From: Paenibacillus humicola
GTDB lineage: Bacteria > Bacillota > Bacilli > Paenibacillales > Paenibacillaceae
Assembly (NCBI RefSeq): GCF_028826105.1
Contig: NZ_JAQGPL010000001.1
Coordinates: 2,940,501-3,004,500 of the forward strand
DNA: 64,000 bases
Direction: 5' to 3'
How positions within the stretch are numbered: position 1 is the first letter of the stretch; each line of letters begins with the position of its first letter. A model generated the notes under the pieces. It saw only the letters and a list, made by a program, of their open reading frames with translations. It ran no database searches and was not told where the DNA came from. This document shows positions 1 to 64,000 of the stretch, in pieces. Both the position numbers and the translations under genes were made by a program.

Positions 1-231
1 CGTGTCTATTTGAGCGATAGCAAAAGCCTTGCTTTTTTACATAAATATCAAGAGGAAATAGGCGCAGCGACAGAAGAACTGGAAATTTTCGAAGCGCTTG
101 CCTGTCTGAGGTGGCTGTCGTACGACCGAATCGGCGGAGTGCCCAAACACGCGGATACAATGAAGAAGGTTAGAAAAGTCATCAGGGATAATCGATTTTT
201 AAATGAGAATTTGCTGCTGTATGAGAGCTGA
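1..231 (+). CDS. 3' end of a gene cut by the window edge, product unknown
   Basis: The frame is open from base 1 to the stop at 229-231, so the gene very likely begins upstream of the window; a TTG at 10 is available as a start but has no visible ribosome binding site inside the window. The 76 visible residues are soluble, helical and rich in Glu, Lys and Leu, with a segment FEALACLRWLSYDRIGG that faintly recalls the C-terminal helices of aminoglycoside-phosphotransferase-like kinases. That resemblance is weak and I do not assign a function. Confidence 0.4.
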   Translation, partial: RVYLSDSKSLAFLHKYQEEIGAATEELEIFEALACLRWLSYDRIGGVPKHADTMKKVRKVIRDNRFLNENLLLYES

Positions 232-374
232 AAAACGGAAAGAAGCCCAAGATTGCAGTCGATGAGAAAGTGCCCACGACAAAGATCGATGTCAACAAAA
301 AGGGGGCAGGGGGCATGAAAATGGATTTCGAGGTCGGAATTAAGAATCATTTTGATAACGTTAGAGCCGAATAA
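225..374 (+). other. Short open stretch after the first gene, possible gene remnant
   Basis: A second frame overlaps the end of the first gene and stays open for 49 codons to a TAA at 372-374. It has no start codon until an ATG at 315 and no ribosome binding site. The predicted peptide is Lys-rich (for example KKPKIAVDEKVPTTKIDVNK) and looks protein-like rather than random. It may be the tail of a deleted gene or a frameshifted continuation of the preceding one. No family recognised. Confidence 0.2.
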
Positions 375-407
375 GAGAAAAAAGTGAATGATGAACTTCG
401 AAAATTA

Positions 408-536
408 ATTAATGATGTTAATGGAAAATACATCGTTGACCAGAATATCGATTAATGATGTTAAAGGAAAATACTCCGTTGACCAGAATTTCGATTAATG
501 ATGTTAAAGGATAACACTTCGTTGACCAGAATATCG
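408..536 (+). repeat. Three head-to-tail 43-bp tandem repeats
   Basis: Units lie at 408-450, 451-493 and 494-536 with no spacer. Each begins ATTAATGATGTTAA and ends GTTGACCAGAATATCG (ATTTCG in unit 2). Differences are a handful of substitutions concentrated in the middle of the unit. The unit length of 43 is not a multiple of three and no frame runs through, so the array is non-coding. Each unit contains TTGACC, which resembles a promoter -35 element, but no matching -10 is obvious. Confidence 0.9.
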
Positions 537-689
537 TTTTTACATAAGAGTCATAGGAGGATTCGAAAGGGCTGCCGCGCGGCTTTTACGTATACGGGAG
601 TAGCTCCAATGACTAAAACGTGAAATTGATAAATTAAGATATGTATAAATTTCAACACAACGGTTGAGAAGCAGAGGGGAGCAGATATT

Positions 690-1202
690 TTGAACGATTT
701 TTCGGCGATTATCGAGCAATACTTGCAGCATCTGGACCGTTATTCGATCGAGCAGCTGCGATTTAAATGCAAAGAAGACGTATGGTCGATCGGGCAAATG
801 TATATCCACGTCATCGAAGTGGCGAAAGAGTACATCGGACATATTGAAACCTGCTCCAAGGCATCACGAGATGAGCCTGAAGGCAAGACGGAAGATGGAA
901 CGAAAGCGCTCGCCGAAAAAGAGTGGCCCAATATTCGTGTGAAACTTGAGGAATCGCCCAACGCGACCAAAAACCCCGAGAGCATGGATGAAATTATTGC
1001 TGGTCTGGAGCAAGTGCTAGAGAAGTTAGCACTGTGGGAGAGATTCGCAGACGAGGCGAATCCGGCGTGCAAGGTGCGGCATGGCTGGTTTGGCTGGCTC
1101 AACGCGCGTGAATGGTTTGAGATGGTTGGTATGCACAGCAGGCACCATTTGCGCCAGAAGGCGAGGCTGGACGAGAAATTGGCGGCGGCAGGCATAGGAT
1201 AG
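690..1202 (+). CDS. DinB-like four-helix protein
   Basis: A 170-residue soluble protein with the layout of the DinB/YfiT-like superfamily: a helical bundle whose first helix pair carries WSIGQMYIHVIEV (compare the usual WS..Q...H motif) and whose last helix carries MHSRHH, giving candidate metal ligands near residues 40, 148 and 151-152. Members are often putative metal-dependent thiol S-transferases or stress-induced proteins of unknown reaction. The TTG start at 690 is chosen because AGGGGAG sits about 8 nt upstream. It stands alone; the next gene is about 300 bp away. The family call is reasonably safe, the reaction is not. Confidence 0.75.
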   Translation: MNDFSAIIEQYLQHLDRYSIEQLRFKCKEDVWSIGQMYIHVIEVAKEYIGHIETCSKASRDEPEGKTEDGTKALAEKEWPNIRVKLEESPNATKNPESMDEIIAGLEQVLEKLALWERFADEANPACKVRHGWFGWLNAREWFEMVGMHSRHHLRQKARLDEKLAAAGIG

Positions 1203-1498
1203 ATTTTATAACTTAAAGCGGGTCGGCAGCTAACGTTCATGTGTACGGAAAGACAGGAGATCACGCCATGGAGCATGATCTCCTTTTTCAGTTCGTTTAG
1301 TTCAAATCGCAAACCTGGCCTATGAAAAGATTTTCATAATGACTTGCAGCGCTTCGTTAAACGATGCAGCGAACCTTGATATTGTTCGATCTGCTTCTGG
1401 AGCCGTTGGCACGTCCATTTTTTTGCTCATATCACGACGGACAATCCTATACATATAAGATATCTGGAAAAGAAAGCCATGAGCGGGGAGGGATCGAA

Positions 1499-2692
1499 GT
1501 GGAGTGGGAAGGGTTGCTGCTGCCCCTGTTTTGGCTGCTGCTGCTTGTGTTTGTCGTCCAGACGGCTCTCGCGAAAATCAGATGGATTCAAATTCCGTCC
1601 ATTATTGCGTACGTCATGCTCGGTATGCTGCTGGAAAATAGCGGGCTGCTCCATTTGCAAGGTGTAGCCTGGCTGCACGGCTTGAGTCAGCTCGGACTGT
1701 TCTATCTGATGTTCCTATCCGGGCTCGAGATCGATCTGGAGCTGCTGCGGATCAGGAGAGGCGGACCCAGACTGCGGGAGCATCCGGTCGTCCTCGGCCT
1801 GCTGGCTTTCACCTTGAGCGTGGGCATCGCTTACTTGCTCGGCCTGCGCATGCAGCAGATCGATCCGACGGTCCACGCCTGGATGATCATGCTCATTTTG
1901 TCGACCACGTCTCTGGGCATCGTCATGCCTGTTTTGCGCGAGTATGGCTTGATACGCAGCCGTTACGGCCAGACGCTGCTGACGGCCGCTTTTATCGCCG
2001 ATTTGCTGACGATGCTGCTGCTGTCGATCGTCTCGGGGCTTCACGAGTCCGGCTTCACCTGGCGGCAGGCCTCCGTCGGCCTATTGCTTCCACTGCTCGT
2101 TATTTGCTACCAGGCGATCCTTCATTTCCGGCACACGGAAGTTTGGCGAAGGCAGGGAGCGGCCGGCTCGCCTTTCAAGCTGCAGGCGGTGTTCGCCGTT
2201 CTGGGCTTGTACGGCATCGCCACCGATCTGACCGGCGCGGAGCCGATCCTAGGCGGCTTCCTGGCTGGACTTCTGCTGGCCAGCTTCCGCCTCCGCGAAC
2301 ATCATCCGATCAGACAACAACTGGAAGGCTTCGGCTACGCGTTTATTATCCCTATTTTTTTTCTGATGGTCGGGGGGCAATTCGATGTGCGCGCTTTTCT
2401 AGCCTCTCCGCAGACGTTATTATGGGTGCCGATGCTTGTCGGAACTGCGTATGTGGTGAAGGTGCTGCCGATGATGGTGATGATCCGCAAACTGGGGCTT
2501 AGAAAAGCGCTCGCAGGCGGATTTCTGCTCTCCTCGAGAATGACGCTGGTCGTCGTAGCGGCCACGATCGGCATCCGGATGGGCGTCATACCGGCCAAAC
2601 TGGAGGATGCACTGATCGTAATGGCCATGATTACTTCGATTTTGTCGCCGCTTATTTTTACAATCGGTCACCGTGCCAAACCTGCCCGCTAA
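1499..2692 (+). CDS. Monovalent cation:proton antiporter (CPA2/KefB-like membrane domain)
   Basis: A 397-residue integral membrane protein with about ten to twelve hydrophobic segments and no cytoplasmic TrkA/RCK domain. Typical CPA2 features are visible: IPSIIAYVMLGMLL in the first helices, GLFYLMFLSGLEIDL near residue 75 (the FLAGLEID-type motif), and a gating helix region with EPILGGFLAGLLLA. It would exchange Na+ or K+ for protons across the cytoplasmic membrane. The GTG at 1499 is preferred over the upstream start at 1364 because GCGGGGAGGG lies 7 nt before it and the extra 45 residues are polar and unlike the family. It is monocistronic and followed by a terminator-like hairpin. Confidence 0.85.
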   Translation: MEWEGLLLPLFWLLLLVFVVQTALAKIRWIQIPSIIAYVMLGMLLENSGLLHLQGVAWLHGLSQLGLFYLMFLSGLEIDLELLRIRRGGPRLREHPVVLGLLAFTLSVGIAYLLGLRMQQIDPTVHAWMIMLILSTTSLGIVMPVLREYGLIRSRYGQTLLTAAFIADLLTMLLLSIVSGLHESGFTWRQASVGLLLPLLVICYQAILHFRHTEVWRRQGAAGSPFKLQAVFAVLGLYGIATDLTGAEPILGGFLAGLLLASFRLREHHPIRQQLEGFGYAFIIPIFFLMVGGQFDVRAFLASPQTLLWVPMLVGTAYVVKVLPMMVMIRKLGLRKALAGGFLLSSRMTLVVVAATIGIRMGVIPAKLEDALIVMAMITSILSPLIFTIGHRAKPAR

Positions 2693-2723
2693 AGAAAGCT
2701 CCGGAAATCCGGCACGAGCGAAT

Positions 2724-2762
2724 AACCCGTCCCATAACCAGGGCCGGGTTTCTTCTGTTTTG
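2724..2762 (+). terminator. Rho-independent terminator after the antiporter gene
   Basis: AACCCGTCCC (2724-2733) pairs with GGGCCGGGTT (2741-2750) with one mismatch across a 7-nt loop and is followed by a T-rich tract TCTTCTGTTTT. It lies 32 bp after the antiporter stop codon. Confidence 0.7.
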
Positions 2763-3808
2763 AAAATGCATTCGACGAGATAAGGAACAGGAGTACGAGC
2801 TCCTAATCGATTCCGACGTAAAATCCCAATACTATTAGGGGGGGAGCATAAATGTATTGCAATGGGAACGTACATTCGGTATTATTGAATACAAAATGAG
2901 GAAAAAAGGTAAAATCGAATCCTCATTTTCTAATGTCTCAGCCTTTTCTCGACAAACCACCCCTTACATACAGCCAGGTAAACAACCGGACAACAGCACT
3001 TAACTTAATGATTGCTATGGTAAGAGAGATTCATTATCATACCGGTCAAATCGTTTATATTGCAAAAATAAGGAAAGGAACACTTGTGTGGGATTAAGAT
3101 AAAAGAGGGCCTGTTCTGCTTTGTTTACGAGGGGAAGAAACATTTGATGAATCTTCAAAAGATGGGCAATATTTTGATGGGTAATATTGTTTAATGCTGT
3201 CGAAAAATAGAAAATTGGCACCGATTTTAGGATACCACGAACACGATATGATCTACTCGCAAGTCTTCGTTTTTAGCGAATGGAAAGGTGACTATTACAA
3301 GCTAGGTCGGCAATTCGGGGTTTAAAAAAGTTATACTACATGGTGTAAATATTTAGTTCGAAGGTTTTAATTCATCCTAACCGGCAGGACTCGAAATAAT
3401 AGTCAATATTTATCTTGTTGCCTCATTTAATCCATGCTAAGGTCTTGGCATAGGAAAACTAAATTGATGATATCAAGAAAAAATGGAGGTAATATACATG
3501 AGTGGTATATAGTTTCCTGCCCGTCTCGATCCCTCGATAATGCCGGATTCACTGCCGGATCTCAGTTTGTTTTCTTGCTGCCCTATACTACATGACGGCT
3601 ACCTTGATCAGTCATTTGGCTTCATACGATCCGAGGCACTGTCTATCTCTCTCTCTAACTTCACACTCCCCCAAAACGTATGAGCCGTTTTCGAGATTTT
3701 GTAAACCGTTGCATTGATTTTCCGCCATTCGCCGAAACGATTCAGCAACCGTCCCGCCGCCAAATCGTTCTCCCTAATTTTTCTAAATGTTTTCCAAAGA
3801 TTGCCCAA
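2763..3808. other. AT-rich intergenic stretch with no convincing gene
   Basis: About 1 kb without a supported gene. It contains a perfect 9-bp dyad, AAAATGAGG (2893-2901) and CCTCATTTT (2921-2929), with a 19-nt loop; a small dyad GTATT/AATAC at 2879-2892; a 43-codon reading frame at 3194-3325 (listed separately); and a good ribosome binding site GGAGGT (3485-3490) followed by ATG at 3498 that stops after four codons. The last looks like the start of a gene whose body has been lost. The stretch separates the antiporter from the biosynthetic cluster and may be an old insertion or deletion border. Confidence 0.5.
3194..3325 (+). CDS. Possible 43-residue small protein or gene relic
   Basis: ATG at 3194 to TAA at 3323-3325. 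The peptide is protein-like, with aromatic-rich ILGYHEHDMIYSQVFVFSEW followed by KGDYYKLGRQFGV. There is no good ribosome binding site, and the frame is closed just upstream, so it may be the end of a lost gene. No family recognised. Confidence 0.2.
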   Translation: MLSKNRKLAPILGYHEHDMIYSQVFVFSEWKGDYYKLGRQFGV

Positions 3809-3860
3809 GAACCCCCTTTTTGGGTTCCAAATGTTATAGAATCTGGTTAAAAAAAGGGGG
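3809..3860 (+). promoter_or_regulatory. Mutually exclusive hairpins just upstream of the biosynthetic cluster
   Basis: GAACCC (3809-3814) can pair with GGGTTC (3822-3827). The overlapping CCCCCTTTTT (3812-3821) can instead pair perfectly with AAAAAGGGGG (3851-3860). The two structures cannot form together. The second arm ends about 14 nt before the GGAGGTG ribosome binding site of the first cluster gene. This could be a leader/attenuator, a protein operator, or chance. No clear sigma-A promoter was found around it. Confidence 0.4.
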
Positions 3861-3885
3861 CAAATGATTTCTGGGAGGTGTGCCT

Positions 3886-5145
3886 TTGATTGCGTTTCTG
3901 TTTCCCGGTCAAGGTTCGCAATACGTCGGGATGGGCAAAAGTCTGGTCGAGAATTTCCACGCAGCCAGAAGAACGTTCGAAGAAGCGGATGACGTCCTGA
4001 ACATGAATTTATCGGCTTTATGTTTTGAAGGCGAGCAAGCCCAATTAACGAGGACGGAATATGCACAGCCTGCCATACTGACGGCCAGCGTAGCCGCATA
4101 CCGCGTTTATATGGACGAAATCGGACTTCAACCGTTCGTTGCCGCAGGGCATAGCTTAGGCGAGTTCTCCGCCTTAACCTGCAGCGGAGCGATTTCGTTC
4201 GCGGATGCTTTGCGCATCGTGCGTAAGCGGGGCCTATTGATGCAGGAAGCCGTTCCGAACGGACTTGGTGCCATGACGGCGATTGGTCATGGGGACCAAA
4301 GGCGAGCCGAACAGTTGTGCGCAGAAATCTCGACCACCTTGAATCCGGTTTTAATCGGATGTTACAATGCGCCGGAGCAATTCGTGCTTTCAGGTCATCA
4401 AGAGGCGGTAGACAAGGTGGCTGAACGTTTAGGCGCCGAGGGAGGGACAGTCACAATTACTCCCTTGAAGGTGAGTTCGTCGTTTCATAGCCCGATGATG
4501 GAGCCGGCCGCCGAGCGGTTTAAAGAGGTCCTTTCCCGGTATTCCTTGGGCACGGGAGACTACCCGGTGCTATCCAACGTAACCGCGCTTCCGCATGAAA
4601 CGGAGCGATTGCCGGAGCTTCTGGCACGGCAAATCATTTCACCCGTTCGCTGGCAGGATTCCATGGATTATTTGCGCTGTCATCAGGTGAAGTTCGCCAT
4701 TGAGCTCGGGCCGAAGCAAGTACTCCAGAGCTTAATGAAGAAAAACGCGCCAACAGTCATTACCACGTCTTTAGGTGAAGTGGAAGATATTCGAAAGGTG
4801 AAGGAAGTGTTTAATCGGGAAGACGCCGAGCCTTCTTTTATCGGAAAGTGCCTGGCGATCGCCGTCGCAACCAAAAATCGCAATTGGGATCGCGAAGCTT
4901 ATGCAAACGGTGTCATTGAACCCTATCAGAAGGTGAAACGAATGTCTTTGCAGCTGGATCAGAATAAACAGCAGCCGACCCGGGAGCAGCTGATTGAAGC
5001 ACTGTCGATGCTTCGTTCCGTATTCGAAACGAAGCAAGTGCCGGAGAATGAGCAGCAAAAACGGCTGAAGCCGCTGCTCCGCATGCGGGCCGCAAAGGAA
5101 TTCACGCTTTCGGAACGGGGGGATTTTTTATGGCCAAGCTGCTGA
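3886..5145 (+). CDS. Discrete malonyl-CoA:ACP acyltransferase with C-terminal extension (trans-acting AT)
   Basis: A 419-residue FabD/acyltransferase protein that would load malonyl units from CoA onto a carrier protein. The N-terminal FPGQGSQYVGMG, the nucleophile elbow GHSLGE (Ser90), the carboxylate-binding Arg region IVRKRG and the catalytic His in SSFHSPM (His201) are all present, so it should be active and malonyl-type. After about residue 290 it carries a roughly 100-residue charged extension not found in housekeeping FabD. TTG at 3886 is preferred to GTG at 3880 because GGAGGTG ends at 3880. The gene overlaps the next one, an AT-less ketosynthase protein, by 16 bp, which indicates that this enzyme serves that module in trans. 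Confidence 0.88.
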   Translation: MIAFLFPGQGSQYVGMGKSLVENFHAARRTFEEADDVLNMNLSALCFEGEQAQLTRTEYAQPAILTASVAAYRVYMDEIGLQPFVAAGHSLGEFSALTCSGAISFADALRIVRKRGLLMQEAVPNGLGAMTAIGHGDQRRAEQLCAEISTTLNPVLIGCYNAPEQFVLSGHQEAVDKVAERLGAEGGTVTITPLKVSSSFHSPMMEPAAERFKEVLSRYSLGTGDYPVLSNVTALPHETERLPELLARQIISPVRWQDSMDYLRCHQVKFAIELGPKQVLQSLMKKNAPTVITTSLGEVEDIRKVKEVFNREDAEPSFIGKCLAIAVATKNRNWDREAYANGVIEPYQKVKRMSLQLDQNKQQPTREQLIEALSMLRSVFETKQVPENEQQKRLKPLLRMRAAKEFTLSERGDFLWPSC

Positions 5146-8100
5146 AATTCGATAAACGCTCAACCGCAACGGAAACGTCTGCGATTACCGTTCACGAGGA
5201 ATCGATGAAGGAGATCGCGATCATCGGCATGGCCATGTATTACCCCAAGGCGGAGAATCAGCATGAGTTTTGGAGTCATTTGGTTCATGAGATCGATTGT
5301 TCGGGTGCGTTTCCGGAAGCGCGACGGGAACAGATCGAAGCCTATTTGCGCTTTAAACACGCGTTGAACGATAAGATCAGCTATTTTCGAGGGTCGTATC
5401 TCGATACGATCGATGAGTTCGATTATTCGTTTTTCGGGATCACGCCCAAAGAAGCCGAGCTGATGGATCCGCACCAGCGTTTGTTTCTGCAGACGGCTTG
5501 GAAAGCCATCGAAGATGCCGGGTATGGCGGCAGCAAGCTGGTCGGATCCAAAACAGGCGTGATTGCGAGCAGCGAAGGCACCAAACCGTTGAGCTACCAA
5601 ACGATCGTCCAAGACGTCGAGCCGGAGTCGACCTACCTTTCCTATCCGGGTAATTCAGGGCCGATGACAGCCAGCCGCATTTCGTATTTATTGGATCTGC
5701 ACGGGCCCTCAATGATGATCGACACGTCATGTTCTTCTTCGCTCAGCGCAATCAATGTCGCGATTCACATGCTGCGCAGCGGTCAGCTGGAGCAGGCGAT
5801 TGTGGGGGCGGTTAAAATCAATATGCTCCCGATCGATATCGGAGACCGGGTGGGCATGGAATCGGCGGACGGCCGCACACGTACCTTCGCGGACGGCTCG
5901 GACGGAACTTCGGTAGGTGAAGGCGCTGCGGCCCTCATCCTGAAGCCGCTGAGCAAAGCGGTCCGGGACCGAGATCATATTTATGCGGTAATAAAAGGCT
6001 GCGCAGTGAATAATGACGGACGAGCGGTCAGCATCACGGCCCCCAACCCGGTTTCGCAGGAAGCCGTTATCGTGGAAGCGTGGAAGGATGCCGGGATCCA
6101 TCCCGAGCAGCTCTCTTATATCGAGGCGCACGGAACGGCTACCCCGCTTGGCGACCCGATCGAAATATCGGGCCTTACAAATGCGTTTCGGCGTTACACC
6201 GACAAGAAACAATTTTGTGCCATCGGATCCGTGAAATCCAATTACGCCCACACGTATTGTTTGGCCGGTATTACGGGGATCATTAAAGCGGCGTTAAGTT
6301 TGCAAAATCGGCAAATTCCCGCCAGCCTGCACTTCCATAAACCGAATAACAGTATTCCGTTCGAAGAATCGCCTCTCTATATCAACGATCAATTAACGGA
6401 CTGGGAGACGGACGGCTCGCCACGTCTTTGCGGCGTCAGTTCATTCGGGATGAGCGGCACCAACTGCCATGTCGTGCTGGAAGAGGCTCCGCCAAGGAAA
6501 CGGGAAGAAGTCGAACGGAACGGGCCGCATTTGTTTACGCTTTCGACCAAAACGGAAACGGCTTTGCGCCGGCTGATCGAGAGCTTCATACGCGATCTTT
6601 CGGATAAGCAGAATGAACGGACGAGCCTCCGGGATATCTGTTATACGGCAAGTACGGGGAGATCGCATTATCCGTATCGCATGGCGATTCTCGCAAGCGA
6701 TTTGCAGGACCTGCAGCGTAAATTACTGCATGTAGCCCGGAACGGCTGGGAAGAAACGGAACCGGAGGTTTATTATCGGCATGCGGAATCGACCTACCTT
6801 AGCGAGGAAGCGGACGAATATGTCGACCGCGCGATCAAGAACGATTCGGATCAAGAGCGCTTGCTTGGCAGGATCGCGGACTTCTATGTAAGTGGCGCCG
6901 ATATTCATTGGGACAAACTTTACGGCAGGGTCCCCGCCTATAAAGTGTCGCTTCCAACGTATCCGTTCGAGCGCGTTCCGTGCTGGGTTGAGATTCCCGA
7001 AGCATCGGCAGTCCATACAGCGAGTCCGGAGCTCATTAAAGCGCTTTCGGAGGTTGCCGCTTACTTGGAAGAACAAGCAAATTTGGACGTATTCGATGAA
7101 GCGGCGAAGAGAAGAGCGGGCCACTGGCTCCGCTCACTGAAAAGTCTGATGCCGAATTCAACTGCCATACCTTCGCGAGCCGTCGAACTGACAGGCAGAG
7201 AAGATGGCGGCTATAGGTTGAAAGAGCGGGAGATCGCGGTTGTTTGGCAAAAGATATTGGGTTTGAAAGTGGTCGATATTCATAAAGATTTCTTTGATCT
7301 GGGGGGAGACTCATATACTGCGGTCCAATTCGTGTCGAAGCTCCATGAGAAATACAACGTGGCGCTCCATGATTTATTCACTTATCGGACCATCTGCCGG
7401 CTTGCCGAACATATACAGGAGCAATCGGATCCGCTCGAAGCGAAGCTGGAGCAATTCAAGCGAAGCTTACAGTCGCCGGCCGCAATATCCGATGAGTTAC
7501 AGCGATTTATTGAAGTAGAAAAGCACAACTATGAGGCGAAGAACGAACGATTGGCCCGAGTCGATCTTTCCCGGGTGAAAGATTATTCGAATCTCTTATT
7601 GACGGGTGCAACCGGGTATTTGGGAATTCACCTGCTGTACGATTTGCTGAACATGTCGAGGAGTCATCTTCATGTCGTTGTCAGAGGAAGATCGCAAGCG
7701 GAGGCCGAAGCGAGGCTGGCGGATAAATGGGCTTATTATTTCGGTTTTCCTTCCTTCGACCGTAATCGTGTTACTGTCGTGAACGGCGATCTGACCCGTG
7801 ACGAGTTCGGCTTGCGGCGCGAGAGCTATGATTCGCTCGCTCAAACCGTAGATGGCATCATTCATTCGGCGGCCAACGTGAAGCATTTCGGCAATTACGC
7901 CGAATTCGAAGCTTTGAACGTGGAGGGCACGGAGCGCATAATCCGATTCGCCCATGATCAAAGGCCGAAAGATATTCACTTTATTTCGACCACGGCCGTA
8001 ACCAAAGGAAAGGTAAAGGATCGCCCCTGCGTCGTGTTCACGGAATACGATCATGATATCGGCCAACAGATCGGCCATCCTTACGGCGAAAGTAAATTCG

Positions 8101-8696
8101 AAGCGGAAAAAAGGATCGTGAACGCAAGGAACCAAGGATTAAACTGCAATATTTACAGAATCGGAAATATTATGTGCCATTCCGAAACGGGCAAATTTCA
8201 AGAAAACATCGAAGATAACGGATTGTATACGATATTCCGGTCGATGATCAAAATGAATCTGTTTCCGGACCGCAGGGATGGCGAAATTGATTTCAGCTTC
8301 GTGGACTATATCAGCCGAAGTATTTGTTTGCTCTTTAACCGAGCGGATTTAACCAATGAAACCTATCATCTGATGAACCGGGATAAAACCAGCTACCGTG
8401 AACTCGGCGAAGCGGCAATCGCCTCCGGCCTCCCCGTAAAGGTGACACCGTTGGATTCATTTATCGACTTTATAAGTGCACACTATTCCGACGAGCATGT
8501 CGGCCCTCATATTCAACATCTGCTGCTTCATTTGGGCTACTTCGAAGAGCTGGCCGATGAGGATCGTACGTACGCGGTCATGCTTTCAAGTAAAACGGAC
8601 TGGTTACTGAAGCAATTCGGACTGGTTTGGAAAAAACCGAACGAAGCGCAATTGAAAAAAGTACTGGATCACTGCGCAGAAGTTCAATTCATCTGA
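5130..8696 (+). CDS. AT-less polyketide synthase: KS - ACP - thioester reductase
   Basis: A 1188-residue modular protein. Residues about 26-450 are a ketosynthase with DTSCSSS (Cys201), EAHGTA (His334) and SNYAHT (His374), a full Cys-His-His triad. Residues 460-640 form the post-KS linker, ending in VSLPTYPFER, but no AT domain follows, so the discrete AT upstream must supply malonate. An acyl carrier domain has LGGDSYTA (Ser728). Residues about 820-1188 are a Lys2/MxaA-type reductase with TGATGYLG (Gly826 onward) and the SDR pair YGESK (Tyr985, Lys989), which would release the thioester as an aldehyde or alcohol using NAD(P)H. There is no KR, DH or TE. Although encoded first, the domain order implies it acts last, after the NRPS. 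Confidence 0.9.
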   Translation: MAKLLKFDKRSTATETSAITVHEESMKEIAIIGMAMYYPKAENQHEFWSHLVHEIDCSGAFPEARREQIEAYLRFKHALNDKISYFRGSYLDTIDEFDYSFFGITPKEAELMDPHQRLFLQTAWKAIEDAGYGGSKLVGSKTGVIASSEGTKPLSYQTIVQDVEPESTYLSYPGNSGPMTASRISYLLDLHGPSMMIDTSCSSSLSAINVAIHMLRSGQLEQAIVGAVKINMLPIDIGDRVGMESADGRTRTFADGSDGTSVGEGAAALILKPLSKAVRDRDHIYAVIKGCAVNNDGRAVSITAPNPVSQEAVIVEAWKDAGIHPEQLSYIEAHGTATPLGDPIEISGLTNAFRRYTDKKQFCAIGSVKSNYAHTYCLAGITGIIKAALSLQNRQIPASLHFHKPNNSIPFEESPLYINDQLTDWETDGSPRLCGVSSFGMSGTNCHVVLEEAPPRKREEVERNGPHLFTLSTKTETALRRLIESFIRDLSDKQNERTSLRDICYTASTGRSHYPYRMAILASDLQDLQRKLLHVARNGWEETEPEVYYRHAESTYLSEEADEYVDRAIKNDSDQERLLGRIADFYVSGADIHWDKLYGRVPAYKVSLPTYPFERVPCWVEIPEASAVHTASPELIKALSEVAAYLEEQANLDVFDEAAKRRAGHWLRSLKSLMPNSTAIPSRAVELTGREDGGYRLKEREIAVVWQKILGLKVVDIHKDFFDLGGDSYTAVQFVSKLHEKYNVALHDLFTYRTICRLAEHIQEQSDPLEAKLEQFKRSLQSPAAISDELQRFIEVEKHNYEAKNERLARVDLSRVKDYSNLLLTGATGYLGIHLLYDLLNMSRSHLHVVVRGRSQAEAEARLADKWAYYFGFPSFDRNRVTVVNGDLTRDEFGLRRESYDSLAQTVDGIIHSAANVKHFGNYAEFEALNVEGTERIIRFAHDQRPKDIHFISTTAVTKGKVKDRPCVVFTEYDHDIGQQIGHPYGESKFEAEKRIVNARNQGLNCNIYRIGNIMCHSETGKFQENIEDNGLYTIFRSMIKMNLFPDRRDGEIDFSFVDYISRSICLLFNRADLTNETYHLMNRDKTSYRELGEAAIASGLPVKVTPLDSFIDFISAHYSDEHVGPHIQHLLLHLGYFEELADEDRTYAVMLSSKTDWLLKQFGLVWKKPNEAQLKKVLDHCAEVQFI

Positions 8697-8727
8697 CAGC
8701 GCAGCACGGGAGGAGAATCGAAACGAT

Positions 8728-10086
8728 TTGTTGGAAAAATTCATGAGCATTATCGGCGATCCCGAGCGGATCAGCACAAGCGAGTCCGTTCGACGGCAGC
8801 ACGGCCAGGATCTCACCTCTTATCATGCGCAGCATTTGCCGGATGCGGTTCTCTTCCCGAAGAATAAAGATGAGCTGAGGGAAATCGTAGCCTACGCCAA
8901 TCAAGTGAAGTGTCCTATCGTGCCCTATGGACTCGGAACCAGCGTCGAAGGTCAAGTCGTTCCCGTTCGGGGAGGGATCAGTCTGGATTTCACCCGCATG
9001 AACCGAATACTCGACATCAGGGAAAACGATTTTGCCGTGCGGGTTGAGCCCGGCGTCACGCGAATGCAGCTTAATCGGGAACTGCAGAAGCACGGGCTGT
9101 TCTTTCCGATCGATCCGGGGGTGGATGCGACCTTGGGCGGCATGGTCGCGACCAATGCCAGCGGATGCAGCGCGGTTCGCTATGGAACGACAAGGGAACA
9201 AGTACTGGGCATGGAAGCTGTCTTGGCGGACGGCTCATTCATTCGGACCGGAAGCTTGGCCAGGAAATCTTCGGCAGGCTATAACCTGACCCAGCTGCTG
9301 GCCGGATCGGAAGGAACGTTAGCCGTATTTTCGGAGCTTTCTCTGCGGATATACGGAAGACCGGAGACGTTTCTTTATGCGAAAGCGGTGTTTCCTGATC
9401 TGCATCGGGTGTGCAGGACAGCGAACCGAATGCTGTATCAATCGGTTCAGCCCGGTAAATTGGAGCTCGTTGACGAATATACGATTCAGGCGATCAATGC
9501 CTACATGCGGACGAATTATGCGGTTAAACCGACGTTGTTTTTGGAGTTAAGCGGATGGGAAAGCACGGTCAAGGCCGAATGGGAGCGCGTCGAGGCCATC
9601 CTGAAGACTGAAGGAGCCGAGGAATGGAGCCATACATTCGACGGCGACGCCGGTGAACAATTATGGGATGCAAGACGGCATGCGGCCCTTGCCATTGCCG
9701 CATCCGCGCCCGGGAAGAAATTAATGACGACCGACGTCTGCGTTCCGTTGTCCGTATTGCCGGAAGCCGTCCTTTATGCCCGGGAAGTCATGCAAGCGGA
9801 GGACATGCAAGGCGCAATTCTCGGCCATATCGGCGACGGGAACTATCATGCGGTGTTTCCGGTTGATATGTCTCGCTCGGAGGAAGCGGAGAAAGCAGAG
9901 CGAATAAACGCATTCATTGTTCGCTTTGCACTGGAGCGCGGAGGAACCTGTACTGGAGAACACGGCATCGGACTCGGGAAAAAAAAGCATCTCGAAGAAG
10001 AGCAGGGAGACACGCTGACGTGGATGAAGAAAATTAAAGAACTGTTCGATCCAAACCATATTTTGAATCCGGAAAAGATTTTTTGA
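8728..10086 (+). CDS. FAD-linked 2-hydroxyacid oxidase/dehydrogenase (GlcD/D-lactate dehydrogenase family)
   Basis: A 452-residue flavoprotein of the VAO/PCMH fold. The FAD-binding half shows VPYGLGTSVEG, RVEPGVTRMQLN, PGVDATLGGMVATNASG and LAGSEGTLAVFSEL; the C-terminal cap shows GHIGDGNYH and GTCTGEHGIG, the metal/substrate region of lactate and glycolate dehydrogenases. It would oxidise an alpha-hydroxy acid to the alpha-keto acid. Placed between the PKS and a hydroxymandelate-synthase-like gene, its likely substrate is 4-hydroxymandelate, giving 4-hydroxyphenylglyoxylate; this is inferred from context. Known Hpg pathways use an FMN-type oxidase for this step, so this would be a different solution. 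The start is TTG, with GGAGGAG about 13 nt upstream. Confidence 0.85.
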   Translation: MLEKFMSIIGDPERISTSESVRRQHGQDLTSYHAQHLPDAVLFPKNKDELREIVAYANQVKCPIVPYGLGTSVEGQVVPVRGGISLDFTRMNRILDIRENDFAVRVEPGVTRMQLNRELQKHGLFFPIDPGVDATLGGMVATNASGCSAVRYGTTREQVLGMEAVLADGSFIRTGSLARKSSAGYNLTQLLAGSEGTLAVFSELSLRIYGRPETFLYAKAVFPDLHRVCRTANRMLYQSVQPGKLELVDEYTIQAINAYMRTNYAVKPTLFLELSGWESTVKAEWERVEAILKTEGAEEWSHTFDGDAGEQLWDARRHAALAIAASAPGKKLMTTDVCVPLSVLPEAVLYAREVMQAEDMQGAILGHIGDGNYHAVFPVDMSRSEEAEKAERINAFIVRFALERGGTCTGEHGIGLGKKKHLEEEQGDTLTWMKKIKELFDPNHILNPEKIF

Positions 10087-10114
10087 AATCAAAGCGATTT
10101 GGAGGAGGAGAAAG

Positions 10115-11239
10115 ATGAGTATTGCAAAAGCTGAATTGAATTCGGAGCAAGTTGTAAAGGACGTATTTCCGATCGAGGATATCGATTATGTGGAGATATA
10201 CGTAGGCAATGCCAGACAAGCCTGCTTTTATTACAGCAAGCTGTTCGGTTTTCGAATCGCGGCGTATAAAGGGCTGGAAACGGGTCATCGCGATGCCTGC
10301 TCCTATTTATTGCAGCGTGGCGAGATTCATCTGGTGCTTACTTCGGCCTATGAGCCCGGACATCCGATTGCGCAATTCGTTCATACGCACGGCGACGGCG
10401 TGAAAGATATTGCTTTCCGCGTCAAACGGGTTGAACAGCTGTATCATACGGCGATTGAAAACGGCGGAATTCCGCTGCAGCCGCCGCAGGCGATCGATGA
10501 CGAGCATGGGACGATCAAGGTCGCACGGATCGGTACGTATGGAAATATGGTGCATACGTTAGTGGAACGCACGGAATATACGGGATTGTTTTTACCCGGC
10601 TTCAAAGAAGTGGACGAGAGCGTCGCTTCCTACGATACCGGCTTGTTCCGGTTCGATCATTTTGCCATTAACGTCGAACGGATGGACGAATGGGCCAGGT
10701 ATTATGCCAACGTGTTCGGTTTTCATTTGCTCAATTCGTTCGATAAAGACGAAATCAGCTCGGAAACGTCCTCTTTAATGACCAAGGCGATGCAAAACGA
10801 TACGGAACGGGTGAAGTTTCCGATCGTAGAACCCGCGCCCGGCAAAAGAAAATCGCAGGTGCGTGAGTTCATCGAATATAACCGGGGGGAAGGAATCGGA
10901 CATATCGCGCTTGAAACCGACGACATCATCAAATCCGTTGAGAACCTGGAAAAGAACGGGCTCAAATTTCTCTATACACCCGAGGCCTATTATAACCTGC
11001 TGCCCGAACGCGTCGGCGAGATCGATGAGCCCGTTGACCGGCTGCAGCGGCTTCATATATTGGTCGATCGGGATGAAGAAGGGTATCTCCTGCAAATATT
11101 CGCCCATCCGATGGGGGACCGTCCGACACTCTTCTTCGAAATCATTCAGCGGAAAGGCTCGCGCGGTTTCGGAAACGGGAATATCCGCGCGTTATTCGAA
11201 GCGATCGAGCGCGAGCAGTTGAAAAGAGGAAATTTATAA
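10115..11239 (+). CDS. 4-Hydroxyphenylpyruvate dioxygenase-like enzyme, possible 4-hydroxymandelate synthase
   Basis: A 374-residue two-domain vicinal-oxygen-chelate protein homologous over its full length to HPPD and HmaS. The Fe(II) ligands are visible: FDHFAI (His182), GIGHIA (His263) and FFEIIQ (Glu342); the C-terminal GFGNGNIRALFEAIE helix is also present. HPPD makes homogentisate; HmaS makes 4-hydroxymandelate from the same substrate. Two usually conserved HPPD residues are changed: Asn in the PINEP motif is Val238 (HmaS has Ile there), and the Gln of GVQHIA is Gly262. The rest looks more like HPPD. With an oxidase before it and an aminotransferase after it, hydroxymandelate synthesis on the way to Hpg is my favoured role. 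GGAGGAGG precedes the ATG. Confidence 0.85.
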   Translation: MSIAKAELNSEQVVKDVFPIEDIDYVEIYVGNARQACFYYSKLFGFRIAAYKGLETGHRDACSYLLQRGEIHLVLTSAYEPGHPIAQFVHTHGDGVKDIAFRVKRVEQLYHTAIENGGIPLQPPQAIDDEHGTIKVARIGTYGNMVHTLVERTEYTGLFLPGFKEVDESVASYDTGLFRFDHFAINVERMDEWARYYANVFGFHLLNSFDKDEISSETSSLMTKAMQNDTERVKFPIVEPAPGKRKSQVREFIEYNRGEGIGHIALETDDIIKSVENLEKNGLKFLYTPEAYYNLLPERVGEIDEPVDRLQRLHILVDRDEEGYLLQIFAHPMGDRPTLFFEIIQRKGSRGFGNGNIRALFEAIEREQLKRGNL

Positions 11240-11251
11240 AGACGGGGAGTG

Positions 11252-12439
11252 ATGGATGTGACGCAGCGGCTCGCGGCTTGGACACAGCATACGCAGCGCT
11301 CTGCCCTGCAGGATATGCTTGAAATAACGAGCGGTCCGGAGTATATCTCATTTGGTCTGGGTTTGCCGAATGCGGCATGCTTTCCGACGGAACAGCTGGC
11401 GCTTTCAGCCAACGAAGTGCTGCTTCGGCAATCGAATCCGCTTCAGTACGCGCCTTCGTTCGAGCCATTGAAACGGCAAATTCAGGAGCTCATGAGCCGG
11501 CGCGGCGTAACTTGCAGCACTTCGCAAATTTTTCTCACCGCCGGGGCGCAGCAGGGCATTCAATTGCTGGCGCGGCTGCTGCTTGACCCCGGCGGGACCG
11601 TAATGACCGAAGAAGTGACGTATACGGGCTTTTTGCAAATTCTCGAACCGTTTCAGCCGCGTATATTGACCGTGCCGACCGATCCCGTAACGGGCATTGA
11701 TGTCGATCGGCTCGAAACGATATTGCAAAAGGAGGAGCGCCCGGCCTGCCTGTACGTTATTCCAAGCGGTCACAACCCGCTCGGCTATACACTGAGCAGG
11801 GAAAAGCGGCAGCGGCTGGCCCGATTGGCGGCGGAATATGAAGTCCCCTTGATCGAGGACGATCCGTATGGATTTTTGGCGTATGACGATCTTGAACTTC
11901 CGGCGGTCAAATCGTTTCAATCCGATGGGGTCTATTATGTCGGTTCCTTTTCCAAAATTTTAGCGCCCGGCTTGCGATTGGGCTGGATCGTTGCGGACGA
12001 GGCGATCATCGAGAAGCTGTCGATCGTGAAGGAAGCGGCCGATATTAATACCGCGACGCTGACGCAGCGGATAGCCGCCGACTTCCTGGCAAAAGATGCA
12101 TTTGAGCTTCATCTTCGTCATCTGCTTCTCGAATACAAGTCGCGGAGGGATTGCATGCTCGAACATTTATCTGCGCAGCTGGATGGAATCGGAGCATGGA
12201 CAACCCCTTCGAACGGGATGTTTATCTGGGTTCGTCTGCCCGCGCATCTCGATGCGATGACATTATTTCAGGAATCGATCGCAACGGAGAAGGTAACCTT
12301 TTTCCCTGGAAACGTCTTTGCTGCGGGTCAAAACGGGAATGCCTCCTCATCCTTTCGGCTGAACTTTTCCTTCAACGATCCGGGCAAGATCGAGGAAGGC
12401 GTTGCCCGGCTGTCACGATTGGTGAAAAGACATCTCTAG
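11252..12439 (+). CDS. PLP-dependent aminotransferase (class I/II, HpgT/AadAT-like)
   Basis: About 395 residues of fold-type I aminotransferase. Visible landmarks are FGLGLPNAACFP near the N-terminus, LTAGAQQGIQLLARLL, VIPSGHNPLGYTLS (the Asn that contacts PLP), IEDDPYGFLAYDD (the Asp under the pyridine nitrogen) and GSFSKILAPGLRLGW with Lys235 as the Schiff-base lysine. It resembles the group holding kynurenine/2-aminoadipate aminotransferases and HpgT. In this cluster it would transaminate 4-hydroxyphenylglyoxylate to 4-hydroxyphenylglycine, possibly with tyrosine as donor so that 4-hydroxyphenylpyruvate is regenerated. The start is uncertain: GGGGAG at 11244-11249 favours ATG 11252 or GTG 11258. 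Confidence 0.85.
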   Translation: MDVTQRLAAWTQHTQRSALQDMLEITSGPEYISFGLGLPNAACFPTEQLALSANEVLLRQSNPLQYAPSFEPLKRQIQELMSRRGVTCSTSQIFLTAGAQQGIQLLARLLLDPGGTVMTEEVTYTGFLQILEPFQPRILTVPTDPVTGIDVDRLETILQKEERPACLYVIPSGHNPLGYTLSREKRQRLARLAAEYEVPLIEDDPYGFLAYDDLELPAVKSFQSDGVYYVGSFSKILAPGLRLGWIVADEAIIEKLSIVKEAADINTATLTQRIAADFLAKDAFELHLRHLLLEYKSRRDCMLEHLSAQLDGIGAWTTPSNGMFIWVRLPAHLDAMTLFQESIATEKVTFFPGNVFAAGQNGNASSSFRLNFSFNDPGKIEEGVARLSRLVKRHL

Positions 12440-12452
12440 GATGTGAAACGAC

Positions 12453-13178
12453 TTGAAAAAGGAAATCAAACTGTACTGCTTTCCTTCCGCGGGAGGAACG
12501 GCACAGATCTATCATGGCTGGTTCAACTTTGTCGATGAGGCGATCGAGCTCGTTCCGATGGAGTATTCGGGAAGAGGAAGGCGGTTCCCGCAGCCTTTAT
12601 TGACCGATTTGGCGGATGTGGTGGATGATCTCTATTCGATGATGCAGCCTGACGTCGATCGGATGCCCTATATGATGTTTGGTCATAGTATGGGGAGCTT
12701 GATCGCCTATGAGCTTACAAAAAAATTGATGCAGCAAGGAAAGCGAATGCCGCTGCATCTTTTTTTCTCCGGGAGATCCAGCCCGAACCGGCCGGCGACG
12801 AAAAAGCGGCATCATTTGGCGGACGATGAGTTGAAGGAGGAAATTGTCCAATTCGGAGGAACGCCTCCGGAGCTGCTGAACGACCCGGAGTTTAGCCGTA
12901 TGTTTCTGCCGATTATCCGGGCCGATATGAAGGCGGTCGAGACGTATACGCCGGATGAGGAGATCATTCCGCTGTCCTGCAATATTTCGATATGCAATGG
13001 AAAACAGGATCATCTGGTTGCTCATTTGGAGGAATGGCGTGCCTATACGTCGGAAGAAATCGAGTTTCGATTGTTCGAAGGAGGTCATTTTTACATTCGG
13101 GACTGTGCGAAGGAAGTCGTGGAAGCCGTGAATCACAAAGCGCTCCAATATTTAACCGCGATGAGGAGGAGGAAATGA
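12453..13178 (+). CDS. Type II thioesterase of the NRPS/PKS cluster
   Basis: A 241-residue alpha/beta hydrolase of the GrsT/SrfAD type. It has CFPSAGGTAQIYHGW at the N-terminus, the nucleophile motif FGHSMGS (Ser79), GKQDHLV with the catalytic Asp and GGHFYI with the catalytic His. These stand-alone enzymes remove wrong or stalled acyl groups from carrier proteins. The TTG start at 12453 lies 13 bp after the aminotransferase stop, and the stop overlaps the ATG of the next NRPS gene (ATGATG), so the two are translationally coupled. Confidence 0.92.
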   Translation: MKKEIKLYCFPSAGGTAQIYHGWFNFVDEAIELVPMEYSGRGRRFPQPLLTDLADVVDDLYSMMQPDVDRMPYMMFGHSMGSLIAYELTKKLMQQGKRMPLHLFFSGRSSPNRPATKKRHHLADDELKEEIVQFGGTPPELLNDPEFSRMFLPIIRADMKAVETYTPDEEIIPLSCNISICNGKQDHLVAHLEEWRAYTSEEIEFRLFEGGHFYIRDCAKEVVEAVNHKALQYLTAMRRRK

Positions 13179-15607
13179 TGTTAACGAAGGATCGGCGCCA
13201 ATCCTTTCCCTATTCATGCAAGCTGATGGAGCAGCTAAATTCCTTTATCCGCCGGGAACACATCGATGTTCAAGCGCCGATGCTGGCGGCTTGGATCAGC
13301 TTATTGCATCGTTATACGGGGCTGGAACGGATCCATGTTTCGATGGAGGCCGATGAGTCGCATGACACAGCGTTTCCGCTCTTCATCGATTTCGCGGAGA
13401 TCCCCACCTTTCGGGACCTGACGAAGACCATTCATGCCGGCTTGCGACAGCAGCTTGATAATGCAGAACACCAAGCGCCCCTTTCCGGTTTTACATTGCG
13501 GGCGGAGTCATCCTTGGGATCTGCACTTATGCCTCTTCGCGGCCCGCATTATGAGAAGCTCGTCGTACTTGAAATCGTCCGATCCGAAGCGGCATGGACA
13601 GGGTCGGTGCTGTACCTTGAAGATCATTTTGAGCCGGATGCGATTTCCCGCATGATCGGACATTTAATACGGCTTTACACAGGCTATCTCGAGCGGCCGG
13701 AAGTACCGATCGATCGGATTCCGCTGCTTACCGAGCAGGAATATACGCAGATGCTGGTCGAATGGAATGGCACGGAGGCGGAACCGGGGGAGCAACTGTG
13801 CATCCCGCAATGGTTCGAAGCGCAAGTAAAGAAGACGCCCGATGCGGTGGCTATCGTCGATGGCAGGGAAAGGGTGTCTTATGCCGATCTGGATCGTCTC
13901 GCGAACCAAGTCGCCCATTATTTGCTGCAAAAAGGGCTCCGCCCGGAGACATTGGTCGGTGTTCACCTGAAAAGGTCGATTGACATGGCAGCCGCGATTT
14001 TGGGGATCTTGAAAGCCGGAGGGGCTTACGTGCCGCTCGATCCTGCGTACGCATCGGAGCGGCATGCCTATATTTTGAACGATACGAAGGCTCCGATTGT
14101 CGTTACGCAGGAGGCGTTTGCGCCGTCGTTCGCCGAGCATGAGATCGAAGTTGTCTGCATGGACCGGGATCGGGACGCCGTGCAGAAAGCGGGAAGTCAT
14201 GCGCTTCAACCGGCAGCTCCGATTCGAGTCGATCACTTGGCGTACGTCATTTATACATCCGGGTCTACCGGAAATCCGAAAGGCGTTGCCGTCGAACACC
14301 GGAACGTCCATGCATTAATGCAATGGGCGAAAGAAACCTACACATGCGATGAAATGGCAGGCGTTTTATTTGCGACCTCAATCAATTTCGATTTATCCGT
14401 TTTTGAAATGTTCGTCACATGGGGAATGGGCGGAAAAGTGATTTTGGCCGAAAATGCGCTGCAGCTCCCCCATCTGCCCGCGGCTGATGAGGTCACCTTA
14501 ATCAATACCGTGCCGTCGGCGATTAGCGCGCTTACCGCGATGCAGGCCATCCCGGCTTCGGTTCGAATCGTGAATTTGGCTGGAGAACCTTTAAAGCGCA
14601 CGCTCGTCGAACAAATCTACGAGATCGCAACCGTGAAACGGGTCATCAATTTATATGGACCCTCGGAAGATACGACGTATTCGACTTACAGTGTCGTCCG
14701 TCGCGGGCCCGACCTGCCCGTATACATCGGCCGTCCTATTCCGGATACGCAAGCTTACGTCCTGGATTCCCATTTGCAGCCGGTTCCGGTCGGCGTGACG
14801 GGGGAGCTTTATTTGGGCGGTGCCGGTTTGGCGCGCGGGTATTTGAATCAAGAAAGGCTGACGAAAGAAAAATTTATTCCGAACCGGTTTCGTAACGATT
14901 CTCAGGAACGGTTATACCGCACGGGTGACCTGGTTCGGTATGCGGCGGACGGGAATCTGGAATATTTAGGCCGGTCCGATCATCAAGTCAAAATACGGGG
15001 TTTTCGGGTTGAATTGGGGGAAATCGAGGCGGCCTTGACAGGTCATCCCGATGTACAGGAAGCCGTAGTCGTCGCGAAGCCGTCGGATGCGGCCGATTCG
15101 CGATTAGCCGCTTATTATACGACAAAGATCGATACAGAGAATTCGAGGTTCAGGAGAGCGCTAAGAATGTACTTGCGGAAGAAGCTGCCGGAATATATGA
15201 TCCCGTCCTTTATGATTCGGCTGGATCGAATCCCGTTACTGCCGAATGGAAAAATCGATCGTCGATCACTGCCCGAGCCGCAAATCGTTCATGAATCGAA
15301 TCCTGCTCCGCGAAACGAAATCGAAGCGAAATTAGCCGCGATTTGGCGAGATGTCTTACATGTGGAATCGGTAGGTATTGAGGATCATTTCCTGGATGTA
15401 GGCGGTCAATCCATCCTCGCGACTCAAACTCTGGTCCGGATTCGTGCGGAATTTCAAATTCATTTGACGCAGAGAGAGGTATTGGAAGCCGGTACGATCG
15501 CCGAACAAGCGCAGGTCATAGCGGAAGCGCTGAAGAAGGGGAAGAACCAAACGTTGCCCATTGGCATCATGTCTCAAAAAAGAGTGGCGCGTCCACTTCG
15601 AGGATAA
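13175..15607 (+). CDS. NRPS loading protein: half condensation domain - A (Ala predicted) - PCP
   Basis: 810 residues. Residues 1-195 align only with the C-terminal lobe of a condensation domain (MLAAWISLLHRYTG matches the LLAAFQ.LL.RYSGQ helix) and lack HHxxxDG, so no condensation is expected. The adenylation domain follows with YVIYTSGSTGNPKG at residue 357, YGPSEDT, YRTGDLVR and NGKIDRR. A carrier domain has VGGQSIL (Ser746). The hand-read Stachelhaus code is D-L-F-N-N-A-L-T-Y-K, which I recall as an alanine code. With no functional C domain this is the chain-starting module. ATG at 13175 has GAGGAGGA upstream. The last 25 or so residues after the PCP are basic and may be a docking tail. 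Confidence 0.9.
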   Translation: MMLTKDRRQSFPYSCKLMEQLNSFIRREHIDVQAPMLAAWISLLHRYTGLERIHVSMEADESHDTAFPLFIDFAEIPTFRDLTKTIHAGLRQQLDNAEHQAPLSGFTLRAESSLGSALMPLRGPHYEKLVVLEIVRSEAAWTGSVLYLEDHFEPDAISRMIGHLIRLYTGYLERPEVPIDRIPLLTEQEYTQMLVEWNGTEAEPGEQLCIPQWFEAQVKKTPDAVAIVDGRERVSYADLDRLANQVAHYLLQKGLRPETLVGVHLKRSIDMAAAILGILKAGGAYVPLDPAYASERHAYILNDTKAPIVVTQEAFAPSFAEHEIEVVCMDRDRDAVQKAGSHALQPAAPIRVDHLAYVIYTSGSTGNPKGVAVEHRNVHALMQWAKETYTCDEMAGVLFATSINFDLSVFEMFVTWGMGGKVILAENALQLPHLPAADEVTLINTVPSAISALTAMQAIPASVRIVNLAGEPLKRTLVEQIYEIATVKRVINLYGPSEDTTYSTYSVVRRGPDLPVYIGRPIPDTQAYVLDSHLQPVPVGVTGELYLGGAGLARGYLNQERLTKEKFIPNRFRNDSQERLYRTGDLVRYAADGNLEYLGRSDHQVKIRGFRVELGEIEAALTGHPDVQEAVVVAKPSDAADSRLAAYYTTKIDTENSRFRRALRMYLRKKLPEYMIPSFMIRLDRIPLLPNGKIDRRSLPEPQIVHESNPAPRNEIEAKLAAIWRDVLHVESVGIEDHFLDVGGQSILATQTLVRIRAEFQIHLTQREVLEAGTIAEQAQVIAEALKKGKNQTLPIGIMSQKRVARPLRG

Positions 15608-15620
15608 GGAGCGGCCAATC

Positions 15621-18600
15621 ATGAGCGAGCAAAATCGGCAAACGAATCAACAGGACCAATCGGAGCCTGAACAATTTTATGTGTTTCCGGCGTCGGATGT
15701 CCAACAGAGCCAGTGGTTTTTTCACGAAATGGCTCCGGATAATCCGATGTACAATTTGCCTTATCTGATTCGTATGCAGGGAGCTTTAAACCGAGAAGCA
15801 TTGGAAAAAAGCCTGCAAATCGTCGTCGATCGGCACGAATCGCTCCGCACGACGTTTCGCATGGAGCAGAACCGGCTCGTTCAACTCGTTTCGCTGGAAC
15901 AGCCGGTTTCACTGCCGCTATCCTTAGCCGAGCCGTCATCCGAGATGGATCAAGAGAGCCGGGTCCAAGCTTGGGCGGCGGCAGAGGCCGGTCGATTGTT
16001 CGATTTGCGGACAGGTCCCCTGATCCGCGGCAGGCTTCTGAAAGTCGCCGATGAGGATCATTATCTGCTCCTTACTCTGCATCACAGCATTACGGACGGC
16101 TGGTCCATGGCTGTTTTGATGCAAGAATGGTCGGAAGCTTACCGCTGTTTGGCAGAGGATCAGCCGGTCGAAACCATCGAACGGTCGATTCAATACGCAG
16201 ACTTTTCGGAATGGCAAAGAGAGCGGCTCGAATCAGGCGAATGGGCGAAACAGCTCGCTTACTGGAAGCGGCAGTTGCAGGGGAGCCCGCCGCTACTGCC
16301 ACTGCCAACCGACAGGAATCGTCCCGCCGTACAATCCTATCGAGGGGACGCATTTTCCTTATGGATCGGCCCCGAGCTGAAGGAGGCCGTAACCGGCTTT
16401 AGCCGGGAGAATGGCGTTACGTTATTCATGACGTTATTCGCGGCATTCCAAACGCTGCTGTACCGTTATTCGGGGCAGGACGATCTCGTGGTCGGAACCC
16501 CGATTGCCAACCGGAATCAAGACGGAATGAAGGACGTGATCGGATTCGTCGCGAATACATTGGCGCTGCGGAGCCGGATTGGCGAAGGCTGGTCGTTCAG
16601 GCAATTGGTCGATCACGTTCGTCATGTGACACTGGACGCTTACGACCAGCAAGACGTTCCGTTCGACAAGGTGGTCGACGAACTGCGTATCGAGCGAAGC
16701 GCAGCCCATTCGCCTCTGTTTCAAATCATGTTCGTCTTGCAAAATCATTCTGCTGCAGCATGGGATTTTCCGGGTATCGCCTGCAAGCCTATTCCGCTCC
16801 ATACCCGGACAGCCAAGTTTGACTTGACGCTGACGTTGGAAGAAGCGACGAACGGGTGGGCGTGCTCGTTCGAATATAATACGGATCTGTTCGACGAAGA
16901 AACGATTCGGCGCATGGCTCAACATTACGAACGATTGCTTCAGCACGGCATGGAGGATCCGGATCAATTATTGACTCGTCTGCGGATGGTTACCAAGGGG
17001 GAACAAGCGCAGGAAGAAAGCCGCAGACACCGAAATAACCGCGAGTACAGTACGGAACATGCCATTCACCAATTATTCGAGAAACGCGCCGCCGAAACGC
17101 CTAATGCCGTTGCCGTTGTTTACGAGGAGAAACGATATACGTACCGTGAGCTGAATGAGAGGGCGAATCAGGTGGCGCATGAGCTGATCGGGCGAGGGAT
17201 CGCTTCAGGTTCGCTGGTCGGTATTTGCTTGGAACGTTCTTTGGAGCTTATCGCAGCGGTCATCGGCGTCTTAAAAGCGGGAGGGGCTTACGTTCCGCTG
17301 GACCCGGGAATGCCGGCCGACCGCCTTCGATTTATTTTAGAGGATTCGCAGGTAAAGGCGCTAGTCACCCAGCAAGCTGTGAGCGGTGATTTACCTTCCC
17401 TGACCGTACCGCAAATTCATCTGGATACGGAATGGGACAAAATCGTCCAACAACGCACACACAATCCCGATTTGCCGGTAGCAGCAGGCCAATTCGCCTA
17501 TGTCATTTATACATCGGGAACGACGGGCAAACCGAAAGGCGTATTGGTTTCCCATGGCAACGTGACGCGCTTGTTTGCCGCGACCGAAGAAAAGTATCGA
17601 TTTACGGATCGCGACGTGTGGACGCTCTATCATTCTTATGCGTTCGATTTTTCGGTATGGGAGATTTGGGGGGCGCTGCTGTATGGCGGCAAATTAGTTG
17701 TCGTTCCTTACTGGATCAGCCGTTCGCCGGAAGACTTTTACCGGTTGCTTATCGGCGAACGCGTCACCGTGTTGAACCAAACGCCGTCTGCATTTCGGCA
17801 GCTGATCGAAGTCGTGAAAGCGGACCCGGACAGCAGACGGCTGAGCGCTTTACGCTATGTGATCTTCGGCGGCGAAGCGCTGGACCTGCAAAGCTTGCGC
17901 CCTTGGTTCGAACAGTACGGAGACGAAACGCCGCGGCTTGTGAATATGTACGGGATCACCGAGACGACCGTACACGTGACCTATCGCCCGATCACATTGG
18001 CGGATCTGGAGCAGGGCAGAGGGAATGAAATCGGAATTCCGCTTCCGGATTTGCGGGTTTACGTGCTGGATCGGCATTTACAGCCCGTGCCGACGGGCGT
18101 CGTCGGCGAAATGTACGTGGGCGGAGCAGGCGTTACGCCCGGGTACTTATTCCGGCCGGAACTGACGGCGGAACGATTTATAACGAGCGATGCCGGAGAG
18201 CGGTTGTATAAGACGGGGGATTTAGCCCGCTATTTGACGAGCGGCGAGCTCGAATACCACGGACGTACGGATCACCAGGTGAAAATCCGCGGCTTCCGTA
18301 TTGAACTGGGCGAAATCGAATCGGTCCTGGCGCAATGTCCCGCGATTCGCGAGGCGGCCGTAACCGTGAAGGAAGATCGGCAGATCGGCAGCAGGATAGC
18401 CGCTTACGTGGTTTATGAGCGGAACTTGTCGGGCACGACGAATGACGATTTGCGCGCTTATTTAAGCGAACGGCTGCCGGATTATATGATTCCTTCCACA
18501 TTTATCGAAGTCGATGCCATTCCGCTTAACCACAATGGGAAAGTGGACTTCCTCGCTTTGCCGGAGCCGGATTTTGCAAAACAATCGAGAAATTACACCG

Positions 18601-21600
18601 CTCCCCGCACTTCGATCGAACAGACACTGGCTTCGATCTGGGAGCAGGTTTTACAGGTTCGACCCATAGGAACGGAAGATAATTTCTTTGCGGTCGGCGG
18701 CGACTCCATCTTAAGCATTCGGATTTTAGGCGAAATGCGCAAACAGGGCTATAGCGTGACGGTTCAAGATCTGTTTCGCTGCCAGACCGTTCACGAGTTG
18801 GCTGTTGCGATCGAAGGAGCAGACGGGACTGAAGCCCAGCTGCCTGTAATCGCACCTTTCCAACTGCTTATAGAAGAGGACCGGGCCCGCATGCCTGCAG
18901 GCGTTGCCGACGCCTACCCAATGACCAAGCTTCAAGAGGGAATGCTGTTTCACAGCAGCTATCGTCAAGATTCCATGACGTACTTGAACGTGTCTTCGTA
19001 CCATTTGAAGGCTCCGTTTGACCTGCAGGCATGGGAACGAGCGATCAACGTTTTGATGCACGATCATCCCGTTTTACGGACCTCGTTCGATTTAACGGGT
19101 TACAGCCGGCCGATGCAGCTGGTCCATGAACAGGTAGAAGCGCCGTTCGAAGTGAGCGATCTCCGCCATCTGTCCTTATCGCAGCAGGAGCAATGGCTGT
19201 CGGACTGGATGGGGAAGAAAGAAACGACTTCTTTTGACTGGGCCAAGGCCCCGTTATTTCGAATCGTCGTTCATCTTCGCTCGCAGCGGACCTTTCAATT
19301 CACCTGCATTGAACATCACGCGATTTTAGACGGATGGAGCGCCGCATCCTTATTTGCCGAAGTCTTCCGTCTGTACGTCGATTTCATGAATGGCCACGAA
19401 AAGGAACAGCCGGCTCCGCAAGCCGAATTCCGCGAATATGTCGCACTGGAGAGCGAAGCCTTGCAGTCCGGGGAGCATCGGCAATTCTGGCAGGAGCAGC
19501 TGTCGTCATTCCCGTTCAACGAGATTCCCCGCTGGCGAAAGACGAGAACGCAGCGGCAGGCCCGGATATGCGAGAAGCGGGTCGAACTCCCGATCGACCT
19601 GTCCCGTTCGTTGAAAGAGCTTGCCGGGCAGATGAGAATGCCATTAAAAAGCCTGCTGCTCGCCGCACATCTCCGCGTGCTTCAGGCGGTTACCGGACAG
19701 ACCGAGGTGATGACGGGGGTGCCGTTTAACGGTCGCGCGGAAGGACGCGACGGCGAACGAACGTTCGGACTTTTCCTTAACGCGCTGCCGTTTGGGGCCG
19801 CGCTGTCCGGCGGTACTTGGACGGAGCTTATCGGCCAATTATTTGAACAAGAGCAGACCTATTTGCGATACCGGCATTATCCGATGGCGCAAATTCAGCA
19901 GGACATGGGCGGAGATCCTTTATATGAAGTCATCTTTAACTACACGCATTTTCATGTACTCGATTCGCTGCGGCAGTTAAGCGATTTCGAGGTGCTGGAG
20001 TTTTCGGAGCGAACGGTTAACAATTTTGCATTGTCCGCAGAATTCGCGTTAAATGAGCAGGATCGGCTGCAACTGTTGATTCAATGGGATCAAAGCCAAT
20101 TTTGCGAGGAACAAATCGATCAGATGGCCGGTTATTATCGGAAGGCTTTGGCGTTCATGACCCAGGATCCCTTGGCACGCTATGAGGAGCAGGACTTGTT
20201 ATCGGAATCGGAAAGAGCGCAGATCATAACGGTATTCAACCCGTCCGAACCCGAAAACGAGCTGGCTGTCTTGCGAGCCAAGACCATCCATCAATGGTTC
20301 GAAGATCAAGCGGCAAAAACACCCGATCAGATCGCCGTTGTCTATGAAGGGCAGCGGCTGACTTATCGGGAGCTGAACGAAGAAGCCAATCGAATTGCCC
20401 GTCTGCTGCGTGCCAAAGGTGTTGGGCGGGAATCGATTGTAGGCATTATGCTTGAGCGCTCGATTGAGATGGCTGTCGGTACGCTGGCCATTTTAAAAGC
20501 GGGGGGCACTTATTTGCCGATCGATCCGGAGTATCCTGCAGAGCGAATCGAATATTTGCTTGCGGACAGCAGCGCGCGCTTGTTGTTAACTAAACAGGAA
20601 TGGATCGAACGCTTCCAATATAATGGCGAAATCGTCGATTTGTACCGCCCGTCGTGGGAAGCGCAAAATCCGCAAAATTTACCTCCTGTGAATTCGTCGT
20701 CGGATTTGGCTTACATCATCTATACGTCGGGTTCGACCGGAAAGCCGAAAGGCGTCATGATCGAACACCGCAATGTGCTTCGGCTCGTCATCCATCAGGA
20801 TTTTATCGACTTCCTGCCGGGTGAGCGTCTGTTGATGACGGGGAACTTTGCCTTCGATATCTCCACGCTGGAAATATGGGGGCCGTTATTGAACGGGATG
20901 ACGCTTCATTTACTGAATAAAGAGAAGCTGCTCGATCCCGCCAAGATCGAGCGTGAATTAGCGGACAATCGAATCGATATCGTTCATCTGGTCTCTCCGT
21001 TGTTTAGTCAGTTATCGAAAGAGAACCCGGCGATGTTTGCTGCGGTCAAGACGCTATTGGTAGGCGGCGATGTCGTATCGGCAAGCCATGTGAACGAAGT
21101 GAGAAAACATTGTCCGCAGCTGAAGGTGATCCACTCGTACGGACCGACGGAAAATACAACCTTCTCCACAACGTATCATGTGAATCGCGATTTCGATTCT
21201 TCGCTTCCGATCGGCAAACCGCTGCGGTATTCAACGGCTTACGTCGTGGATCCCAAGACGGGATTGCTGCGTCCGGTCGGCGTACCCGGCGAATTGTGGG
21301 TCGGCGGAGAAGGCGTTGCGAGAGGGTACTTCAATCAGCCGGAACTGACGAGCGAGAAGTTTATCCCGAGCCCGTTCCAAGCCGCGGAGAAGCTTTATCA
21401 AACAGGGGACCTGGTCCGTTGGCTCGAGGACGGAACGCTGGAGTTTCTCGGACGGATTGACCAACAGGTCAAAATCCGCGGCTATCGGGTGGAGGTTAGC
21501 GAGATCGAGTACCGCCTCCTGCAGCTGGATCAAGTAAAAGAAGCGGTGGTTATTGCGAGAGAAGATAAGCAGGATAAATATTTATGCGCCTACTTGACAA

Positions 21601-24600
21601 GCCCGGTGCCGTTATCCGCGTCCGTTCTGCGCGAGCATCTTGCACAATCCTTGCCTGATTTTATGATTCCAAGCTTTTTTGTACAGCTTGAGCAGATTCC
21701 GCTGACCGCTCATGGCAAAGTGGACCGGAAGCAATTGCCCGAGCCTCAAACAGGAGGAGACCTGGAACAAGACTTCGTCGAGCCTCGCAACGAGCGGGAA
21801 AATGAACTCGCGCAGGTATGGCGGGAAGTTCTCGGTCTCGAACGGATCAGCGTCCGGGACTCGTTCTTCGCTTTAGGCGGTCACTCTTTGAAGGCTACGA
21901 TCCTTGTCAGTAAATTACGCAAGCAATTGCAGGCGGAAATCGAGATTAAAGATATTTTTACGTATCAGACGATCGAAAAACTGGCTGCATACGTTTCTGA
22001 GGCGCAGCCTATACGGCACTTGCCGATTTCGGCAGTCGAGCCTCGAGATTACTACCCGGCATCCTCGGCGCAGCGGCGAATGTTTACCTTGGACAGGATG
22101 ATCGAGAACAAGCTGCTGTATACCATTCCGATTGCCGTTCGAATGAAGGGGAATATCGATCGTACGCGATTCGAAGCCTGCTGGCAGAAGCTGATCGAGC
22201 GCCACGAAACGCTGCGCACCGGGTTCGAGCTCACTCACGGCGAAGTGGTCCAGCATATTCATCCGGCGGTACCTTTCACGGTCGATTTTATTCCGGTTTC
22301 CCCTGAAGCCGAAGCGGACCGGCTGCAAAGTCTTGCTGCGAAACCGTTTGACTTGAAGATGGCCCCGCTTTTTCGGGCAACCGTTTTGACACGGACGGAT
22401 TCGGATTTTATCCTTGTCCTGAATATGCATCATATTATATCGGATGAAGCTACAATCGGAATCCTCCTGCGCGAATTCATGGATCTCTATGAAGGACGAA
22501 CGCTAGCTGAAACAACCATTCAATATAAAGACTATGCGTCCTGGCACAATGCGCTTCTTGAATCAGAAGAAATGAAGCAGCATGAAACGTATTGGGTAAA
22601 CCGGTTTACGGGCGACGAAATCCCCGTACTCCAGCTGCCGGCGGATTTCCAGCGTCCCGCTGTAAAAACCTACGAGGGGAATTCGCTATCGTTTACTGTG
22701 GACGCTTCCGCGGCCGACGGTTTAAAGTCACTGACGAAAATGACGGGAACGACGAACTATATGGTGCTGATGGCTGCTTTTAATGTCCTGCTCGCCAAAT
22801 ACAGCCGTCAGGATGACGTGGTAATCGGCACGCCGGTCGCCGGCCGAACGCACGCGGACGTGGAGCATGTAGCGGGAATGTTCGTCAATACGCTGGCGAT
22901 TCGGACGAAGTTGCAAAGCGGCAAGACCTTTTTACAGGTTGTCGAAGAGGTGAAGGCGGCAGCGTTAGCGGCTTTCCGTCATCAGGATTATCCGTTCGAG
23001 CTGCTGGTCGATCAATTGAAAGTAAAAAGGGATCCGGGCCGAAATCCCATCTTCGACGTGATGTTTTCGATGGAGTACCCGGATATTCCGCAAAGCGATT
23101 CCCATACTCTTCTTTTAGAGCCCTTTGATGCGCCTTATCCGTACTCAAAATTTGATCTCAGCTTATATGTGCGGGAAATGGGTGGACAGCTCCAGTTTAC
23201 GTTCCACTATTCGACGGCGCTGTTTGCACAAGAAACGATGGAACGGATGACCGGGCACTTCCGGCGGATTTTGCAGTCCGTTCTCGCGCATCCTGAGCGG
23301 CGTCTGGCCGACATCGAAATGATGACGGAGATGGAAAAACGACGGATCCTGATCGACCTCAACGAAACGGATGTGCCGATTCCATCCGATCGGACCGTTC
23401 ATCGGCTGTTCGAAGAGCAGGCGGGCAGAACGCCGCATAAGACCGCCGTTGTTCATCGGGAAACGAGCCTTACCTATTTTCAGGTAAACGAACGGGCGAA
23501 TCGGCTGGCGTGGCGGCTTCGCGAGCTGGGTGTGAATAACGGGACGATCGTGGGCGTAATGCTTGAGCGATCGGCCCAGGTCATCATCGGGATCTTGGGA
23601 ATCTTGAAGGCGGGCGGAGCTTATGTTCCGGTGGATCCGGAGCTTCCGACGGAACGCATCCGCTATTTTTTGGAAGATAGCGGCGCGGATGTGCTGATTA
23701 CCGAAAGCAGCTTGCTGGATAGGTCCGACTACGAAGGTCAAGTTGTCGAGATCGACGATGATTCGCTGAACCGTCAACCCGCTACAAATCCGGAGAGCGG
23801 GAGCCGGCCGGACGACCTCATGTATGTCATCTACACATCCGGCAGCACGGGCAAGCCCAAAGGCGTGATGGTCGAGCATCGCAGCATGGTCAACTATGTC
23901 GCATGGTTTACCGAGACGGCGAAGCTGCATGCCGGCGATCGTACGATTTTGCTCTCATCCTATGCTTTTGATCTAGGCTACACCAGCTTGTATTCGTCCT
24001 TGCTGAACGGCTGCGCCATTCATATCGCCGATCAAGACTTGGTGCGAAATCCGGAGGCGTTATTATCGTACTTGGGCGAGCACAAAATTAGTTATCTTAA
24101 AGGGACGCCGTCGCTCTTCCGCATGATGCTGCATGTTGCTTCAAGGCACTGGCAGGAAACCGACCGATACTTGCGGTTAGTGGTGTTAGGCGGCGAAGCG
24201 ATGAATGCGGAAGACGTCAGAGGCTTCCTTCAGACGCATCCGCAGGTTCAAATCCTCAACCATTACGGTCCGACGGAAACCTGTGTCGGAGCTATAGCAG
24301 GATTTGTAGACTCGGAGCAGCTCGCAAACCGTAACCATGTCCCTATCGGGAAACCGATCAACAATGCGAAAATTTACATTTTGGATGATGAGCTTCAGGC
24401 TGTGCCTGCCGGTATTCCCGGCGAACTGTTCATCTCGGGGGCAGGGCTTGCGAGAGGCTACCTGCATCGTCCGGACCTGACGAAAGAGCGGTTTGTACCG
24501 AGTCCCTTTGTGGAAGGGGAACGGCTTTACCGTGCCGGAGATATCGTGCGACTGCTGCCCGATCAGCAGATCGAATTTATGGGCCGTGTCGATCATCAGG

Positions 24601-25739
24601 TGAAAATTCGAGGTTACCGGGTCGAGCTTGAAGAAATCGAAAGCCACCTGCTGCAGCACCCGTCGATCCATCAAGCGGCGGTCATCTGCAGCGACCGTCA
24701 ATCGTTAATCGCTTATATCGTCGCTGAAGAAGCGTTTACGCTAGCCGCTCTGAGGGATTATTTGGCGAAGAAAATACCGGATTACATGATTCCGGCCCAA
24801 TTTGCGGCAGTTGACCGGATCCCGCTAACGCCGAACGGGAAAATCGATCGTCGCGCCTTGCCCGAGATCGAAGAAATGATCGGGATGGAAACCGAGCCCT
24901 CATCGCCAATGGATCAAGTCGAACGAGACCTCATTCAATTCTGGGAACAGGTGCTCGGGATGAAGGGAGTTGGGGTTCATACGAACTTCTTCGATATCGG
25001 GGGGAACTCGATGTCGTTAATCCAACTGCATAGTCTCATCGAACCCAAATACCTTAGCGTGACGGTGACCCATCTATTCGCTTACCCTTCGATTTCGAAA
25101 TTAGCGGCATTTATTCGGCAGTCCGCGTTCCAGGGGCGGCAGCCAGGCATACAAGCTATTCCGTATGCCGAAGAATACTTCGCCGGAGCAAACGGACTAG
25201 ACGGTACGTTTCATTTCACATTAGATGGCAAGCTGTATGCGCGCGTGTTTGATATGGCCGGGAACATGCAATTGGAACCGTCAGCGGTCATGCTTGCTTT
25301 ATATCTCTATCTGCATGCCGAGCTTTCCGAGCAGAATCAGGTGACGATTCCAACGATTACAGGCTGGAACGATAACATTCGTTTCGTCACGATTGATTTA
25401 AGCCGGGTCGAGCAGATATCGGATCTGCTTCAAATCGTACAAGCTCAGTTAAACGAAGCGGACTCCCAGAATGATGTGAGGTTATCGCTTATGGGCCCGG
25501 TTAGCGAAAAGCATGCTTTGGTTCCCGGTTTTATGCGCAATCGCGGGCTAGACTTGGAGAAGAAGTTTGCCGAGCACTGCGACCTGCTGCTGGTGCTTCA
25601 CGAGCACCCCGAGCATATGGAAGTGGAATGTAAGTATAAGGCTCGTTTAAACAAAGCGAAAGTGCTGGAAATGATGCAGCAATATGTACAAATCGTTCAA
25701 GCCATGGCGGAACAATTCGAACCGAGCATCGGTCGATAA
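15621..25739 (+). CDS. Three-module NRPS: C-A(Thr)-PCP-C-A(Hpg/Gly-like)-PCP-C-A(Asp)-PCP plus half C domain
   Basis: 3372 residues. Module 1: C with HHSITDG (His154-Gly160), A with its A3 motif at 627, PCP GGDSIL (Ser1029); code D-F-W-N-I-G-M-V-H-K, the standard Thr code. Module 2: C with HHAILDG (1232-1238), A3 motif at 1698, PCP GGHSLK (Ser2089); code D-I-L-H-L-G-S-T-F-K, between Gly (DILQLG) and Hpg (DIFHLG) patterns. Module 3: C with HHIISDE (2270-2276), A3 motif at 2735, PCP GGNSMS (Ser3130); code D-L-T-K-V-G-H-V-G-K, an Asp code. Residues about 3165-3372 are a lone C-terminal lobe of a condensation domain. There is no epimerase, no methyltransferase and no thioesterase. ATG 15621 has AAGGAG upstream. 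Confidence 0.93.
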   Translation: MSEQNRQTNQQDQSEPEQFYVFPASDVQQSQWFFHEMAPDNPMYNLPYLIRMQGALNREALEKSLQIVVDRHESLRTTFRMEQNRLVQLVSLEQPVSLPLSLAEPSSEMDQESRVQAWAAAEAGRLFDLRTGPLIRGRLLKVADEDHYLLLTLHHSITDGWSMAVLMQEWSEAYRCLAEDQPVETIERSIQYADFSEWQRERLESGEWAKQLAYWKRQLQGSPPLLPLPTDRNRPAVQSYRGDAFSLWIGPELKEAVTGFSRENGVTLFMTLFAAFQTLLYRYSGQDDLVVGTPIANRNQDGMKDVIGFVANTLALRSRIGEGWSFRQLVDHVRHVTLDAYDQQDVPFDKVVDELRIERSAAHSPLFQIMFVLQNHSAAAWDFPGIACKPIPLHTRTAKFDLTLTLEEATNGWACSFEYNTDLFDEETIRRMAQHYERLLQHGMEDPDQLLTRLRMVTKGEQAQEESRRHRNNREYSTEHAIHQLFEKRAAETPNAVAVVYEEKRYTYRELNERANQVAHELIGRGIASGSLVGICLERSLELIAAVIGVLKAGGAYVPLDPGMPADRLRFILEDSQVKALVTQQAVSGDLPSLTVPQIHLDTEWDKIVQQRTHNPDLPVAAGQFAYVIYTSGTTGKPKGVLVSHGNVTRLFAATEEKYRFTDRDVWTLYHSYAFDFSVWEIWGALLYGGKLVVVPYWISRSPEDFYRLLIGERVTVLNQTPSAFRQLIEVVKADPDSRRLSALRYVIFGGEALDLQSLRPWFEQYGDETPRLVNMYGITETTVHVTYRPITLADLEQGRGNEIGIPLPDLRVYVLDRHLQPVPTGVVGEMYVGGAGVTPGYLFRPELTAERFITSDAGERLYKTGDLARYLTSGELEYHGRTDHQVKIRGFRIELGEIESVLAQCPAIREAAVTVKEDRQIGSRIAAYVVYERNLSGTTNDDLRAYLSERLPDYMIPSTFIEVDAIPLNHNGKVDFLALPEPDFAKQSRNYTAPRTSIEQTLASIWEQVLQVRPIGTEDNFFAVGGDSILSIRILGEMRKQGYSVTVQDLFRCQTVHELAVAIEGADGTEAQLPVIAPFQLLIEEDRARMPAGVADAYPMTKLQEGMLFHSSYRQDSMTYLNVSSYHLKAPFDLQAWERAINVLMHDHPVLRTSFDLTGYSRPMQLVHEQVEAPFEVSDLRHLSLSQQEQWLSDWMGKKETTSFDWAKAPLFRIVVHLRSQRTFQFTCIEHHAILDGWSAASLFAEVFRLYVDFMNGHEKEQPAPQAEFREYVALESEALQSGEHRQFWQEQLSSFPFNEIPRWRKTRTQRQARICEKRVELPIDLSRSLKELAGQMRMPLKSLLLAAHLRVLQAVTGQTEVMTGVPFNGRAEGRDGERTFGLFLNALPFGAALSGGTWTELIGQLFEQEQTYLRYRHYPMAQIQQDMGGDPLYEVIFNYTHFHVLDSLRQLSDFEVLEFSERTVNNFALSAEFALNEQDRLQLLIQWDQSQFCEEQIDQMAGYYRKALAFMTQDPLARYEEQDLLSESERAQIITVFNPSEPENELAVLRAKTIHQWFEDQAAKTPDQIAVVYEGQRLTYRELNEEANRIARLLRAKGVGRESIVGIMLERSIEMAVGTLAILKAGGTYLPIDPEYPAERIEYLLADSSARLLLTKQEWIERFQYNGEIVDLYRPSWEAQNPQNLPPVNSSSDLAYIIYTSGSTGKPKGVMIEHRNVLRLVIHQDFIDFLPGERLLMTGNFAFDISTLEIWGPLLNGMTLHLLNKEKLLDPAKIERELADNRIDIVHLVSPLFSQLSKENPAMFAAVKTLLVGGDVVSASHVNEVRKHCPQLKVIHSYGPTENTTFSTTYHVNRDFDSSLPIGKPLRYSTAYVVDPKTGLLRPVGVPGELWVGGEGVARGYFNQPELTSEKFIPSPFQAAEKLYQTGDLVRWLEDGTLEFLGRIDQQVKIRGYRVEVSEIEYRLLQLDQVKEAVVIAREDKQDKYLCAYLTSPVPLSASVLREHLAQSLPDFMIPSFFVQLEQIPLTAHGKVDRKQLPEPQTGGDLEQDFVEPRNERENELAQVWREVLGLERISVRDSFFALGGHSLKATILVSKLRKQLQAEIEIKDIFTYQTIEKLAAYVSEAQPIRHLPISAVEPRDYYPASSAQRRMFTLDRMIENKLLYTIPIAVRMKGNIDRTRFEACWQKLIERHETLRTGFELTHGEVVQHIHPAVPFTVDFIPVSPEAEADRLQSLAAKPFDLKMAPLFRATVLTRTDSDFILVLNMHHIISDEATIGILLREFMDLYEGRTLAETTIQYKDYASWHNALLESEEMKQHETYWVNRFTGDEIPVLQLPADFQRPAVKTYEGNSLSFTVDASAADGLKSLTKMTGTTNYMVLMAAFNVLLAKYSRQDDVVIGTPVAGRTHADVEHVAGMFVNTLAIRTKLQSGKTFLQVVEEVKAAALAAFRHQDYPFELLVDQLKVKRDPGRNPIFDVMFSMEYPDIPQSDSHTLLLEPFDAPYPYSKFDLSLYVREMGGQLQFTFHYSTALFAQETMERMTGHFRRILQSVLAHPERRLADIEMMTEMEKRRILIDLNETDVPIPSDRTVHRLFEEQAGRTPHKTAVVHRETSLTYFQVNERANRLAWRLRELGVNNGTIVGVMLERSAQVIIGILGILKAGGAYVPVDPELPTERIRYFLEDSGADVLITESSLLDRSDYEGQVVEIDDDSLNRQPATNPESGSRPDDLMYVIYTSGSTGKPKGVMVEHRSMVNYVAWFTETAKLHAGDRTILLSSYAFDLGYTSLYSSLLNGCAIHIADQDLVRNPEALLSYLGEHKISYLKGTPSLFRMMLHVASRHWQETDRYLRLVVLGGEAMNAEDVRGFLQTHPQVQILNHYGPTETCVGAIAGFVDSEQLANRNHVPIGKPINNAKIYILDDELQAVPAGIPGELFISGAGLARGYLHRPDLTKERFVPSPFVEGERLYRAGDIVRLLPDQQIEFMGRVDHQVKIRGYRVELEEIESHLLQHPSIHQAAVICSDRQSLIAYIVAEEAFTLAALRDYLAKKIPDYMIPAQFAAVDRIPLTPNGKIDRRALPEIEEMIGMETEPSSPMDQVERDLIQFWEQVLGMKGVGVHTNFFDIGGNSMSLIQLHSLIEPKYLSVTVTHLFAYPSISKLAAFIRQSAFQGRQPGIQAIPYAEEYFAGANGLDGTFHFTLDGKLYARVFDMAGNMQLEPSAVMLALYLYLHAELSEQNQVTIPTITGWNDNIRFVTIDLSRVEQISDLLQIVQAQLNEADSQNDVRLSLMGPVSEKHALVPGFMRNRGLDLEKKFAEHCDLLLVLHEHPEHMEVECKYKARLNKAKVLEMMQQYVQIVQAMAEQFEPSIGR

Positions 25740-25861
25740 AGGAACGATGAACCGGACAAAGACCGTTCTTCATCGACCGTTCGATTCCAATGAATTGGAT
25801 GGAAGATGAAGAACTTGTCTTGGCCCGCGAAATGAAGTGACGGAAGGCGGGAGATCGACAG

Positions 25862-27127
25862 GTGAATTTCTCATTGTTCAGGCAGCGCGGCTTTGCCTTA
25901 TTAATTATATCGGAAGCGACTTCTTTGTTCGGCTCTTACTTCTTGAATGCGGCGCTCGCTCTTTACGTCCTTGGCTTAACGGGTTCGGCGGAGAAGTTCG
26001 CGTCCGTTCTCGCATTGGGAATGGTTCCCTATCTTATCGTGGGTCCGATTGCCGGTGTATTGGCGGATCGATTTAACAAGAAAATATGGATGATCGTGAT
26101 GGATGTCTTGCGAGGCATGCTCTGTTTGGTTTTGTTTGGGTACAGCTTGTTCGGGACGATTACGATGCCCTTCATCTATTTCGCGGTCCTATTTATATCC
26201 ACTTGCGAGATCTGTTATGGGCCAGTATTTATTTCACTGCTGCCAAGTGTCGTGAAAAAAGATGAGCTGGTCAGTGCCAATTCGTTCGAAAAAACGATCA
26301 ACGAAACCATGAAAATTTTGGCGCCTTTTCTTGGGACGCTGGTTTTCAGCTTGGCCGGCATCGGACCGGTTTTATTCGTAAACGGGATCACTTTTTTGAT
26401 CTCGGCTCTGGCGATCTCCTTGATGGCCATACCGAGAGTGGACAGCGCGGCAGCTAAACCGATCCGTCTGTTTCAAGATATGTGGGATGGGTTTAAAGTA
26501 TTTTTTATTGATAAACGAATCACCTCGATCGTATCGAATGCCTTTCTAACGCACTTTTTTATGTATCCGTTCATCCTGCTCGGTTTTCCGTATATCATCG
26601 TAACGTTACTCGGCGGGAGACAAACCGATTACGGTATCGTAGAAAGTATTTCTACAATCGGATCGATTCTGGCCATCTTCACGGTGCCGCCGATGAAGAA
26701 ATTCGGAGTCGCCAATAATATCGGAATCGGGATATTAGGCATGTGCGTCCCGATTATCCCTTTGTTATTTTTAGCCAATCCGAATTTTTTGGAACTTTTG
26801 AAGCTGAATGACAATTATCCGGTTCTTTTTTTCGGACTGATTAGTTTCCTGCTTTTCCTGGCCTTTAGCTTCTATCTCGTTTTTTTCGCTTCCTTCTATC
26901 AAACGGTGGTTCCAAGAGAGCTGTTCGGAAGGTATGGGGCGGGGATGATGGTATTGAACGGCGCAGGAAGACTGGTCGGATTTCTGATATTCGGTTATTT
27001 ATTCAGCCTTAATTCCTTACTGTATGCGGTTTTATTCTTCGGGATCGGCATGAGCTTAAAGATTGTCGTCCATATTCCGTTCATGACGATGACGAGAAAA
27101 ATCGAACAACAGCAGAGGTCGATGTGA
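25862..27127 (+). CDS. MFS exporter (EntS/MFS_3-like), probable product efflux
   Basis: A 421-residue membrane protein with about twelve hydrophobic segments and the MFS loop 2-3 motif GVLADRFNKKIWM (the D-R-F-K form typical of EntS/MefA-like MFS_3 exporters). It would export a small molecule across the cytoplasmic membrane by proton antiport. Its position, 122 bp after the last NRPS gene and overlapping the phosphopantetheinyl transferase gene by 4 bp, makes it the likely exporter or self-protection gene for the cluster product. GTG at 25862 is used, with GGCGGGAG upstream. Confidence 0.88.
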   Translation: MNFSLFRQRGFALLIISEATSLFGSYFLNAALALYVLGLTGSAEKFASVLALGMVPYLIVGPIAGVLADRFNKKIWMIVMDVLRGMLCLVLFGYSLFGTITMPFIYFAVLFISTCEICYGPVFISLLPSVVKKDELVSANSFEKTINETMKILAPFLGTLVFSLAGIGPVLFVNGITFLISALAISLMAIPRVDSAAAKPIRLFQDMWDGFKVFFIDKRITSIVSNAFLTHFFMYPFILLGFPYIIVTLLGGRQTDYGIVESISTIGSILAIFTVPPMKKFGVANNIGIGILGMCVPIIPLLFLANPNFLELLKLNDNYPVLFFGLISFLLFLAFSFYLVFFASFYQTVVPRELFGRYGAGMMVLNGAGRLVGFLIFGYLFSLNSLLYAVLFFGIGMSLKIVVHIPFMTMTRKIEQQQRSM

Positions 27128-27843
27128 GCGAGATCAAAACAGAGTCCATACTGAACATTTACTGGGTGCGGCTTCCGGAGGAGATCGACTTATCGGCATG
27201 GGAGTCCCGGTTAGGCTTATTGAATAAAGAAGAAAGAACGGTCTATGACCGCTATCTCACGGATCAGAAGAAGCTTGAATTTCTGGTTGGAAGATTATTG
27301 TTGAAATCGTTAATCGGGCGGCGGCTGGCGATTGAACCCGAGCGGGTAGCCTTTGTCAAAAACCCGTATGGAAAATTATATTTACACCCGAAATTCAACA
27401 ATGAAACGGGCAATGAACCGATTTATTTCAACTTGTCCCATTCCAAACGAATCGTTGCCTGCGTCATTTCATCGCTTGAGGAGGCGGGCATCGATGTGGA
27501 AAGCATGAGCCCGTCGCCCCCTTTGGATGTTATGCCTGTCGTCTTCGTGCATAGCGAACGAAATCTTATTGAAGCCGAATCGTCCTTGGCGAAGAAGAGG
27601 GAGGCGTTTTATACCGTCTGGACGAGGAAAGAAGCGGTGATGAAAGCGGTGGGGAAGGGCTTTTCGCATCCGCCGTTGTCGTTCTCCGTACCGGTCTACG
27701 ACGAACGGGCGGCCGACGAATATTATTTGTACTATACCTTCCGGCCGGTAAACGATGAAATTATTTCGATTGCCGCAAGCAGGAAAGCCGGGATTGAGAT
27801 AAAAATTGAATGCCGGGAAGTTCACGACTTAGAAGCGTTTTAA
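27124..27843 (+). CDS. Sfp-type 4'-phosphopantetheinyl transferase
   Basis: 239 residues with the Sfp-family landmarks: NLSHSKRIVACVIS, GIDVES (the Mg-binding Asp) and FYTVWTRKEAVMKAVGKG (the W-KEA-K-GKG signature). The enzyme transfers the phosphopantetheine arm of CoA to the carrier-domain serines (Ser728 of the PKS; Ser746, 1029, 2089 and 3130 of the NRPS proteins). The GTG start sits inside the end of the exporter gene (GTGA overlap), so it is translationally coupled and is the last gene of the cluster before a strong terminator. Confidence 0.95.
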   Translation: MSEIKTESILNIYWVRLPEEIDLSAWESRLGLLNKEERTVYDRYLTDQKKLEFLVGRLLLKSLIGRRLAIEPERVAFVKNPYGKLYLHPKFNNETGNEPIYFNLSHSKRIVACVISSLEEAGIDVESMSPSPPLDVMPVVFVHSERNLIEAESSLAKKREAFYTVWTRKEAVMKAVGKGFSHPPLSFSVPVYDERAADEYYLYYTFRPVNDEIISIAASRKAGIEIKIECREVHDLEAF

Positions 27844-27925
27844 AGAAGGGGGCGGAACCGTACATTCCTTATAATGATCGCTTGCAATGTAATGAAATTT
27901 CGTATAAATAGTCACCATACCGTAT

Positions 27926-27959
27926 AAAAAACCATCGCCATCATAGGCGATGGTTTTTT
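27926..27959 (+). terminator. Rho-independent terminator of the biosynthetic cluster
   Basis: CCATCGCC (27932-27939) and GGCGATGG (27946-27953) form a perfect stem with a 6-nt loop, flanked by A6 and T6, so it can act in both directions. It ends the cluster about 80 bp after the phosphopantetheinyl transferase stop. Confidence 0.92.
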
Positions 27960-28161
27960 ACCGCATACAAAACGCGAAAAACGCGCGCGAAGCGAAACTT
28001 AGATCAACAAGCCGGAAATTCCGTCCGCTAAGGAATTGCCACCAGTTCATCTCCCGGTATGCAATGTAATAGAATCAGGCAGCCGGGAATAAATTACATA
28101 TTGGACAAAATAGAGGAATCGGCTCTTTTCATATGAAACGCGGGAAGCGGGGGAGATAAGA

Positions 28162-30438
28162 TTGTGGAGTCGGTTAAAGCCGAGAAAGATGTATTCCAGC
28201 CTTTTTATTTATTCCTGCTTAGCTGTATGCATGCTTACATTTGTGTTCACAATTTACTTAAGCCAGCTGTTCGTGCGAAGCGCAACGGAGGAAATTCAAA
28301 CATCCGATCGTGAAAAGATCCAGCAAGTCGTGCAAACGTCGGAATTTACACTGCAGAAATTACGCCAGTTTGCGCTTCGAGTATATTCGGAAGAAAACAT
28401 CGCGCTTTGGCTGAACATGGGCAGCGGCGATTACTCCCCGTTGTCGTTGTATAAAGCGGCCGCAAGCGTACGGGAATTCGTGAGCAGCGAACCTTTTGTC
28501 CAAAGCATCTGCTTGTTCAACTTCAATCTCAACCAAATTTACTCCTCCTCGGAAACCAGCCTCTATTCGCCGCAGGATTTCTACGACCCATCCATGTTGA
28601 AGAATATCGAAAGCAAAGGAACGACGCCATACCTGCAATTTTTCGATCATAGCGTGAATGGTAATTCGTATCTTGCGCTCGTCGTACCGGCATCCGGGCC
28701 GAACCGGAATTTTAACGGATACGTGTCGATTCTGTTCAGCAAGCCGCTGCTAAACGAGCATATGCTGCAAATCTCCGAGCAGGATCAAAATATAATGATC
28801 GTCGAAGGCCCAAACAAAACGTACTTGCTCGGCAATGCCGAAACGGATCTTGTGTCGAAGGTGGCGAATGCAAAGAAGCCTGCATCGGATTCGTCGCAAT
28901 GGGAATTGGCCTCCGGGGAAGGGACCTGGTCGGTCCAGACGGCATCGCTGCCGATCGAAGGGTGGCAGATTTACCATTTATCCCCCTACTCCGAATGCCG
29001 AGCCAAAATCGTTCGGATCCGGATGGACATCATCGCTTCTTCCGTCGTCCTTGTCCTTGCGATTCTGTTGTTTCTATTTTGGCAGTCATATCGCCGTTTG
29101 AAGCCGATAAGCGACTTGACGGCGCGGCTGCAATCCAAGCTGGGGCCTAAGGAATCGATCGCGAATCCGGCGTATGCAGGCAACGAGATCGACTGGCTCG
29201 ATTCCGGCTTCGAAAGGCTGGTTGAAAGGCTCGAGCAGCTGGACTTGTCCTTGAAGAGCAGCAAGGCCCTCATCAAGGAGGACTTAATCAAGCAATGGAT
29301 CCTTGGGTCGAAATCTTCCGGCCCTGCCGAGCAGTATATCCGAGAACAGACCGCGATTCTTCGGACGGGGACGTTCCGCATCGCGGTGATTCGTCTGGAA
29401 TCGTACGGGCGTTTCACGGAATATTACGATTTTACATCGCGCAAGCTCCTGCGTTATGCACTTGGTAACATGATGGCGGAGGTACTGGAAAACCATGGAT
29501 TTTCCGCGGAAACGATCGATTTCGGTTCCGATCATATTGTAGCTCTAATCGCCTCATCCGCTTCGATTGAGACGGAAGCCCGCATCCTGAATGCCATGGA
29601 AGACGTGCGCGTTCAAATCAGGCGCTGGCTGAAGCTGGAGCTGCAGGCGGCGGTCAGTTCCGAGCTTGATGACGGGGCCGATCTTCAACCGGTCTATGAG
29701 GAAATTTACGAACTCACCCTGCTGGCCTTCCTATGCGAGGAGGACCGGGTATTCACCAGAGCCGATTCTGATCGGTATCGGCCCGGTGAAGGAAGCGATC
29801 CGGACGAACGGCTGCTGGAGCAAGTCATTCAAGCCGTTCGACTGCGGGACGCAAACGCGCTGGCGGCCGATCTGGACCGTCTTACCCGGCATATGCAGGG
29901 GCTTAGCTATGAAGAATGCAAGCTGCAGCTTACCCATATCATTTATTCGATGATGAAAAGCTTCAAAAACGGCAAGACGTTTCAAGGGATGAAGAGCATT
30001 CATGTTTTCCTTGATCGGTTTTCCACCATTGGAGAAGTGAAGACTTGGCTGCTGCAAGAGCTTCTGCTGATAATGGATCAGCAGCGTCAGCGAAGCGGCT
30101 CAAACCGTAAGGAGGAATGCGTCGCTGAAATGATGGATTACGTGCGCAATCATCTGCACGATCCGAGGCTCTCCGTGGACGATGTCGCAGAGCACGTGAA
30201 CATATCCGTTAACTATGCCCGGCAATTATTCAAGGCGCATTATCAGCTGTCGCTATCCGATTATATAACGGACCAGCGGATTAAATACGCGATTCATCTG
30301 CTGACAACGACCGATTGGACGGTAGCGGAAATTACGGAGCAATCCGGATTTCAAACGAAAAGTACGTTTTTCTCGTTATTCAAGCGAGCGACCGGCATGA
30401 CACCGGGCCAATATCGCCTGGAGACTGCGAAGAAATAA
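28162..30438 (+). CDS. Membrane-bound AraC-family regulator (extracellular sensor plus helix-turn-helix)
   Basis: 758 residues in one chain: membrane segment at about 13-35, an extracellular Cache-like sensor region to about 285, a second membrane segment at about 288-310, a cytoplasmic linker, and a C-terminal AraC DNA-binding domain at about 655-755 (LSVDDVAEHVNISVNYARQL and the second-helix signature GFQTKSTFFSLFKRATGMTP). Such proteins sense sugars outside the cell and control neighbouring transport genes. The substrate-binding protein and two permeases directly downstream are the likely targets; the biosynthetic cluster, on the other side of a strong terminator, is less likely. TTG at 28162 has GGGGGAGA 8 nt upstream. 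Confidence 0.88.
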   Translation: MWSRLKPRKMYSSLFIYSCLAVCMLTFVFTIYLSQLFVRSATEEIQTSDREKIQQVVQTSEFTLQKLRQFALRVYSEENIALWLNMGSGDYSPLSLYKAAASVREFVSSEPFVQSICLFNFNLNQIYSSSETSLYSPQDFYDPSMLKNIESKGTTPYLQFFDHSVNGNSYLALVVPASGPNRNFNGYVSILFSKPLLNEHMLQISEQDQNIMIVEGPNKTYLLGNAETDLVSKVANAKKPASDSSQWELASGEGTWSVQTASLPIEGWQIYHLSPYSECRAKIVRIRMDIIASSVVLVLAILLFLFWQSYRRLKPISDLTARLQSKLGPKESIANPAYAGNEIDWLDSGFERLVERLEQLDLSLKSSKALIKEDLIKQWILGSKSSGPAEQYIREQTAILRTGTFRIAVIRLESYGRFTEYYDFTSRKLLRYALGNMMAEVLENHGFSAETIDFGSDHIVALIASSASIETEARILNAMEDVRVQIRRWLKLELQAAVSSELDDGADLQPVYEEIYELTLLAFLCEEDRVFTRADSDRYRPGEGSDPDERLLEQVIQAVRLRDANALAADLDRLTRHMQGLSYEECKLQLTHIIYSMMKSFKNGKTFQGMKSIHVFLDRFSTIGEVKTWLLQELLLIMDQQRQRSGSNRKEECVAEMMDYVRNHLHDPRLSVDDVAEHVNISVNYARQLFKAHYQLSLSDYITDQRIKYAIHLLTTTDWTVAEITEQSGFQTKSTFFSLFKRATGMTPGQYRLETAKK

Positions 30439-30631
30439 CGGGCAGCGGCGCGTACCGGACACATAATTAAAATCGATACAGTCTTCATTGTCAATTTCCG
30501 TACCGTTTGATGAATACCGTACTATACAGAATGTCAAGAGGCCGGGTAAGATCGAACACGCGAGCCTGGTATGCGGCGGATCACATGCTGCAGCCGCAGG
30601 CAGGCAGTTCATAATCGGAAGGGGTTTGGCC

Positions 30632-32143
30632 ATGAGATTCGGAAGAAAAGCGGTCTTGATCGCATCGCTTATTCTCGCGGTTGTTTTATCCGCCTGCAGC
30701 TCTGGAGGAAGCATGTCGTCTTCTTCAAGCGACAAACCTCCGGCTTCCGGAGACAGTACGCTAAAACCGGTTACACTTAAAATCATGTTTCCCGGAGATC
30801 CGCCGGTGAACTGGGATGAAGTAAAGGCGGAAATGGAGAAACGAATGGCCGGTTCGCTGAACGTGAAACTGAACGTCGTGTTTATCCCATGGTCCGATGT
30901 CCGTCAGAAGCGTCAGGTCGCATTGTCCTCCGCGGAGGACTACGATTTGATCTGGGACAACGACCCGGCGCAAAATATCGCCGCCGGCCTCTATGAACCG
31001 CTGGACGATCTGATCGATAAATACGGTCCCGACATTAAGGCTGTACGCTCGAAGGAGCTGATGGACGCCAACAAAGTGAACGGAAAGCTGTACTCGGTAC
31101 CGCTTGAGGTGAACTTCATACGTCCGTGGACGTTCGTCATCCGCAAGGATATCAGGGAGAAGCTCGGCTTCAAGCCGATTACCAGCTATGACGAACTGAT
31201 CGACTTTATGTATGCTGTGAAAGAGAAAGAGCCGGGCTTGACGCCGTATATACCGAACGGCAGCGAGCATATCGGCTTAAAGCTGGCCGGGATGCTCGAC
31301 CCGTCGGCCAATCTGGCATCCGTACTCAATTACCCCGGCTCGTACACAAAAGGGAACGACGGTAAAGTTTATAATATTTTCGACAACATGGACCCGCTCA
31401 TCATGAGCACTTTAGAGCAGAACCGCAAGCTGTACAAGGATGGCATATTGGCCAAGGACGCCCTAACCCTGAACAATTCGGAGTTCACGAAAGGCAAGGC
31501 GGCGGTATCCACCTTTAATGACTTCGGAGTCAATCTCAGTACCCGCACCACGCTGGAAAAGTCGGTTCCGGGAGCGGCTGCGGAGACGTTTACGCTGTAC
31601 AGCACGGACATGAAGCTGAACTCGACCTACAAAGCAGGAAATTTCATCGCGGTTCCGGTCGTCAGCAAAAACAAGGAGCGTGCCGTTCAGTTTCTAAACT
31701 GGTTGAACCAGAAGGACAATTACGATCTGTTGGCATACGGAATAAAAAGGAAAAACTGGGTGGATGTTGGCGAGGGTCTGTATAAGCCGATTCAAGCGAA
31801 TCCTTATCCGGGCATTCCGTTCGCTTGGGGCTGGAATCCGAAGCTGGACCGGATCGATGCCAGCCTGCCCGCGGATGTGATCGCACTGAACAAGTGGGAG
31901 CGGGATCCGAGCCATTTTACGCCCGACATCCTGGCGGGCTTTACCTTCGATCCGAGCCCGGTCGCAGGCGAGGTGGCGCAGCTTAACAATGCGGGGACCG
32001 AGTTTTATAATCCGCTCGTGATGGGCGTTACGGAACCGAGAGAAGGGCTCGCGATGTTTAAAAAAGCGGCCTACGACAATGTGAAAAAAGTGCAAGCGGA
32101 GTATCAGAAGCAATTGGACGCTTTTCTGGTAAGCAAGAAGTAG
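30632..32143 (+). CDS. Sugar ABC importer, substrate-binding lipoprotein (LplA-like)
   Basis: 503 residues. A signal peptide ends in a lipobox VLSACSS (Cys near residue 22), so the mature protein is lipid-anchored outside the membrane. The body is a type 1 extracellular solute-binding protein of the large LplA-like class found with LplB/LplC permeases, probably for an oligosaccharide. ATG 30632 is chosen over the longer open frame because GGAAGGGG precedes it and the signal peptide begins there (MRFGRKAVLIAS). The two permeases follow after 55 and 26 bp. Confidence 0.88.
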   Translation: MRFGRKAVLIASLILAVVLSACSSGGSMSSSSSDKPPASGDSTLKPVTLKIMFPGDPPVNWDEVKAEMEKRMAGSLNVKLNVVFIPWSDVRQKRQVALSSAEDYDLIWDNDPAQNIAAGLYEPLDDLIDKYGPDIKAVRSKELMDANKVNGKLYSVPLEVNFIRPWTFVIRKDIREKLGFKPITSYDELIDFMYAVKEKEPGLTPYIPNGSEHIGLKLAGMLDPSANLASVLNYPGSYTKGNDGKVYNIFDNMDPLIMSTLEQNRKLYKDGILAKDALTLNNSEFTKGKAAVSTFNDFGVNLSTRTTLEKSVPGAAAETFTLYSTDMKLNSTYKAGNFIAVPVVSKNKERAVQFLNWLNQKDNYDLLAYGIKRKNWVDVGEGLYKPIQANPYPGIPFAWGWNPKLDRIDASLPADVIALNKWERDPSHFTPDILAGFTFDPSPVAGEVAQLNNAGTEFYNPLVMGVTEPREGLAMFKKAAYDNVKKVQAEYQKQLDAFLVSKK

Positions 32144-32198
32144 CAGGCGATCGCCGTATACGCGGCAAGTACATGTTCGCGAAAGGTGGGAATCGAGC

Positions 32199-33116
32199 AT
32201 GGGAATATGGCGAGAGCTCCGCAAAAACAGATGGCTTTACGCCATGTCGCTTCCCGTCGTCCTATATGTCTTTATCTTTTCTTATGTGCCAATGACGGCT
32301 CATCTGCTGGCCTTTAAGCAGTTTATCCCCGCAAAAGGAATTTGGGGCAGTAAATGGACGGGACTCGACAACCTCACCTTTTTTTTCACCGGCCCTGACT
32401 GGCTGGGCGTCACGATGAACACGGTCTATCTTAACCTGCTTTTCATTGCAGCCGGCACGGCCTGCTCCTTGTGCATCGCGCTGCTCCTGAATGAAATCCG
32501 GCGCGCTTATTTCAAGAAGGTGACGCAATCGCTTGTCATCCTGCCGCATTTCATTTCCATTATGGTTGTGAATCTGATGGTGTTGAACTTCTTTAACGGC
32601 CAAGACGGCATGATAAACCGGTTAATAGACCGGATTGGTTTCGAGCCGGTTAACTGGTTTCAGACACCGGCCGTCTGGCCTTACCTTCTGACGATTATCT
32701 TCGTCTGGAAAGGCGCAGGCTGGGGCTCGATCATTTACCTGGCCACCTTGACCGGCTTCTCCGAGGAATACTATGAAAGCGCCAGAATCGATGGCGCCAA
32801 ACGCTGGCAGCAAATCCGATTCATTACGCTCCCGCTGCTGCGGCCCACGATCATCGTGCTGACGCTGCTGGGGCTGGGGCGTATCTTTTACGGCGACTTC
32901 GGTTTGATTTACGGCATTATCGGCGATAACTCGCTGCTCTTCCATTCGACGGACGTCATCGATACGTATACGTACCGTTCGCTCCGGTCGACGAATATGA
33001 ACAGCTACAGCAATGCCGCGGCGGTCGCGTTGTTTCAATCCGTCATGGGCCTCATCACGATTCTGTTCTTCAACTGGTTCGTCCGCCGGGTCGATAACGA
33101 TTCGAAGCTGTTTTAG
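32199..33116 (+). CDS. Sugar ABC importer permease (LplB-like)
   Basis: 305 residues with six membrane helices. It has the start typical of LplB (KNRWLYAMSLPVVLYVFIFS) and the ATPase-contact EAA loop in the form YESARIDGAKRWQQI. It pairs with the next gene to form the membrane channel for the substrate delivered by the upstream lipoprotein. No ATPase gene lies in the operon, so a shared MsmX-type ATPase encoded elsewhere is expected from what is known of these systems. Confidence 0.92.
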   Translation: MGIWRELRKNRWLYAMSLPVVLYVFIFSYVPMTAHLLAFKQFIPAKGIWGSKWTGLDNLTFFFTGPDWLGVTMNTVYLNLLFIAAGTACSLCIALLLNEIRRAYFKKVTQSLVILPHFISIMVVNLMVLNFFNGQDGMINRLIDRIGFEPVNWFQTPAVWPYLLTIIFVWKGAGWGSIIYLATLTGFSEEYYESARIDGAKRWQQIRFITLPLLRPTIIVLTLLGLGRIFYGDFGLIYGIIGDNSLLFHSTDVIDTYTYRSLRSTNMNSYSNAAAVALFQSVMGLITILFFNWFVRRVDNDSKLF

Positions 33117-33142
33117 TTCGGGAAAAGGAGGGAGGTTCGCAT

Positions 33143-34072
33143 ATGGCGTCAAATCAAACACGGTTGTTGGAGAATTCAGCGCGATCGAAGCCCATGAGGC
33201 CGGCGAAGCAGCGGGATATGTCCCAGCTTGCCGTTTCAGCGGTTGCTTATATTTTTATCGGAGCGTTCTCTTTGCTTTGCTTCATTCCGTTCTGGCTAAT
33301 CTATATCGGTTCATTTACGGCGGAATCCCAAATTGTTCAAGGGTTCCGCATGTTCCCGACGGAATTTTCGCTAGATGCTTACCGGTTCCTGCTGCAGGGC
33401 AGCCAAGTCTACCAAAGCGGCTTTGTCTCCGTTTTCATAACGGTCGTCGGTACCTCCGGAGCCGTGCTCCTTACATCCATGTTCGCCTACGCAGCCGCTC
33501 ATCCGCATGTCAAATACCGCTATGTGCTGTCCTTCTACATTTATTTCACGATGCTGTTCCCGCCAGGCCTGGTAGGTTATTATCTGCTCATCTCCAACTG
33601 GCTCAGCCTTCGGGATTCGCTGCTCGCCTTGCTGCTGCCGCTGTTATTCTCCGCTTTCAATTCGTTCCTCATGACTTCGTATTTCCGCACGCTGCCCTTT
33701 GAGCTCAATGAAGCGGCGACAGTAGACGGGGCGCACGAGCTGTATATTTTTTTTCGGATCATTTGGCCGATTTCCATGCCCGTTATTGCGACGATAACGC
33801 TGTTCTATGCACTTACGTACTGGAACGACTGGTTTAACGCGTTGATGTTCATCGACGACCCGCATCGCCATCCGCTGCAAATGATGCTCCGCAGAATCAT
33901 ATCCAATTCACAAAATCTGAATTATTTGAACACGAACGTGAACATTCCCGTCTCCGCGACAGGCGTGCAGCTTTCGACGGTCGTCATCACGATTGGACCG
34001 ATCATTTTCTTGTACCCGTTCTTGCAGAAGTATTTCATTAAAGGATTGACGATCGGAGCGGTCAAAGGATAA
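33143..34072 (+). CDS. Sugar ABC importer permease (LplC-like)
   Basis: 309 residues, six membrane helices, with the LplC/MalG-type EAA loop NEAATVDGAHELYIFFRI and the conserved C-terminal ending KYFIKGLTIGAVKG. GGAGGGAGG lies before ATG 33143 and the gene follows its partner by 26 bp. It is the last gene of this importer operon; a hairpin terminator follows. Confidence 0.92.
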   Translation: MASNQTRLLENSARSKPMRPAKQRDMSQLAVSAVAYIFIGAFSLLCFIPFWLIYIGSFTAESQIVQGFRMFPTEFSLDAYRFLLQGSQVYQSGFVSVFITVVGTSGAVLLTSMFAYAAAHPHVKYRYVLSFYIYFTMLFPPGLVGYYLLISNWLSLRDSLLALLLPLLFSAFNSFLMTSYFRTLPFELNEAATVDGAHELYIFFRIIWPISMPVIATITLFYALTYWNDWFNALMFIDDPHRHPLQMMLRRIISNSQNLNYLNTNVNIPVSATGVQLSTVVITIGPIIFLYPFLQKYFIKGLTIGAVKG

Positions 34073-34109
34073 GAGGGAGCAACGATGCTTAAGGGGGAGC
34101 GCAGCTGCG

Positions 34110-34142
34110 GGATCCGATGAATTTAAAGCGGATCCATTTTTT
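34110..34142 (+). terminator. Rho-independent terminator after the first importer operon
   Basis: GGATCCG (34110-34116) pairs perfectly with CGGATCC (34129-34135) over a 12-nt loop and is followed by ATTTTTT. It starts 38 bp after the permease stop. Confidence 0.85.
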
Positions 34143-34456
34143 GGTGTTCGGAGTGCCCTATCATTCCATCGCCGCTGACACCGAAGGCTAACGCAAAGTG
34201 ATAAATGGGGGAATTTACCGCGCCGTTTATTGATAAAAAATATTAGGTTTGCGTTTTATTAGGGTGGTATGTTAGTATTATCACAGGATAAAGGCACCAA
34301 ATATTTTATCCGCAAGGCGTCATCATCATATTGTGGCTGGGAGAATGAATCCGTGCAAAGAGGGCGGGCGATTAAGCTTAATAAAGTGATCCGGCTCACT
34401 CCATTCAAGCTGGTATACTAGGGTAACTAGTCATTCCGGATATTATAGGCGCTTTT
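34143..34456. other. Leader region upstream of the GntR gene
   Basis: About 310 bp without a gene, AT-rich in its first half. It holds a 7-bp dyad GGATAAA (34286-34292) / TTTATCC (34305-34311) with a 12-nt loop, and several T/A-rich blocks around 34230-34281 that could include a promoter, although I could not fix a convincing -35/-10 pair. The cre-like sites listed next lie at its downstream end. Confidence 0.4.
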
Positions 34457-34483
34457 TGAAAGCGCTTTTTGAAAGCGCTTGAA
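34457..34483 (+). promoter_or_regulatory. Two tandem cre-like operators upstream of the GntR gene
   Basis: TGAAAGCGCTTTTT (34457-34470) and TGAAAGCGCTTGAA (34470-34483) repeat with a 13-bp period; a third partial copy GGCGCTTTTT precedes them. Both are close to the CcpA catabolite-responsive element pattern TGWAARCGYTWNCW around an AAGCGCTT palindrome. They end 36 bp before the ATG of the GntR regulator, a position that suits repression by carbon source or by another LacI-family protein. Confidence 0.6.
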
Positions 34484-34518
34484 GGATGAATGGCGGCTCG
34501 TCGGGCTGGAGGAATCTT

Positions 34519-35205
34519 ATGAGTATTCAGATTGACGTTTCAAGAGACAAAAAAGGACTCATTCGGGATTTCGTTTACGAAACCTTGAAGAAAAACATTA
34601 TGGAGCTGCGGCTCGAGCCGGGACAATTTATCTCGGAAAAAGAAATGGTCGAAATGCTCCAAGTCAGCAGAACGCCGATTCGTGAAGCGTTGGTCAAACT
34701 CACTCAGGAGGAATTGATCGAAACCACTCCTCAGAAGGGCTCGATCATATCGCTTATCGATTTGCAGCATGCGGAGGAGTCCCGGTTTATCAGAAAAACC
34801 TTGGAATCCACCGTGGTGCGGGAAGCATGTGAGAAGCTCGACAAGGAACAGGTGCTTCATCTGCAAAATCTCGTCTCGCTGCAAGAACTGTGCGAATCCG
34901 AACAGAATTATGGGCGCCTGTTTGAACTCGACGAAGAGTTTCACAAATCGATTATGATCGGCTGCGGCCGGGGCCGTACGTGGGGACTTATTCAGCAAAT
35001 GGCCACGCATGACAACCGCATACGGATTTTACGGCTGGCTTCCGATTCCGACTGGAAAATCATACTTGCCCATCATCATGGCATTGTACGTGCCATCAAG
35101 GAGAAGGATCCCGACCAAGCGGAAAAAATACTTAAGGATCATTTGGATCTGGTCGTGATTGAAAAAGAAAATTTAAAACAGAAGCACGCCAAATTTTTTA
35201 AATAA
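34519..35205 (+). CDS. GntR-family transcriptional regulator (FadR/FCD subgroup)
   Basis: 228 residues. The N-terminal winged helix-turn-helix is clear (PGQFISEKEMVEMLQVSRTP followed by IREALVKL), and the C-terminal all-helical FCD ligand domain has the Asp/His metal-site pattern ELDEEFHKSI and AHHHGIVRAI. It probably senses a sugar acid or related acid and controls the oxidoreductase and transporter genes that follow. ATG 34519 is chosen because TGGAGGA lies 6 nt before it; the longer frame from 34486 starts inside the cre-like region. The next gene starts 17 bp after its stop. Confidence 0.9.
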   Translation: MSIQIDVSRDKKGLIRDFVYETLKKNIMELRLEPGQFISEKEMVEMLQVSRTPIREALVKLTQEELIETTPQKGSIISLIDLQHAEESRFIRKTLESTVVREACEKLDKEQVLHLQNLVSLQELCESEQNYGRLFELDEEFHKSIMIGCGRGRTWGLIQQMATHDNRIRILRLASDSDWKIILAHHHGIVRAIKEKDPDQAEKILKDHLDLVVIEKENLKQKHAKFFK

Positions 35206-35222
35206 TCAAGGAGCGAATGTCG

Positions 35223-36380
35223 ATGATTAAAGTAGCCGTTATCGGAACCGGCGGTATCGCAAATTCGCATTTGGATGCCTATGTTTCGTCGTTTAAAGGA
35301 AGATGTCAAGTCGTAGCGTTATGTGACATTTACGAGGAAAAGGCAGTCCAGAATAAAGAGAAATTTCAGCTCGACTGTAGAGTTGAACAAGACTACCGAG
35401 AGCTGCTGGACAGCGATATCGATCTGGTGTCGATCTGCACCCCGCCATATACGCATGCTCAAATCGCGATCGACTTTTTGCGAGCCGGAAAGCATGTATT
35501 GGTAGAGAAGCCGATGTCTTCTTCCTTGGAAGAGTGCGATCGCATGCTGGAAGCGGCTTCCGAGTCGAAACGCATTTTATCCGTCATCGGGCAAAACCGG
35601 TTCAGGGATCCGATCATGAAGCTGAAGCGCACGCTCGACACCGGAAAATTAGGCAAAATCGTTCATGCGCAGGTTGATTCCCACTGGTGGAGAGGGCACT
35701 CCTATTACGATTTGTGGTGGAGGGGCACTTGGGAAAAAGAAGGCGGCGGCTGTACGTTGAACCACGCCGTTCATCACATCGACATGCTGCAGTGGATGAT
35801 GGGAATGCCGGAAAAAGTCCATGCGGTCATGAGCAACACGTCGCATGATAACGCGGAAGTCGAGGACATCTCCATCGCCATTCTTTCTTACGGCAGCGGA
35901 GGCTTGGCGCAAATTACAAGCTCAGTTGTGCATCATGGACAGGAGCAGCAGCTCATATTCCAAGGGGAAAAGGCGAGAATTTCAGCACCCTGGAAGGTTT
36001 ATGCATCCACCTCGAAGGAAAACGGATTTCCGATTCGGAACACCGAGCTCGAGGAGGAGCTTGAGGCTACGTATAACAGCATGGCGGACCTTCCTTTTAC
36101 CGGCCATGCCGGACAAATCGACGACGTAATGAAAGCGATCGCAAGCGGATCGCTGGAGGTGCTCATTGACGGCCGAGAAGGACGCAAAACGCTTGAGCTG
36201 ATCACGGCTATCTATGAATCGGCGGCTACAGGCAAAACCGTAAGCCTGCCTTTAACGAAAGACAGCCTGTTCTATTCGAGAGACAGCTTGCTGGCGAACG
36301 CTCCGCATTTTTACGAAAAGACCGCTTCGGTCGTTTCCTTTTCGAAAAACGATATTACGCTTGGCAGCGATTATAAATGA
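35223..36380 (+). CDS. Gfo/Idh/MocA-family NAD(P)-dependent oxidoreductase
   Basis: 385 residues with a Rossmann domain VAVIGTGGIANSHLDAY, the CEKP-like motif LVEKPMSSSLEECD and a C-terminal alpha/beta substrate domain with the catalytic region GGCTLNHAVHHIDMLQW. It would oxidise or reduce a sugar, inositol or sugar acid. ATG 35223 is preferred over ATG 35217 because AAGGAG at 35208-35213 has proper spacing to it. It overlaps the next oxidoreductase gene by 4 bp (ATGA) and is 11 bp or so from the GntR gene, so all three are probably one operon. Confidence 0.88.
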   Translation: MIKVAVIGTGGIANSHLDAYVSSFKGRCQVVALCDIYEEKAVQNKEKFQLDCRVEQDYRELLDSDIDLVSICTPPYTHAQIAIDFLRAGKHVLVEKPMSSSLEECDRMLEAASESKRILSVIGQNRFRDPIMKLKRTLDTGKLGKIVHAQVDSHWWRGHSYYDLWWRGTWEKEGGGCTLNHAVHHIDMLQWMMGMPEKVHAVMSNTSHDNAEVEDISIAILSYGSGGLAQITSSVVHHGQEQQLIFQGEKARISAPWKVYASTSKENGFPIRNTELEEELEATYNSMADLPFTGHAGQIDDVMKAIASGSLEVLIDGREGRKTLELITAIYESAATGKTVSLPLTKDSLFYSRDSLLANAPHFYEKTASVVSFSKNDITLGSDYK

Positions 36381-37495
36381 AACAGGGGATGAATGCGATG
36401 CAAACACAAGACGGTATGAATTACGCCCCGAAAGGAAAACCGGCCCCGGTTTGTGAAAAGGGAGAATTTCCATTTGCGGCGATCGGGCTTGATCACGGGC
36501 ACATTTTCGGAATGTGCAACGGACTTATCGAAGCAGGCGGACAACTGAAATGGGTATACGACCCGGACCCGGCCAAGGTGGAAAAATTCATTCAAACCTA
36601 CCCGGGAGTCAAGGCGGCAAGATCCGAACAGGAGGTTCTGCAGGATCCGAATGTGAAACTGGTTGCCGGCGCGGCCATCACGTCGGAACGTTGTGCCCTG
36701 GGAATGCGCGTCATGTCGCACGGAAAGGATTACTTTACGGACAAGGCGCCGTTAACGACGTTAACGCAGCTGGAACAGGCCCGGCAAAAAGCTGCGGAAA
36801 CCGGCCTGAAATATGCGGTTTATTACAGTGAGCGGTTGCACGTGGAAAGCGCGGTTTATGCAGGACAATTGATCGAGCAGGGCGCCATCGGGCGTGTTCT
36901 GCAGGTGAGCGGATACGGCCCGCACCGGATCAACGTGCCGTCAAGACCGGATTGGTTTTTTAACCGCGAGCAATTCGGCGGTATTCTTTGCGATATCGGC
37001 AGCCATCAATGTGAGCAATTTTTGTATTATACAGGTTCCAAGGACGCAAAAGTGGTGAACAGCCAGGTGGCTAATTATAACCACAAGCAATTTCCGACGT
37101 TTGAGGATTTCGGCGATTGCAACTTGGTGGGCAACAACGGTTCCACGGGATATTTCCGCGTCGATTGGTTCACGCCGAACGGCCTCAGCACATGGGGAGA
37201 CGGCCGTACGATTATTTTGGGCACCGATGGTTATATCGAATTGCGCAAATACGTGGATATAGCGAGAGAAAAGGGCGGCGGACACGTATACCTCGTTAAT
37301 CATGAGGGGGAGTATCATTTCGACGTAACAGGGAAGATCGGATATCCGTTTTTCGGAGAACTGATTCTGGACTGTTTAAACCGTACGGAGATTGCGATGA
37401 CGCAGGAGCACGCCTTTAAAGCGGCCGAGCTTTGCCTGCTGGCGCAGCGCGATGCCAAACTGATTGAAGGCGTAGGGCAAAACGTGAGCCAATAA
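36377..37495 (+). CDS. Second Gfo/Idh/MocA-family oxidoreductase, divergent
   Basis: 372 residues from the ATGA overlap; AGGGG upstream of ATG 36398 makes that later start possible. The fold is recognisable from the two-domain layout and GGILCDIGSHQCEQFLYY, but the usual GxGxxG is replaced by AIGLDHGHIFGMC and the EKP motif by TDKAPLTTL. It may therefore bind its cofactor differently or work on a different step from its neighbour. The paired arrangement of two Gfo/Idh enzymes with an ABC importer is common in sugar-derivative catabolism. Confidence 0.85.
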   Translation: MKQGMNAMQTQDGMNYAPKGKPAPVCEKGEFPFAAIGLDHGHIFGMCNGLIEAGGQLKWVYDPDPAKVEKFIQTYPGVKAARSEQEVLQDPNVKLVAGAAITSERCALGMRVMSHGKDYFTDKAPLTTLTQLEQARQKAAETGLKYAVYYSERLHVESAVYAGQLIEQGAIGRVLQVSGYGPHRINVPSRPDWFFNREQFGGILCDIGSHQCEQFLYYTGSKDAKVVNSQVANYNHKQFPTFEDFGDCNLVGNNGSTGYFRVDWFTPNGLSTWGDGRTIILGTDGYIELRKYVDIAREKGGGHVYLVNHEGEYHFDVTGKIGYPFFGELILDCLNRTEIAMTQEHAFKAAELCLLAQRDAKLIEGVGQNVSQ

Positions 37496-37567
37496 TATTT
37501 CCGTAACGGGAGACCGAGACCGTCCGCGGTTTGCTCGAAGGAGTTAGTAGAATGGAGGTTGTAGTTT

Positions 37568-38536
37568 ATGCAAGCAGCGAAGAATAGTGTTGCTTTGGAA
37601 AAAAAAGATGTCGTTCAAGAGCCGGTGCAAAAAAAGAAAGGATTGTTTTACTATATAAGAATGGATTTCGTGCTTTACCTGATGCTGCTTATTCCGGTTT
37701 TATATATCGTGGTATTTAAATATGTACCCATGTACGGCATACAAATTGCTTTTAAGGATTACAACATTTTTCAGGGCGTCAGCTTGAGTCCGTGGAATGA
37801 TTTTGCAACGTTCAAGCAAATTTTTTCATCACCCCAATTTTATCAAGTTGTTCGAAACACGCTGGTGCTTAACGGTTTGGATTTGATTGTGGGATTTCCA
37901 GCGCCAATCATTTTGGCGATTTTAATTAATGAACTGGTATGGAATAAGTTTAAAAAAATAAGCCAGACTATCCTGTATCTGCCGCATTTCCTTTCCTGGG
38001 TTATTATTGGCGGCATTGTTACACAGTTGCTTTCTCCTACGGGAATGTTTAACTCCTTGCTTACCCATTTGGGCAGTGAATCGGTTCCTTTTCTCACGAA
38101 CAAATATGCATGGGTTGCAACTTATTCTTTGGTTGGAGTATGGCAGAACGCAGGCTGGGGTACCATTTTGTACCTTGCTGCCATGACGGGAATTGACAGG
38201 CAGCTGTATGAAGCTGCAGATTCAGATGGAGCCGGTCGATTTAGGAAGATATGGCATATTACGCTGCCAGGGATCAGACCAACCATTGTGATCCTTCTGA
38301 TTCTGCAGATCGGCAATCTGATGGCGATTAACTTCGACCGTCCATTCAACCTTCAAAACAACCTGGTTATGGATTTTGGCGACGTTATCAGTACCTATGT
38401 TTATCGTGTAGGTATTCAATCGGCGAACTTTTCAGTCGGTGCAGCTGTCGGACTGTTCCAGTCCGTTATTTGCTTAATATTCCTGTTAAGCTCTAATTTT
38501 ATTACCCGTAAATTAGGCGAAAACGGAATTTGGTGA
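37568..38536 (+). CDS. Sugar ABC importer permease (LplB-like)
   Basis: 322 residues, six membrane helices after a charged N-terminal tail. It has VPMYGIQIAFKDYN, typical of LplB, and an EAA loop YEAADSDGAGRFRKIWHI. TGGAGG lies upstream of the ATG. From here to about 41100 the DNA is visibly more AT-rich than the flanking genes. Partners are the next two genes; no ATPase is present. Confidence 0.92.
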   Translation: MQAAKNSVALEKKDVVQEPVQKKKGLFYYIRMDFVLYLMLLIPVLYIVVFKYVPMYGIQIAFKDYNIFQGVSLSPWNDFATFKQIFSSPQFYQVVRNTLVLNGLDLIVGFPAPIILAILINELVWNKFKKISQTILYLPHFLSWVIIGGIVTQLLSPTGMFNSLLTHLGSESVPFLTNKYAWVATYSLVGVWQNAGWGTILYLAAMTGIDRQLYEAADSDGAGRFRKIWHITLPGIRPTIVILLILQIGNLMAINFDRPFNLQNNLVMDFGDVISTYVYRVGIQSANFSVGAAVGLFQSVICLIFLLSSNFITRKLGENGIW

Positions 38537-38549
38537 GGAGGTACTGACC

Positions 38550-39410
38550 ATGTCACATACGTTAAAAAATAGACTGGTTGACTTTACGGCAGCATTTGTT
38601 ATTTTAATTGCGGTTTTTATCTGCCTGGTTCCATTTCTTTATATTCTTTCGGAATCCCTTAGCTCTAATAAGGCGATTATATCTCAGGCTGTTACCATTT
38701 ATCCGATCGACTTTAATTTAGAAGCCTATAAAGTTGTATTCGGGGATGCCGGCATGTTGTACTCCTTGGTCTATACGGTAATCCTGACGGTTGTATTTGT
38801 ACTCCTCTCATTGACCGTTACCATATTGGCAGCGTACCCACTGACTAAAAAAAGACTCAAGGGCAGAAATGTTTTATTGTTAGTGATGCTGTTTACCATG
38901 TATTTTAGCGGCGGATTGATTCCGGATTATTTGAACGTAAAGAATCTAAGCCTATTGAACACGCCATGGGCACTGATTCTTCCGGGTATGATGAGCGTCT
39001 ATTATATGATCATACTGAAATCGTTCTTCCAAAGCATTCCTGATAGTCTGGAGGAAGCTGCGCGCCTGGACGGATGCAACGATCTGCAGATTTTGCTTAA
39101 GGTTGTGCTTCCGCTTTCCAAGCCGGCACTTGCCACAATCAGCCTGCTCTATGCCGTATACAGATGGAATTATTTTCAGGATGCTCTTTTCTACATTACA
39201 GACGAGCATTTGTATACGATACAGCTTAAGCTGTATAACGTGATCAATATTTCGCAGCAAATGTCCGGCGAGAATGTCAACGTAAATCTTCCTTCAGAGG
39301 CATTAAAGTCGGCAAGTATTATGTTTGGCACGGTTCCGATTCTTCTCGTGTATCCGTGGCTCCAGAAATACTTTGTATCCGGCATTATGATTGGCGCCGT
39401 GAAAGGCTGA
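38550..39410 (+). CDS. Sugar ABC importer permease (LplC-like)
   Basis: 286 residues, six membrane helices, EAA loop EEAARLDGCNDLQILLKV, family-typical C-terminus KYFVSGIMIGAVKG. GAGGAGG sits upstream of the ATG and the gene is 13 bp from its partner. It shares the AT-rich composition of the segment. Confidence 0.92.
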   Translation: MSHTLKNRLVDFTAAFVILIAVFICLVPFLYILSESLSSNKAIISQAVTIYPIDFNLEAYKVVFGDAGMLYSLVYTVILTVVFVLLSLTVTILAAYPLTKKRLKGRNVLLLVMLFTMYFSGGLIPDYLNVKNLSLLNTPWALILPGMMSVYYMIILKSFFQSIPDSLEEAARLDGCNDLQILLKVVLPLSKPALATISLLYAVYRWNYFQDALFYITDEHLYTIQLKLYNVINISQQMSGENVNVNLPSEALKSASIMFGTVPILLVYPWLQKYFVSGIMIGAVKG

Positions 39411-39494
39411 TATAAGTACGTGAAAGAGATGATGAAATCTTTTTCACGGATTTATATAAATAATTGCTAAATATCAACAAGGGGAGTGATTTCT

Positions 39495-41105
39495 TTGAAG
39501 GCAAAGGCACAAAGATTGATTTCTGTTTCTTTGGCAGCGTTAACAATTGCCTCAACATTGGCCGCCTGTCAGGGTAAGAGTTCAAGCGGCACACAAAATG
39601 AAGGTACATCAGGATCAGGCAATACAAAAGCACATCGAACATTAACGGTCGAAGTATTCGACAGAGGCAAACCTGGGCAGCCGGATTTGAATAATAACTA
39701 CTGGACCAAGTATGTCAACGATAATTTCGGCAAGCAGTTTAATGTCACCGTGAACTACGTTACAGTTCCAAGATCCCAGGAAGTGGACAAGCTGAACGTA
39801 TTGATGGCAGCCGGCCAGGCACCTGACATTTCCTACACTTACAACCAGGGTGTTGTTTATAATTATGTCCAGCAGGGTGGTTTGGCAGATCTTGACTCGG
39901 CTCTCCAGCAATACGGACCTACGCTTACCAAGTATCTTGGCGATGATGTTTTAAAGTACGGTAAATTTGATGGCAAGCAGTATGCCGTACCGGGCAAGAG
40001 GACGGTTCTCGCAAGTGATAATACGTTTATCCGTAAAGACTGGCTCGATAAACTGGGTCTTCCTGTTCCTACGACACCGGAACAGTTCTATGACACCATG
40101 GTTGCCTTCAAAGAGAAGAACCCTGGAAATGTAAGCGGAGTCATTCCTTATGGTTATGCTCTGCAGCCTGCAAACCCCGGGTTGGACTTTATCCCGGAAG
40201 CCTTTAGACCGTCCAACCTTACGGAAGAACAGTTTGCTACACTTCAGCCGTATGCCAGCTGGTCGGCAAACTGGAGTATGCCTGGGTTTGATAAAGCGGT
40301 TGAATACATGAACAAAATGTATAATGCAGGCTTGGTCAGCCCGAACTTCGCAACGGACAAGGATGGAAAACTTAGGGACGCAGATATTTCCAATGGTAAG
40401 GTCGGAGCATTCACGACGAACTGGGATGGTCCGTACAGGACGGCTCCCGGCACCCTTACCAACCTTTTAAAGAACGTGCCTGGTGCCCAGCTTATTCCAA
40501 TCGATCCTTGGCAGAACGATGCAGGCAAGCATCCGAAGTACGGGTACGGCCCAAATGGCATGTATATCATCATCCCTAAATCAAGCAAGAATGTTGACCT
40601 TGCCATACAATACCTCAACTGGATGGCTGACCCCAAGGTAACCCTCTTCCTCCAGAACGGTCAGGAAGGCGTAGACTACAACATGGTGAATGGTGTTCCA
40701 AAACAGACAGGAACAACAAATTCCGGCGAAAAAATGATGACGGTTGCAAACAACCTCGATTATGACATCCTTTCAAACGGTATCGAACTGGGAGATCCGA
40801 AGAAGAATACTGCGGCTATTTCCGCTGGATATCCTGGTTATGAAAATGAGGTAGAGAATGCTTTAAAGGTCGCTTTGACGGGCTATTATACTACGTACCA
40901 CTATGCATTACCGAACACAGCCGATGCAAAATACAACTCAGCGCTTACAAATCTTTCAGCACAAATGCTCGCAAAACTCATTGTTGCTAAACCAGCCGAT
41001 GTCGATAGCCTGTACAAATCATTGGTTCAACAGTACATGGATCAGGGCGGCAAGGCCGTTCAAGACGAATATATAAAGAATTACAAGGATCAGAATAGTA
41101 AATAA
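39495..41105 (+). CDS. Sugar ABC importer, substrate-binding lipoprotein
   Basis: 536 residues with a signal peptide and lipobox TLAACQG, then a Ser/Gly/Thr-rich linker and an LplA-type solute-binding body. TTG 39495 is preferred to GTG 39486 because the ribosome binding site AAGGGGAG runs directly into the GTG. Placed after its permeases, unlike the other importers here. A strong terminator follows. Confidence 0.88.
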   Translation: MKAKAQRLISVSLAALTIASTLAACQGKSSSGTQNEGTSGSGNTKAHRTLTVEVFDRGKPGQPDLNNNYWTKYVNDNFGKQFNVTVNYVTVPRSQEVDKLNVLMAAGQAPDISYTYNQGVVYNYVQQGGLADLDSALQQYGPTLTKYLGDDVLKYGKFDGKQYAVPGKRTVLASDNTFIRKDWLDKLGLPVPTTPEQFYDTMVAFKEKNPGNVSGVIPYGYALQPANPGLDFIPEAFRPSNLTEEQFATLQPYASWSANWSMPGFDKAVEYMNKMYNAGLVSPNFATDKDGKLRDADISNGKVGAFTTNWDGPYRTAPGTLTNLLKNVPGAQLIPIDPWQNDAGKHPKYGYGPNGMYIIIPKSSKNVDLAIQYLNWMADPKVTLFLQNGQEGVDYNMVNGVPKQTGTTNSGEKMMTVANNLDYDILSNGIELGDPKKNTAAISAGYPGYENEVENALKVALTGYYTTYHYALPNTADAKYNSALTNLSAQMLAKLIVAKPADVDSLYKSLVQQYMDQGGKAVQDEYIKNYKDQNSK

Positions 41106-41129
41106 TTAAGCCTTGCAAATTGGACCTTT

Positions 41130-41168
41130 GTGGACATCCGTTATGAAAACGGGATGTCCACTTTTTTT
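41130..41168 (+). terminator. Rho-independent terminator after the AT-rich importer operon
   Basis: GTGGACATCC (41130-41139) pairs perfectly with GGATGTCCAC (41152-41161), followed by seven T residues. Confidence 0.92.
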
Positions 41169-41474
41169 ATGAACATGAAGGCAGGACCGGCGTAAGCTCG
41201 CCAGCTCAGATGCATCCCGCCGGTGGGTTCTGATACGATCTCCTGCACGGCGATGCTGTTGGCGCGGCGGATGGGGCCAGGGCGCTTTCGGAACGATCGC
41301 TGCCTTTGGCTGCGATGGGGGAAAAGGCAGGCGAAGCCCAATCGGCGCCTGCCGAGCTGTCCTATCCGGACGGATCGGTCGAGACGGACGCCGGAACGCG
41401 CGTCCAGCTTATTCTGAGTCATTCAAGCATGAAGAAATCGGCAATATTCGGACGTTTTCTTAAATTTGTCGGAT

Positions 41475-41630
41475 ATGAAAGTGAGACGGCGCTTCGTTAT
41501 AATGGAAGAGTTAGTCGTGTCCGAGCTGCTGGCGGAAGTATCGGCGGAAGGGGTAAGCATTCCCGTCCAAGCGATTTCCTCAAATAAGCCGGCGTTCGAT
41601 CCGCCGATGTGGAACGAGTTAAGCGCATGA
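41475..41630 (+). CDS. Possible 51-residue small ORF or gene remnant
   Basis: ATG 41475 to TGA 41628-41630, with no ribosome binding site at 41475 or at the inner ATG 41502. The peptide (MEELVVSELLAEVSAEGVSI, then a Pro-rich tail ending DPPMWNELSA) reads like the C-terminus of a real protein. The preceding 300 bp (41169-41474) shows no supported gene. This is probably the eroded end of a gene that once stood before the phosphorylase. No family recognised. Confidence 0.25.
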   Translation: MKVRRRFVIMEELVVSELLAEVSAEGVSIPVQAISSNKPAFDPPMWNELSA

Positions 41631-41704
41631 CTGTAAGGCAAACAAAAAGTGTCGAAATCGAGAGTAAATCGAAATGTCTAAACTTCATTACGGGAGATGT
41701 GAGC

Positions 41705-42727
41705 ATGAAGCTGAACATTAAAAGACACCCGGAAAACCCGATTGTCGTGCCGGGGCTATTTGAATGGCGCAAAGTGACGGTATTCAATCCCGCAGTCATC
41801 ATCGACGGCGGCAAGTTTTACATGATCGAGCGAACGGCCGGTTCGCTTACGCCGTGTAAAAATTTTCTCGGCCTGCTGGAGAGCGAGGACGGCGTCCATT
41901 TCACCCATGTCAAGGATGAGCCCATCGTAACCCCGGACATGCTCGGATTTCCTTACGGCAGCGTACAGGACCCGCGCATCGTCAAAATCGATGACACCTT
42001 CTATCTGAACTACGCGCTGCGTCCATGTGCGATGAGCTATTATCCGACCGGCGCGGGCATTCCCGAGCGCTCCGTGCCGACCTATCCGGACGGCTGGGGA
42101 GAGGAGGAAGGCCACTGGCTGACCCGTTCCGGTATTTTGACGTCCAAGGATTTGATTAACTGGGAATTTCTTACTAATACGACGCCGCTGGACATCAACG
42201 ATCGTGACAACATTCTTTTTCCGGAGAAGATCGGCGGCAAATACGTGCTGCTGCGCCGGCCGGAGGAGTATGTTGGAGAGGCGTACGGTACCGAGAAGGC
42301 GGCGATGTGGATTACCTATTCCGACGATCTGATCCATTGGGAGGAGCCGAAGCTGCTCGCCAAGGCGCAGGAGGTGGACTGGGAATTCAAGAAAATCGGC
42401 GGTTCGACGCCGCCCGTACGCACCGATAAGGGCTGGTTGGTGCTGTATCACGGCGTAGACAAGGATACTGTTTACCGGGTCGGAGCCATGCTGCTGGACC
42501 TGGAAAATCCGGAAAAAATCATTGCCAGAACCCGCAATTTCATTATGGAGCCGGAAACGTACTATGAGAAATTCGGCTTCCAAATCCCGAACGTCATCTT
42601 CCCGACGGGCAATGTGGTGAAGGATGGCCTGCTGTATATTTATTACGGCGTCACCGATACGGCGATCGCGCTCGCCACCGTGCCGCTGAACGAACTGGTC
42701 GATTACATTTTGAACGAACCGCAGTAA
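41705..42727 (+). CDS. GH130-family glycoside phosphorylase (beta-mannoside phosphorylase-like)
   Basis: 340 residues forming a five-bladed propeller of the GH130 type, with motifs VFNPAVI, SVQDPRIVKID (the catalytic Asp of the family lies in such a segment), GSTPPVRTDKGWLVLYHGVD and FPTGNVVKDGLLYIYYG. Members cleave beta-mannosides (or related glycosides) with phosphate to give a sugar 1-phosphate in the cytoplasm. The substrate cannot be read from sequence by eye. GGGAG precedes ATG 41705; the longer frame from 41609 lacks a binding site. The sugar importer downstream, after a terminator, may deliver its substrate. Confidence 0.88.
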   Translation: MKLNIKRHPENPIVVPGLFEWRKVTVFNPAVIIDGGKFYMIERTAGSLTPCKNFLGLLESEDGVHFTHVKDEPIVTPDMLGFPYGSVQDPRIVKIDDTFYLNYALRPCAMSYYPTGAGIPERSVPTYPDGWGEEEGHWLTRSGILTSKDLINWEFLTNTTPLDINDRDNILFPEKIGGKYVLLRRPEEYVGEAYGTEKAAMWITYSDDLIHWEEPKLLAKAQEVDWEFKKIGGSTPPVRTDKGWLVLYHGVDKDTVYRVGAMLLDLENPEKIIARTRNFIMEPETYYEKFGFQIPNVIFPTGNVVKDGLLYIYYGVTDTAIALATVPLNELVDYILNEPQ

Positions 42728-42750
42728 CGCGATACGGCAGCTGCCGCATT

Positions 42751-42797
42751 GCGCCGTCCGAGTCGTCGCCTTTTATGACGACTCGGACGGCGCTTTC
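42751..42797 (+). terminator. Strong 17-bp hairpin terminator after the phosphorylase gene
   Basis: A perfect 17-bp stem: GCGCCGTCCGAGTCGTC (42751-42767) with its reverse complement at 42777-42793, a 9-nt loop, then TTTCC. The T tract is short but the stem is very stable. Confidence 0.85.
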
Positions 42798-42952
42798 CAT
42801 CGCTTTTTCACCTCCTCTTGCTTCGTAAATGCCGCTTATGTGCCGCTATCCGAAAAACCTTACAAAAACCACCTTCTATGTCATACATACGTCAATTATA
42901 TGGGATATCATTGTTGTTTGTCCTTCAATGAAGGATCGGATAATTTAAGCTT

Positions 42953-42982
42953 TTGTCAAGAAACTTAAAAAAATCGGATAAA
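42953..42982 (+). promoter_or_regulatory. Candidate sigma-A promoter for the third importer operon
   Basis: TTGTCA (42953-42958), an 18-nt spacer and GATAAA (42977-42982). It lies about 165 bp before the start codon of the substrate-binding protein, upstream of two dyads that could be operators. The rest of 42798-43147 is AT-rich and has no gene. Confidence 0.4.
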
Positions 42983-43032
42983 ACCACTGTATTTCTGGAT
43001 ACTACATAATTGAAACGACAGGTAAACTTAAT

Positions 43033-43066
43033 TTAAACAACGTTTAAGTGACAGCAATTCTGTCAC
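43033..43066 (+). promoter_or_regulatory. Two adjacent dyads, candidate operators
   Basis: TTAAAC (43033-43038) / GTTTAA (43042-43047) with a 3-bp centre, followed at once by GTGACAG (43048-43054) / CTGTCAC (43060-43066) with a 5-bp centre. They lie between the candidate promoter and the importer gene, 82-115 bp before the start. The second is long and regular enough to be a protein-binding site. Confidence 0.45.
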
Positions 43067-43147
43067 ATGTTGGTAGACGGCTGAGGTTTCATGGTTGATC
43101 GTTAGACGCTCGGCTGTCTCAATACTATCCGGAAAAGAGGGGTTCGT

Positions 43148-44482
43148 TTGAAAGTCAAGCCATCATACCAAATATCCAGCAAGCTGAAGAAAACGTTTCT
43201 CGCCGGTTCCCTTTCGGTCATTGCGCTAAGCCTGGCCGCATGCGGAAGCAGCGGCAATAGCGGGAGCGACGGCAACGCGGGCTCGGACAAGCCGAGCACC
43301 GTCACGCTGACGATGATGCATCCGTGGACGTCGCCCAATGTGGACAACGAGGTGTACAAAGCGAGGATTGCCGAGTTCGAGAAGGAGCATCCGGAAATTG
43401 TCATCAAGCAGGATGCCGTTCCGTCGGGGGATTATAAAACCAAGCTCAAAACGCTCGCGGCCGGCAACAATCTCGCAGACATCGACGTGCTGTGGCCGGG
43501 CGCGGATCTCCAGCCGCTCGTAGCCGGCAATCTGCTCATGCCAATCGACAGCGAAATGGACAACTGGAAGTCGCTGCTGCCCGAGGATGCGCTGGCGGGC
43601 TTTAATGAAGGCGGCAAGCAATACGCCATTCCGACCAAGCAGACGTTCGTCGATATTGTTTACTACAACAAGGAAATGTTCGCCAAGGTCGGTTACAATT
43701 CGTTCCCCGATACGCTCGACGGCTTTTACGATGTGGTGAAAAAGCTGAAAGCGGCGGGCATAACGCCGATTTCACTCGGCAACAAGGAAAAGTGGCCTCT
43801 AGAATCCTCTTATATGTCGGCGATCGGGGACCGTTTCACAGGGGACGACTTCCTGCAAAATGTGCTGGACGGAAAGGCGAAATTCACCGATCCGGACTAC
43901 ATCAAAGCGCTGGATGTCATCGACCAATTGACCAATCTGAAAGCCTTCAATACGGACGCCAACAATATGGACTCCGTACAAGCACAGGATTACTTCATTC
44001 AAGGCAAGGCCGCAATGCATATTTCCTCCTCGACCGTTGACGGACGCGTGCGCATCACCAACCCGGACGGCGACAAATTCGGTATTGCGCTGTTCCCGAG
44101 CGTGCCGGGCGGCAAAGGCGACCCGAAGAAGAGCGCAGGAGTCGTGCAATACGGCATTGGCATCAAAAGCGGCCTGAGCGACGAGAAGCAAAAAGCGGCA
44201 ATGGAGTTCATGAAATTTTTCGTCAACGAGGATCTGTACAAGGAACTGATCAGCAAAGGGATCGTAGTTCCCGCGAAGGTAGACATTCCGTCCGACGCCA
44301 GCCCGTATCTGAAAGAAATGATGGAACTGACGAGCCACGGCACCGCGCCGGTATTCGACAGCATCATTCCGACGCAGGTTAACGACGTGTTCGAGAACGG
44401 CATACAGGCGATCACAGTCGGCGGAGAGACGCCGGAGCAGGTGGCCAAGGAAACACAGGAGGCCGTTGACAATATGAAGTAA
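43148..44482 (+). CDS. Sugar ABC importer, substrate-binding lipoprotein (MalE/SBP family 1)
   Basis: 444 residues. The signal peptide ends in a lipobox SLAACGSS, followed by a Gly/Ser/Asp linker and a compact solute-binding fold beginning VTLTMMHPWTSPNVDNEVYK. It is shorter than the LplA-type proteins of the other operons and belongs to the MalE/UgpB-like group for di- or oligosaccharides. TTG 43148 has GAGGGGT about 5 nt upstream. A hairpin lies between it and its permease genes. Confidence 0.9.
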   Translation: MKVKPSYQISSKLKKTFLAGSLSVIALSLAACGSSGNSGSDGNAGSDKPSTVTLTMMHPWTSPNVDNEVYKARIAEFEKEHPEIVIKQDAVPSGDYKTKLKTLAAGNNLADIDVLWPGADLQPLVAGNLLMPIDSEMDNWKSLLPEDALAGFNEGGKQYAIPTKQTFVDIVYYNKEMFAKVGYNSFPDTLDGFYDVVKKLKAAGITPISLGNKEKWPLESSYMSAIGDRFTGDDFLQNVLDGKAKFTDPDYIKALDVIDQLTNLKAFNTDANNMDSVQAQDYFIQGKAAMHISSSTVDGRVRITNPDGDKFGIALFPSVPGGKGDPKKSAGVVQYGIGIKSGLSDEKQKAAMEFMKFFVNEDLYKELISKGIVVPAKVDIPSDASPYLKEMMELTSHGTAPVFDSIIPTQVNDVFENGIQAITVGGETPEQVAKETQEAVDNMK

Positions 44483-44626
44483 GACCGCTTGAAGCCAAGC
44501 GCTTGCTGAAGGAATACTTTTTGGAATATCGCAAGAAACAAAGATATCGGCGGTCTTCGGACCGCCTGTACAGCAATCGTCCGCCAACCAGATGACCTGG
44601 TCATCCCCGCCCCCTATAGGTAAGCC

Positions 44627-44666
44627 GAAGAAAACCCGCAGCAACGAGCAACGGGTTTTCTTCTTT
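44627..44666 (+). terminator. Terminator/attenuator between binding protein and permease genes
   Basis: GAAGAAAACCCG (44627-44638) pairs perfectly with CGGGTTTTCTTC (44652-44663) over a 13-nt loop, followed by TTTA. It sits 145 bp after the binding-protein stop and 36 bp before the first permease. The common effect of such a site is to make more binding protein than permease. Confidence 0.8.
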
Positions 44667-44701
44667 ACGAGCGGGACGGTAGGACAGAAGGAGAGGGATT
44701 T

Positions 44702-45577
44702 ATGCATACGTTGAAAGGCACCCGATTCGCTATATTTATCGGGCTGCTGCCGGCGCTGATCATCTACCTTGGCGTCGCGATTTTGCCCATCGGGCTGTCT
44801 GTGTACTATTCATTTTCAAGATGGGACGGCATCACCGACATGACCTTCACAGGTCTGCATAACTACCAGCAGATTTTGAAGGATCATATTTTCTGGCTCT
44901 CCGTCAAAAACAACGTCATCATTATGCTGACCGGCCTGGTCGGACAAATTCCGCTTGGCCTGCTGCTGGCGCTGCTGCTGAACCGCAAGATGAAGGGCGT
45001 CAATTTCTTCCGTACGGTCGGGTTTCTGCCCGTCGTCATCTCGTCGGTTATGGTCTCCATTATCTGGGGGATGGTCTACAATACCGAATACGGCATGCTG
45101 AACGGCTTCCTCGGTTTGATTGGGCTGGACAGCTGGAAGCATAACTGGCTCGGCACGCCCGGATTGTCGATGTTTGCGCTCGGAGCGGCGTATATTTGGC
45201 AAAACTGCGGGCTCTATATGGTTATTTTTCTCGCAGCGCTGCAAAATATTCCGGCCGAGGTGAACGAAGCGGCCGAATTGGACGGCGCGACCGGACTGCG
45301 AAGAGTCATGCGCATCACCATCCCGATGCTTAAGACCACGCTGATGGTTGCAGTAGTCTACAGCATCAGCAATTCGTTCCGCGTCTTCGATCTGATTCAG
45401 ATTATGACCGGCGGCGGTCCGGCTCACGCTTCCGAAGTCATGACCATCTACATGTACAACAACGCGTTCGTCAATATGCGCTTCGGGTACGGCAGCGCCG
45501 CAGCCGTTCTAATTCTGATTTTCAGTCTGATTGTTGTAGGCATCGTGAACTGGATAGGCAGAGATAAGAAGGACTGA
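44702..45577 (+). CDS. Sugar ABC importer permease (MalF-like)
   Basis: 291 residues, six membrane helices, EAA loop NEAAELDGATGLRRVMRI. AAGGAGAGG lies before ATG 44702. It forms the channel with the next gene for the substrate of the upstream lipoprotein. No ATPase gene follows. Confidence 0.92.
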   Translation: MHTLKGTRFAIFIGLLPALIIYLGVAILPIGLSVYYSFSRWDGITDMTFTGLHNYQQILKDHIFWLSVKNNVIIMLTGLVGQIPLGLLLALLLNRKMKGVNFFRTVGFLPVVISSVMVSIIWGMVYNTEYGMLNGFLGLIGLDSWKHNWLGTPGLSMFALGAAYIWQNCGLYMVIFLAALQNIPAEVNEAAELDGATGLRRVMRITIPMLKTTLMVAVVYSISNSFRVFDLIQIMTGGGPAHASEVMTIYMYNNAFVNMRFGYGSAAAVLILIFSLIVVGIVNWIGRDKKD

Positions 45578-45598
45578 AGAAAGGAGGATGATCCGGTT

Positions 45599-46429
45599 AT
45601 GGAAAAAAAATCGATTTCTGTCAAGATACTGATCTACACATTTTTAAGCGTTTTCGCTATTCTTAATATATTTCCGATATTCTGGATGATTGTCGATTCG
45701 TTCAAATCGGAGCCGGAATATGCCGCCAAACCGTTCGCCCTGCCTACCGTGCTGCATTTTTCGAACTACGAGAAGGCCTGGGAAGTCGCCAATATGAGCA
45801 CCTACTTCCTGAACAGTCTCATCATCACCTTTGCTTCGCTGATTGTCACAGTCATCCTGGGTGCGCTCGCGTCTTACTTTCTGTCGCGCTTCCAGTTCAG
45901 GCTGCGGGGCGTAACCTACGGAGCGTTTCTGCTCGGCATGCTCGTTCCGATTCATGCAACGCTGATTCCGATTTTTTTGATTATGCGGCATATCCATTTA
46001 CTGGATACGCGGTGGTCGCTCATTTTGCCTTACACGGCCTTTCACTTGTCGCTCACCATTTTTATATTGGAAGGCTTCATGCGCGGGTTCCCGAAGGATA
46101 TGGAGGAATCCGGCGTTATGGACGGCGCGGGTATATTTCGCATTTTCTGGTCGATCATCCTGCCGATTACGCGGCCGGCAATCGCCACGGTCGTCATCCT
46201 GAATTTCATCTATAACTGGAATGAATACTTGTTTGCGCTCGTGTTGATCACATCGTCCGAGCTGAAGACGCTGCCGCTCGGCTTGGCCAATTTTACGGGC
46301 GTGGAGACGGCAAGCCTGACGCTGCAGATGGCTGCGCTCACGATTGCGCTTGTGCCCATTATCATTTTCTATCTTATGCTGCAAAAACAGCTTGTCAACG
46401 GGATGACCGCAGGCTCCGTCAAAGGATAA
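45599..46429 (+). CDS. Sugar ABC importer permease (MalG-like)
   Basis: 276 residues, six membrane helices, C-terminus QLVNGMTAGSVKG typical of MalG relatives. The EAA loop reads MEESGVMDGAGIFRIFWS, with Ser-Gly in place of the usual Ala-Ala, a variation seen in this permease class. AAGGAGGA precedes the ATG and the gene is 21 bp from its partner. Confidence 0.92.
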   Translation: MEKKSISVKILIYTFLSVFAILNIFPIFWMIVDSFKSEPEYAAKPFALPTVLHFSNYEKAWEVANMSTYFLNSLIITFASLIVTVILGALASYFLSRFQFRLRGVTYGAFLLGMLVPIHATLIPIFLIMRHIHLLDTRWSLILPYTAFHLSLTIFILEGFMRGFPKDMEESGVMDGAGIFRIFWSIILPITRPAIATVVILNFIYNWNEYLFALVLITSSELKTLPLGLANFTGVETASLTLQMAALTIALVPIIIFYLMLQKQLVNGMTAGSVKG

Positions 46430-46503
46430 GTCGTTATGGGCGGGCCGGAAGCGGCCGAGGACGTGCGCTGTTTTCCGGCAGGTTTACAAGAGGAGTCTGT
46501 ATC

Positions 46504-48273
46504 ATGCGGTGGAACTACAGAGGGTGGAGAAGCGTCGGGCTGATGCAGAAGGCATTGGTCATTTTCTTACTGTTCGTAATCCTGCCGACGATCGGGGTTG
46601 GCGTGCTGGTCCAATATTGGTTTAACGAGGTGCTGCGGGATCAGTTTATAGGCTCCACCAAGCGAGGTCTGGATACGGTCATCAACCAGCTTGAGGAAGA
46701 AACCGCCCTGGTGGAGGATATTGCCGACTATCTGATCCTGAGTCCGGACATGAGGAATTTTCTGCGCACTTCCCCTCCCCTCGGACGGAATGAGGCGGAA
46801 ATCCGCAAGCAGAACATCGCAGGCTTTTTGACGTTTCAACTCATGTCTAAAGACTATATTAAATCCATCAGCATCACCGGCTTCAACGGCAGCTCCATCG
46901 AGATGGGCGAACCCTTTAACGGAGACGAATCGGCATGGCTGCACCGGGCCGACAACCGCAAGGGCGGCATCGTCTGGAGCGCTGCCTATACGCTGGACAG
47001 CGACTGGGGCGGCAGCGAACGGCTGATCTCGCTGTTCCGGGTGCTTAATTCGTACAGCGAAACCACGAAGCCGCTCGGCCGGCTGGTGATCAGACTGGAC
47101 GAATCCAGCATCGAGAACTTGCTTAAAAGCGGCGTATTCAAGGAAAAGAGCTTCCTGTACGTGCTGGACGAAAACGGCGAAACCATCCTTCAGCCGGAGC
47201 ATTTGCCGGGCGGTTTCCGTCCGGATGGGAAGCTTCTGCGCAAGCTGCGGACCGAAGGCGGCAGTGCGTCAACGTTAACGATCGGCAAGGCACGCTATCT
47301 TACCTTTTACCGCACGATGGAAAAAACGGATTGGCAAATTGTAGCCATGGTGCCCGAATCGATCGTGAATGAGGAGACCCGCGGGCTAAAAGTGCTTACC
47401 GCCGTGATTTTGGCTTCGATTCTCGCGCTCGCCGTCATTGCTCTGATCCGGTTTCATTACACGATCATCAGACCGATCCTGCGTCTGAAGCGGGAGACCA
47501 ATCGGGTTAAACTGGGCGACTTCAGCGCTCGCGTACCGATTGAGTCGAATGACGAGATTGCCGAGCTCAACCGTAAATTCAACGATATGGTGTTCACCAT
47601 TCAGGAGCTGGTCGAGCATAAATACAAGCTGGAGCTGCGGGAGCGAGAATCGGAGCTAAAGCTGCTGCAGAATCAGATGGACCCGCATTTTCTGTACAAT
47701 ACGCTGGATATGATCCGCTGGACCGCGCGCCTGGAGAAAGCCTCCCGATCCAGCCAGCTCATCGAGATGCTGTCGCGTTTTTTCCGCTCTTCTCTGAACA
47801 ACGGCCGATACCGGACGACCATTTTGGAAGAGCTGGAATGGGTTCGTTCGTATTTATATCTGCAGCAGCGGCGGCTCGGCAGCAAGCTAAGCTATTCGCT
47901 CTTCACCGATGCGGATGTGGCGGGAGCGATCACGCTTAAAGCGTCGATTCAACCGCTTGTGGAAAACTTCCTCAAGCATGGCTGGGATCGCAGCAAGCCG
48001 GTCAATACGATTGCGGTGAGGTGCTATGCTGCCGAACAGGGCGAAATCTGGATTGATGTGCGGGATAACGGACGCGGCTTGAGCACTGCTGACGCGGAAT
48101 CGGTGCGCGCATCGCTGCGGCGAAGCAGCGACGGCATTGTCGGGGCGATGGGCAACATTCACGAGCGGCTGTCGATCTTTTTCGGGGAGGGCTACGGACT
48201 GGAAGTCGTCCAGTCTTCCGGCGACGGAGCGTGGATTAGACTCAGGATTCCGCATACCCAGGAGGGGGATTAA
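46504..48273 (+). CDS. YesM-type sensor histidine kinase
   Basis: 589 residues: membrane helix at about 15-37, an extracellular Cache-like sensor, a second helix at about 298-318, a HAMP linker (RPILRLKRETNRVKLGDFSA) and a LytS/YesM-type kinase domain with the phospho-acceptor motif MDPHFLYNTL (His395) and an ATP-binding region with VRDNGRGLS. It passes phosphate to the response regulator encoded 3 bp downstream. By analogy with the family and from position, the pair controls the importer operon just upstream. Confidence 0.93.
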   Translation: MRWNYRGWRSVGLMQKALVIFLLFVILPTIGVGVLVQYWFNEVLRDQFIGSTKRGLDTVINQLEEETALVEDIADYLILSPDMRNFLRTSPPLGRNEAEIRKQNIAGFLTFQLMSKDYIKSISITGFNGSSIEMGEPFNGDESAWLHRADNRKGGIVWSAAYTLDSDWGGSERLISLFRVLNSYSETTKPLGRLVIRLDESSIENLLKSGVFKEKSFLYVLDENGETILQPEHLPGGFRPDGKLLRKLRTEGGSASTLTIGKARYLTFYRTMEKTDWQIVAMVPESIVNEETRGLKVLTAVILASILALAVIALIRFHYTIIRPILRLKRETNRVKLGDFSARVPIESNDEIAELNRKFNDMVFTIQELVEHKYKLELRERESELKLLQNQMDPHFLYNTLDMIRWTARLEKASRSSQLIEMLSRFFRSSLNNGRYRTTILEELEWVRSYLYLQQRRLGSKLSYSLFTDADVAGAITLKASIQPLVENFLKHGWDRSKPVNTIAVRCYAAEQGEIWIDVRDNGRGLSTADAESVRASLRRSSDGIVGAMGNIHERLSIFFGEGYGLEVVQSSGDGAWIRLRIPHTQEGD

Positions 48274-48276
48274 ATC

Positions 48277-49881
48277 ATGACAAGCGAAAGGAACTCCCGC
48301 GGGAAGGTGAAGCTGCTGATCGTTGACGATGAACCCGTCATTTGCGAAGGGCTGCGGCACACGATCGATTGGGATTCGCTCGGGGTCGAAGTGGTCGGCG
48401 AAGCCCATGACGGAGAGGAGGCGCTGCACAAGGTGCAGGAATGCCGCGCGGAGCTCGTGCTGTCCGATATCCGCATGGACGGCATGGACGGACTGGAGCT
48501 TGCCGAGCACCTTCGCAGCCGCTTCCCGAAGGTACGGATCGTTATGATCAGCGGTTATGAAGACTTCGGCTATGCGCGCCGGGCGGTTCGCCTGAACGTC
48601 TCGGATTATTTGCTCAAGCCGGTGGAAATCGACGAGCTGGAGTCGGTTATCGGCGGCATCGCACGGGACATCCGCAAAGAGGATGCGCGCGGAAGCGACA
48701 AGGAGAACGAGCTTTGGCTGGCGAATCGCGCGCGCGGATTGACGGGATATGAGGACGAGCCGCTTCCGGCCGGTCTGCGTGCAACTTGGTACCGCGTTCT
48801 ATGCACGCAGGCGGAGCGCTACGCGGAGCGGTACTCGTTCATGAGCGCGGAGGAATGGCACGATATGCAGCGGCAGTGGCTGCAGGCGGTGGAGACTGGC
48901 CTCGCCGCGAACTCGCTGCGCAGCGTGTCGGTGTTCCACCACGCCAATATGCTGGTCACGCTGGCGATGGCGGACGGCGAGCCGGACGATGCGGCCTGGG
49001 ACAAAGCGCTGGAAGCGGCCGTCCGATCCTGGCGGACCTCCGGAGGGAAGCTGTACGGCAGCGCCTCGGGACCTTTTCGGGAGCCGGCCGAGACGGCGGA
49101 GCGCTGCGCGGAGGCACGCTCGCTGCTGGATTATCATGTGCTGGAGCAGTGGGATGTGCTGGAGCCCGGAAACCTGGAATCGATTCGCCGGAATCGCAAG
49201 CCGCCGGCGTTTGATGCCGCAGCCGGTGCGCAGCAGCTGGTGCTGGCGCTGTTCCAGAAGGATCGTTCGGCAGTAGCTGCGGCCGTCGGCGGCGTGTTCC
49301 ATCATTTCCGGAAGGAACGATTTTTGCTGTCCGAGGCGGCCAAGGCTAGTGACGAGTTGTCCGTGCTGCTGCGCCTGCGCCTGCGCCAAAGCGGCCTCAC
49401 CGGGCTCGAGGACGATAGCCGCGAGCCGGTCGACCTTCTTGTGTACAACTCGTATGAAAGCATGGAGATGATCGTGCATGCGGAGATGGAGCGGCTGCTG
49501 GAGCTGGTCGACCGCAGCGGTATCGACAAATCCTACTGGGTGATCGAGAAGGCAAAGAAATATATGGCCGAACAGTTTACGTGCGATTTGAAGGCGGCGG
49601 AGGTCGCGGCGTGGCTGAAAATCACGCCCAGCTACTTCAGTCAGATTTTTAAACAGAGCACCGGTAAAAGCTTTAAGGAGTACATGAACGAGCTGCGGAT
49701 TGGCGCGGCCAAGGTTCAGCTTGCACAGACGCACGACAAGGTGTTCGAAATCGCCGAGCGTGTCGGCTATAGCGAGTACAAGTATTTTGTGTCGGTATTC
49801 AAGACGTATACGGGCATGACCCCGAAGGAATACCGGGTGCTTAGCGTCGGCATACATGGCGCAAACCGCCAGGGCGGCTGA
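48277..49881 (+). CDS. YesN-type response regulator (receiver plus AraC domain)
   Basis: 534 residues. The receiver domain starts LLIVDDEPVICEGLRHTIDW, with phospho-acceptor Asp64 in LSDIRMDGMDG and Lys in DYLLKPVE. A variable middle region follows, and the last 100 residues are an AraC helix-turn-helix (FTCDLKAAEVAAWLKITPSY and GYSEYKYFVSVFKTYTGMTP). GGAGGGGG precedes ATG 48277. It acts with the kinase encoded immediately upstream. A perfect palindromic terminator follows at about 115 bp. Confidence 0.93.
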   Translation: MTSERNSRGKVKLLIVDDEPVICEGLRHTIDWDSLGVEVVGEAHDGEEALHKVQECRAELVLSDIRMDGMDGLELAEHLRSRFPKVRIVMISGYEDFGYARRAVRLNVSDYLLKPVEIDELESVIGGIARDIRKEDARGSDKENELWLANRARGLTGYEDEPLPAGLRATWYRVLCTQAERYAERYSFMSAEEWHDMQRQWLQAVETGLAANSLRSVSVFHHANMLVTLAMADGEPDDAAWDKALEAAVRSWRTSGGKLYGSASGPFREPAETAERCAEARSLLDYHVLEQWDVLEPGNLESIRRNRKPPAFDAAAGAQQLVLALFQKDRSAVAAAVGGVFHHFRKERFLLSEAAKASDELSVLLRLRLRQSGLTGLEDDSREPVDLLVYNSYESMEMIVHAEMERLLELVDRSGIDKSYWVIEKAKKYMAEQFTCDLKAAEVAAWLKITPSYFSQIFKQSTGKSFKEYMNELRIGAAKVQLAQTHDKVFEIAERVGYSEYKYFVSVFKTYTGMTPKEYRVLSVGIHGANRQGG

Positions 49882-49995
49882 GCTTCCACTTGCGTTCATT
49901 ACACGTTGACGGCGAATTGTGCTTGCATATCCGATGACATTTTGGACAGGGATTCAGGTTCGTGGGATTTCTATATACGTTGGTCCAACGCATAG

Positions 49996-50030
49996 GGCCT
50001 GCCAGGGAACCGGTTCCCTGGCAGGCCTTT
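49996..50030 (+). terminator. Palindromic terminator after the two-component operon
   Basis: A perfect 32-bp palindrome: GGCCTGCCAGGGAACC (49996-50011) followed directly by its reverse complement (50012-50027), then TTTAT. In RNA the central bases would open as a small loop. Confidence 0.85.
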
Positions 50031-50113
50031 ATCGTAGCATGATTTGATGTTAGACTGAAAGGTAGATACAGTTTATACTAAATTTAGCAGCAGCCTAGAG
50101 GAAACTGTGTCCG

Positions 50114-50190
50114 ATGAAAAAGCTGTGTATCGGAGAGCAAGTGGCGGATGTCGCCCGGGAGCTGAAGGTACGGTGTAGAAAGTCTCGGAA
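50114..50190 (+). pseudogene. Possible IS3-family transposase (OrfA) N-terminal fragment
   Basis: ATG 50114 opens a frame whose first residues, IGEQVADVARELKV, resemble the helix-turn-helix of IS3-family OrfA proteins (the V.EVARELGVS pattern), and the frame then runs into unrelated basic sequence. No inverted repeats, OrfB or second end is visible. It is probably a small relic; a chance match is possible because the segment is short. Confidence 0.3.
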
Positions 50191-50251
50191 GAACCAGATC
50201 AGCCGCCGATGGCATGCATGGTTGCCGCAGCGGATAAAGGAGAACGAAACC

Positions 50252-50893
50252 ATGAAAAAGTACATCCTCTTCGATCATGATGGTGTTCTGGTTGATACGG
50301 AATTCTGGTATTACAAAGCGGGAGAACGCGCTCTGGCTGACATTGGCTTTACCTTGGATAAAGATCAATACCTCCGCGACATGACCCAGTCATTTGGCAC
50401 TTGGTCCCAAGCGAGGGCGGCTGGTATTGATGAACAGACCATCAGCAAGCAGCGCGAGGTCCGCAACGTCTATTATCAGGAATACCTAAGAACAGAAGCC
50501 ATAGAGATTGAAGGCGTAGTTGAAACTCTGGCCGTACTGTCAAATTACGTCCGCATGGCCATCGTGACGACAGCAAAACGTGCGGATTTTCAACTTATTC
50601 ACGAAAAGCGCCGGATTACACCATTCATGGAATTCGTCCTTGTTCGCGAAGATTACGAGCGCACCAAGCCGCACCCGGAACCATACTTAACCGGCCTAAA
50701 ACGTTTCGGAGCTGCCAAAGAAGAGACCCTGGTGGTAGAGGATTCAAACAGAGGGTTGACCTCAGCCGTGGCGGCTGGTATCGACTGTGTTATTGTTTAT
50801 AACGACTTCACAAAAACACATGACTTCTCAAAGGCCAGCTATCGAATCAAGAATCTGATTGAACTAAAGGACATTATTCTGAATGTTACTTGA
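50252..50893 (+). CDS. HAD-superfamily phosphatase/phosphomutase-like hydrolase
   Basis: 213 residues with all four HAD motifs: FDHDGVLVDT (nucleophile Asp near residue 9 and acid Asp at +2), IVTTAKR, KPHPEPY and VVEDSNRG. The helical cap inserted after motif I places it with beta-phosphoglucomutase-like and small sugar-phosphate phosphatases. The first residue of motif I is normal but His replaces the usual Met/Leu between the two Asp residues. ATG 50252 is preferred to the in-frame ATG 50114 because AAAGGAGAA lies upstream and homology begins there. Confidence 0.85.
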   Translation: MKKYILFDHDGVLVDTEFWYYKAGERALADIGFTLDKDQYLRDMTQSFGTWSQARAAGIDEQTISKQREVRNVYYQEYLRTEAIEIEGVVETLAVLSNYVRMAIVTTAKRADFQLIHEKRRITPFMEFVLVREDYERTKPHPEPYLTGLKRFGAAKEETLVVEDSNRGLTSAVAAGIDCVIVYNDFTKTHDFSKASYRIKNLIELKDIILNVT

Positions 50894-50990
50894 GATAGAA
50901 GTGCGGGTGGCGCGACAAACGGAATGTAGATCGAAGAAGAGCGAGTATAAGGTGTATGACTGTCGGACAACAAGAACATCTGCACAACGA

Positions 50991-51017
50991 AGTCGCATAA
51001 CAATGCGGCTTTTTTTG
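50991..51017 (+). terminator. Terminator after the HAD hydrolase gene
   Basis: AGTCGCA (50991-50997) pairs with TGCGGCT (51004-51010), with one G-U pair in RNA, over a 6-nt loop, followed by a run of seven or more T residues. Confidence 0.8.
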
Positions 51018-51230
51018 TTCCGCTTTGCGAAATGACATTTTCCGTAACACGCCAAACATCCGCATGGGGTGAATGGGGGTTGACCTTTGTCCGGACATTG
51101 CACCGCGTTTAACGAGGTTTTTTTCTTGGTTGTCGGAATGAACGATATTTTCCTGACGAACAATATTTGAATGGAAGAAGATTCTTATTCGCTGAAGGAA
51201 AATTTACATCTGTCCGTAAAATTTTTATTC

Positions 51231-51259
51231 TTGAAGCCCTTTTACGCAATAGCTAGACT
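51231..51259 (+). promoter_or_regulatory. Candidate promoter of the broken importer locus
   Basis: TTGAAG (51231-51236), a 17-nt spacer and TAGACT (51254-51259), about 45 bp before the first permease fragment. Both hexamers match the consensus at four of six positions. The preceding 51018-51230 holds no gene I can support. Confidence 0.35.
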
Positions 51260-51305
51260 AAAACGTATTCAGCCAAAAAAATAGAGAGGAGGACAGAACT
51301 TACTT

Positions 51306-52263
51306 ATGGGGGAAACAAGGAATATCACGACGATCAACGGGTCACCGGGCGTTTCGACCAAACGATCAAAGATCCGAAAGGATGTCCTGAAAGACAATGT
51401 AGAATTATATTCGCTCATGCTTCCGGTTTTCATCTTAATCTTCATCTTCTGTTATATTCCGATTTATGGAATCGTCATTGCCTTTCAGAATTATATTGGA
51501 ATCCCTTTATCGGTAATGGCGTGGAGTGGGTCGGATTGAAGCATTTTATTCATTTTGTGCAAGGTGAGTATTTCTGGCGGCTGATCAAAAATACGTTGGT
51601 TTTAAGCGGGTTGAATTTGCTGTTTGGATTCACAATTCCGATTTTATTTGCGCTTCTTCTTAATGAAATACGCGCTGCGACATTTAAGAAGACGGTACAA
51701 ACGGCAAGCTACATGCCATACTTTATTTCGGCAGTCGTTGTAGCGGGGATGGTTATTTCTTTTGTGAATACGGATGGGATTAGATTCTTGTATTGCTCGG
51801 GATGGGCGACAAAAATTATCGACTGGAACCTACCGCCTTTCCATGGATTTATACGATCACGAATATTTGGAAAGGCTTCGGCTTTGGCAGCATTCTGTAC
51901 CTATCCACGATATCATCCATCGATCCGGGACTCTACGAATCCGCCAAAATAGACGGCGCGAACCGTTGGCAGCAAATGTAGCATATCACGGTATCCGGAA
52001 TCAAAAACATCATCGCAATCAATTTGATTATGGCGATCGGGGGAATACTGGGGACAAATAGCGATTTGATCCTGCTTCTTTATACGCCGGCGACCTATGA
52101 CGTTGCCGATGTAATCGGAACCTATTCGTATCGCTTGGGCATTCTGGGCGGTGAATTCAGCTACATTGCGGCCGCGGGACTGTTCCTGTCACTTATCGGT
52201 TTTGGTTTAACCTATACGGCCAACAAAATCAGCAACAAAATCACGGGGTTTGGCTTATGGTAG
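51306..52263 (+). pseudogene. Broken LplB-like ABC permease gene
   Basis: Permease sequence is spread over three frames. Residues from ATG 51306 (LMLPVFILIFIFCYIPIYGI) run out near 51539; the next part (GLKHFIHFVQGEYFWRLIKN) is in another frame from 51521; near 51775 the frame changes again with apparent loss of several codons, giving ITNIWKGFGFGSILYLSTIS and the EAA loop YESAKIDGANRWQQM; then a TAG at 51979-51981 interrupts before the same frame continues to 52263 with the normal C-terminal helices. Two frameshifts and one stop make a functional protein unlikely. A strong ribosome binding site (GAGAGGAGG) survives. Confidence 0.85.
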
Positions 52264-52273
52264 GGGTGCAATT

Positions 52274-52708
52274 GTGAAGATAAACAACAAAATTAGCGAA
52301 GGTAATCCGGCGGTAACCGTGGTTCTATATGTGCTGGCCGCGATTGTCTGCGTTGTTACCCTGTATCCGATGTATTATGTCTTGATTCTGTCTGTGAGTG
52401 AGCCGGCAGCGGCTGCGACGATGCAGGTGTATATGGCCCCAAAAGGGTTTAATCTTTCCTCCTATTCGATCATCGTTAAAGATCCTCAGCTGTGGCGGAA
52501 GGCCCTTACAGTCGTCAACGCGCATGAACGCAGAAGCCAGGTGCATATCAAGGAGATGGAGGCCGGTCTCAAGCTGATTGCGAAAGGTCAATTGAATATG
52601 AAAGAAATGATCACGCACGTCTTTTCCCTGCATGAGATCGACCGCGCGTACGAGGCGATTCGGACCAAACCGCAAGGTTTTGTCAAATCGGTCATCAAGA
52701 TCGATTGA
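52274..52708 (+). pseudogene. Chimeric frame: LplC-like permease N-terminus joined to alcohol dehydrogenase C-terminus
   Basis: GTG 52274, with AGGGGTG upstream, starts a normal LplC-type permease (VVLYVLAAIVCVVTLYPMYY), but after about 75 residues, near 52495-52505, it switches to the C-terminal 65 residues of a zinc-type medium-chain dehydrogenase (VNAHERRSQVHIKEMEAGLK and FSLHEIDRAYEAIRTKPQGF). The reading frame is kept to the dehydrogenase stop. This is best explained by a deletion that removed the rest of the permease, probably the binding protein, and most of a dehydrogenase gene. The product is unlikely to work. Confidence 0.8.
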
Positions 52709-52773
52709 CCGGGCCGGGTGGAAGGAAATTAAGCTTCAACCACCTTCCTAGACGCAGCGAAAATAATCATCCT

Positions 52774-52806
52774 CGACATTATGGACGATGTCGTGTTATT
52801 TTTTTC
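52774..52806 (+). terminator. Weak terminator-like hairpin after the chimeric frame
   Basis: CGACAT (52774-52779) pairs with ATGTCG (52788-52793), followed by TGTTATTTTTTTC. The stem is short but the T run is good. Confidence 0.5.
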
Positions 52807-52930
52807 AAATCATAGACGAACTAGATGTCCTCAATGCTGGTGTTCTGGATAGAAAAACGCATCGTGCTGAAATGGATGGTCTGCAAAGAAGGGTTAATCG
52901 CAAAAGTAAGTATAAGAAGGAGCGGAAGTG

Positions 52931-53809
52931 ATGTTTGAAATCAAATCGGATCGTTTGCGTGTTGAGATTGCGCACCCGAATGAAGTTCCCAATCTAACTA
53001 CGCGTTTCGACCGTGCGGGATTTATTACCGAAATCGTGCTTGATGGGGTGCATCGATTCTGCGCTACGGAGCCAAATAATCTCTCTCATCCGTCTTCCGG
53101 TGGACGCGGGCTTTGCAGCGAATATTTATTTGATGTCAGCGCAGAGGTCCAAGTAGGCGAGCCTTTTCCCAAATTCGGCGTCGGTCTTTTGAAGAAGTTC
53201 GAAGACGCACCGTATACGTTCTGGAAAAGATACGAAGCCGAGCCGTACCGCATTCGTGTTGAGGAAAGCAAGAACATCGCCAGATTCATAACGGAACCGC
53301 GACTTTGCATGGGCTATGCAATAAGCCAAAAGAAAGAAATATTGGTTATGGATAACATGCTTATCATGCAAATTACGGTTAAAAACGAGGGAGAAAAGCC
53401 GATCAGCATCCGCGAATATTGCCATAATTTTCTTACCATCAATTCAATGGCACTTGGGCCGGATTACAAGATTCGCATGGATTCGATCCAAAATAGGGGG
53501 AATGACGTGCTGAGCGGGCATATTAAAGGCGATGGTCATGGATTTACCTTTGCGCACTATTCACCTTCACCCGCCTCTGTAAAGGTGACGCCGGAAGAGA
53601 TACAAATAAGCAGCCCCAAAATATTTGAATGGTCGATGATCAATGAAGCCTCCGGCGCCCGTGTAGACGTGAAGGACGAGATTGATATTTGCGGCATGAC
53701 GATGTGGTGCGCAGATCATATCGTAAGCGTAGAAACCTTTCACAAGCTGGAGCTCTCGCCGGGTCAAAGCAATAGCTGGCAGCGCACCTGGATTTTTGAC
53801 AACGTATAA
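52931..53809 (+). CDS. Aldose 1-epimerase-like (galactose mutarotase superfamily) protein
   Basis: 292 residues, all-beta in character, with features reminiscent of the mutarotase/DUF4432 superfamily: an early LTTRFDRAGFITEIVLDG segment, GGRGLCSEYLF, and a central FLTINSMALG region. Such proteins equilibrate sugar anomers or bind sugars. I see no certain catalytic Glu/His pair, so the family call is tentative. ATG 52931 is preferred to GTG 52928; AAGGAGCGG lies upstream. It is the last plus-strand gene before a convergent response regulator gene. Confidence 0.6.
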   Translation: MFEIKSDRLRVEIAHPNEVPNLTTRFDRAGFITEIVLDGVHRFCATEPNNLSHPSSGGRGLCSEYLFDVSAEVQVGEPFPKFGVGLLKKFEDAPYTFWKRYEAEPYRIRVEESKNIARFITEPRLCMGYAISQKKEILVMDNMLIMQITVKNEGEKPISIREYCHNFLTINSMALGPDYKIRMDSIQNRGNDVLSGHIKGDGHGFTFAHYSPSPASVKVTPEEIQISSPKIFEWSMINEASGARVDVKDEIDICGMTMWCADHIVSVETFHKLELSPGQSNSWQRTWIFDNV

Positions 53810-53837
53810 AGAAGCCGTTTATCGGTTTTCACTTCAT

Positions 53838-53894
53838 AAAAAACGCCCAGGCGGCTTCGGTCCAGATTTACATGGGACAGAGGCCGCTTCATTT
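53838..53894. terminator. Bidirectional terminator between convergent genes
   Basis: GCGGCTTCGGTCC (53851-53863) pairs with GGACAGAGGCCGC (53875-53887), with one mismatch and one wobble. TTCATTTT follows on the plus strand, and a run of six A residues at 53839-53844 supplies the T tract for the minus strand. It serves both the epimerase-like gene and the convergent regulator gene. Confidence 0.75.
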
Positions 53895-53950
53895 TGCTTG
53901 TAAGCTTGAATAAGAAAAGCAGAGCAGTTTTTTCATCTTCTGCCCTGCTT

Positions 53951-54646
53951 CTATTTTGCATTGTTTACGAGTGAAAAGAACCCTGTATGCTCAATGGTTT
54001 CAAGCATCTCGACCACACTCTTTTTGTCAAATTTCTTTAAAAGGTTTGAAATATGGGTCTTCAATGTCGTCATTTCAGTAAAACGGACTTCCGCTATTTC
54101 CTTGTACTTCATGCCGGATCGCAGCAAGTTCAGGATTTCCATTTCCGACGGGGTGAGCTTCAGAATGACCTGAATCGTATAGGCAAGGTTCTCTTGAGCG
54201 TTTTTCAATTGGATATATTCCTTCCTCAAATACTCCGCAGCTTCCGGGTGTATAATCGAGCGGTTTTGCGCAGCCCGTATGATGGTGTCAGGTAAATCGG
54301 GGTCAGATACGCCTTTTATGAGGTAGTCGCACGCGCCGAATAGAAACGCGTTGGAGATATAATAGTCTGAATTCTGAACCGTATAGATGATCACTTTGGT
54401 ATTTGGCCGCAGCTTGATGATTTCGCGCATCGCGTAAAGCCCTGCGAGTCTGGACTCGATTTCAATATCCATTACCGCAACGTCAGGGGTGTTATTGGCG
54501 GCGAAAGTCACCGCTTCATACCCGCTGCCAACCGAACCAACCAGAGCAAGAGCCGAATTGTTAGCCATAAGGCGCGCGAGCTTACTCCGCGTTTTTTCCG
54601 AACCATCCACAACTAGAACTTTTATAGAGTTGTCAGCCGTCTTCAT
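53951..54646 (-). CDS. NarL/LuxR-family response regulator
   Basis: 231 residues. The N-terminal receiver domain has VLVVDGSEK (Asp14), the phospho-acceptor Asp60 in VMDIEI, Thr in IIYTVQ and Lys in DYLIKG. The C-terminal LuxR helix-turn-helix begins LTPSEMEILNLLRSGMKYKE, followed by an 8-residue turn and TLKTHISNLLKKF. The acidic pocket has one Asp where most receivers have two in a row, which could weaken Mg2+ binding. No sensor kinase gene lies next to it. AAGGTGA precedes its ATG on the minus strand. It is divergent from the SIS/kinase operon and may control it. Confidence 0.88.
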   Translation of the reverse strand: MKTADNSIKVLVVDGSEKTRSKLARLMANNSALALVGSVGSGYEAVTFAANNTPDVAVMDIEIESRLAGLYAMREIIKLRPNTKVIIYTVQNSDYYISNAFLFGACDYLIKGVSDPDLPDTIIRAAQNRSIIHPEAAEYLRKEYIQLKNAQENLAYTIQVILKLTPSEMEILNLLRSGMKYKEIAEVRFTEMTTLKTHISNLLKKFDKKSVVEMLETIEHTGFFSLVNNAK

Positions 54647-54978
54647 GCCATCACCTTCCGGACGAATGCTCTAAAAATACCTTCGGTCATCCCACATTTG
54701 AAAATGCTTTCATGAAAGATTGTGCTGCTATCCCCTTTAACGGCGGAGAGAGCAAGAGCGTTCATAAGGTAAAAGCTGGATTTAATGTTTTATGAAATTG
54801 ATTCTATTCTATTGAATATTGATTCAAAAAGTCTAGTCATATTCAACGATAGAAGTGATTATAAAAAATCATACTTGACAAACGGAAACGATTTGAAATT
54901 CATTTTTTAATACGTTAATTCAGCCATTATGCAGCAAATCGAACCTGCGAAAAACGTAATCTTTTCTAAAAATAAGGG
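54647..54978. other. AT-rich divergent intergenic region
   Basis: About 330 bp between the divergent regulator and SIS genes. It holds TTGACA at 54875-54880, but the position 17 nt downstream (ATTCAT) is a poor -10. AAACGGAAACGATTTGAAA next to it loosely resembles a cre half. GCTTTCATGAAAG near 54707 is a small palindrome. No reading frame of note. Confidence 0.4.
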
Positions 54979-55024
54979 TATAATCGCAAGTTTTTTCATC
55001 CTTTACAATAAAGTTGGATGAAAA
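54979..55024 (+). promoter_or_regulatory. Candidate -10 element and 9-bp dyad before the SIS operon
   Basis: TATAAT at 54979-54984 is a perfect -10 hexamer, though no good -35 lies 16-18 bp before it, so an activator may be needed. Just downstream, TTTTCATCC (54993-55001) and GGATGAAAA (55016-55024) form a perfect 9-bp inverted repeat across 14 nt, a likely operator over the transcription start. The SIS start codon is 44 bp further on. Confidence 0.5.
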
Positions 55025-55067
55025 TAAGATGAAATCATAAAATTAACCAGTCGAGAGGACGATTTTT

Positions 55068-56168
55068 ATGGACCAGGCAATGCAGCAGTATCATGAAATG
55101 CTGCGTGAAATGTACAGCTATTATCGCAGCCAGCCTACCTGTATGAAGGGACTGCTTTCGAAAAGAAAGGATATCGTCGGAGGTTTCGCGCGTTTTTATA
55201 CCAAACAGAAACCGGATCGGATTTACTTGATTGGAAGCGGTTCCAGCCTGAATGCCTGCAAAGCGGCAAGTGAATATATGGAAACGATCCTGGGGGTGGA
55301 AATAACTTGCGCGCCTCCCAGCACTCCTCCGGTCATCCGAGGTTCGCGCCCGCTTATTCTGGCGGTCTCCCAGGGCGGCAAGTCGTCAAACACCGTGGCT
55401 TTGCTGAAAGAACTGCGAAGCGGAGTCCCGACGGTATCGTTTACAGCTGGCGTTGACAATCCCGTTGCGCGCATGGCTGATGTGTCTGTAGACATCTCGG
55501 TGGGCGATGAGACTGTTGGCCCCAAAACCAGGGGGGTTACGGGAACGGTGCTTTGCTTATACCTCGCCACGCTCGAAGCCGCACTCTTAAACGGAAATGT
55601 AAACGAGGCGAAATATCGCGAAGAAATCGGACTGCTGGAAGAAACGATAGGATACGGCGAGCAAAACTTGGAGGCGTGCGAGAACTTTTACCGCGCTCAT
55701 CTGGACGATCTGAAAACCGCTCGGCATTTCCTGTTTGTAGGTAAGGGACCGGCGACGGCCGTGGGCGAGGAAGACGCGCTAAAAGTGTTGGAAACGCTAT
55801 GCTTACCCAGCGCCGGGTATGAGTTTGAGGAATTCCTGCATGGCCCCTCAATTTGTATCCATGAGGAAACCGCCTTATTCCTCTTCAATTCCGGAGACAA
55901 AGACAGCGTCCGGATGCGAAAAATGGCGGACATCGCTCGCAAGGCCAGCAAAAACAGTTACATGATTGATCGCACCGGTTCCATGCAGGGCGATCATATC
56001 CTTCAGTTGAAATCGGGAGACAGTAAATTCATGTCGCCGTTCGTGGATATTTATTTCGGTCAGCTTATCTCGTCGCTGCTCACCCAGGAGCTGGGGATCG
56101 TCCGCCACCCTGCCATACGTTCAATAACTTCTGATATGGACACGAAGACATCGGATTCGGGGAAGTGA
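55068..56168 (+). CDS. Double-SIS-domain sugar isomerase/deglycase-like protein
   Basis: 366 residues with two SIS folds. The first has YLIGSGSSLNACKAASEYME and LAVSQGGKSSNTVALLKEL (phosphosugar-binding serines); the second has HFLFVGKGPATAVGEEDALK and EFEEFLHGPS, the helix that in GlmS, AgaS and FrlB carries the catalytic Glu/His. It lacks the glutaminase domain of GlmS. The likely job is to act on a phosphorylated amino sugar or Amadori product, freeing an amine and a sugar phosphate. GAGAGGA precedes the ATG. The sugar kinase gene begins 8 bp after its stop. Confidence 0.85.
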   Translation: MDQAMQQYHEMLREMYSYYRSQPTCMKGLLSKRKDIVGGFARFYTKQKPDRIYLIGSGSSLNACKAASEYMETILGVEITCAPPSTPPVIRGSRPLILAVSQGGKSSNTVALLKELRSGVPTVSFTAGVDNPVARMADVSVDISVGDETVGPKTRGVTGTVLCLYLATLEAALLNGNVNEAKYREEIGLLEETIGYGEQNLEACENFYRAHLDDLKTARHFLFVGKGPATAVGEEDALKVLETLCLPSAGYEFEEFLHGPSICIHEETALFLFNSGDKDSVRMRKMADIARKASKNSYMIDRTGSMQGDHILQLKSGDSKFMSPFVDIYFGQLISSLLTQELGIVRHPAIRSITSDMDTKTSDSGK

Positions 56169-56176
56169 TGGTCTGA

Positions 56177-57139
56177 ATGAAATATGTAATCGGGGTAGAA
56201 GATGGAATGACAAAATATGCAATTAAAGCGATGGATTTGGAAGGGAGGACACTGGCGGAAAAATCGAGAGGCGCGATCAACCGCAAAATAGTCGGAGAGA
56301 AAAAAGCCGAACGTTTAGTATCCGAAGTGACCAAAGCCCTTTTGAATGAATTCGGCGCTAAAATAGAAGACTGCAAATGCGTTGTGGTCGGGTCGGTGGG
56401 CATTGATTCGTCCGGAGACCTATTAGTGGTAGAGAGTTTTTACGCGGCACTGGGATTTCCTTGTCCCATCTTCTGTATGAACGACGGAAAGGTAGCGCTA
56501 TACGGGGCGACGGGAGGCGTCGGCGTCGTGGCCATATCAAGCGCGGGCTCCATTGTGGTCGGTCGAAATGAAACGGGAAAAATAACTCGCTCAGGAGGGT
56601 ATCCTCTCGCCATTATGGGCAATGAAGGTTCCGCTCAGTGGCTCGCGGTTATGGCCCTTAAGCATATGTCAAGGTGGGTCGATGAAAGCGTACCCACGAC
56701 AAAATTGGTTCAGAATATGATCGAACACTTCCACGGATTCGACTCAAACAAACTGATTAAGTGCGCAAACAGTCTCCGACGCAATCTGATTAAACCGGAA
56801 ATAGCGTCTCTGGTATACAGCGCGGCAATCGATGGCGATGAGGCTGCCGTGGATATTTTGCGCAAAGGTGCAAGGGAGCTCGTCAATGTGTCGCGGGAGG
56901 TGGTTCAGAAGCTTGAATTTGACAAAGAATCCGCTTTTGTGTGTGGAATGTGGGGCAGCGTATTTTATGACTCCGCGATTTTTGCGATAGAGTATAGGCG
57001 GCTCTTTTTGCAGGAATATCCGAATTCCAGCCTGGTATGCCCACAGGTTGACGGCGCGGACAGTGCGGCGCAGATGGCTTTGGATTATTTAGGCGGAGAA
57101 ATTCCGTTTATTACGGAGCTCGAGGAAAATAACAAATAG
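56177..57139 (+). CDS. BadF/BcrA-type ATPase, N-acetylglucosamine kinase-like sugar kinase
   Basis: 320 residues of the actin-like ATPase fold: phosphate-1 loop VIGVEDGMTKYAIKAMD (here with Glu-Asp in place of the usual Gly-Gly-Thr), a central LVVESFYAALGFP followed by NDGKVALYGATGG (the Asn-Asp substrate motif), AISSAGSIVVGRN (phosphate 2) and NEGSAQWLAV. This group includes GlcNAc kinase and related amino-sugar kinases. It would phosphorylate the imported sugar and hand it to the SIS enzyme encoded just before it. Confidence 0.82.
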   Translation: MKYVIGVEDGMTKYAIKAMDLEGRTLAEKSRGAINRKIVGEKKAERLVSEVTKALLNEFGAKIEDCKCVVVGSVGIDSSGDLLVVESFYAALGFPCPIFCMNDGKVALYGATGGVGVVAISSAGSIVVGRNETGKITRSGGYPLAIMGNEGSAQWLAVMALKHMSRWVDESVPTTKLVQNMIEHFHGFDSNKLIKCANSLRRNLIKPEIASLVYSAAIDGDEAAVDILRKGARELVNVSREVVQKLEFDKESAFVCGMWGSVFYDSAIFAIEYRRLFLQEYPNSSLVCPQVDGADSAAQMALDYLGGEIPFITELEENNK

Positions 57140-57154
57140 GAGGAGGCCGGATTA

Positions 57155-58102
57155 TTGAATGTCTCATTTTCGGAAAGAACGCAAACGCATAAGTTCAGAA
57201 TCCTTTTGACATCGATTTGGAAATACAGGATGGTTTACACCTTATTGGCTCCGGGCCTGATCTGGTATATCGTGTTTGTTTACGGGCCTATGGGCGGACT
57301 GTCCTTGGCTTTCAAAAGCTATACGGCGAGCGGCGGAATATGGGGCAGCCCGTGGGCCGGCCTGGTGAACTTCAAATATATATTTCTGGATCAGGCGTTT
57401 ATGCGTTCGGTCGTTCGTACCTTGGAAATCAATTTGGGAAGAATCGTGTTTCAGTTCCCGATGGCCATTGTGATTGCCCTGCTTTTGAATGAAGTCCTGT
57501 TCCTAAAGATGAAAAAAAGCTTGCAAACGATACTTACGTTTCCGCATTTTTTATCGTGGGTGGTACTATCAAGCGTCCTGATTACGGTGCTTTCTTACGA
57601 CGGGTTTGTTAACGGCATTATTAGGGCGTTTGGATTTAAATCTTTTAATTTTTTAGGAAATGAACCCATTTTTGTCCCCATGCTGTACATTACCGAGATC
57701 TGGAAGAATTCGGGCTGGGGGGCAATCATCTACCTGGCTGCCATATCCGGCATTGATGCAGAGCAGTACGAGGCCGCAGCCATTGACGGGGTAAATCGGT
57801 TTCAACGAATATTTCACATTACGCTGCCCAGTATTATGCCTACGATTATCGTAATGTTTATCCTCACGATGGGCGGTCTGATGTCCACAGGATTCGATCA
57901 GATTTTCAATCTAAGCAATGACGCGGTACGTGAAGCAGCTGAAACGCTGGATATGTATATTTATAAAATTTCATTCCAAAGCGCGCCGGATTTTTCTTAC
58001 TCAACGGCGGTAAGCCTTTTCCGTTCCGTCATTAATATGGCATTTTTATTGCTGGCAGATCGCATCGCAAAGCTAGCGGGTAAAGAAGGCCTAATGGGCT
58101 AG
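57155..58102 (+). CDS. Sugar ABC importer permease (LplB-like)
   Basis: 315 residues, six membrane helices, VYGPMGGLSLAFKSYT near the N-terminus and EAA loop YEAAAIDGVNRFQRIFHI. TTG 57155 is used because AGGAGGAGG lies 8 nt upstream. It is co-directional with the kinase (15 bp gap) and with its partner permease (15 bp gap). Confidence 0.92.
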   Translation: MNVSFSERTQTHKFRILLTSIWKYRMVYTLLAPGLIWYIVFVYGPMGGLSLAFKSYTASGGIWGSPWAGLVNFKYIFLDQAFMRSVVRTLEINLGRIVFQFPMAIVIALLLNEVLFLKMKKSLQTILTFPHFLSWVVLSSVLITVLSYDGFVNGIIRAFGFKSFNFLGNEPIFVPMLYITEIWKNSGWGAIIYLAAISGIDAEQYEAAAIDGVNRFQRIFHITLPSIMPTIIVMFILTMGGLMSTGFDQIFNLSNDAVREAAETLDMYIYKISFQSAPDFSYSTAVSLFRSVINMAFLLLADRIAKLAGKEGLMG

Positions 58103-58117
58103 GAGGGAGGAGGGGCT

Positions 58118-59002
58118 ATGAAATCAACGAATGGCTTGAAAAGAAAGACGATAGGCGATTATCTGATTCCTGCTTTTCTCATTATATGGGGAATCATCGT
58201 CCTGTTTCCGTTTTTCAGCGTTGTCGTGATTTCCTTTACATCGGAGACCGAATACATAAAGACCCCGTTGCTTCTTTTTCCAACGGAGCCGACGCTGGAA
58301 TCGTACAAGCGGATCTTTGAGGACGGGCGCATCGTGAGCGGTTATTTGACTACATTTAAGCTCTTGGCCATGTCGTTGCCGCTCAGTTTATTTCTTACCA
58401 TCAGTTTTGCTTATGGGATGAGCCGCAAAGATTTCCCCGGACGCCGATTCATCTTTTACTTTGTGTTGATCGCTATGATTTTTGACGGCGGAATCATCCC
58501 TTTATATATGCTCATGAAGGATCTGCACCTGGTGCCCAATCATTTATGGGCTGTCGTTCTGGCAAACACAGTGAGTACCTTTTATATGATACTCATGCAC
58601 AATTTCTTCAAATCCCTGCCCGATTCGCTTATGGAATCGGCGAGGATAGACGGAGCGGGGGAGTGGCGCATTCTTGCCAAAATTGTGCTGCCGCTGTCCG
58701 CGCCCGTGATTGCCACGATCACCTTATTCTACACCGTGGACCGCTGGAATGAATGGTTTAACCCCATGATTTTTCTTCAAAAAGGGTATCTTCAACCGCT
58801 GCAGCTGGTACTGCGAAGCATTGTAATCGATGCGCAAATGGACATGGTGAAATCCGACATGGACACGATCGAGCTTGCGTCAAATTTCGCTATGGGCGTA
58901 AAAACAGCCGCTATCATATGTACAATGCTTCCGGTTATGCTGTTCTTCCCGTTCCTGCAAAAACACTTTGTGAAAGGTATTATGGTCGGCGCAGTCAAAT
59001 AA
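58118..59002 (+). CDS. Sugar ABC importer permease (LplC-like)
   Basis: 294 residues, six membrane helices, EAA loop MESARIDGAGEWRILAKI, C-terminus KHFVKGIMVGAVK. GGAGGGAGGAGG precedes the ATG. It pairs with the preceding permease; the binding protein follows 51 bp later. Confidence 0.92.
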   Translation: MKSTNGLKRKTIGDYLIPAFLIIWGIIVLFPFFSVVVISFTSETEYIKTPLLLFPTEPTLESYKRIFEDGRIVSGYLTTFKLLAMSLPLSLFLTISFAYGMSRKDFPGRRFIFYFVLIAMIFDGGIIPLYMLMKDLHLVPNHLWAVVLANTVSTFYMILMHNFFKSLPDSLMESARIDGAGEWRILAKIVLPLSAPVIATITLFYTVDRWNEWFNPMIFLQKGYLQPLQLVLRSIVIDAQMDMVKSDMDTIELASNFAMGVKTAAIICTMLPVMLFFPFLQKHFVKGIMVGAVK

Positions 59003-59053
59003 CCATATTCCGCCGATTGATAATAAAAATGATTAAAAAAGGGAGATAATTTT

Positions 59054-60697
59054 ATGAAAAAAACAAAAACGATCGGTTCTCTCCTGGTGTCGGTCATGCT
59101 GGCAGGTGTTGTTTCGGCATGTTCGTCATCCAATGAGGCCCATGAGACCGCATCCCCGGCCGCATCTGCACCGGCGTCGTCGGGAGCCGCAGGGCAAGAA
59201 CAAAATAAGTATGCCAAGCATATGACCATTTCGTATGCTGTCGGCAACAACAATCTTGACGTAAACGACGATGTATTTGCAAAGATCTGGAAGGATAAAT
59301 ACAATTTCGATTGGGAAATCAGGCCGGTAGCATCCAATAATAACAGTGAAACGTTTCGCATCTGGATCAATTCCGGCGATATGGCCGATATGGGGAGCTG
59401 GAACTACAATCATTCCGAGTATGTTTCTTATGTCAAACAAGGACTGCTTAAGGAATTGCCCAAAGGCTGGCGTGAGAAGTGGCCGAACCTCGCCGCGGCC
59501 CAAGATCGGACTGGCATTTATAAATATGTTGAGGATCAAGTGGTCAGTGACAATATTCTGTTTAAGCCGATCATGGCCGACAACTATCCGTTAGACAAAC
59601 TGATCAATCACGATGGAATTTGGTTCCGCGCGGATTGGGTCCGTGCTGTTGGCGCCGAGGTAAAGGATCATTACACCGTTGCTGAAATCATGGATATCGC
59701 GCGGAAGATCAAGCAGCAGGATCCCGGCAAAGTCGGCGAGAAGCTGATTCCGATTGACGTTCCCACTGTCGGGCTTTGGGTTATGTTTGTATGGCCCAAC
59801 GCTACGCATTACCAGGAGGTCTCCCAGTTCTATCAGGATGCTGACGGCGTGTTTCATTGGGGACTCGCCGATCCGGAGATTCTGAAAGGGTTGAAGCTTT
59901 GGCGGCAGGCCTATGACGAGGGGCTGCTGAATCCGGAGTATTACAATCTGCCGGATGGACCTCAAACGGAAGCGCAAATGTATACCGCCGGCATATCTGC
60001 GATGAATCAAGCCGCGGGTATGGCCAGCGTGGGCACCCGGCAGGCCAGCTTTATGGGCTCGAATTTGGGCGTTGATCCTAGCGAGTCGTTGAGCTATGCG
60101 TTTTTAACGGATGATAACGGCGTTTATCGGGCCAATGAAATCCCCAATTTCGCGGGCAGTCTTATTTTTAACCCGAAGCTGGACGATGCCAAGTTTGAAC
60201 GCATACTCGACATTCTCGACGAGTCCGCTTCTAAAGAAGGGCAGGACTTAATTAACATGGGTATTGAAGGCACGGACTGGAAGAAAAACCCCGACGGCAC
60301 GATCGTTAACTTGAACGGGAACCTCCAAATTTCCGAGAAATACAAGAGTATCCCGAACCTTTGGTCCTCCCTGCTCCTTCTGCGCGACAATTATCAGCTG
60401 GTTAATCCGACATTGCCGCAGATTTGGCGCGATAAAGCCATCAAGCAGTATAAGGAAAAAACCGAGCTCACCGATCCCAATAATCCCGAGATTTTTGCGA
60501 AGCTCGACCCGGACGTATATTTTTATAATTCACCCGCGCGTTCCCGCGCTGTTATGAACATTCCTGCAGAATTATCGGGCATTGTTCTGAAGGGACCTGA
60601 TGTAGAGGCCAACTGGAACGCTTGGGTCAAGGAAAAGATGCCGCTGATTCAGCCGGTTCTGGATGAGCTTACCGCGATGAAGAAAAAGAAAAAATAG
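59054..60697 (+). CDS. Sugar ABC importer, substrate-binding lipoprotein (LplA-like)
   Basis: 547 residues. The signal peptide ends in a lipobox VVSACSSS; a linker rich in Ala, Ser and Pro follows, then the large LplA-type binding body and a lysine-rich end (KKKKK). It should capture the substrate of this operon outside the membrane. AAAAAGGGAGA precedes the ATG. No terminator-like hairpin separates it from the aldehyde dehydrogenase gene 93 bp downstream, so they may be one transcript. Confidence 0.9.
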   Translation: MKKTKTIGSLLVSVMLAGVVSACSSSNEAHETASPAASAPASSGAAGQEQNKYAKHMTISYAVGNNNLDVNDDVFAKIWKDKYNFDWEIRPVASNNNSETFRIWINSGDMADMGSWNYNHSEYVSYVKQGLLKELPKGWREKWPNLAAAQDRTGIYKYVEDQVVSDNILFKPIMADNYPLDKLINHDGIWFRADWVRAVGAEVKDHYTVAEIMDIARKIKQQDPGKVGEKLIPIDVPTVGLWVMFVWPNATHYQEVSQFYQDADGVFHWGLADPEILKGLKLWRQAYDEGLLNPEYYNLPDGPQTEAQMYTAGISAMNQAAGMASVGTRQASFMGSNLGVDPSESLSYAFLTDDNGVYRANEIPNFAGSLIFNPKLDDAKFERILDILDESASKEGQDLINMGIEGTDWKKNPDGTIVNLNGNLQISEKYKSIPNLWSSLLLLRDNYQLVNPTLPQIWRDKAIKQYKEKTELTDPNNPEIFAKLDPDVYFYNSPARSRAVMNIPAELSGIVLKGPDVEANWNAWVKEKMPLIQPVLDELTAMKKKKK

Positions 60698-60790
60698 GAT
60701 GGCCGGAAGTCCCCCGTTACCCCCGGTTTCAGGATCGTAAATCCGTTATTGGGGGTAATATTTCCATGAAAATTGAAAGGACGAAGCGGA

Positions 60791-62236
60791 ATGAGCGGAA
60801 GAAAGAAGCTATTCATTGATGGCAGGTGGCTTGAAGCGCTCAACTACGAGAATCTGAAATCGCCCTACTCAGAGGAGACGATTGCTGAAATTCCACATGC
60901 TGCGATAGAAGAGACCGAAGCTGCAATTGCCGCTGCCGATCGTGCCGCTAAGGTCATGGCTGAGATGACGTGCCATCAGAGAGCCGAAATTTTGGATAAC
61001 GTTACTTCGCTCTTGGCCAAACGAGCCGAGGAGGCGGCCCGGCTGATCGCCGTTGAAGCCGCCAAGCCGCTCGCCATGGCCCGCGCGGAAGTGCAGCGTA
61101 CGATCATGACCTACAAGTTTTCCTCGGAGGAAGCAAGGCGCATTCACGGTGAGCAAATCGCGATAGATGCCGCGCCCGGCGGGGAAAACCGGACAGCCTA
61201 CACGATCAGGGAGCCGCTGGGAGCCGTCGGCGCCATTACGCCATTCAACTTTCCAATGAATCTTGTCGCCCATAAGGTCGGACCTGCGATTGCAGCCGGC
61301 AACTCGGTCGTGTTGAAACCCGCTTCGCAAACTCCGCTAAGTTCGTTGTTCGCAGCCGGATTGTTTGCTGAAGCCGGTCTTCCCGCCGGAGCATTAAATG
61401 TTGTGACGGGCAGCGGAAAAACCGTTGGCGACCAGATCGTGACGGATCCGCGTATCAAAGCCGTAACGTTTACGGGAAGTCCGGAAGTCGGAAAGGAAAT
61501 TCGCCGCAGATCGGGGTTAAAGCGGTTGACCTTGGAGCTCGGCTCGAATTCGGCGTTGATCGTCGACCGGGACGTTGACATCGACGAAATTATGGCCCGC
61601 TGCGTCGCCAGCTCGTTCAGTTTCCAGGGGCAGGTGTGCATTTCGCTGCAGCGGATTTATGTTCATGAAGAGATTTACGACGAATTTGTCAACAAGTTCG
61701 TAGAGACGACACAGAAACTGACCGTCGGAGACCCGCTGGACGAAAGGACCGATCTTTCCGCCATGATCAGCCGGAAAGACGTCGAGCGAGCGTTGAGCTG
61801 GATTGCGGAAGCCAAACAGAACGGTGCGGCGATCGCCGCAGGGGGAACCGCCGAGCGCAATATTGTTCTGCCTACCGTATTGCTCGGAGTCGATCCGAAG
61901 ACGAAAGTTTCCTGCCAGGAAGCTTTTGCGCCTATCGTGCTCATCAATAAGGTGAAATCTGTTGAGGAGGCCGTGAATGACGTTAACGACTCGCGCTTCG
62001 GACTGCAAGCCGGCATTTATACCGCGAATATGCATCATGCTTTTTACGCGGCAAAAAAACTGCAAGTCGGAGGTGTAATGCTCAATGATACGCCTTCATT
62101 TCGGGTGGATCAGATGCCCTACGGCGGCGTGAAGGACAGCGGCACGGGCCGTGAGGGAGTCAAATATGCCGCCCAGGAAATGACGGAAATGAAGCTGATC
62201 GTGATTAACCACAATATTACGCACGCCCGTCCGTGA
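60791..62236 (+). CDS. NAD(P)-dependent aldehyde dehydrogenase
   Basis: 481 residues with the family landmarks ITPFNFPMNL, TFTGSPEVGKEI (NAD-binding), LELGSNSALIV (general-base Glu), SFQGQVCISLQR (catalytic Cys) and EAFAPIVLINKV. It oxidises an aldehyde to the acid; the Ser-Asn after LELG (most have Gly-Lys-Asn/Ser) and QGQVC belong to a subgroup acting on small or phosphorylated/sulfonated aldehydes, but the substrate cannot be fixed here. ATG 60791 has AAAGGA upstream. Together with the aminotransferase after it, it suggests that an amine is converted to an aldehyde and then an acid. Confidence 0.88.
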   Translation: MSGRKKLFIDGRWLEALNYENLKSPYSEETIAEIPHAAIEETEAAIAAADRAAKVMAEMTCHQRAEILDNVTSLLAKRAEEAARLIAVEAAKPLAMARAEVQRTIMTYKFSSEEARRIHGEQIAIDAAPGGENRTAYTIREPLGAVGAITPFNFPMNLVAHKVGPAIAAGNSVVLKPASQTPLSSLFAAGLFAEAGLPAGALNVVTGSGKTVGDQIVTDPRIKAVTFTGSPEVGKEIRRRSGLKRLTLELGSNSALIVDRDVDIDEIMARCVASSFSFQGQVCISLQRIYVHEEIYDEFVNKFVETTQKLTVGDPLDERTDLSAMISRKDVERALSWIAEAKQNGAAIAAGGTAERNIVLPTVLLGVDPKTKVSCQEAFAPIVLINKVKSVEEAVNDVNDSRFGLQAGIYTANMHHAFYAAKKLQVGGVMLNDTPSFRVDQMPYGGVKDSGTGREGVKYAAQEMTEMKLIVINHNITHARP

Positions 62237-62295
62237 GAGGGGATTCGCCATGATCATCGGCTTTTTCATAATAAAGCGGCGTGAGGAGAAGAAAG

Positions 62296-63675
62296 ATGAC
62301 TGATAATCAACGATTGAGGGAATTGGATCGCAAGCATTTGCTGCATCCGACCAGCCCGATTAAGGATCAATACGAACGCGGACCGTCTGTCATCATGCAG
62401 CGGGGCGAAGGCATTTATGTATACGATACCGAAGGAAAACAGTATCTCGACGGGTTATCTTCCCTCTGGAACGTCAATGTGGGCCACGGGAGGCAGGAAC
62501 TGGCGCAAGCGGCTATGGAGCAAATGACCAAGCTGGCCTACAGCCATTCCTTCAACCGGTTTTCCCATGAGCCGGCCATCCTGTTGGCCGAAAAAGTGGC
62601 GTCTCTCACGCCGGCCGACTTGAACGTCTGCCATTTCACCTCGGGCGGCTCGGAATCGAACGATACGGCATTTAAATTGGTTCGCCAATATTTTAAATTG
62701 AAGGGCGAGACGAACCGCTATAAAATCATCGCCCGTTATCGCGCCTATCATGGCGTGACGATCGGCGCGACGAGCGCCACCGGCATCCCGATATTCCGCC
62801 AGACGGGCGGACCGCTCGCGGGTGGATTCGTACAAGCGGGTGCCCCATACAGCTATCGCTGCGAAAAGTGCGAATCCTGCGCCGAAGGCGGCGCCACCTG
62901 CGCGGTGCAAAGTATGGAGGAGGCGCTTCTCCGGGAAGGTCCTGACACCGTGGCTGCGGTTATTGTCGAACCGATTCAGGGAGCAGGCGGAGTAATCGTT
63001 CCGCCGCCCGGCTACATGCGCGAAATCCGCCGTCTTTGCGACAAGTACGGCATTCTGATGATCGCCGACGAGGTCATTACCGGCTTTGGACGAACCGGGA
63101 AATGGTTCGGCATGGAGCACGAGGGTGCTGCTGCCGACCTGATGACGTTTGCGAAAGGGATTACGAGCGGGTACATACCGCTTGGCGGCGTGATTTTGAA
63201 CGACGGCTTGCACAAGGAGCTCGCGGAGCTGTCTACCGCGGTATTGCCGCATGGCTATACCTATAGCGGACATCCGACCGCCTGCGCAGTGGCGCTTAAA
63301 AATTTGCAGATTATCGAACGGGAAAATCTGGTTGCGAATGCTGCCTCCATGGGCCAAGTTCTTGGCGCCGGTTTGCAGCAGTTGAAGCGGGAGTCGGATA
63401 TTGTGGGCAATGTCACGTACAGGGGGCTGCTTGCTTCGGTTGAGCTCGTCGAAAACAAGGCGGACAAACGGGCGTTTCCGGCAGCCAAGAAGGCCGCACA
63501 GCTCGTATTCGACAAGGCGATGGAAAAAGGGCTGATCACGCGCGCGATCTCGATCGACAATACGGACATCATTGCTTTGTGTCCTCCTTTGACCATTCAG
63601 AAGGATCAGGTAGAGTCGCTCATCGACATCCTGGCGGCATCAATTGCCGATGCAAGAAAGGAACTGTTGGGTTGA
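62296..63675 (+). CDS. Class III (omega) PLP aminotransferase
   Basis: 459 residues. Landmarks of the ornithine/omega-amino-acid transaminase class are present: YLDGLSSLWNVNVGHG, FTSGGSESNDTAFKLVRQY (PLP phosphate loop), RYRAYHGVTIGA, IVEPIQGAGGVIVPPPGY, ADEVITGFGRTGKWF (Asp under PLP) and FAKGITSGYIPLGG (Schiff-base Lys). Such enzymes move a terminal amine to pyruvate or 2-oxoglutarate. A four-Cys stretch (CEKCESCAEGGATC) is inserted near residue 195, as in some taurine/beta-alanine:pyruvate aminotransferases. ATG 62296 has GAGGAGAAG upstream. It probably feeds aldehyde to the preceding dehydrogenase. Confidence 0.9.
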   Translation: MTDNQRLRELDRKHLLHPTSPIKDQYERGPSVIMQRGEGIYVYDTEGKQYLDGLSSLWNVNVGHGRQELAQAAMEQMTKLAYSHSFNRFSHEPAILLAEKVASLTPADLNVCHFTSGGSESNDTAFKLVRQYFKLKGETNRYKIIARYRAYHGVTIGATSATGIPIFRQTGGPLAGGFVQAGAPYSYRCEKCESCAEGGATCAVQSMEEALLREGPDTVAAVIVEPIQGAGGVIVPPPGYMREIRRLCDKYGILMIADEVITGFGRTGKWFGMEHEGAAADLMTFAKGITSGYIPLGGVILNDGLHKELAELSTAVLPHGYTYSGHPTACAVALKNLQIIERENLVANAASMGQVLGAGLQQLKRESDIVGNVTYRGLLASVELVENKADKRAFPAAKKAAQLVFDKAMEKGLITRAISIDNTDIIALCPPLTIQKDQVESLIDILAASIADARKELLG

Positions 63676-63810
63676 TTGCATGCGCGCCGGGGAACGGACG
63701 ACGGGCTCGGCTTTCAGCCGCTCGTCCTGTTCGCCGACCGGGAAACATTTTGGCGCGATTCGTGCGTACTGGAACATGATCGCATTGGGAGCAAACAAGG
63801 AGGGGACAGG

Positions 63811-64000
63811 GTGGGAGAAACCTTAAGCGTGCTGGGGGCGGGACAGATGGGCCATTCCATCGCGCTGACGGCGGCATGGGCCGGTTTTTCGGTCGTTTTG
63901 CAGGGGAACAGCGAAGCCGGTCTGGCGCGCGCGGACAAAGGAATTTGCAACAAGCTGGAGTTACTGGCCGACAACGGTCTGATCAAGCAGGAGGAAATGA
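63811..64000 (+). CDS. 3-Hydroxyacyl-CoA dehydrogenase-like protein, cut by the window edge
   Basis: GTG 63811, with AAGGAGGGG upstream, opens a frame to the end of the window. The first 63 residues are the NAD-binding start of a 3-hydroxyacyl-CoA or 3-hydroxybutyryl-CoA dehydrogenase: LSVLGAGQMGHSIALTAAWA. The gene follows the aminotransferase by about 135 bp and is probably part of the same catabolic operon. Function beyond the fold cannot be judged from this fragment. Confidence 0.75.
   Translation, partial: MGETLSVLGAGQMGHSIALTAAWAGFSVVLQGNSEAGLARADKGICNKLELLADNGLIKQEEM

Follow-up and report, generated by a model that had tools for sequence, protein, structure and literature searches.

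A ten-gene cluster of Paenibacillus humicola is read here as a nonribosomal peptide synthetase (NRPS)/trans-AT polyketide synthase (PKS) line. On balance, it probably joins alanine, dehydrobutyrine (Dhb), hydroxyphenylglycine (Hpg) and aspartate (or asparagine); addition of one malonate and release of the chain as a beta-keto aldehyde (or alcohol) are predicted. Domain order, adenylation codes, signature residues and synteny were read from the sequence, and the chemical steps are inferred. A literature search, covering mostly papers outside subscription, returned no product for this cluster and, in line with what the initial sequence-only reading had supposed, no described compound of this composition. 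The cilagicins are comparable as a class of Paenibacillus nonribosomal peptides; in the literature searched, as far as its text was accessible, no link was found between a Paenibacillus nonribosomal peptide, Hpg and reductive release.

Organization and conservation of the cluster

Within the window (the whole 64,000-nucleotide stretch analysed), ten ORFs in one direction were called from 3880, a GTG start, to 27843, reproducing the ten co-directional genes seen earlier. Pfam/NCBIfam searches gave the order standalone AT, KS-ACP-thioester reductase, FAD oxidase, HPPD-family dioxygenase, class I/II aminotransferase, type II thioesterase, NRPS1 (A-PCP), NRPS2 ((C-A-PCP)x3), MFS and PPTase. The same searches returned the earlier count of four A domains, five carrier domains, one KS, one terminal thioester reductase (TD) and no in-line TE, the only thioesterase being the standalone protein at 12453-13178. 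A self-contained NRPS-PKS cluster, as read earlier, is supported. As corrected, the most likely starts are 13175 for NRPS1 and 15621 for NRPS2. The features are as follows.

3880..5145, + strand: standalone acyltransferase (trans-AT), predicted malonyl-specific (TIGR00128 fabD, 299 bits; cut-off 261)
5130..8696, + strand: KS-ACP-thioester reductase protein without AT or KR (Pfam/NCBIfam domains)
8728..10086, + strand: FAD oxidase of the GlcD/D-lactate dehydrogenase family, predicted 4-hydroxymandelate oxidase (PF01565 and PF02913)
10115..11239, + strand: predicted 4-hydroxymandelate synthase (HMS), HPPD family (TIGR01263, 416 bits; cut-off 277; V238, I357)
11249..12439, + strand: class I/II aminotransferase (2-aminoadipate/kynurenine type), predicted Hpg-forming (Pfam/NCBIfam)
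12453..13178, + strand: type II thioesterase, predicted proofreading (PF00975)
13175..13786, + strand: half condensation domain at the N end of NRPS1, C-lobe only, without HHxxxDG
13787..15607, + strand: NRPS1 A (Ala, DLFNNALTYK) and PCP
15621..16950, + strand: NRPS2 C1, ordinary C domain (top solved match Txo1, 311 bits)
17050..18830 (limits approximate), + strand: NRPS2 A2 (Thr, DFWNIGMVHK) and PCP2 with GGDSI
18858..20270, + strand: NRPS2 C2, predicted dehydrating condensation domain (McyA 381 bits, AmbE 219 bits; KSLLLAAH; EHHAILDG)
20280..22010 (limits approximate), + strand: NRPS2 A3 (DILHLGSTFK, predicted Hpg) and PCP3 with GGHSL
22020..23400, + strand: NRPS2 C3, ordinary C domain (top solved match TycC, 397 bits)
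23410..25145 (limits approximate), + strand: NRPS2 A4 (Asp or Asn, DLTKVGHVGK) and PCP4 with GGNSM
25146..25739, + strand: C-terminal half condensation domain of NRPS2, C-lobe only, proposed hand-over element to the KS protein
25862..27127, + strand: predicted MFS exporter (PF07690)
27124..27843, + strand: Sfp/HetI-type phosphopantetheinyl transferase (PF01648)

A terminator-like site lies at 27937-27954, 3' of the PPTase gene; the window holds eight such sites, with 2.9 expected.

A contig scan, in which 80 of 139 relatives were kept, was accompanied by comparison of individual loci. Syntenic clusters occur in P. vietnamensis, P. arenilitoris, P. caseinilyticus, Bacillus pakistanensis and Ectobacillus panaciterrae, with per-gene protein identities of about 58-86%, and this recurrence in five other named species argues that the cluster is not a chance association. 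The AT is 67-74% identical in these five, and each of the six clusters has a malonyl-type AT. The MFS (82-84%) and PPTase (66-68%) were compared in genomes G327 and G374; the B. pakistanensis, P. caseinilyticus and E. panaciterrae loci end inside NRPS2, which places both genes outside the comparison there. A role of the type II thioesterase as an LgnA-like aminoacyl shuttle was considered and judged unlikely, because no counterpart of it was found in the P. caseinilyticus locus (L037).

Adenylation domain specificities

Re-reading the four adenylation codes from motif positions, which we take to follow GrsA numbering, gave the same letters as before (DLFNNALTYK, DFWNIGMVHK, DILHLGSTFK and DLTKVGHVGK); the reading was partly by eye, with position 10 (Lys) assumed. 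The A2, A3 and A4 codes are unchanged across the orthologues read, that of B. pakistanensis A2 being DFWNIGMVHK. The Ala code varies, P. caseinilyticus and E. panaciterrae having DLFNNC where the window has DLFNNA, which counts against the main reading; this comparison covers the carriers other than B. pakistanensis.

A single letter separates the A3 code from DILHLGCTFK, which the accessible part of PMC12283262 lists under Hpg. Owing to this similarity and to the Hpg cassette in the cluster, the third residue, left earlier as Hpg or Gly, is assigned as Hpg, and Gly is set aside. The same source lists DLTKVGHVGK for Asp and Asn alike, so that the fourth residue may be either and the earlier assignment of Asp stands as one possibility.

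The second condensation domain of NRPS2

By sequence, C2 belongs to the dehydrating (CmodAA) class, which the sequence-only reading had not recognised, and dehydration is predicted. Among solved structures, it scored 381 bits against McyA and 219 against AmbE, the next being McyB at 184 and lower, with only 110 for tyrocidine synthetase 2; as controls, the sister domains C1 and C3 gave 81-89 bits and no listed match against McyA and AmbE, respectively (E cut-off 1e-20). The available text of PMC11342130 describes a CmodAA helix motif, [K/R]SVLLAAH, and KSLLLAAH or KSILLAAH occurs in C2 of all six orthologues, the window included. The loci fetched contain 58 distinct C domains, and this motif was found in two of these, each an orthologous C2. 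C2 thus resembles the CmodAA domains of McyA, AmbE, AlbB and LgnD in sequence class, placement after a Thr module, the [K/R]SxLLAAH motif and the GGDSI carrier, but differs in that it precedes an Hpg module in a line ending with PKS reductive release. Two observations count against the main reading. The accessible portion of PMC11342130, on corallorazine, gives an Arg pair in motif C6 in 96% and 78% of CmodAA domains, of which C2 keeps the first, the second apparently being His (alignment, by eye). In addition, C3 reads HHIISDE rather than HHxxxDG in all six orthologues.

Were C2 an ordinary D-clade C domain, Thr (or D-allo-Thr) would be kept and the product would be Ala-Thr-Hpg-Asp-C2, as the sequence-only reading proposed (linear aldehyde C21H28N4O9, calculated [M+H]+ 481.193). 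C2 does retain HHxxxDG, and the available part of PMC10880069 gives GGDSI also for carriers that precede E and DCL domains. Such an outcome is nevertheless unlikely: no separate E domain lies between PCP2 and C2, the three condensation-type stretches of NRPS2 being C1-C3, and both the structure scores and the distribution of the CmodAA motif oppose it. The Thr code of A2 is upheld, and the second residue of the product is, from the class of C2, probably dehydrobutyrine and not Thr.

Predicted chain transfer, extension and release

The KS module without AT, together with a separate AT in the cluster, displays the features of trans-AT PKS. Residues C201, H334 and H374 of the KS, S728 of the ACP and Y985 and K989 of the TD are invariant in nine aligned rows, and the best solved match of the KS is the putative polyketide synthase 7zma. 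The TD carries YxxxK and scored 177 bits with PF07993, over the cut-off, and 207 with TIGR01746, just under the cut-off of 213. This terminal reductase and the lack of an in-line TE support the reductive release predicted earlier. At a cut-off of E 1e-250, the KS-ACP-TD protein was found in one of 398 genomes of the class, the window's own, a rough measure of rarity given the strict cut-off and the even draw of genomes.

The sequence-only reading had missed two half condensation domains, one N-terminal in NRPS1 and the other C-terminal in NRPS2. The NRPS2 tail occupies the point at which the KS would receive the chain. P. rhizophilus (L040) has, directly upstream of an AT (36% identical) and a KS-ACP-TD (38%), an NRPS whose last domains are an Asp-type A domain (DLTKIGHIGK), a PCP and a half-C tail of the same kind; an MFS (32%) is also shared. 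This arrangement supports the supposition that the NRPS proteins act before the KS protein. That cluster differs in its NRPS, in which a fatty-acyl ligase domain was judged probable by eye, and the 23 kb of the locus yielded no Hpg genes. A search for half-C tails, in which 315 candidates were scored among proteins with shared exact words, was complemented by tblastn in the loci fetched, which found two remoter tails.

Trans-AT lines are known to include KS domains that do not elongate, a precedent for a KS that only passes the chain on, in which case the reductase would free Ala-Dhb-Hpg-Asp-H without the acetate unit, leading to a cyclic imine. Given the invariant catalytic Cys and both His, the ACP that follows and the dedicated malonyl-type AT in all six clusters, this course seems slightly less likely again than retention of Thr, and extension by one malonate is preferred.

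Predicted hydroxyphenylglycine supply

The dioxygenase at 10115..11239 is predicted to be a 4-hydroxymandelate synthase and not an ordinary HPPD. It has V238 and I357 where HPPD has N and F, and both HMS-type residues are present in all six cluster copies. In 133 aligned rows, V/I238 with I357 occurred in 33, N with F in 97 and a mixture in three; the best 120 listed relatives include 24 with both HMS residues. The structure 2r5v, which we take to be a solved hydroxymandelate synthase, has I at both sites (GN(F/I), PI(N/V)EP), and the Phe/Ile site of GN(F/I) presumably matters for HMS.

A catabolic HPPD, with A3 taking Gly, Leu or some other amino acid instead, would be consistent with membership of the HPPD equivalog family TIGR01263 (416 bits), with the nearest solved structure, HPPD 1t47 (352 bits versus 202 for 2r5v), and with the HPPD name under which those listed relatives that name a source are filed in public records. 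This explanation is improbable in view of the residue pair, the fixed place of the gene between oxidase and aminotransferase in six clusters, and the genome of the window, which has one HPPD-family gene and no match to homogentisate dioxygenase. Furthermore, ordinary HPPDs with N and F accompany the cluster copy in two of the five other carriers (one in B. pakistanensis, two in E. panaciterrae); such a second copy is not general, since in P. caseinilyticus, P. arenilitoris and P. vietnamensis the cluster copy was the only HPPD-family copy found.

Like the vancomycin/CDA-type cassette (HmaS, Hmo, HpgT), the predicted HMS cassette has an HPPD-family HMS with the same kind of two-site change and an oxidase and aminotransferase adjoining NRPS genes. 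It differs in the oxidase, which belongs to the FAD D-lactate dehydrogenase family and not to FMN_dh (PF01070), the family to which Hmo presumably belongs. The best solved match of this oxidase is a probable mitochondrial D-lactate dehydrogenase (8jdc, E 4e-116), and no PF01070 match was found among the ten cluster genes. An FAD oxidase adjoins HMS in 9/9 Bacillota loci examined, a count outside which lie at least 16 further Bacillota HMS-type proteins (Tumebacillus, Brevibacillus and others) and in which G007 (L157/L160), with HMS and oxidase split over several frames, is a neighbourhood case only; I is the first signature residue of its HMS. By comparison, FMN_dh lies within 4 kb of eight of nine actinobacterial HMS-type loci. 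The nine Bacillota loci hold two kinds of aminotransferase, and that of the window is 25-29% identical to those near seven of the nine actinobacterial loci. From its gene neighbourhood, the FAD enzyme is predicted to be a 4-hydroxymandelate oxidase, and the Bacillota Hpg cassette probably differs in oxidase family from the actinobacterial one. Of the cassette proposed earlier, the supply of Hpg stands and an oxidase of the usual kind does not.

D-lactate-dehydrogenase-type enzymes act on (R)-acids. The known HmaS product is an (S)-acid in the accessible text of PMC10991500. This apparent stereochemical mismatch is counted against the main reading.

Whether the Bacillota HMS have an origin in common with the actinobacterial HMS was addressed with three trees, of 41 rows hand-picked from 74 loci, of the 35 rows left once six on long branches had been removed, and of 60 rows picked from listed proteins and loci. 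The 35-row tree placed all HMS on one side of a branch (AU test p 0.056), and in the 60-row tree the Bacillota HMS need three label changes (AU tests p 0.265, 0.15 and 0.222). Since neither one nor several origins are shown, a separate origin was dropped and no convergence is claimed.

Hpg follows a dehydrated residue in nocardicin too (PMC10880069, available part), and addition of the Hpg amine to a transient dehydrobutyrine would give a beta-lactam, but this is very improbable, as the M5 C domain requires an extra His before HH (HHHxxxDG) where C2 has Glu in all six orthologues (EHHAILDG), and the same source puts M5C among DCL domains, C2 being nearest CmodAA members.

Predicted biosynthesis

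In the preferred reading, with C2 dehydrating and the KS elongating, HMS would convert 4-hydroxyphenylpyruvate to 4-hydroxymandelate, the FAD oxidase, whose family acts on D-2-hydroxy acids, would yield the glyoxylate, and the aminotransferase would form Hpg. NRPS1 would load Ala, which C1 would couple to Thr; C2 would dehydrate the PCP2-bound Thr and couple it to Hpg, and C3 would add Asp. The half-C tail of NRPS2 may assist transfer to the KS, where the chain would grow by one malonate loaded by the separate AT before the TD frees it with NAD(P)H. As no ketoreductase is present, the first-step aldehyde would be a beta-keto aldehyde (C21H26N4O8, calculated [M+H]+ 463.182; cyclised 445.172). 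Closure on the free Ala amine may follow, and would then give a cyclic enaminone, not the plain cyclic imine envisaged before.

More tentatively, these elements may combine into a separate Bacillota Hpg route, in which a D-2-hydroxyacid FAD oxidase takes the place of the FMN oxidase via (R)-4-hydroxymandelate from an opposite-handed HMS, feeding the assembly of a Dhb-Hpg-Asp beta-keto aldehyde that cyclises through its N-terminus to an enaminone, the half-C domain being the NRPS-to-PKS hand-over piece.

Implications

Vancomycin-type and other antibiotics contain Hpg as a building block. The FAD oxidase adjoining the HMS copies examined is a candidate for a step hitherto attributed to a different protein family. 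If this holds, Bacillota Hpg peptides would escape genome scans keyed to the FMN oxidase, and Hpg biocatalysis would gain a new oxidase. The predicted product would unite dehydrobutyrine, Hpg and a reactive beta-dicarbonyl end, and the carriers include the culture-collection strains DSM 24834 and DSM 19096, which are open to a direct search for the predicted masses.

Cluster organization and limits

The assembly line occupies ten genes on one strand, with a terminator-like site 3' of the PPTase gene, in a host genome of 5.93 Mb.

Gene products of the cluster (window 3880-27843, all on the same strand, in two groups; A-domain substrates as predicted)
First five:
Standalone AT
KS-ACP-thioester reductase (TD)
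FAD oxidase
HPPD-family dioxygenase
Aminotransferase
Remaining five:
Type II thioesterase (TEII)
NRPS1, A(Ala)-PCP
NRPS2, C1-A2(Thr)-PCP2-C2-A3(Hpg)-PCP3-C3-A4(Asp/Asn)-PCP4 and a half-C tail
MFS exporter
PPTase

All ten genes are present in unchanged order in Paenibacillus arenilitoris and P. vietnamensis N4. Since neither the window's upstream Na/H exchanger nor its downstream AraC and sugar-binding genes found a match around these two clusters (32-35 kb each), the limits of the cluster are marked. Order is likewise conserved in Bacillus pakistanensis, P. caseinilyticus and Ectobacillus panaciterrae across 23 kb loci that end within NRPS2; no TEII match was found in the 23 kb P. caseinilyticus locus. 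NRPS2 has full orthologues in both of the species with all ten genes (P. arenilitoris and P. vietnamensis N4), in B. pakistanensis and E. panaciterrae, and on one 27,947-base contig. The ten proteins scanned downstream of the cluster, at window 28162-62236, were of ordinary regulation, transport and sugar-metabolism types: a GntR/FCD regulator, two Gfo/Idh/MocA oxidoreductases, two ABC permeases, a sensor kinase/AraC-type regulator pair, and HAD, SIS and aldehyde dehydrogenase proteins.

A predicted hydroxymandelate synthase

The dioxygenase was aligned in 133 rows, made up of the 120 best-listed of 8000 scored proteins (the window's included) and 13 actinobacterial loci. Valine or isoleucine at position 238 together with isoleucine at 357 was found in 33 rows (24 from the best 120 of 8000, plus all nine actinobacterial loci of 4-hydroxymandelate synthase, HMS, type), asparagine with phenylalanine in 97, and mixed residues in three. 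All six cluster dioxygenases carry V and I at these sites. The structure 2r5v, which we take to be a solved hydroxymandelate synthase, has I at both; L148, one of the nine HMS-type loci, matches it better than any other solved structure (497 bits). Further HPPD copies, one in B. pakistanensis and two in E. panaciterrae, all carry N and F. No member of the family besides the cluster copy was found in P. caseinilyticus, P. arenilitoris or P. vietnamensis. The window's genome holds a single HPPD-family gene and gave no homogentisate dioxygenase match, in a search whose control matched in 1 of 14 genomes. Given the HMS residues, the ordinary extra HPPDs elsewhere, the single gene and the missing homogentisate dioxygenase match, the cluster gene is most likely not catabolic.

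An unusual oxidase in the predicted Hpg cassette

The cluster oxidase is a member of the GlcD/D-lactate dehydrogenase family. Its gene lies next to that of the predicted HMS in all six orthologous clusters as well as at three further Paenibacillaceae loci, where NRPS genes and an aminotransferase of class IV accompany the pair. These three loci, L158, L159 (P. plantiphilus) and L160 (from genomes G299, G314 and G007, respectively), make up another type of putative Hpg cassette in Bacillota; in L160, HMS and oxidase are broken across several frames. In contrast, actinobacterial cassettes place a PF01070 oxidase near HMS at eight of nine loci, directly adjacent in seven and 3.3 kb off in one, with none nearby at L149. 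The FAD oxidase was not found at these nine loci (7.6-9 kb each); a scan of 77 loci turned up one protein 32% identical to it, at L138, a Streptomyces HPPD locus. D-lactate-dehydrogenase-type enzymes prefer (R)-acids; an Hpg route via (R)-hydroxymandelate in Bacillota is offered as an idea, not a result. The known cassette order is HmaS, Hmo, aminotransferase (PMC10991500, PMC9136287), and the HmaS product is (S)-hydroxymandelate (PMC10991500).

Adenylation and condensation domains

On a second reading, the four A-domain codes stood as first given. The A2, A3 and A4 codes are identical among the orthologues read. For the Ala domain (B. pakistanensis excluded), P. caseinilyticus and E. panaciterrae have DLFNNC rather than DLFNNA. 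The A3 code DILHLGSTFK is one letter off DILHLGCTFK, listed for Hpg (PMC12283262). For the fourth residue, the sequence-only reading proposed Asp; DLTKVGHVGK is listed for Asp and Asn alike (PMC12283262), so that Asp stands as one of two assignments.

Against all solved chains, C2 matched McyA (381 bits), AmbE (219) and then McyB (184), whereas C1 was closest to Txo1 (311; McyA 81) and C3 to TycC (397; McyA 89), with AmbE chain 7r9x in neither of their match lists (E 1e-20 cut). The name CmodAA was coined from microcystin and bleomycin; domains of AmbE, AlbB and LgnD, for which dehydration of the upstream-carrier residue has been shown, belong to this class. [K/R]SVLLAAH is common to its members, and the LgnD donor carrier reads GGDSx (PMC10880069, PMC11342130). 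KSLLLAAH or KSILLAAH occurs in C2 of all six orthologues (the window's counted among them), with GGDSI in PCP2 and GGHSL in PCP3. Across all loci analysed, 58 distinct C domains carry HHxxxDG; the CmodAA motif was found in two of these, both of them orthologous C2s. The second arginine of the CmodAA C6 motif is apparently histidine in C2, which counts against dehydration. The nocardicin-type extra histidine is absent. Because C2 is closest to the CmodAA class and Thr precedes it, we infer that residue 2 of the product would be dehydrobutyrine (Dhb); the Thr proposed earlier holds for the module but probably not for the product. In all six orthologues, the C3 active site (NRPS2, about 22020-23400) reads HHIISDE, not HHxxxDG.

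Chain release and predicted product

Catalytic residues of KS, ACP and TD are invariant in nine aligned rows. The cluster has no KR, so the single malonate unit added would stay a beta-keto thioester, from which TD would release a beta-keto aldehyde. The proposed order, NRPS first and PKS last, gains support from P. rhizophilus, in which an Asp-type module lies upstream of a similar AT, KS-ACP-TD set. Calculated [M+H]+ values are 463.182 for the predicted linear product (C21H26N4O8), 445.172 for this less water, 465.198 for the corresponding alcohol (H2 added) and 481.193 with Thr replacing Dhb.

The related P. rhizophilus cluster (L040:2796-14672) runs NRPS, then AT, KS-ACP-TD and MFS; its NRPS has a probable fatty-acyl ligase (judged by eye), the Asp-type A domain and a half-C tail, and its product might be an acyl-Asp beta-keto aldehyde. 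In P. glacialis (L046:515-5592), a half-C tail ends the NRPS, with AT and KS genes directly next. Relatives of KS-ACP-TD at 45-48% identity (P0010-P0015) occur in Bacillus subtilis, Lysinibacillus, Oceanobacillus, Rummeliibacillus and P. taichungensis.

Novelty and implications

As judged from sequence, the parts of the cluster belong to known classes; the Hpg oxidase family, the combination of parts and the half-C tail differ from the systems compared. In agreement with the initial view that no described compound of this composition is known, no product for the cluster was found in the literature searched, the coverage of which was limited. Both HMS residues occur in 24 of the 120 best-listed dioxygenase relatives (P0127-P0175; also L004 and L005), and those bearing a source's name (Tumebacillus, Brevibacillus borstelensis, Chengkuizengella and Paenibacillus spp.) are filed as HPPD. 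More Hpg clusters may go unlabelled.
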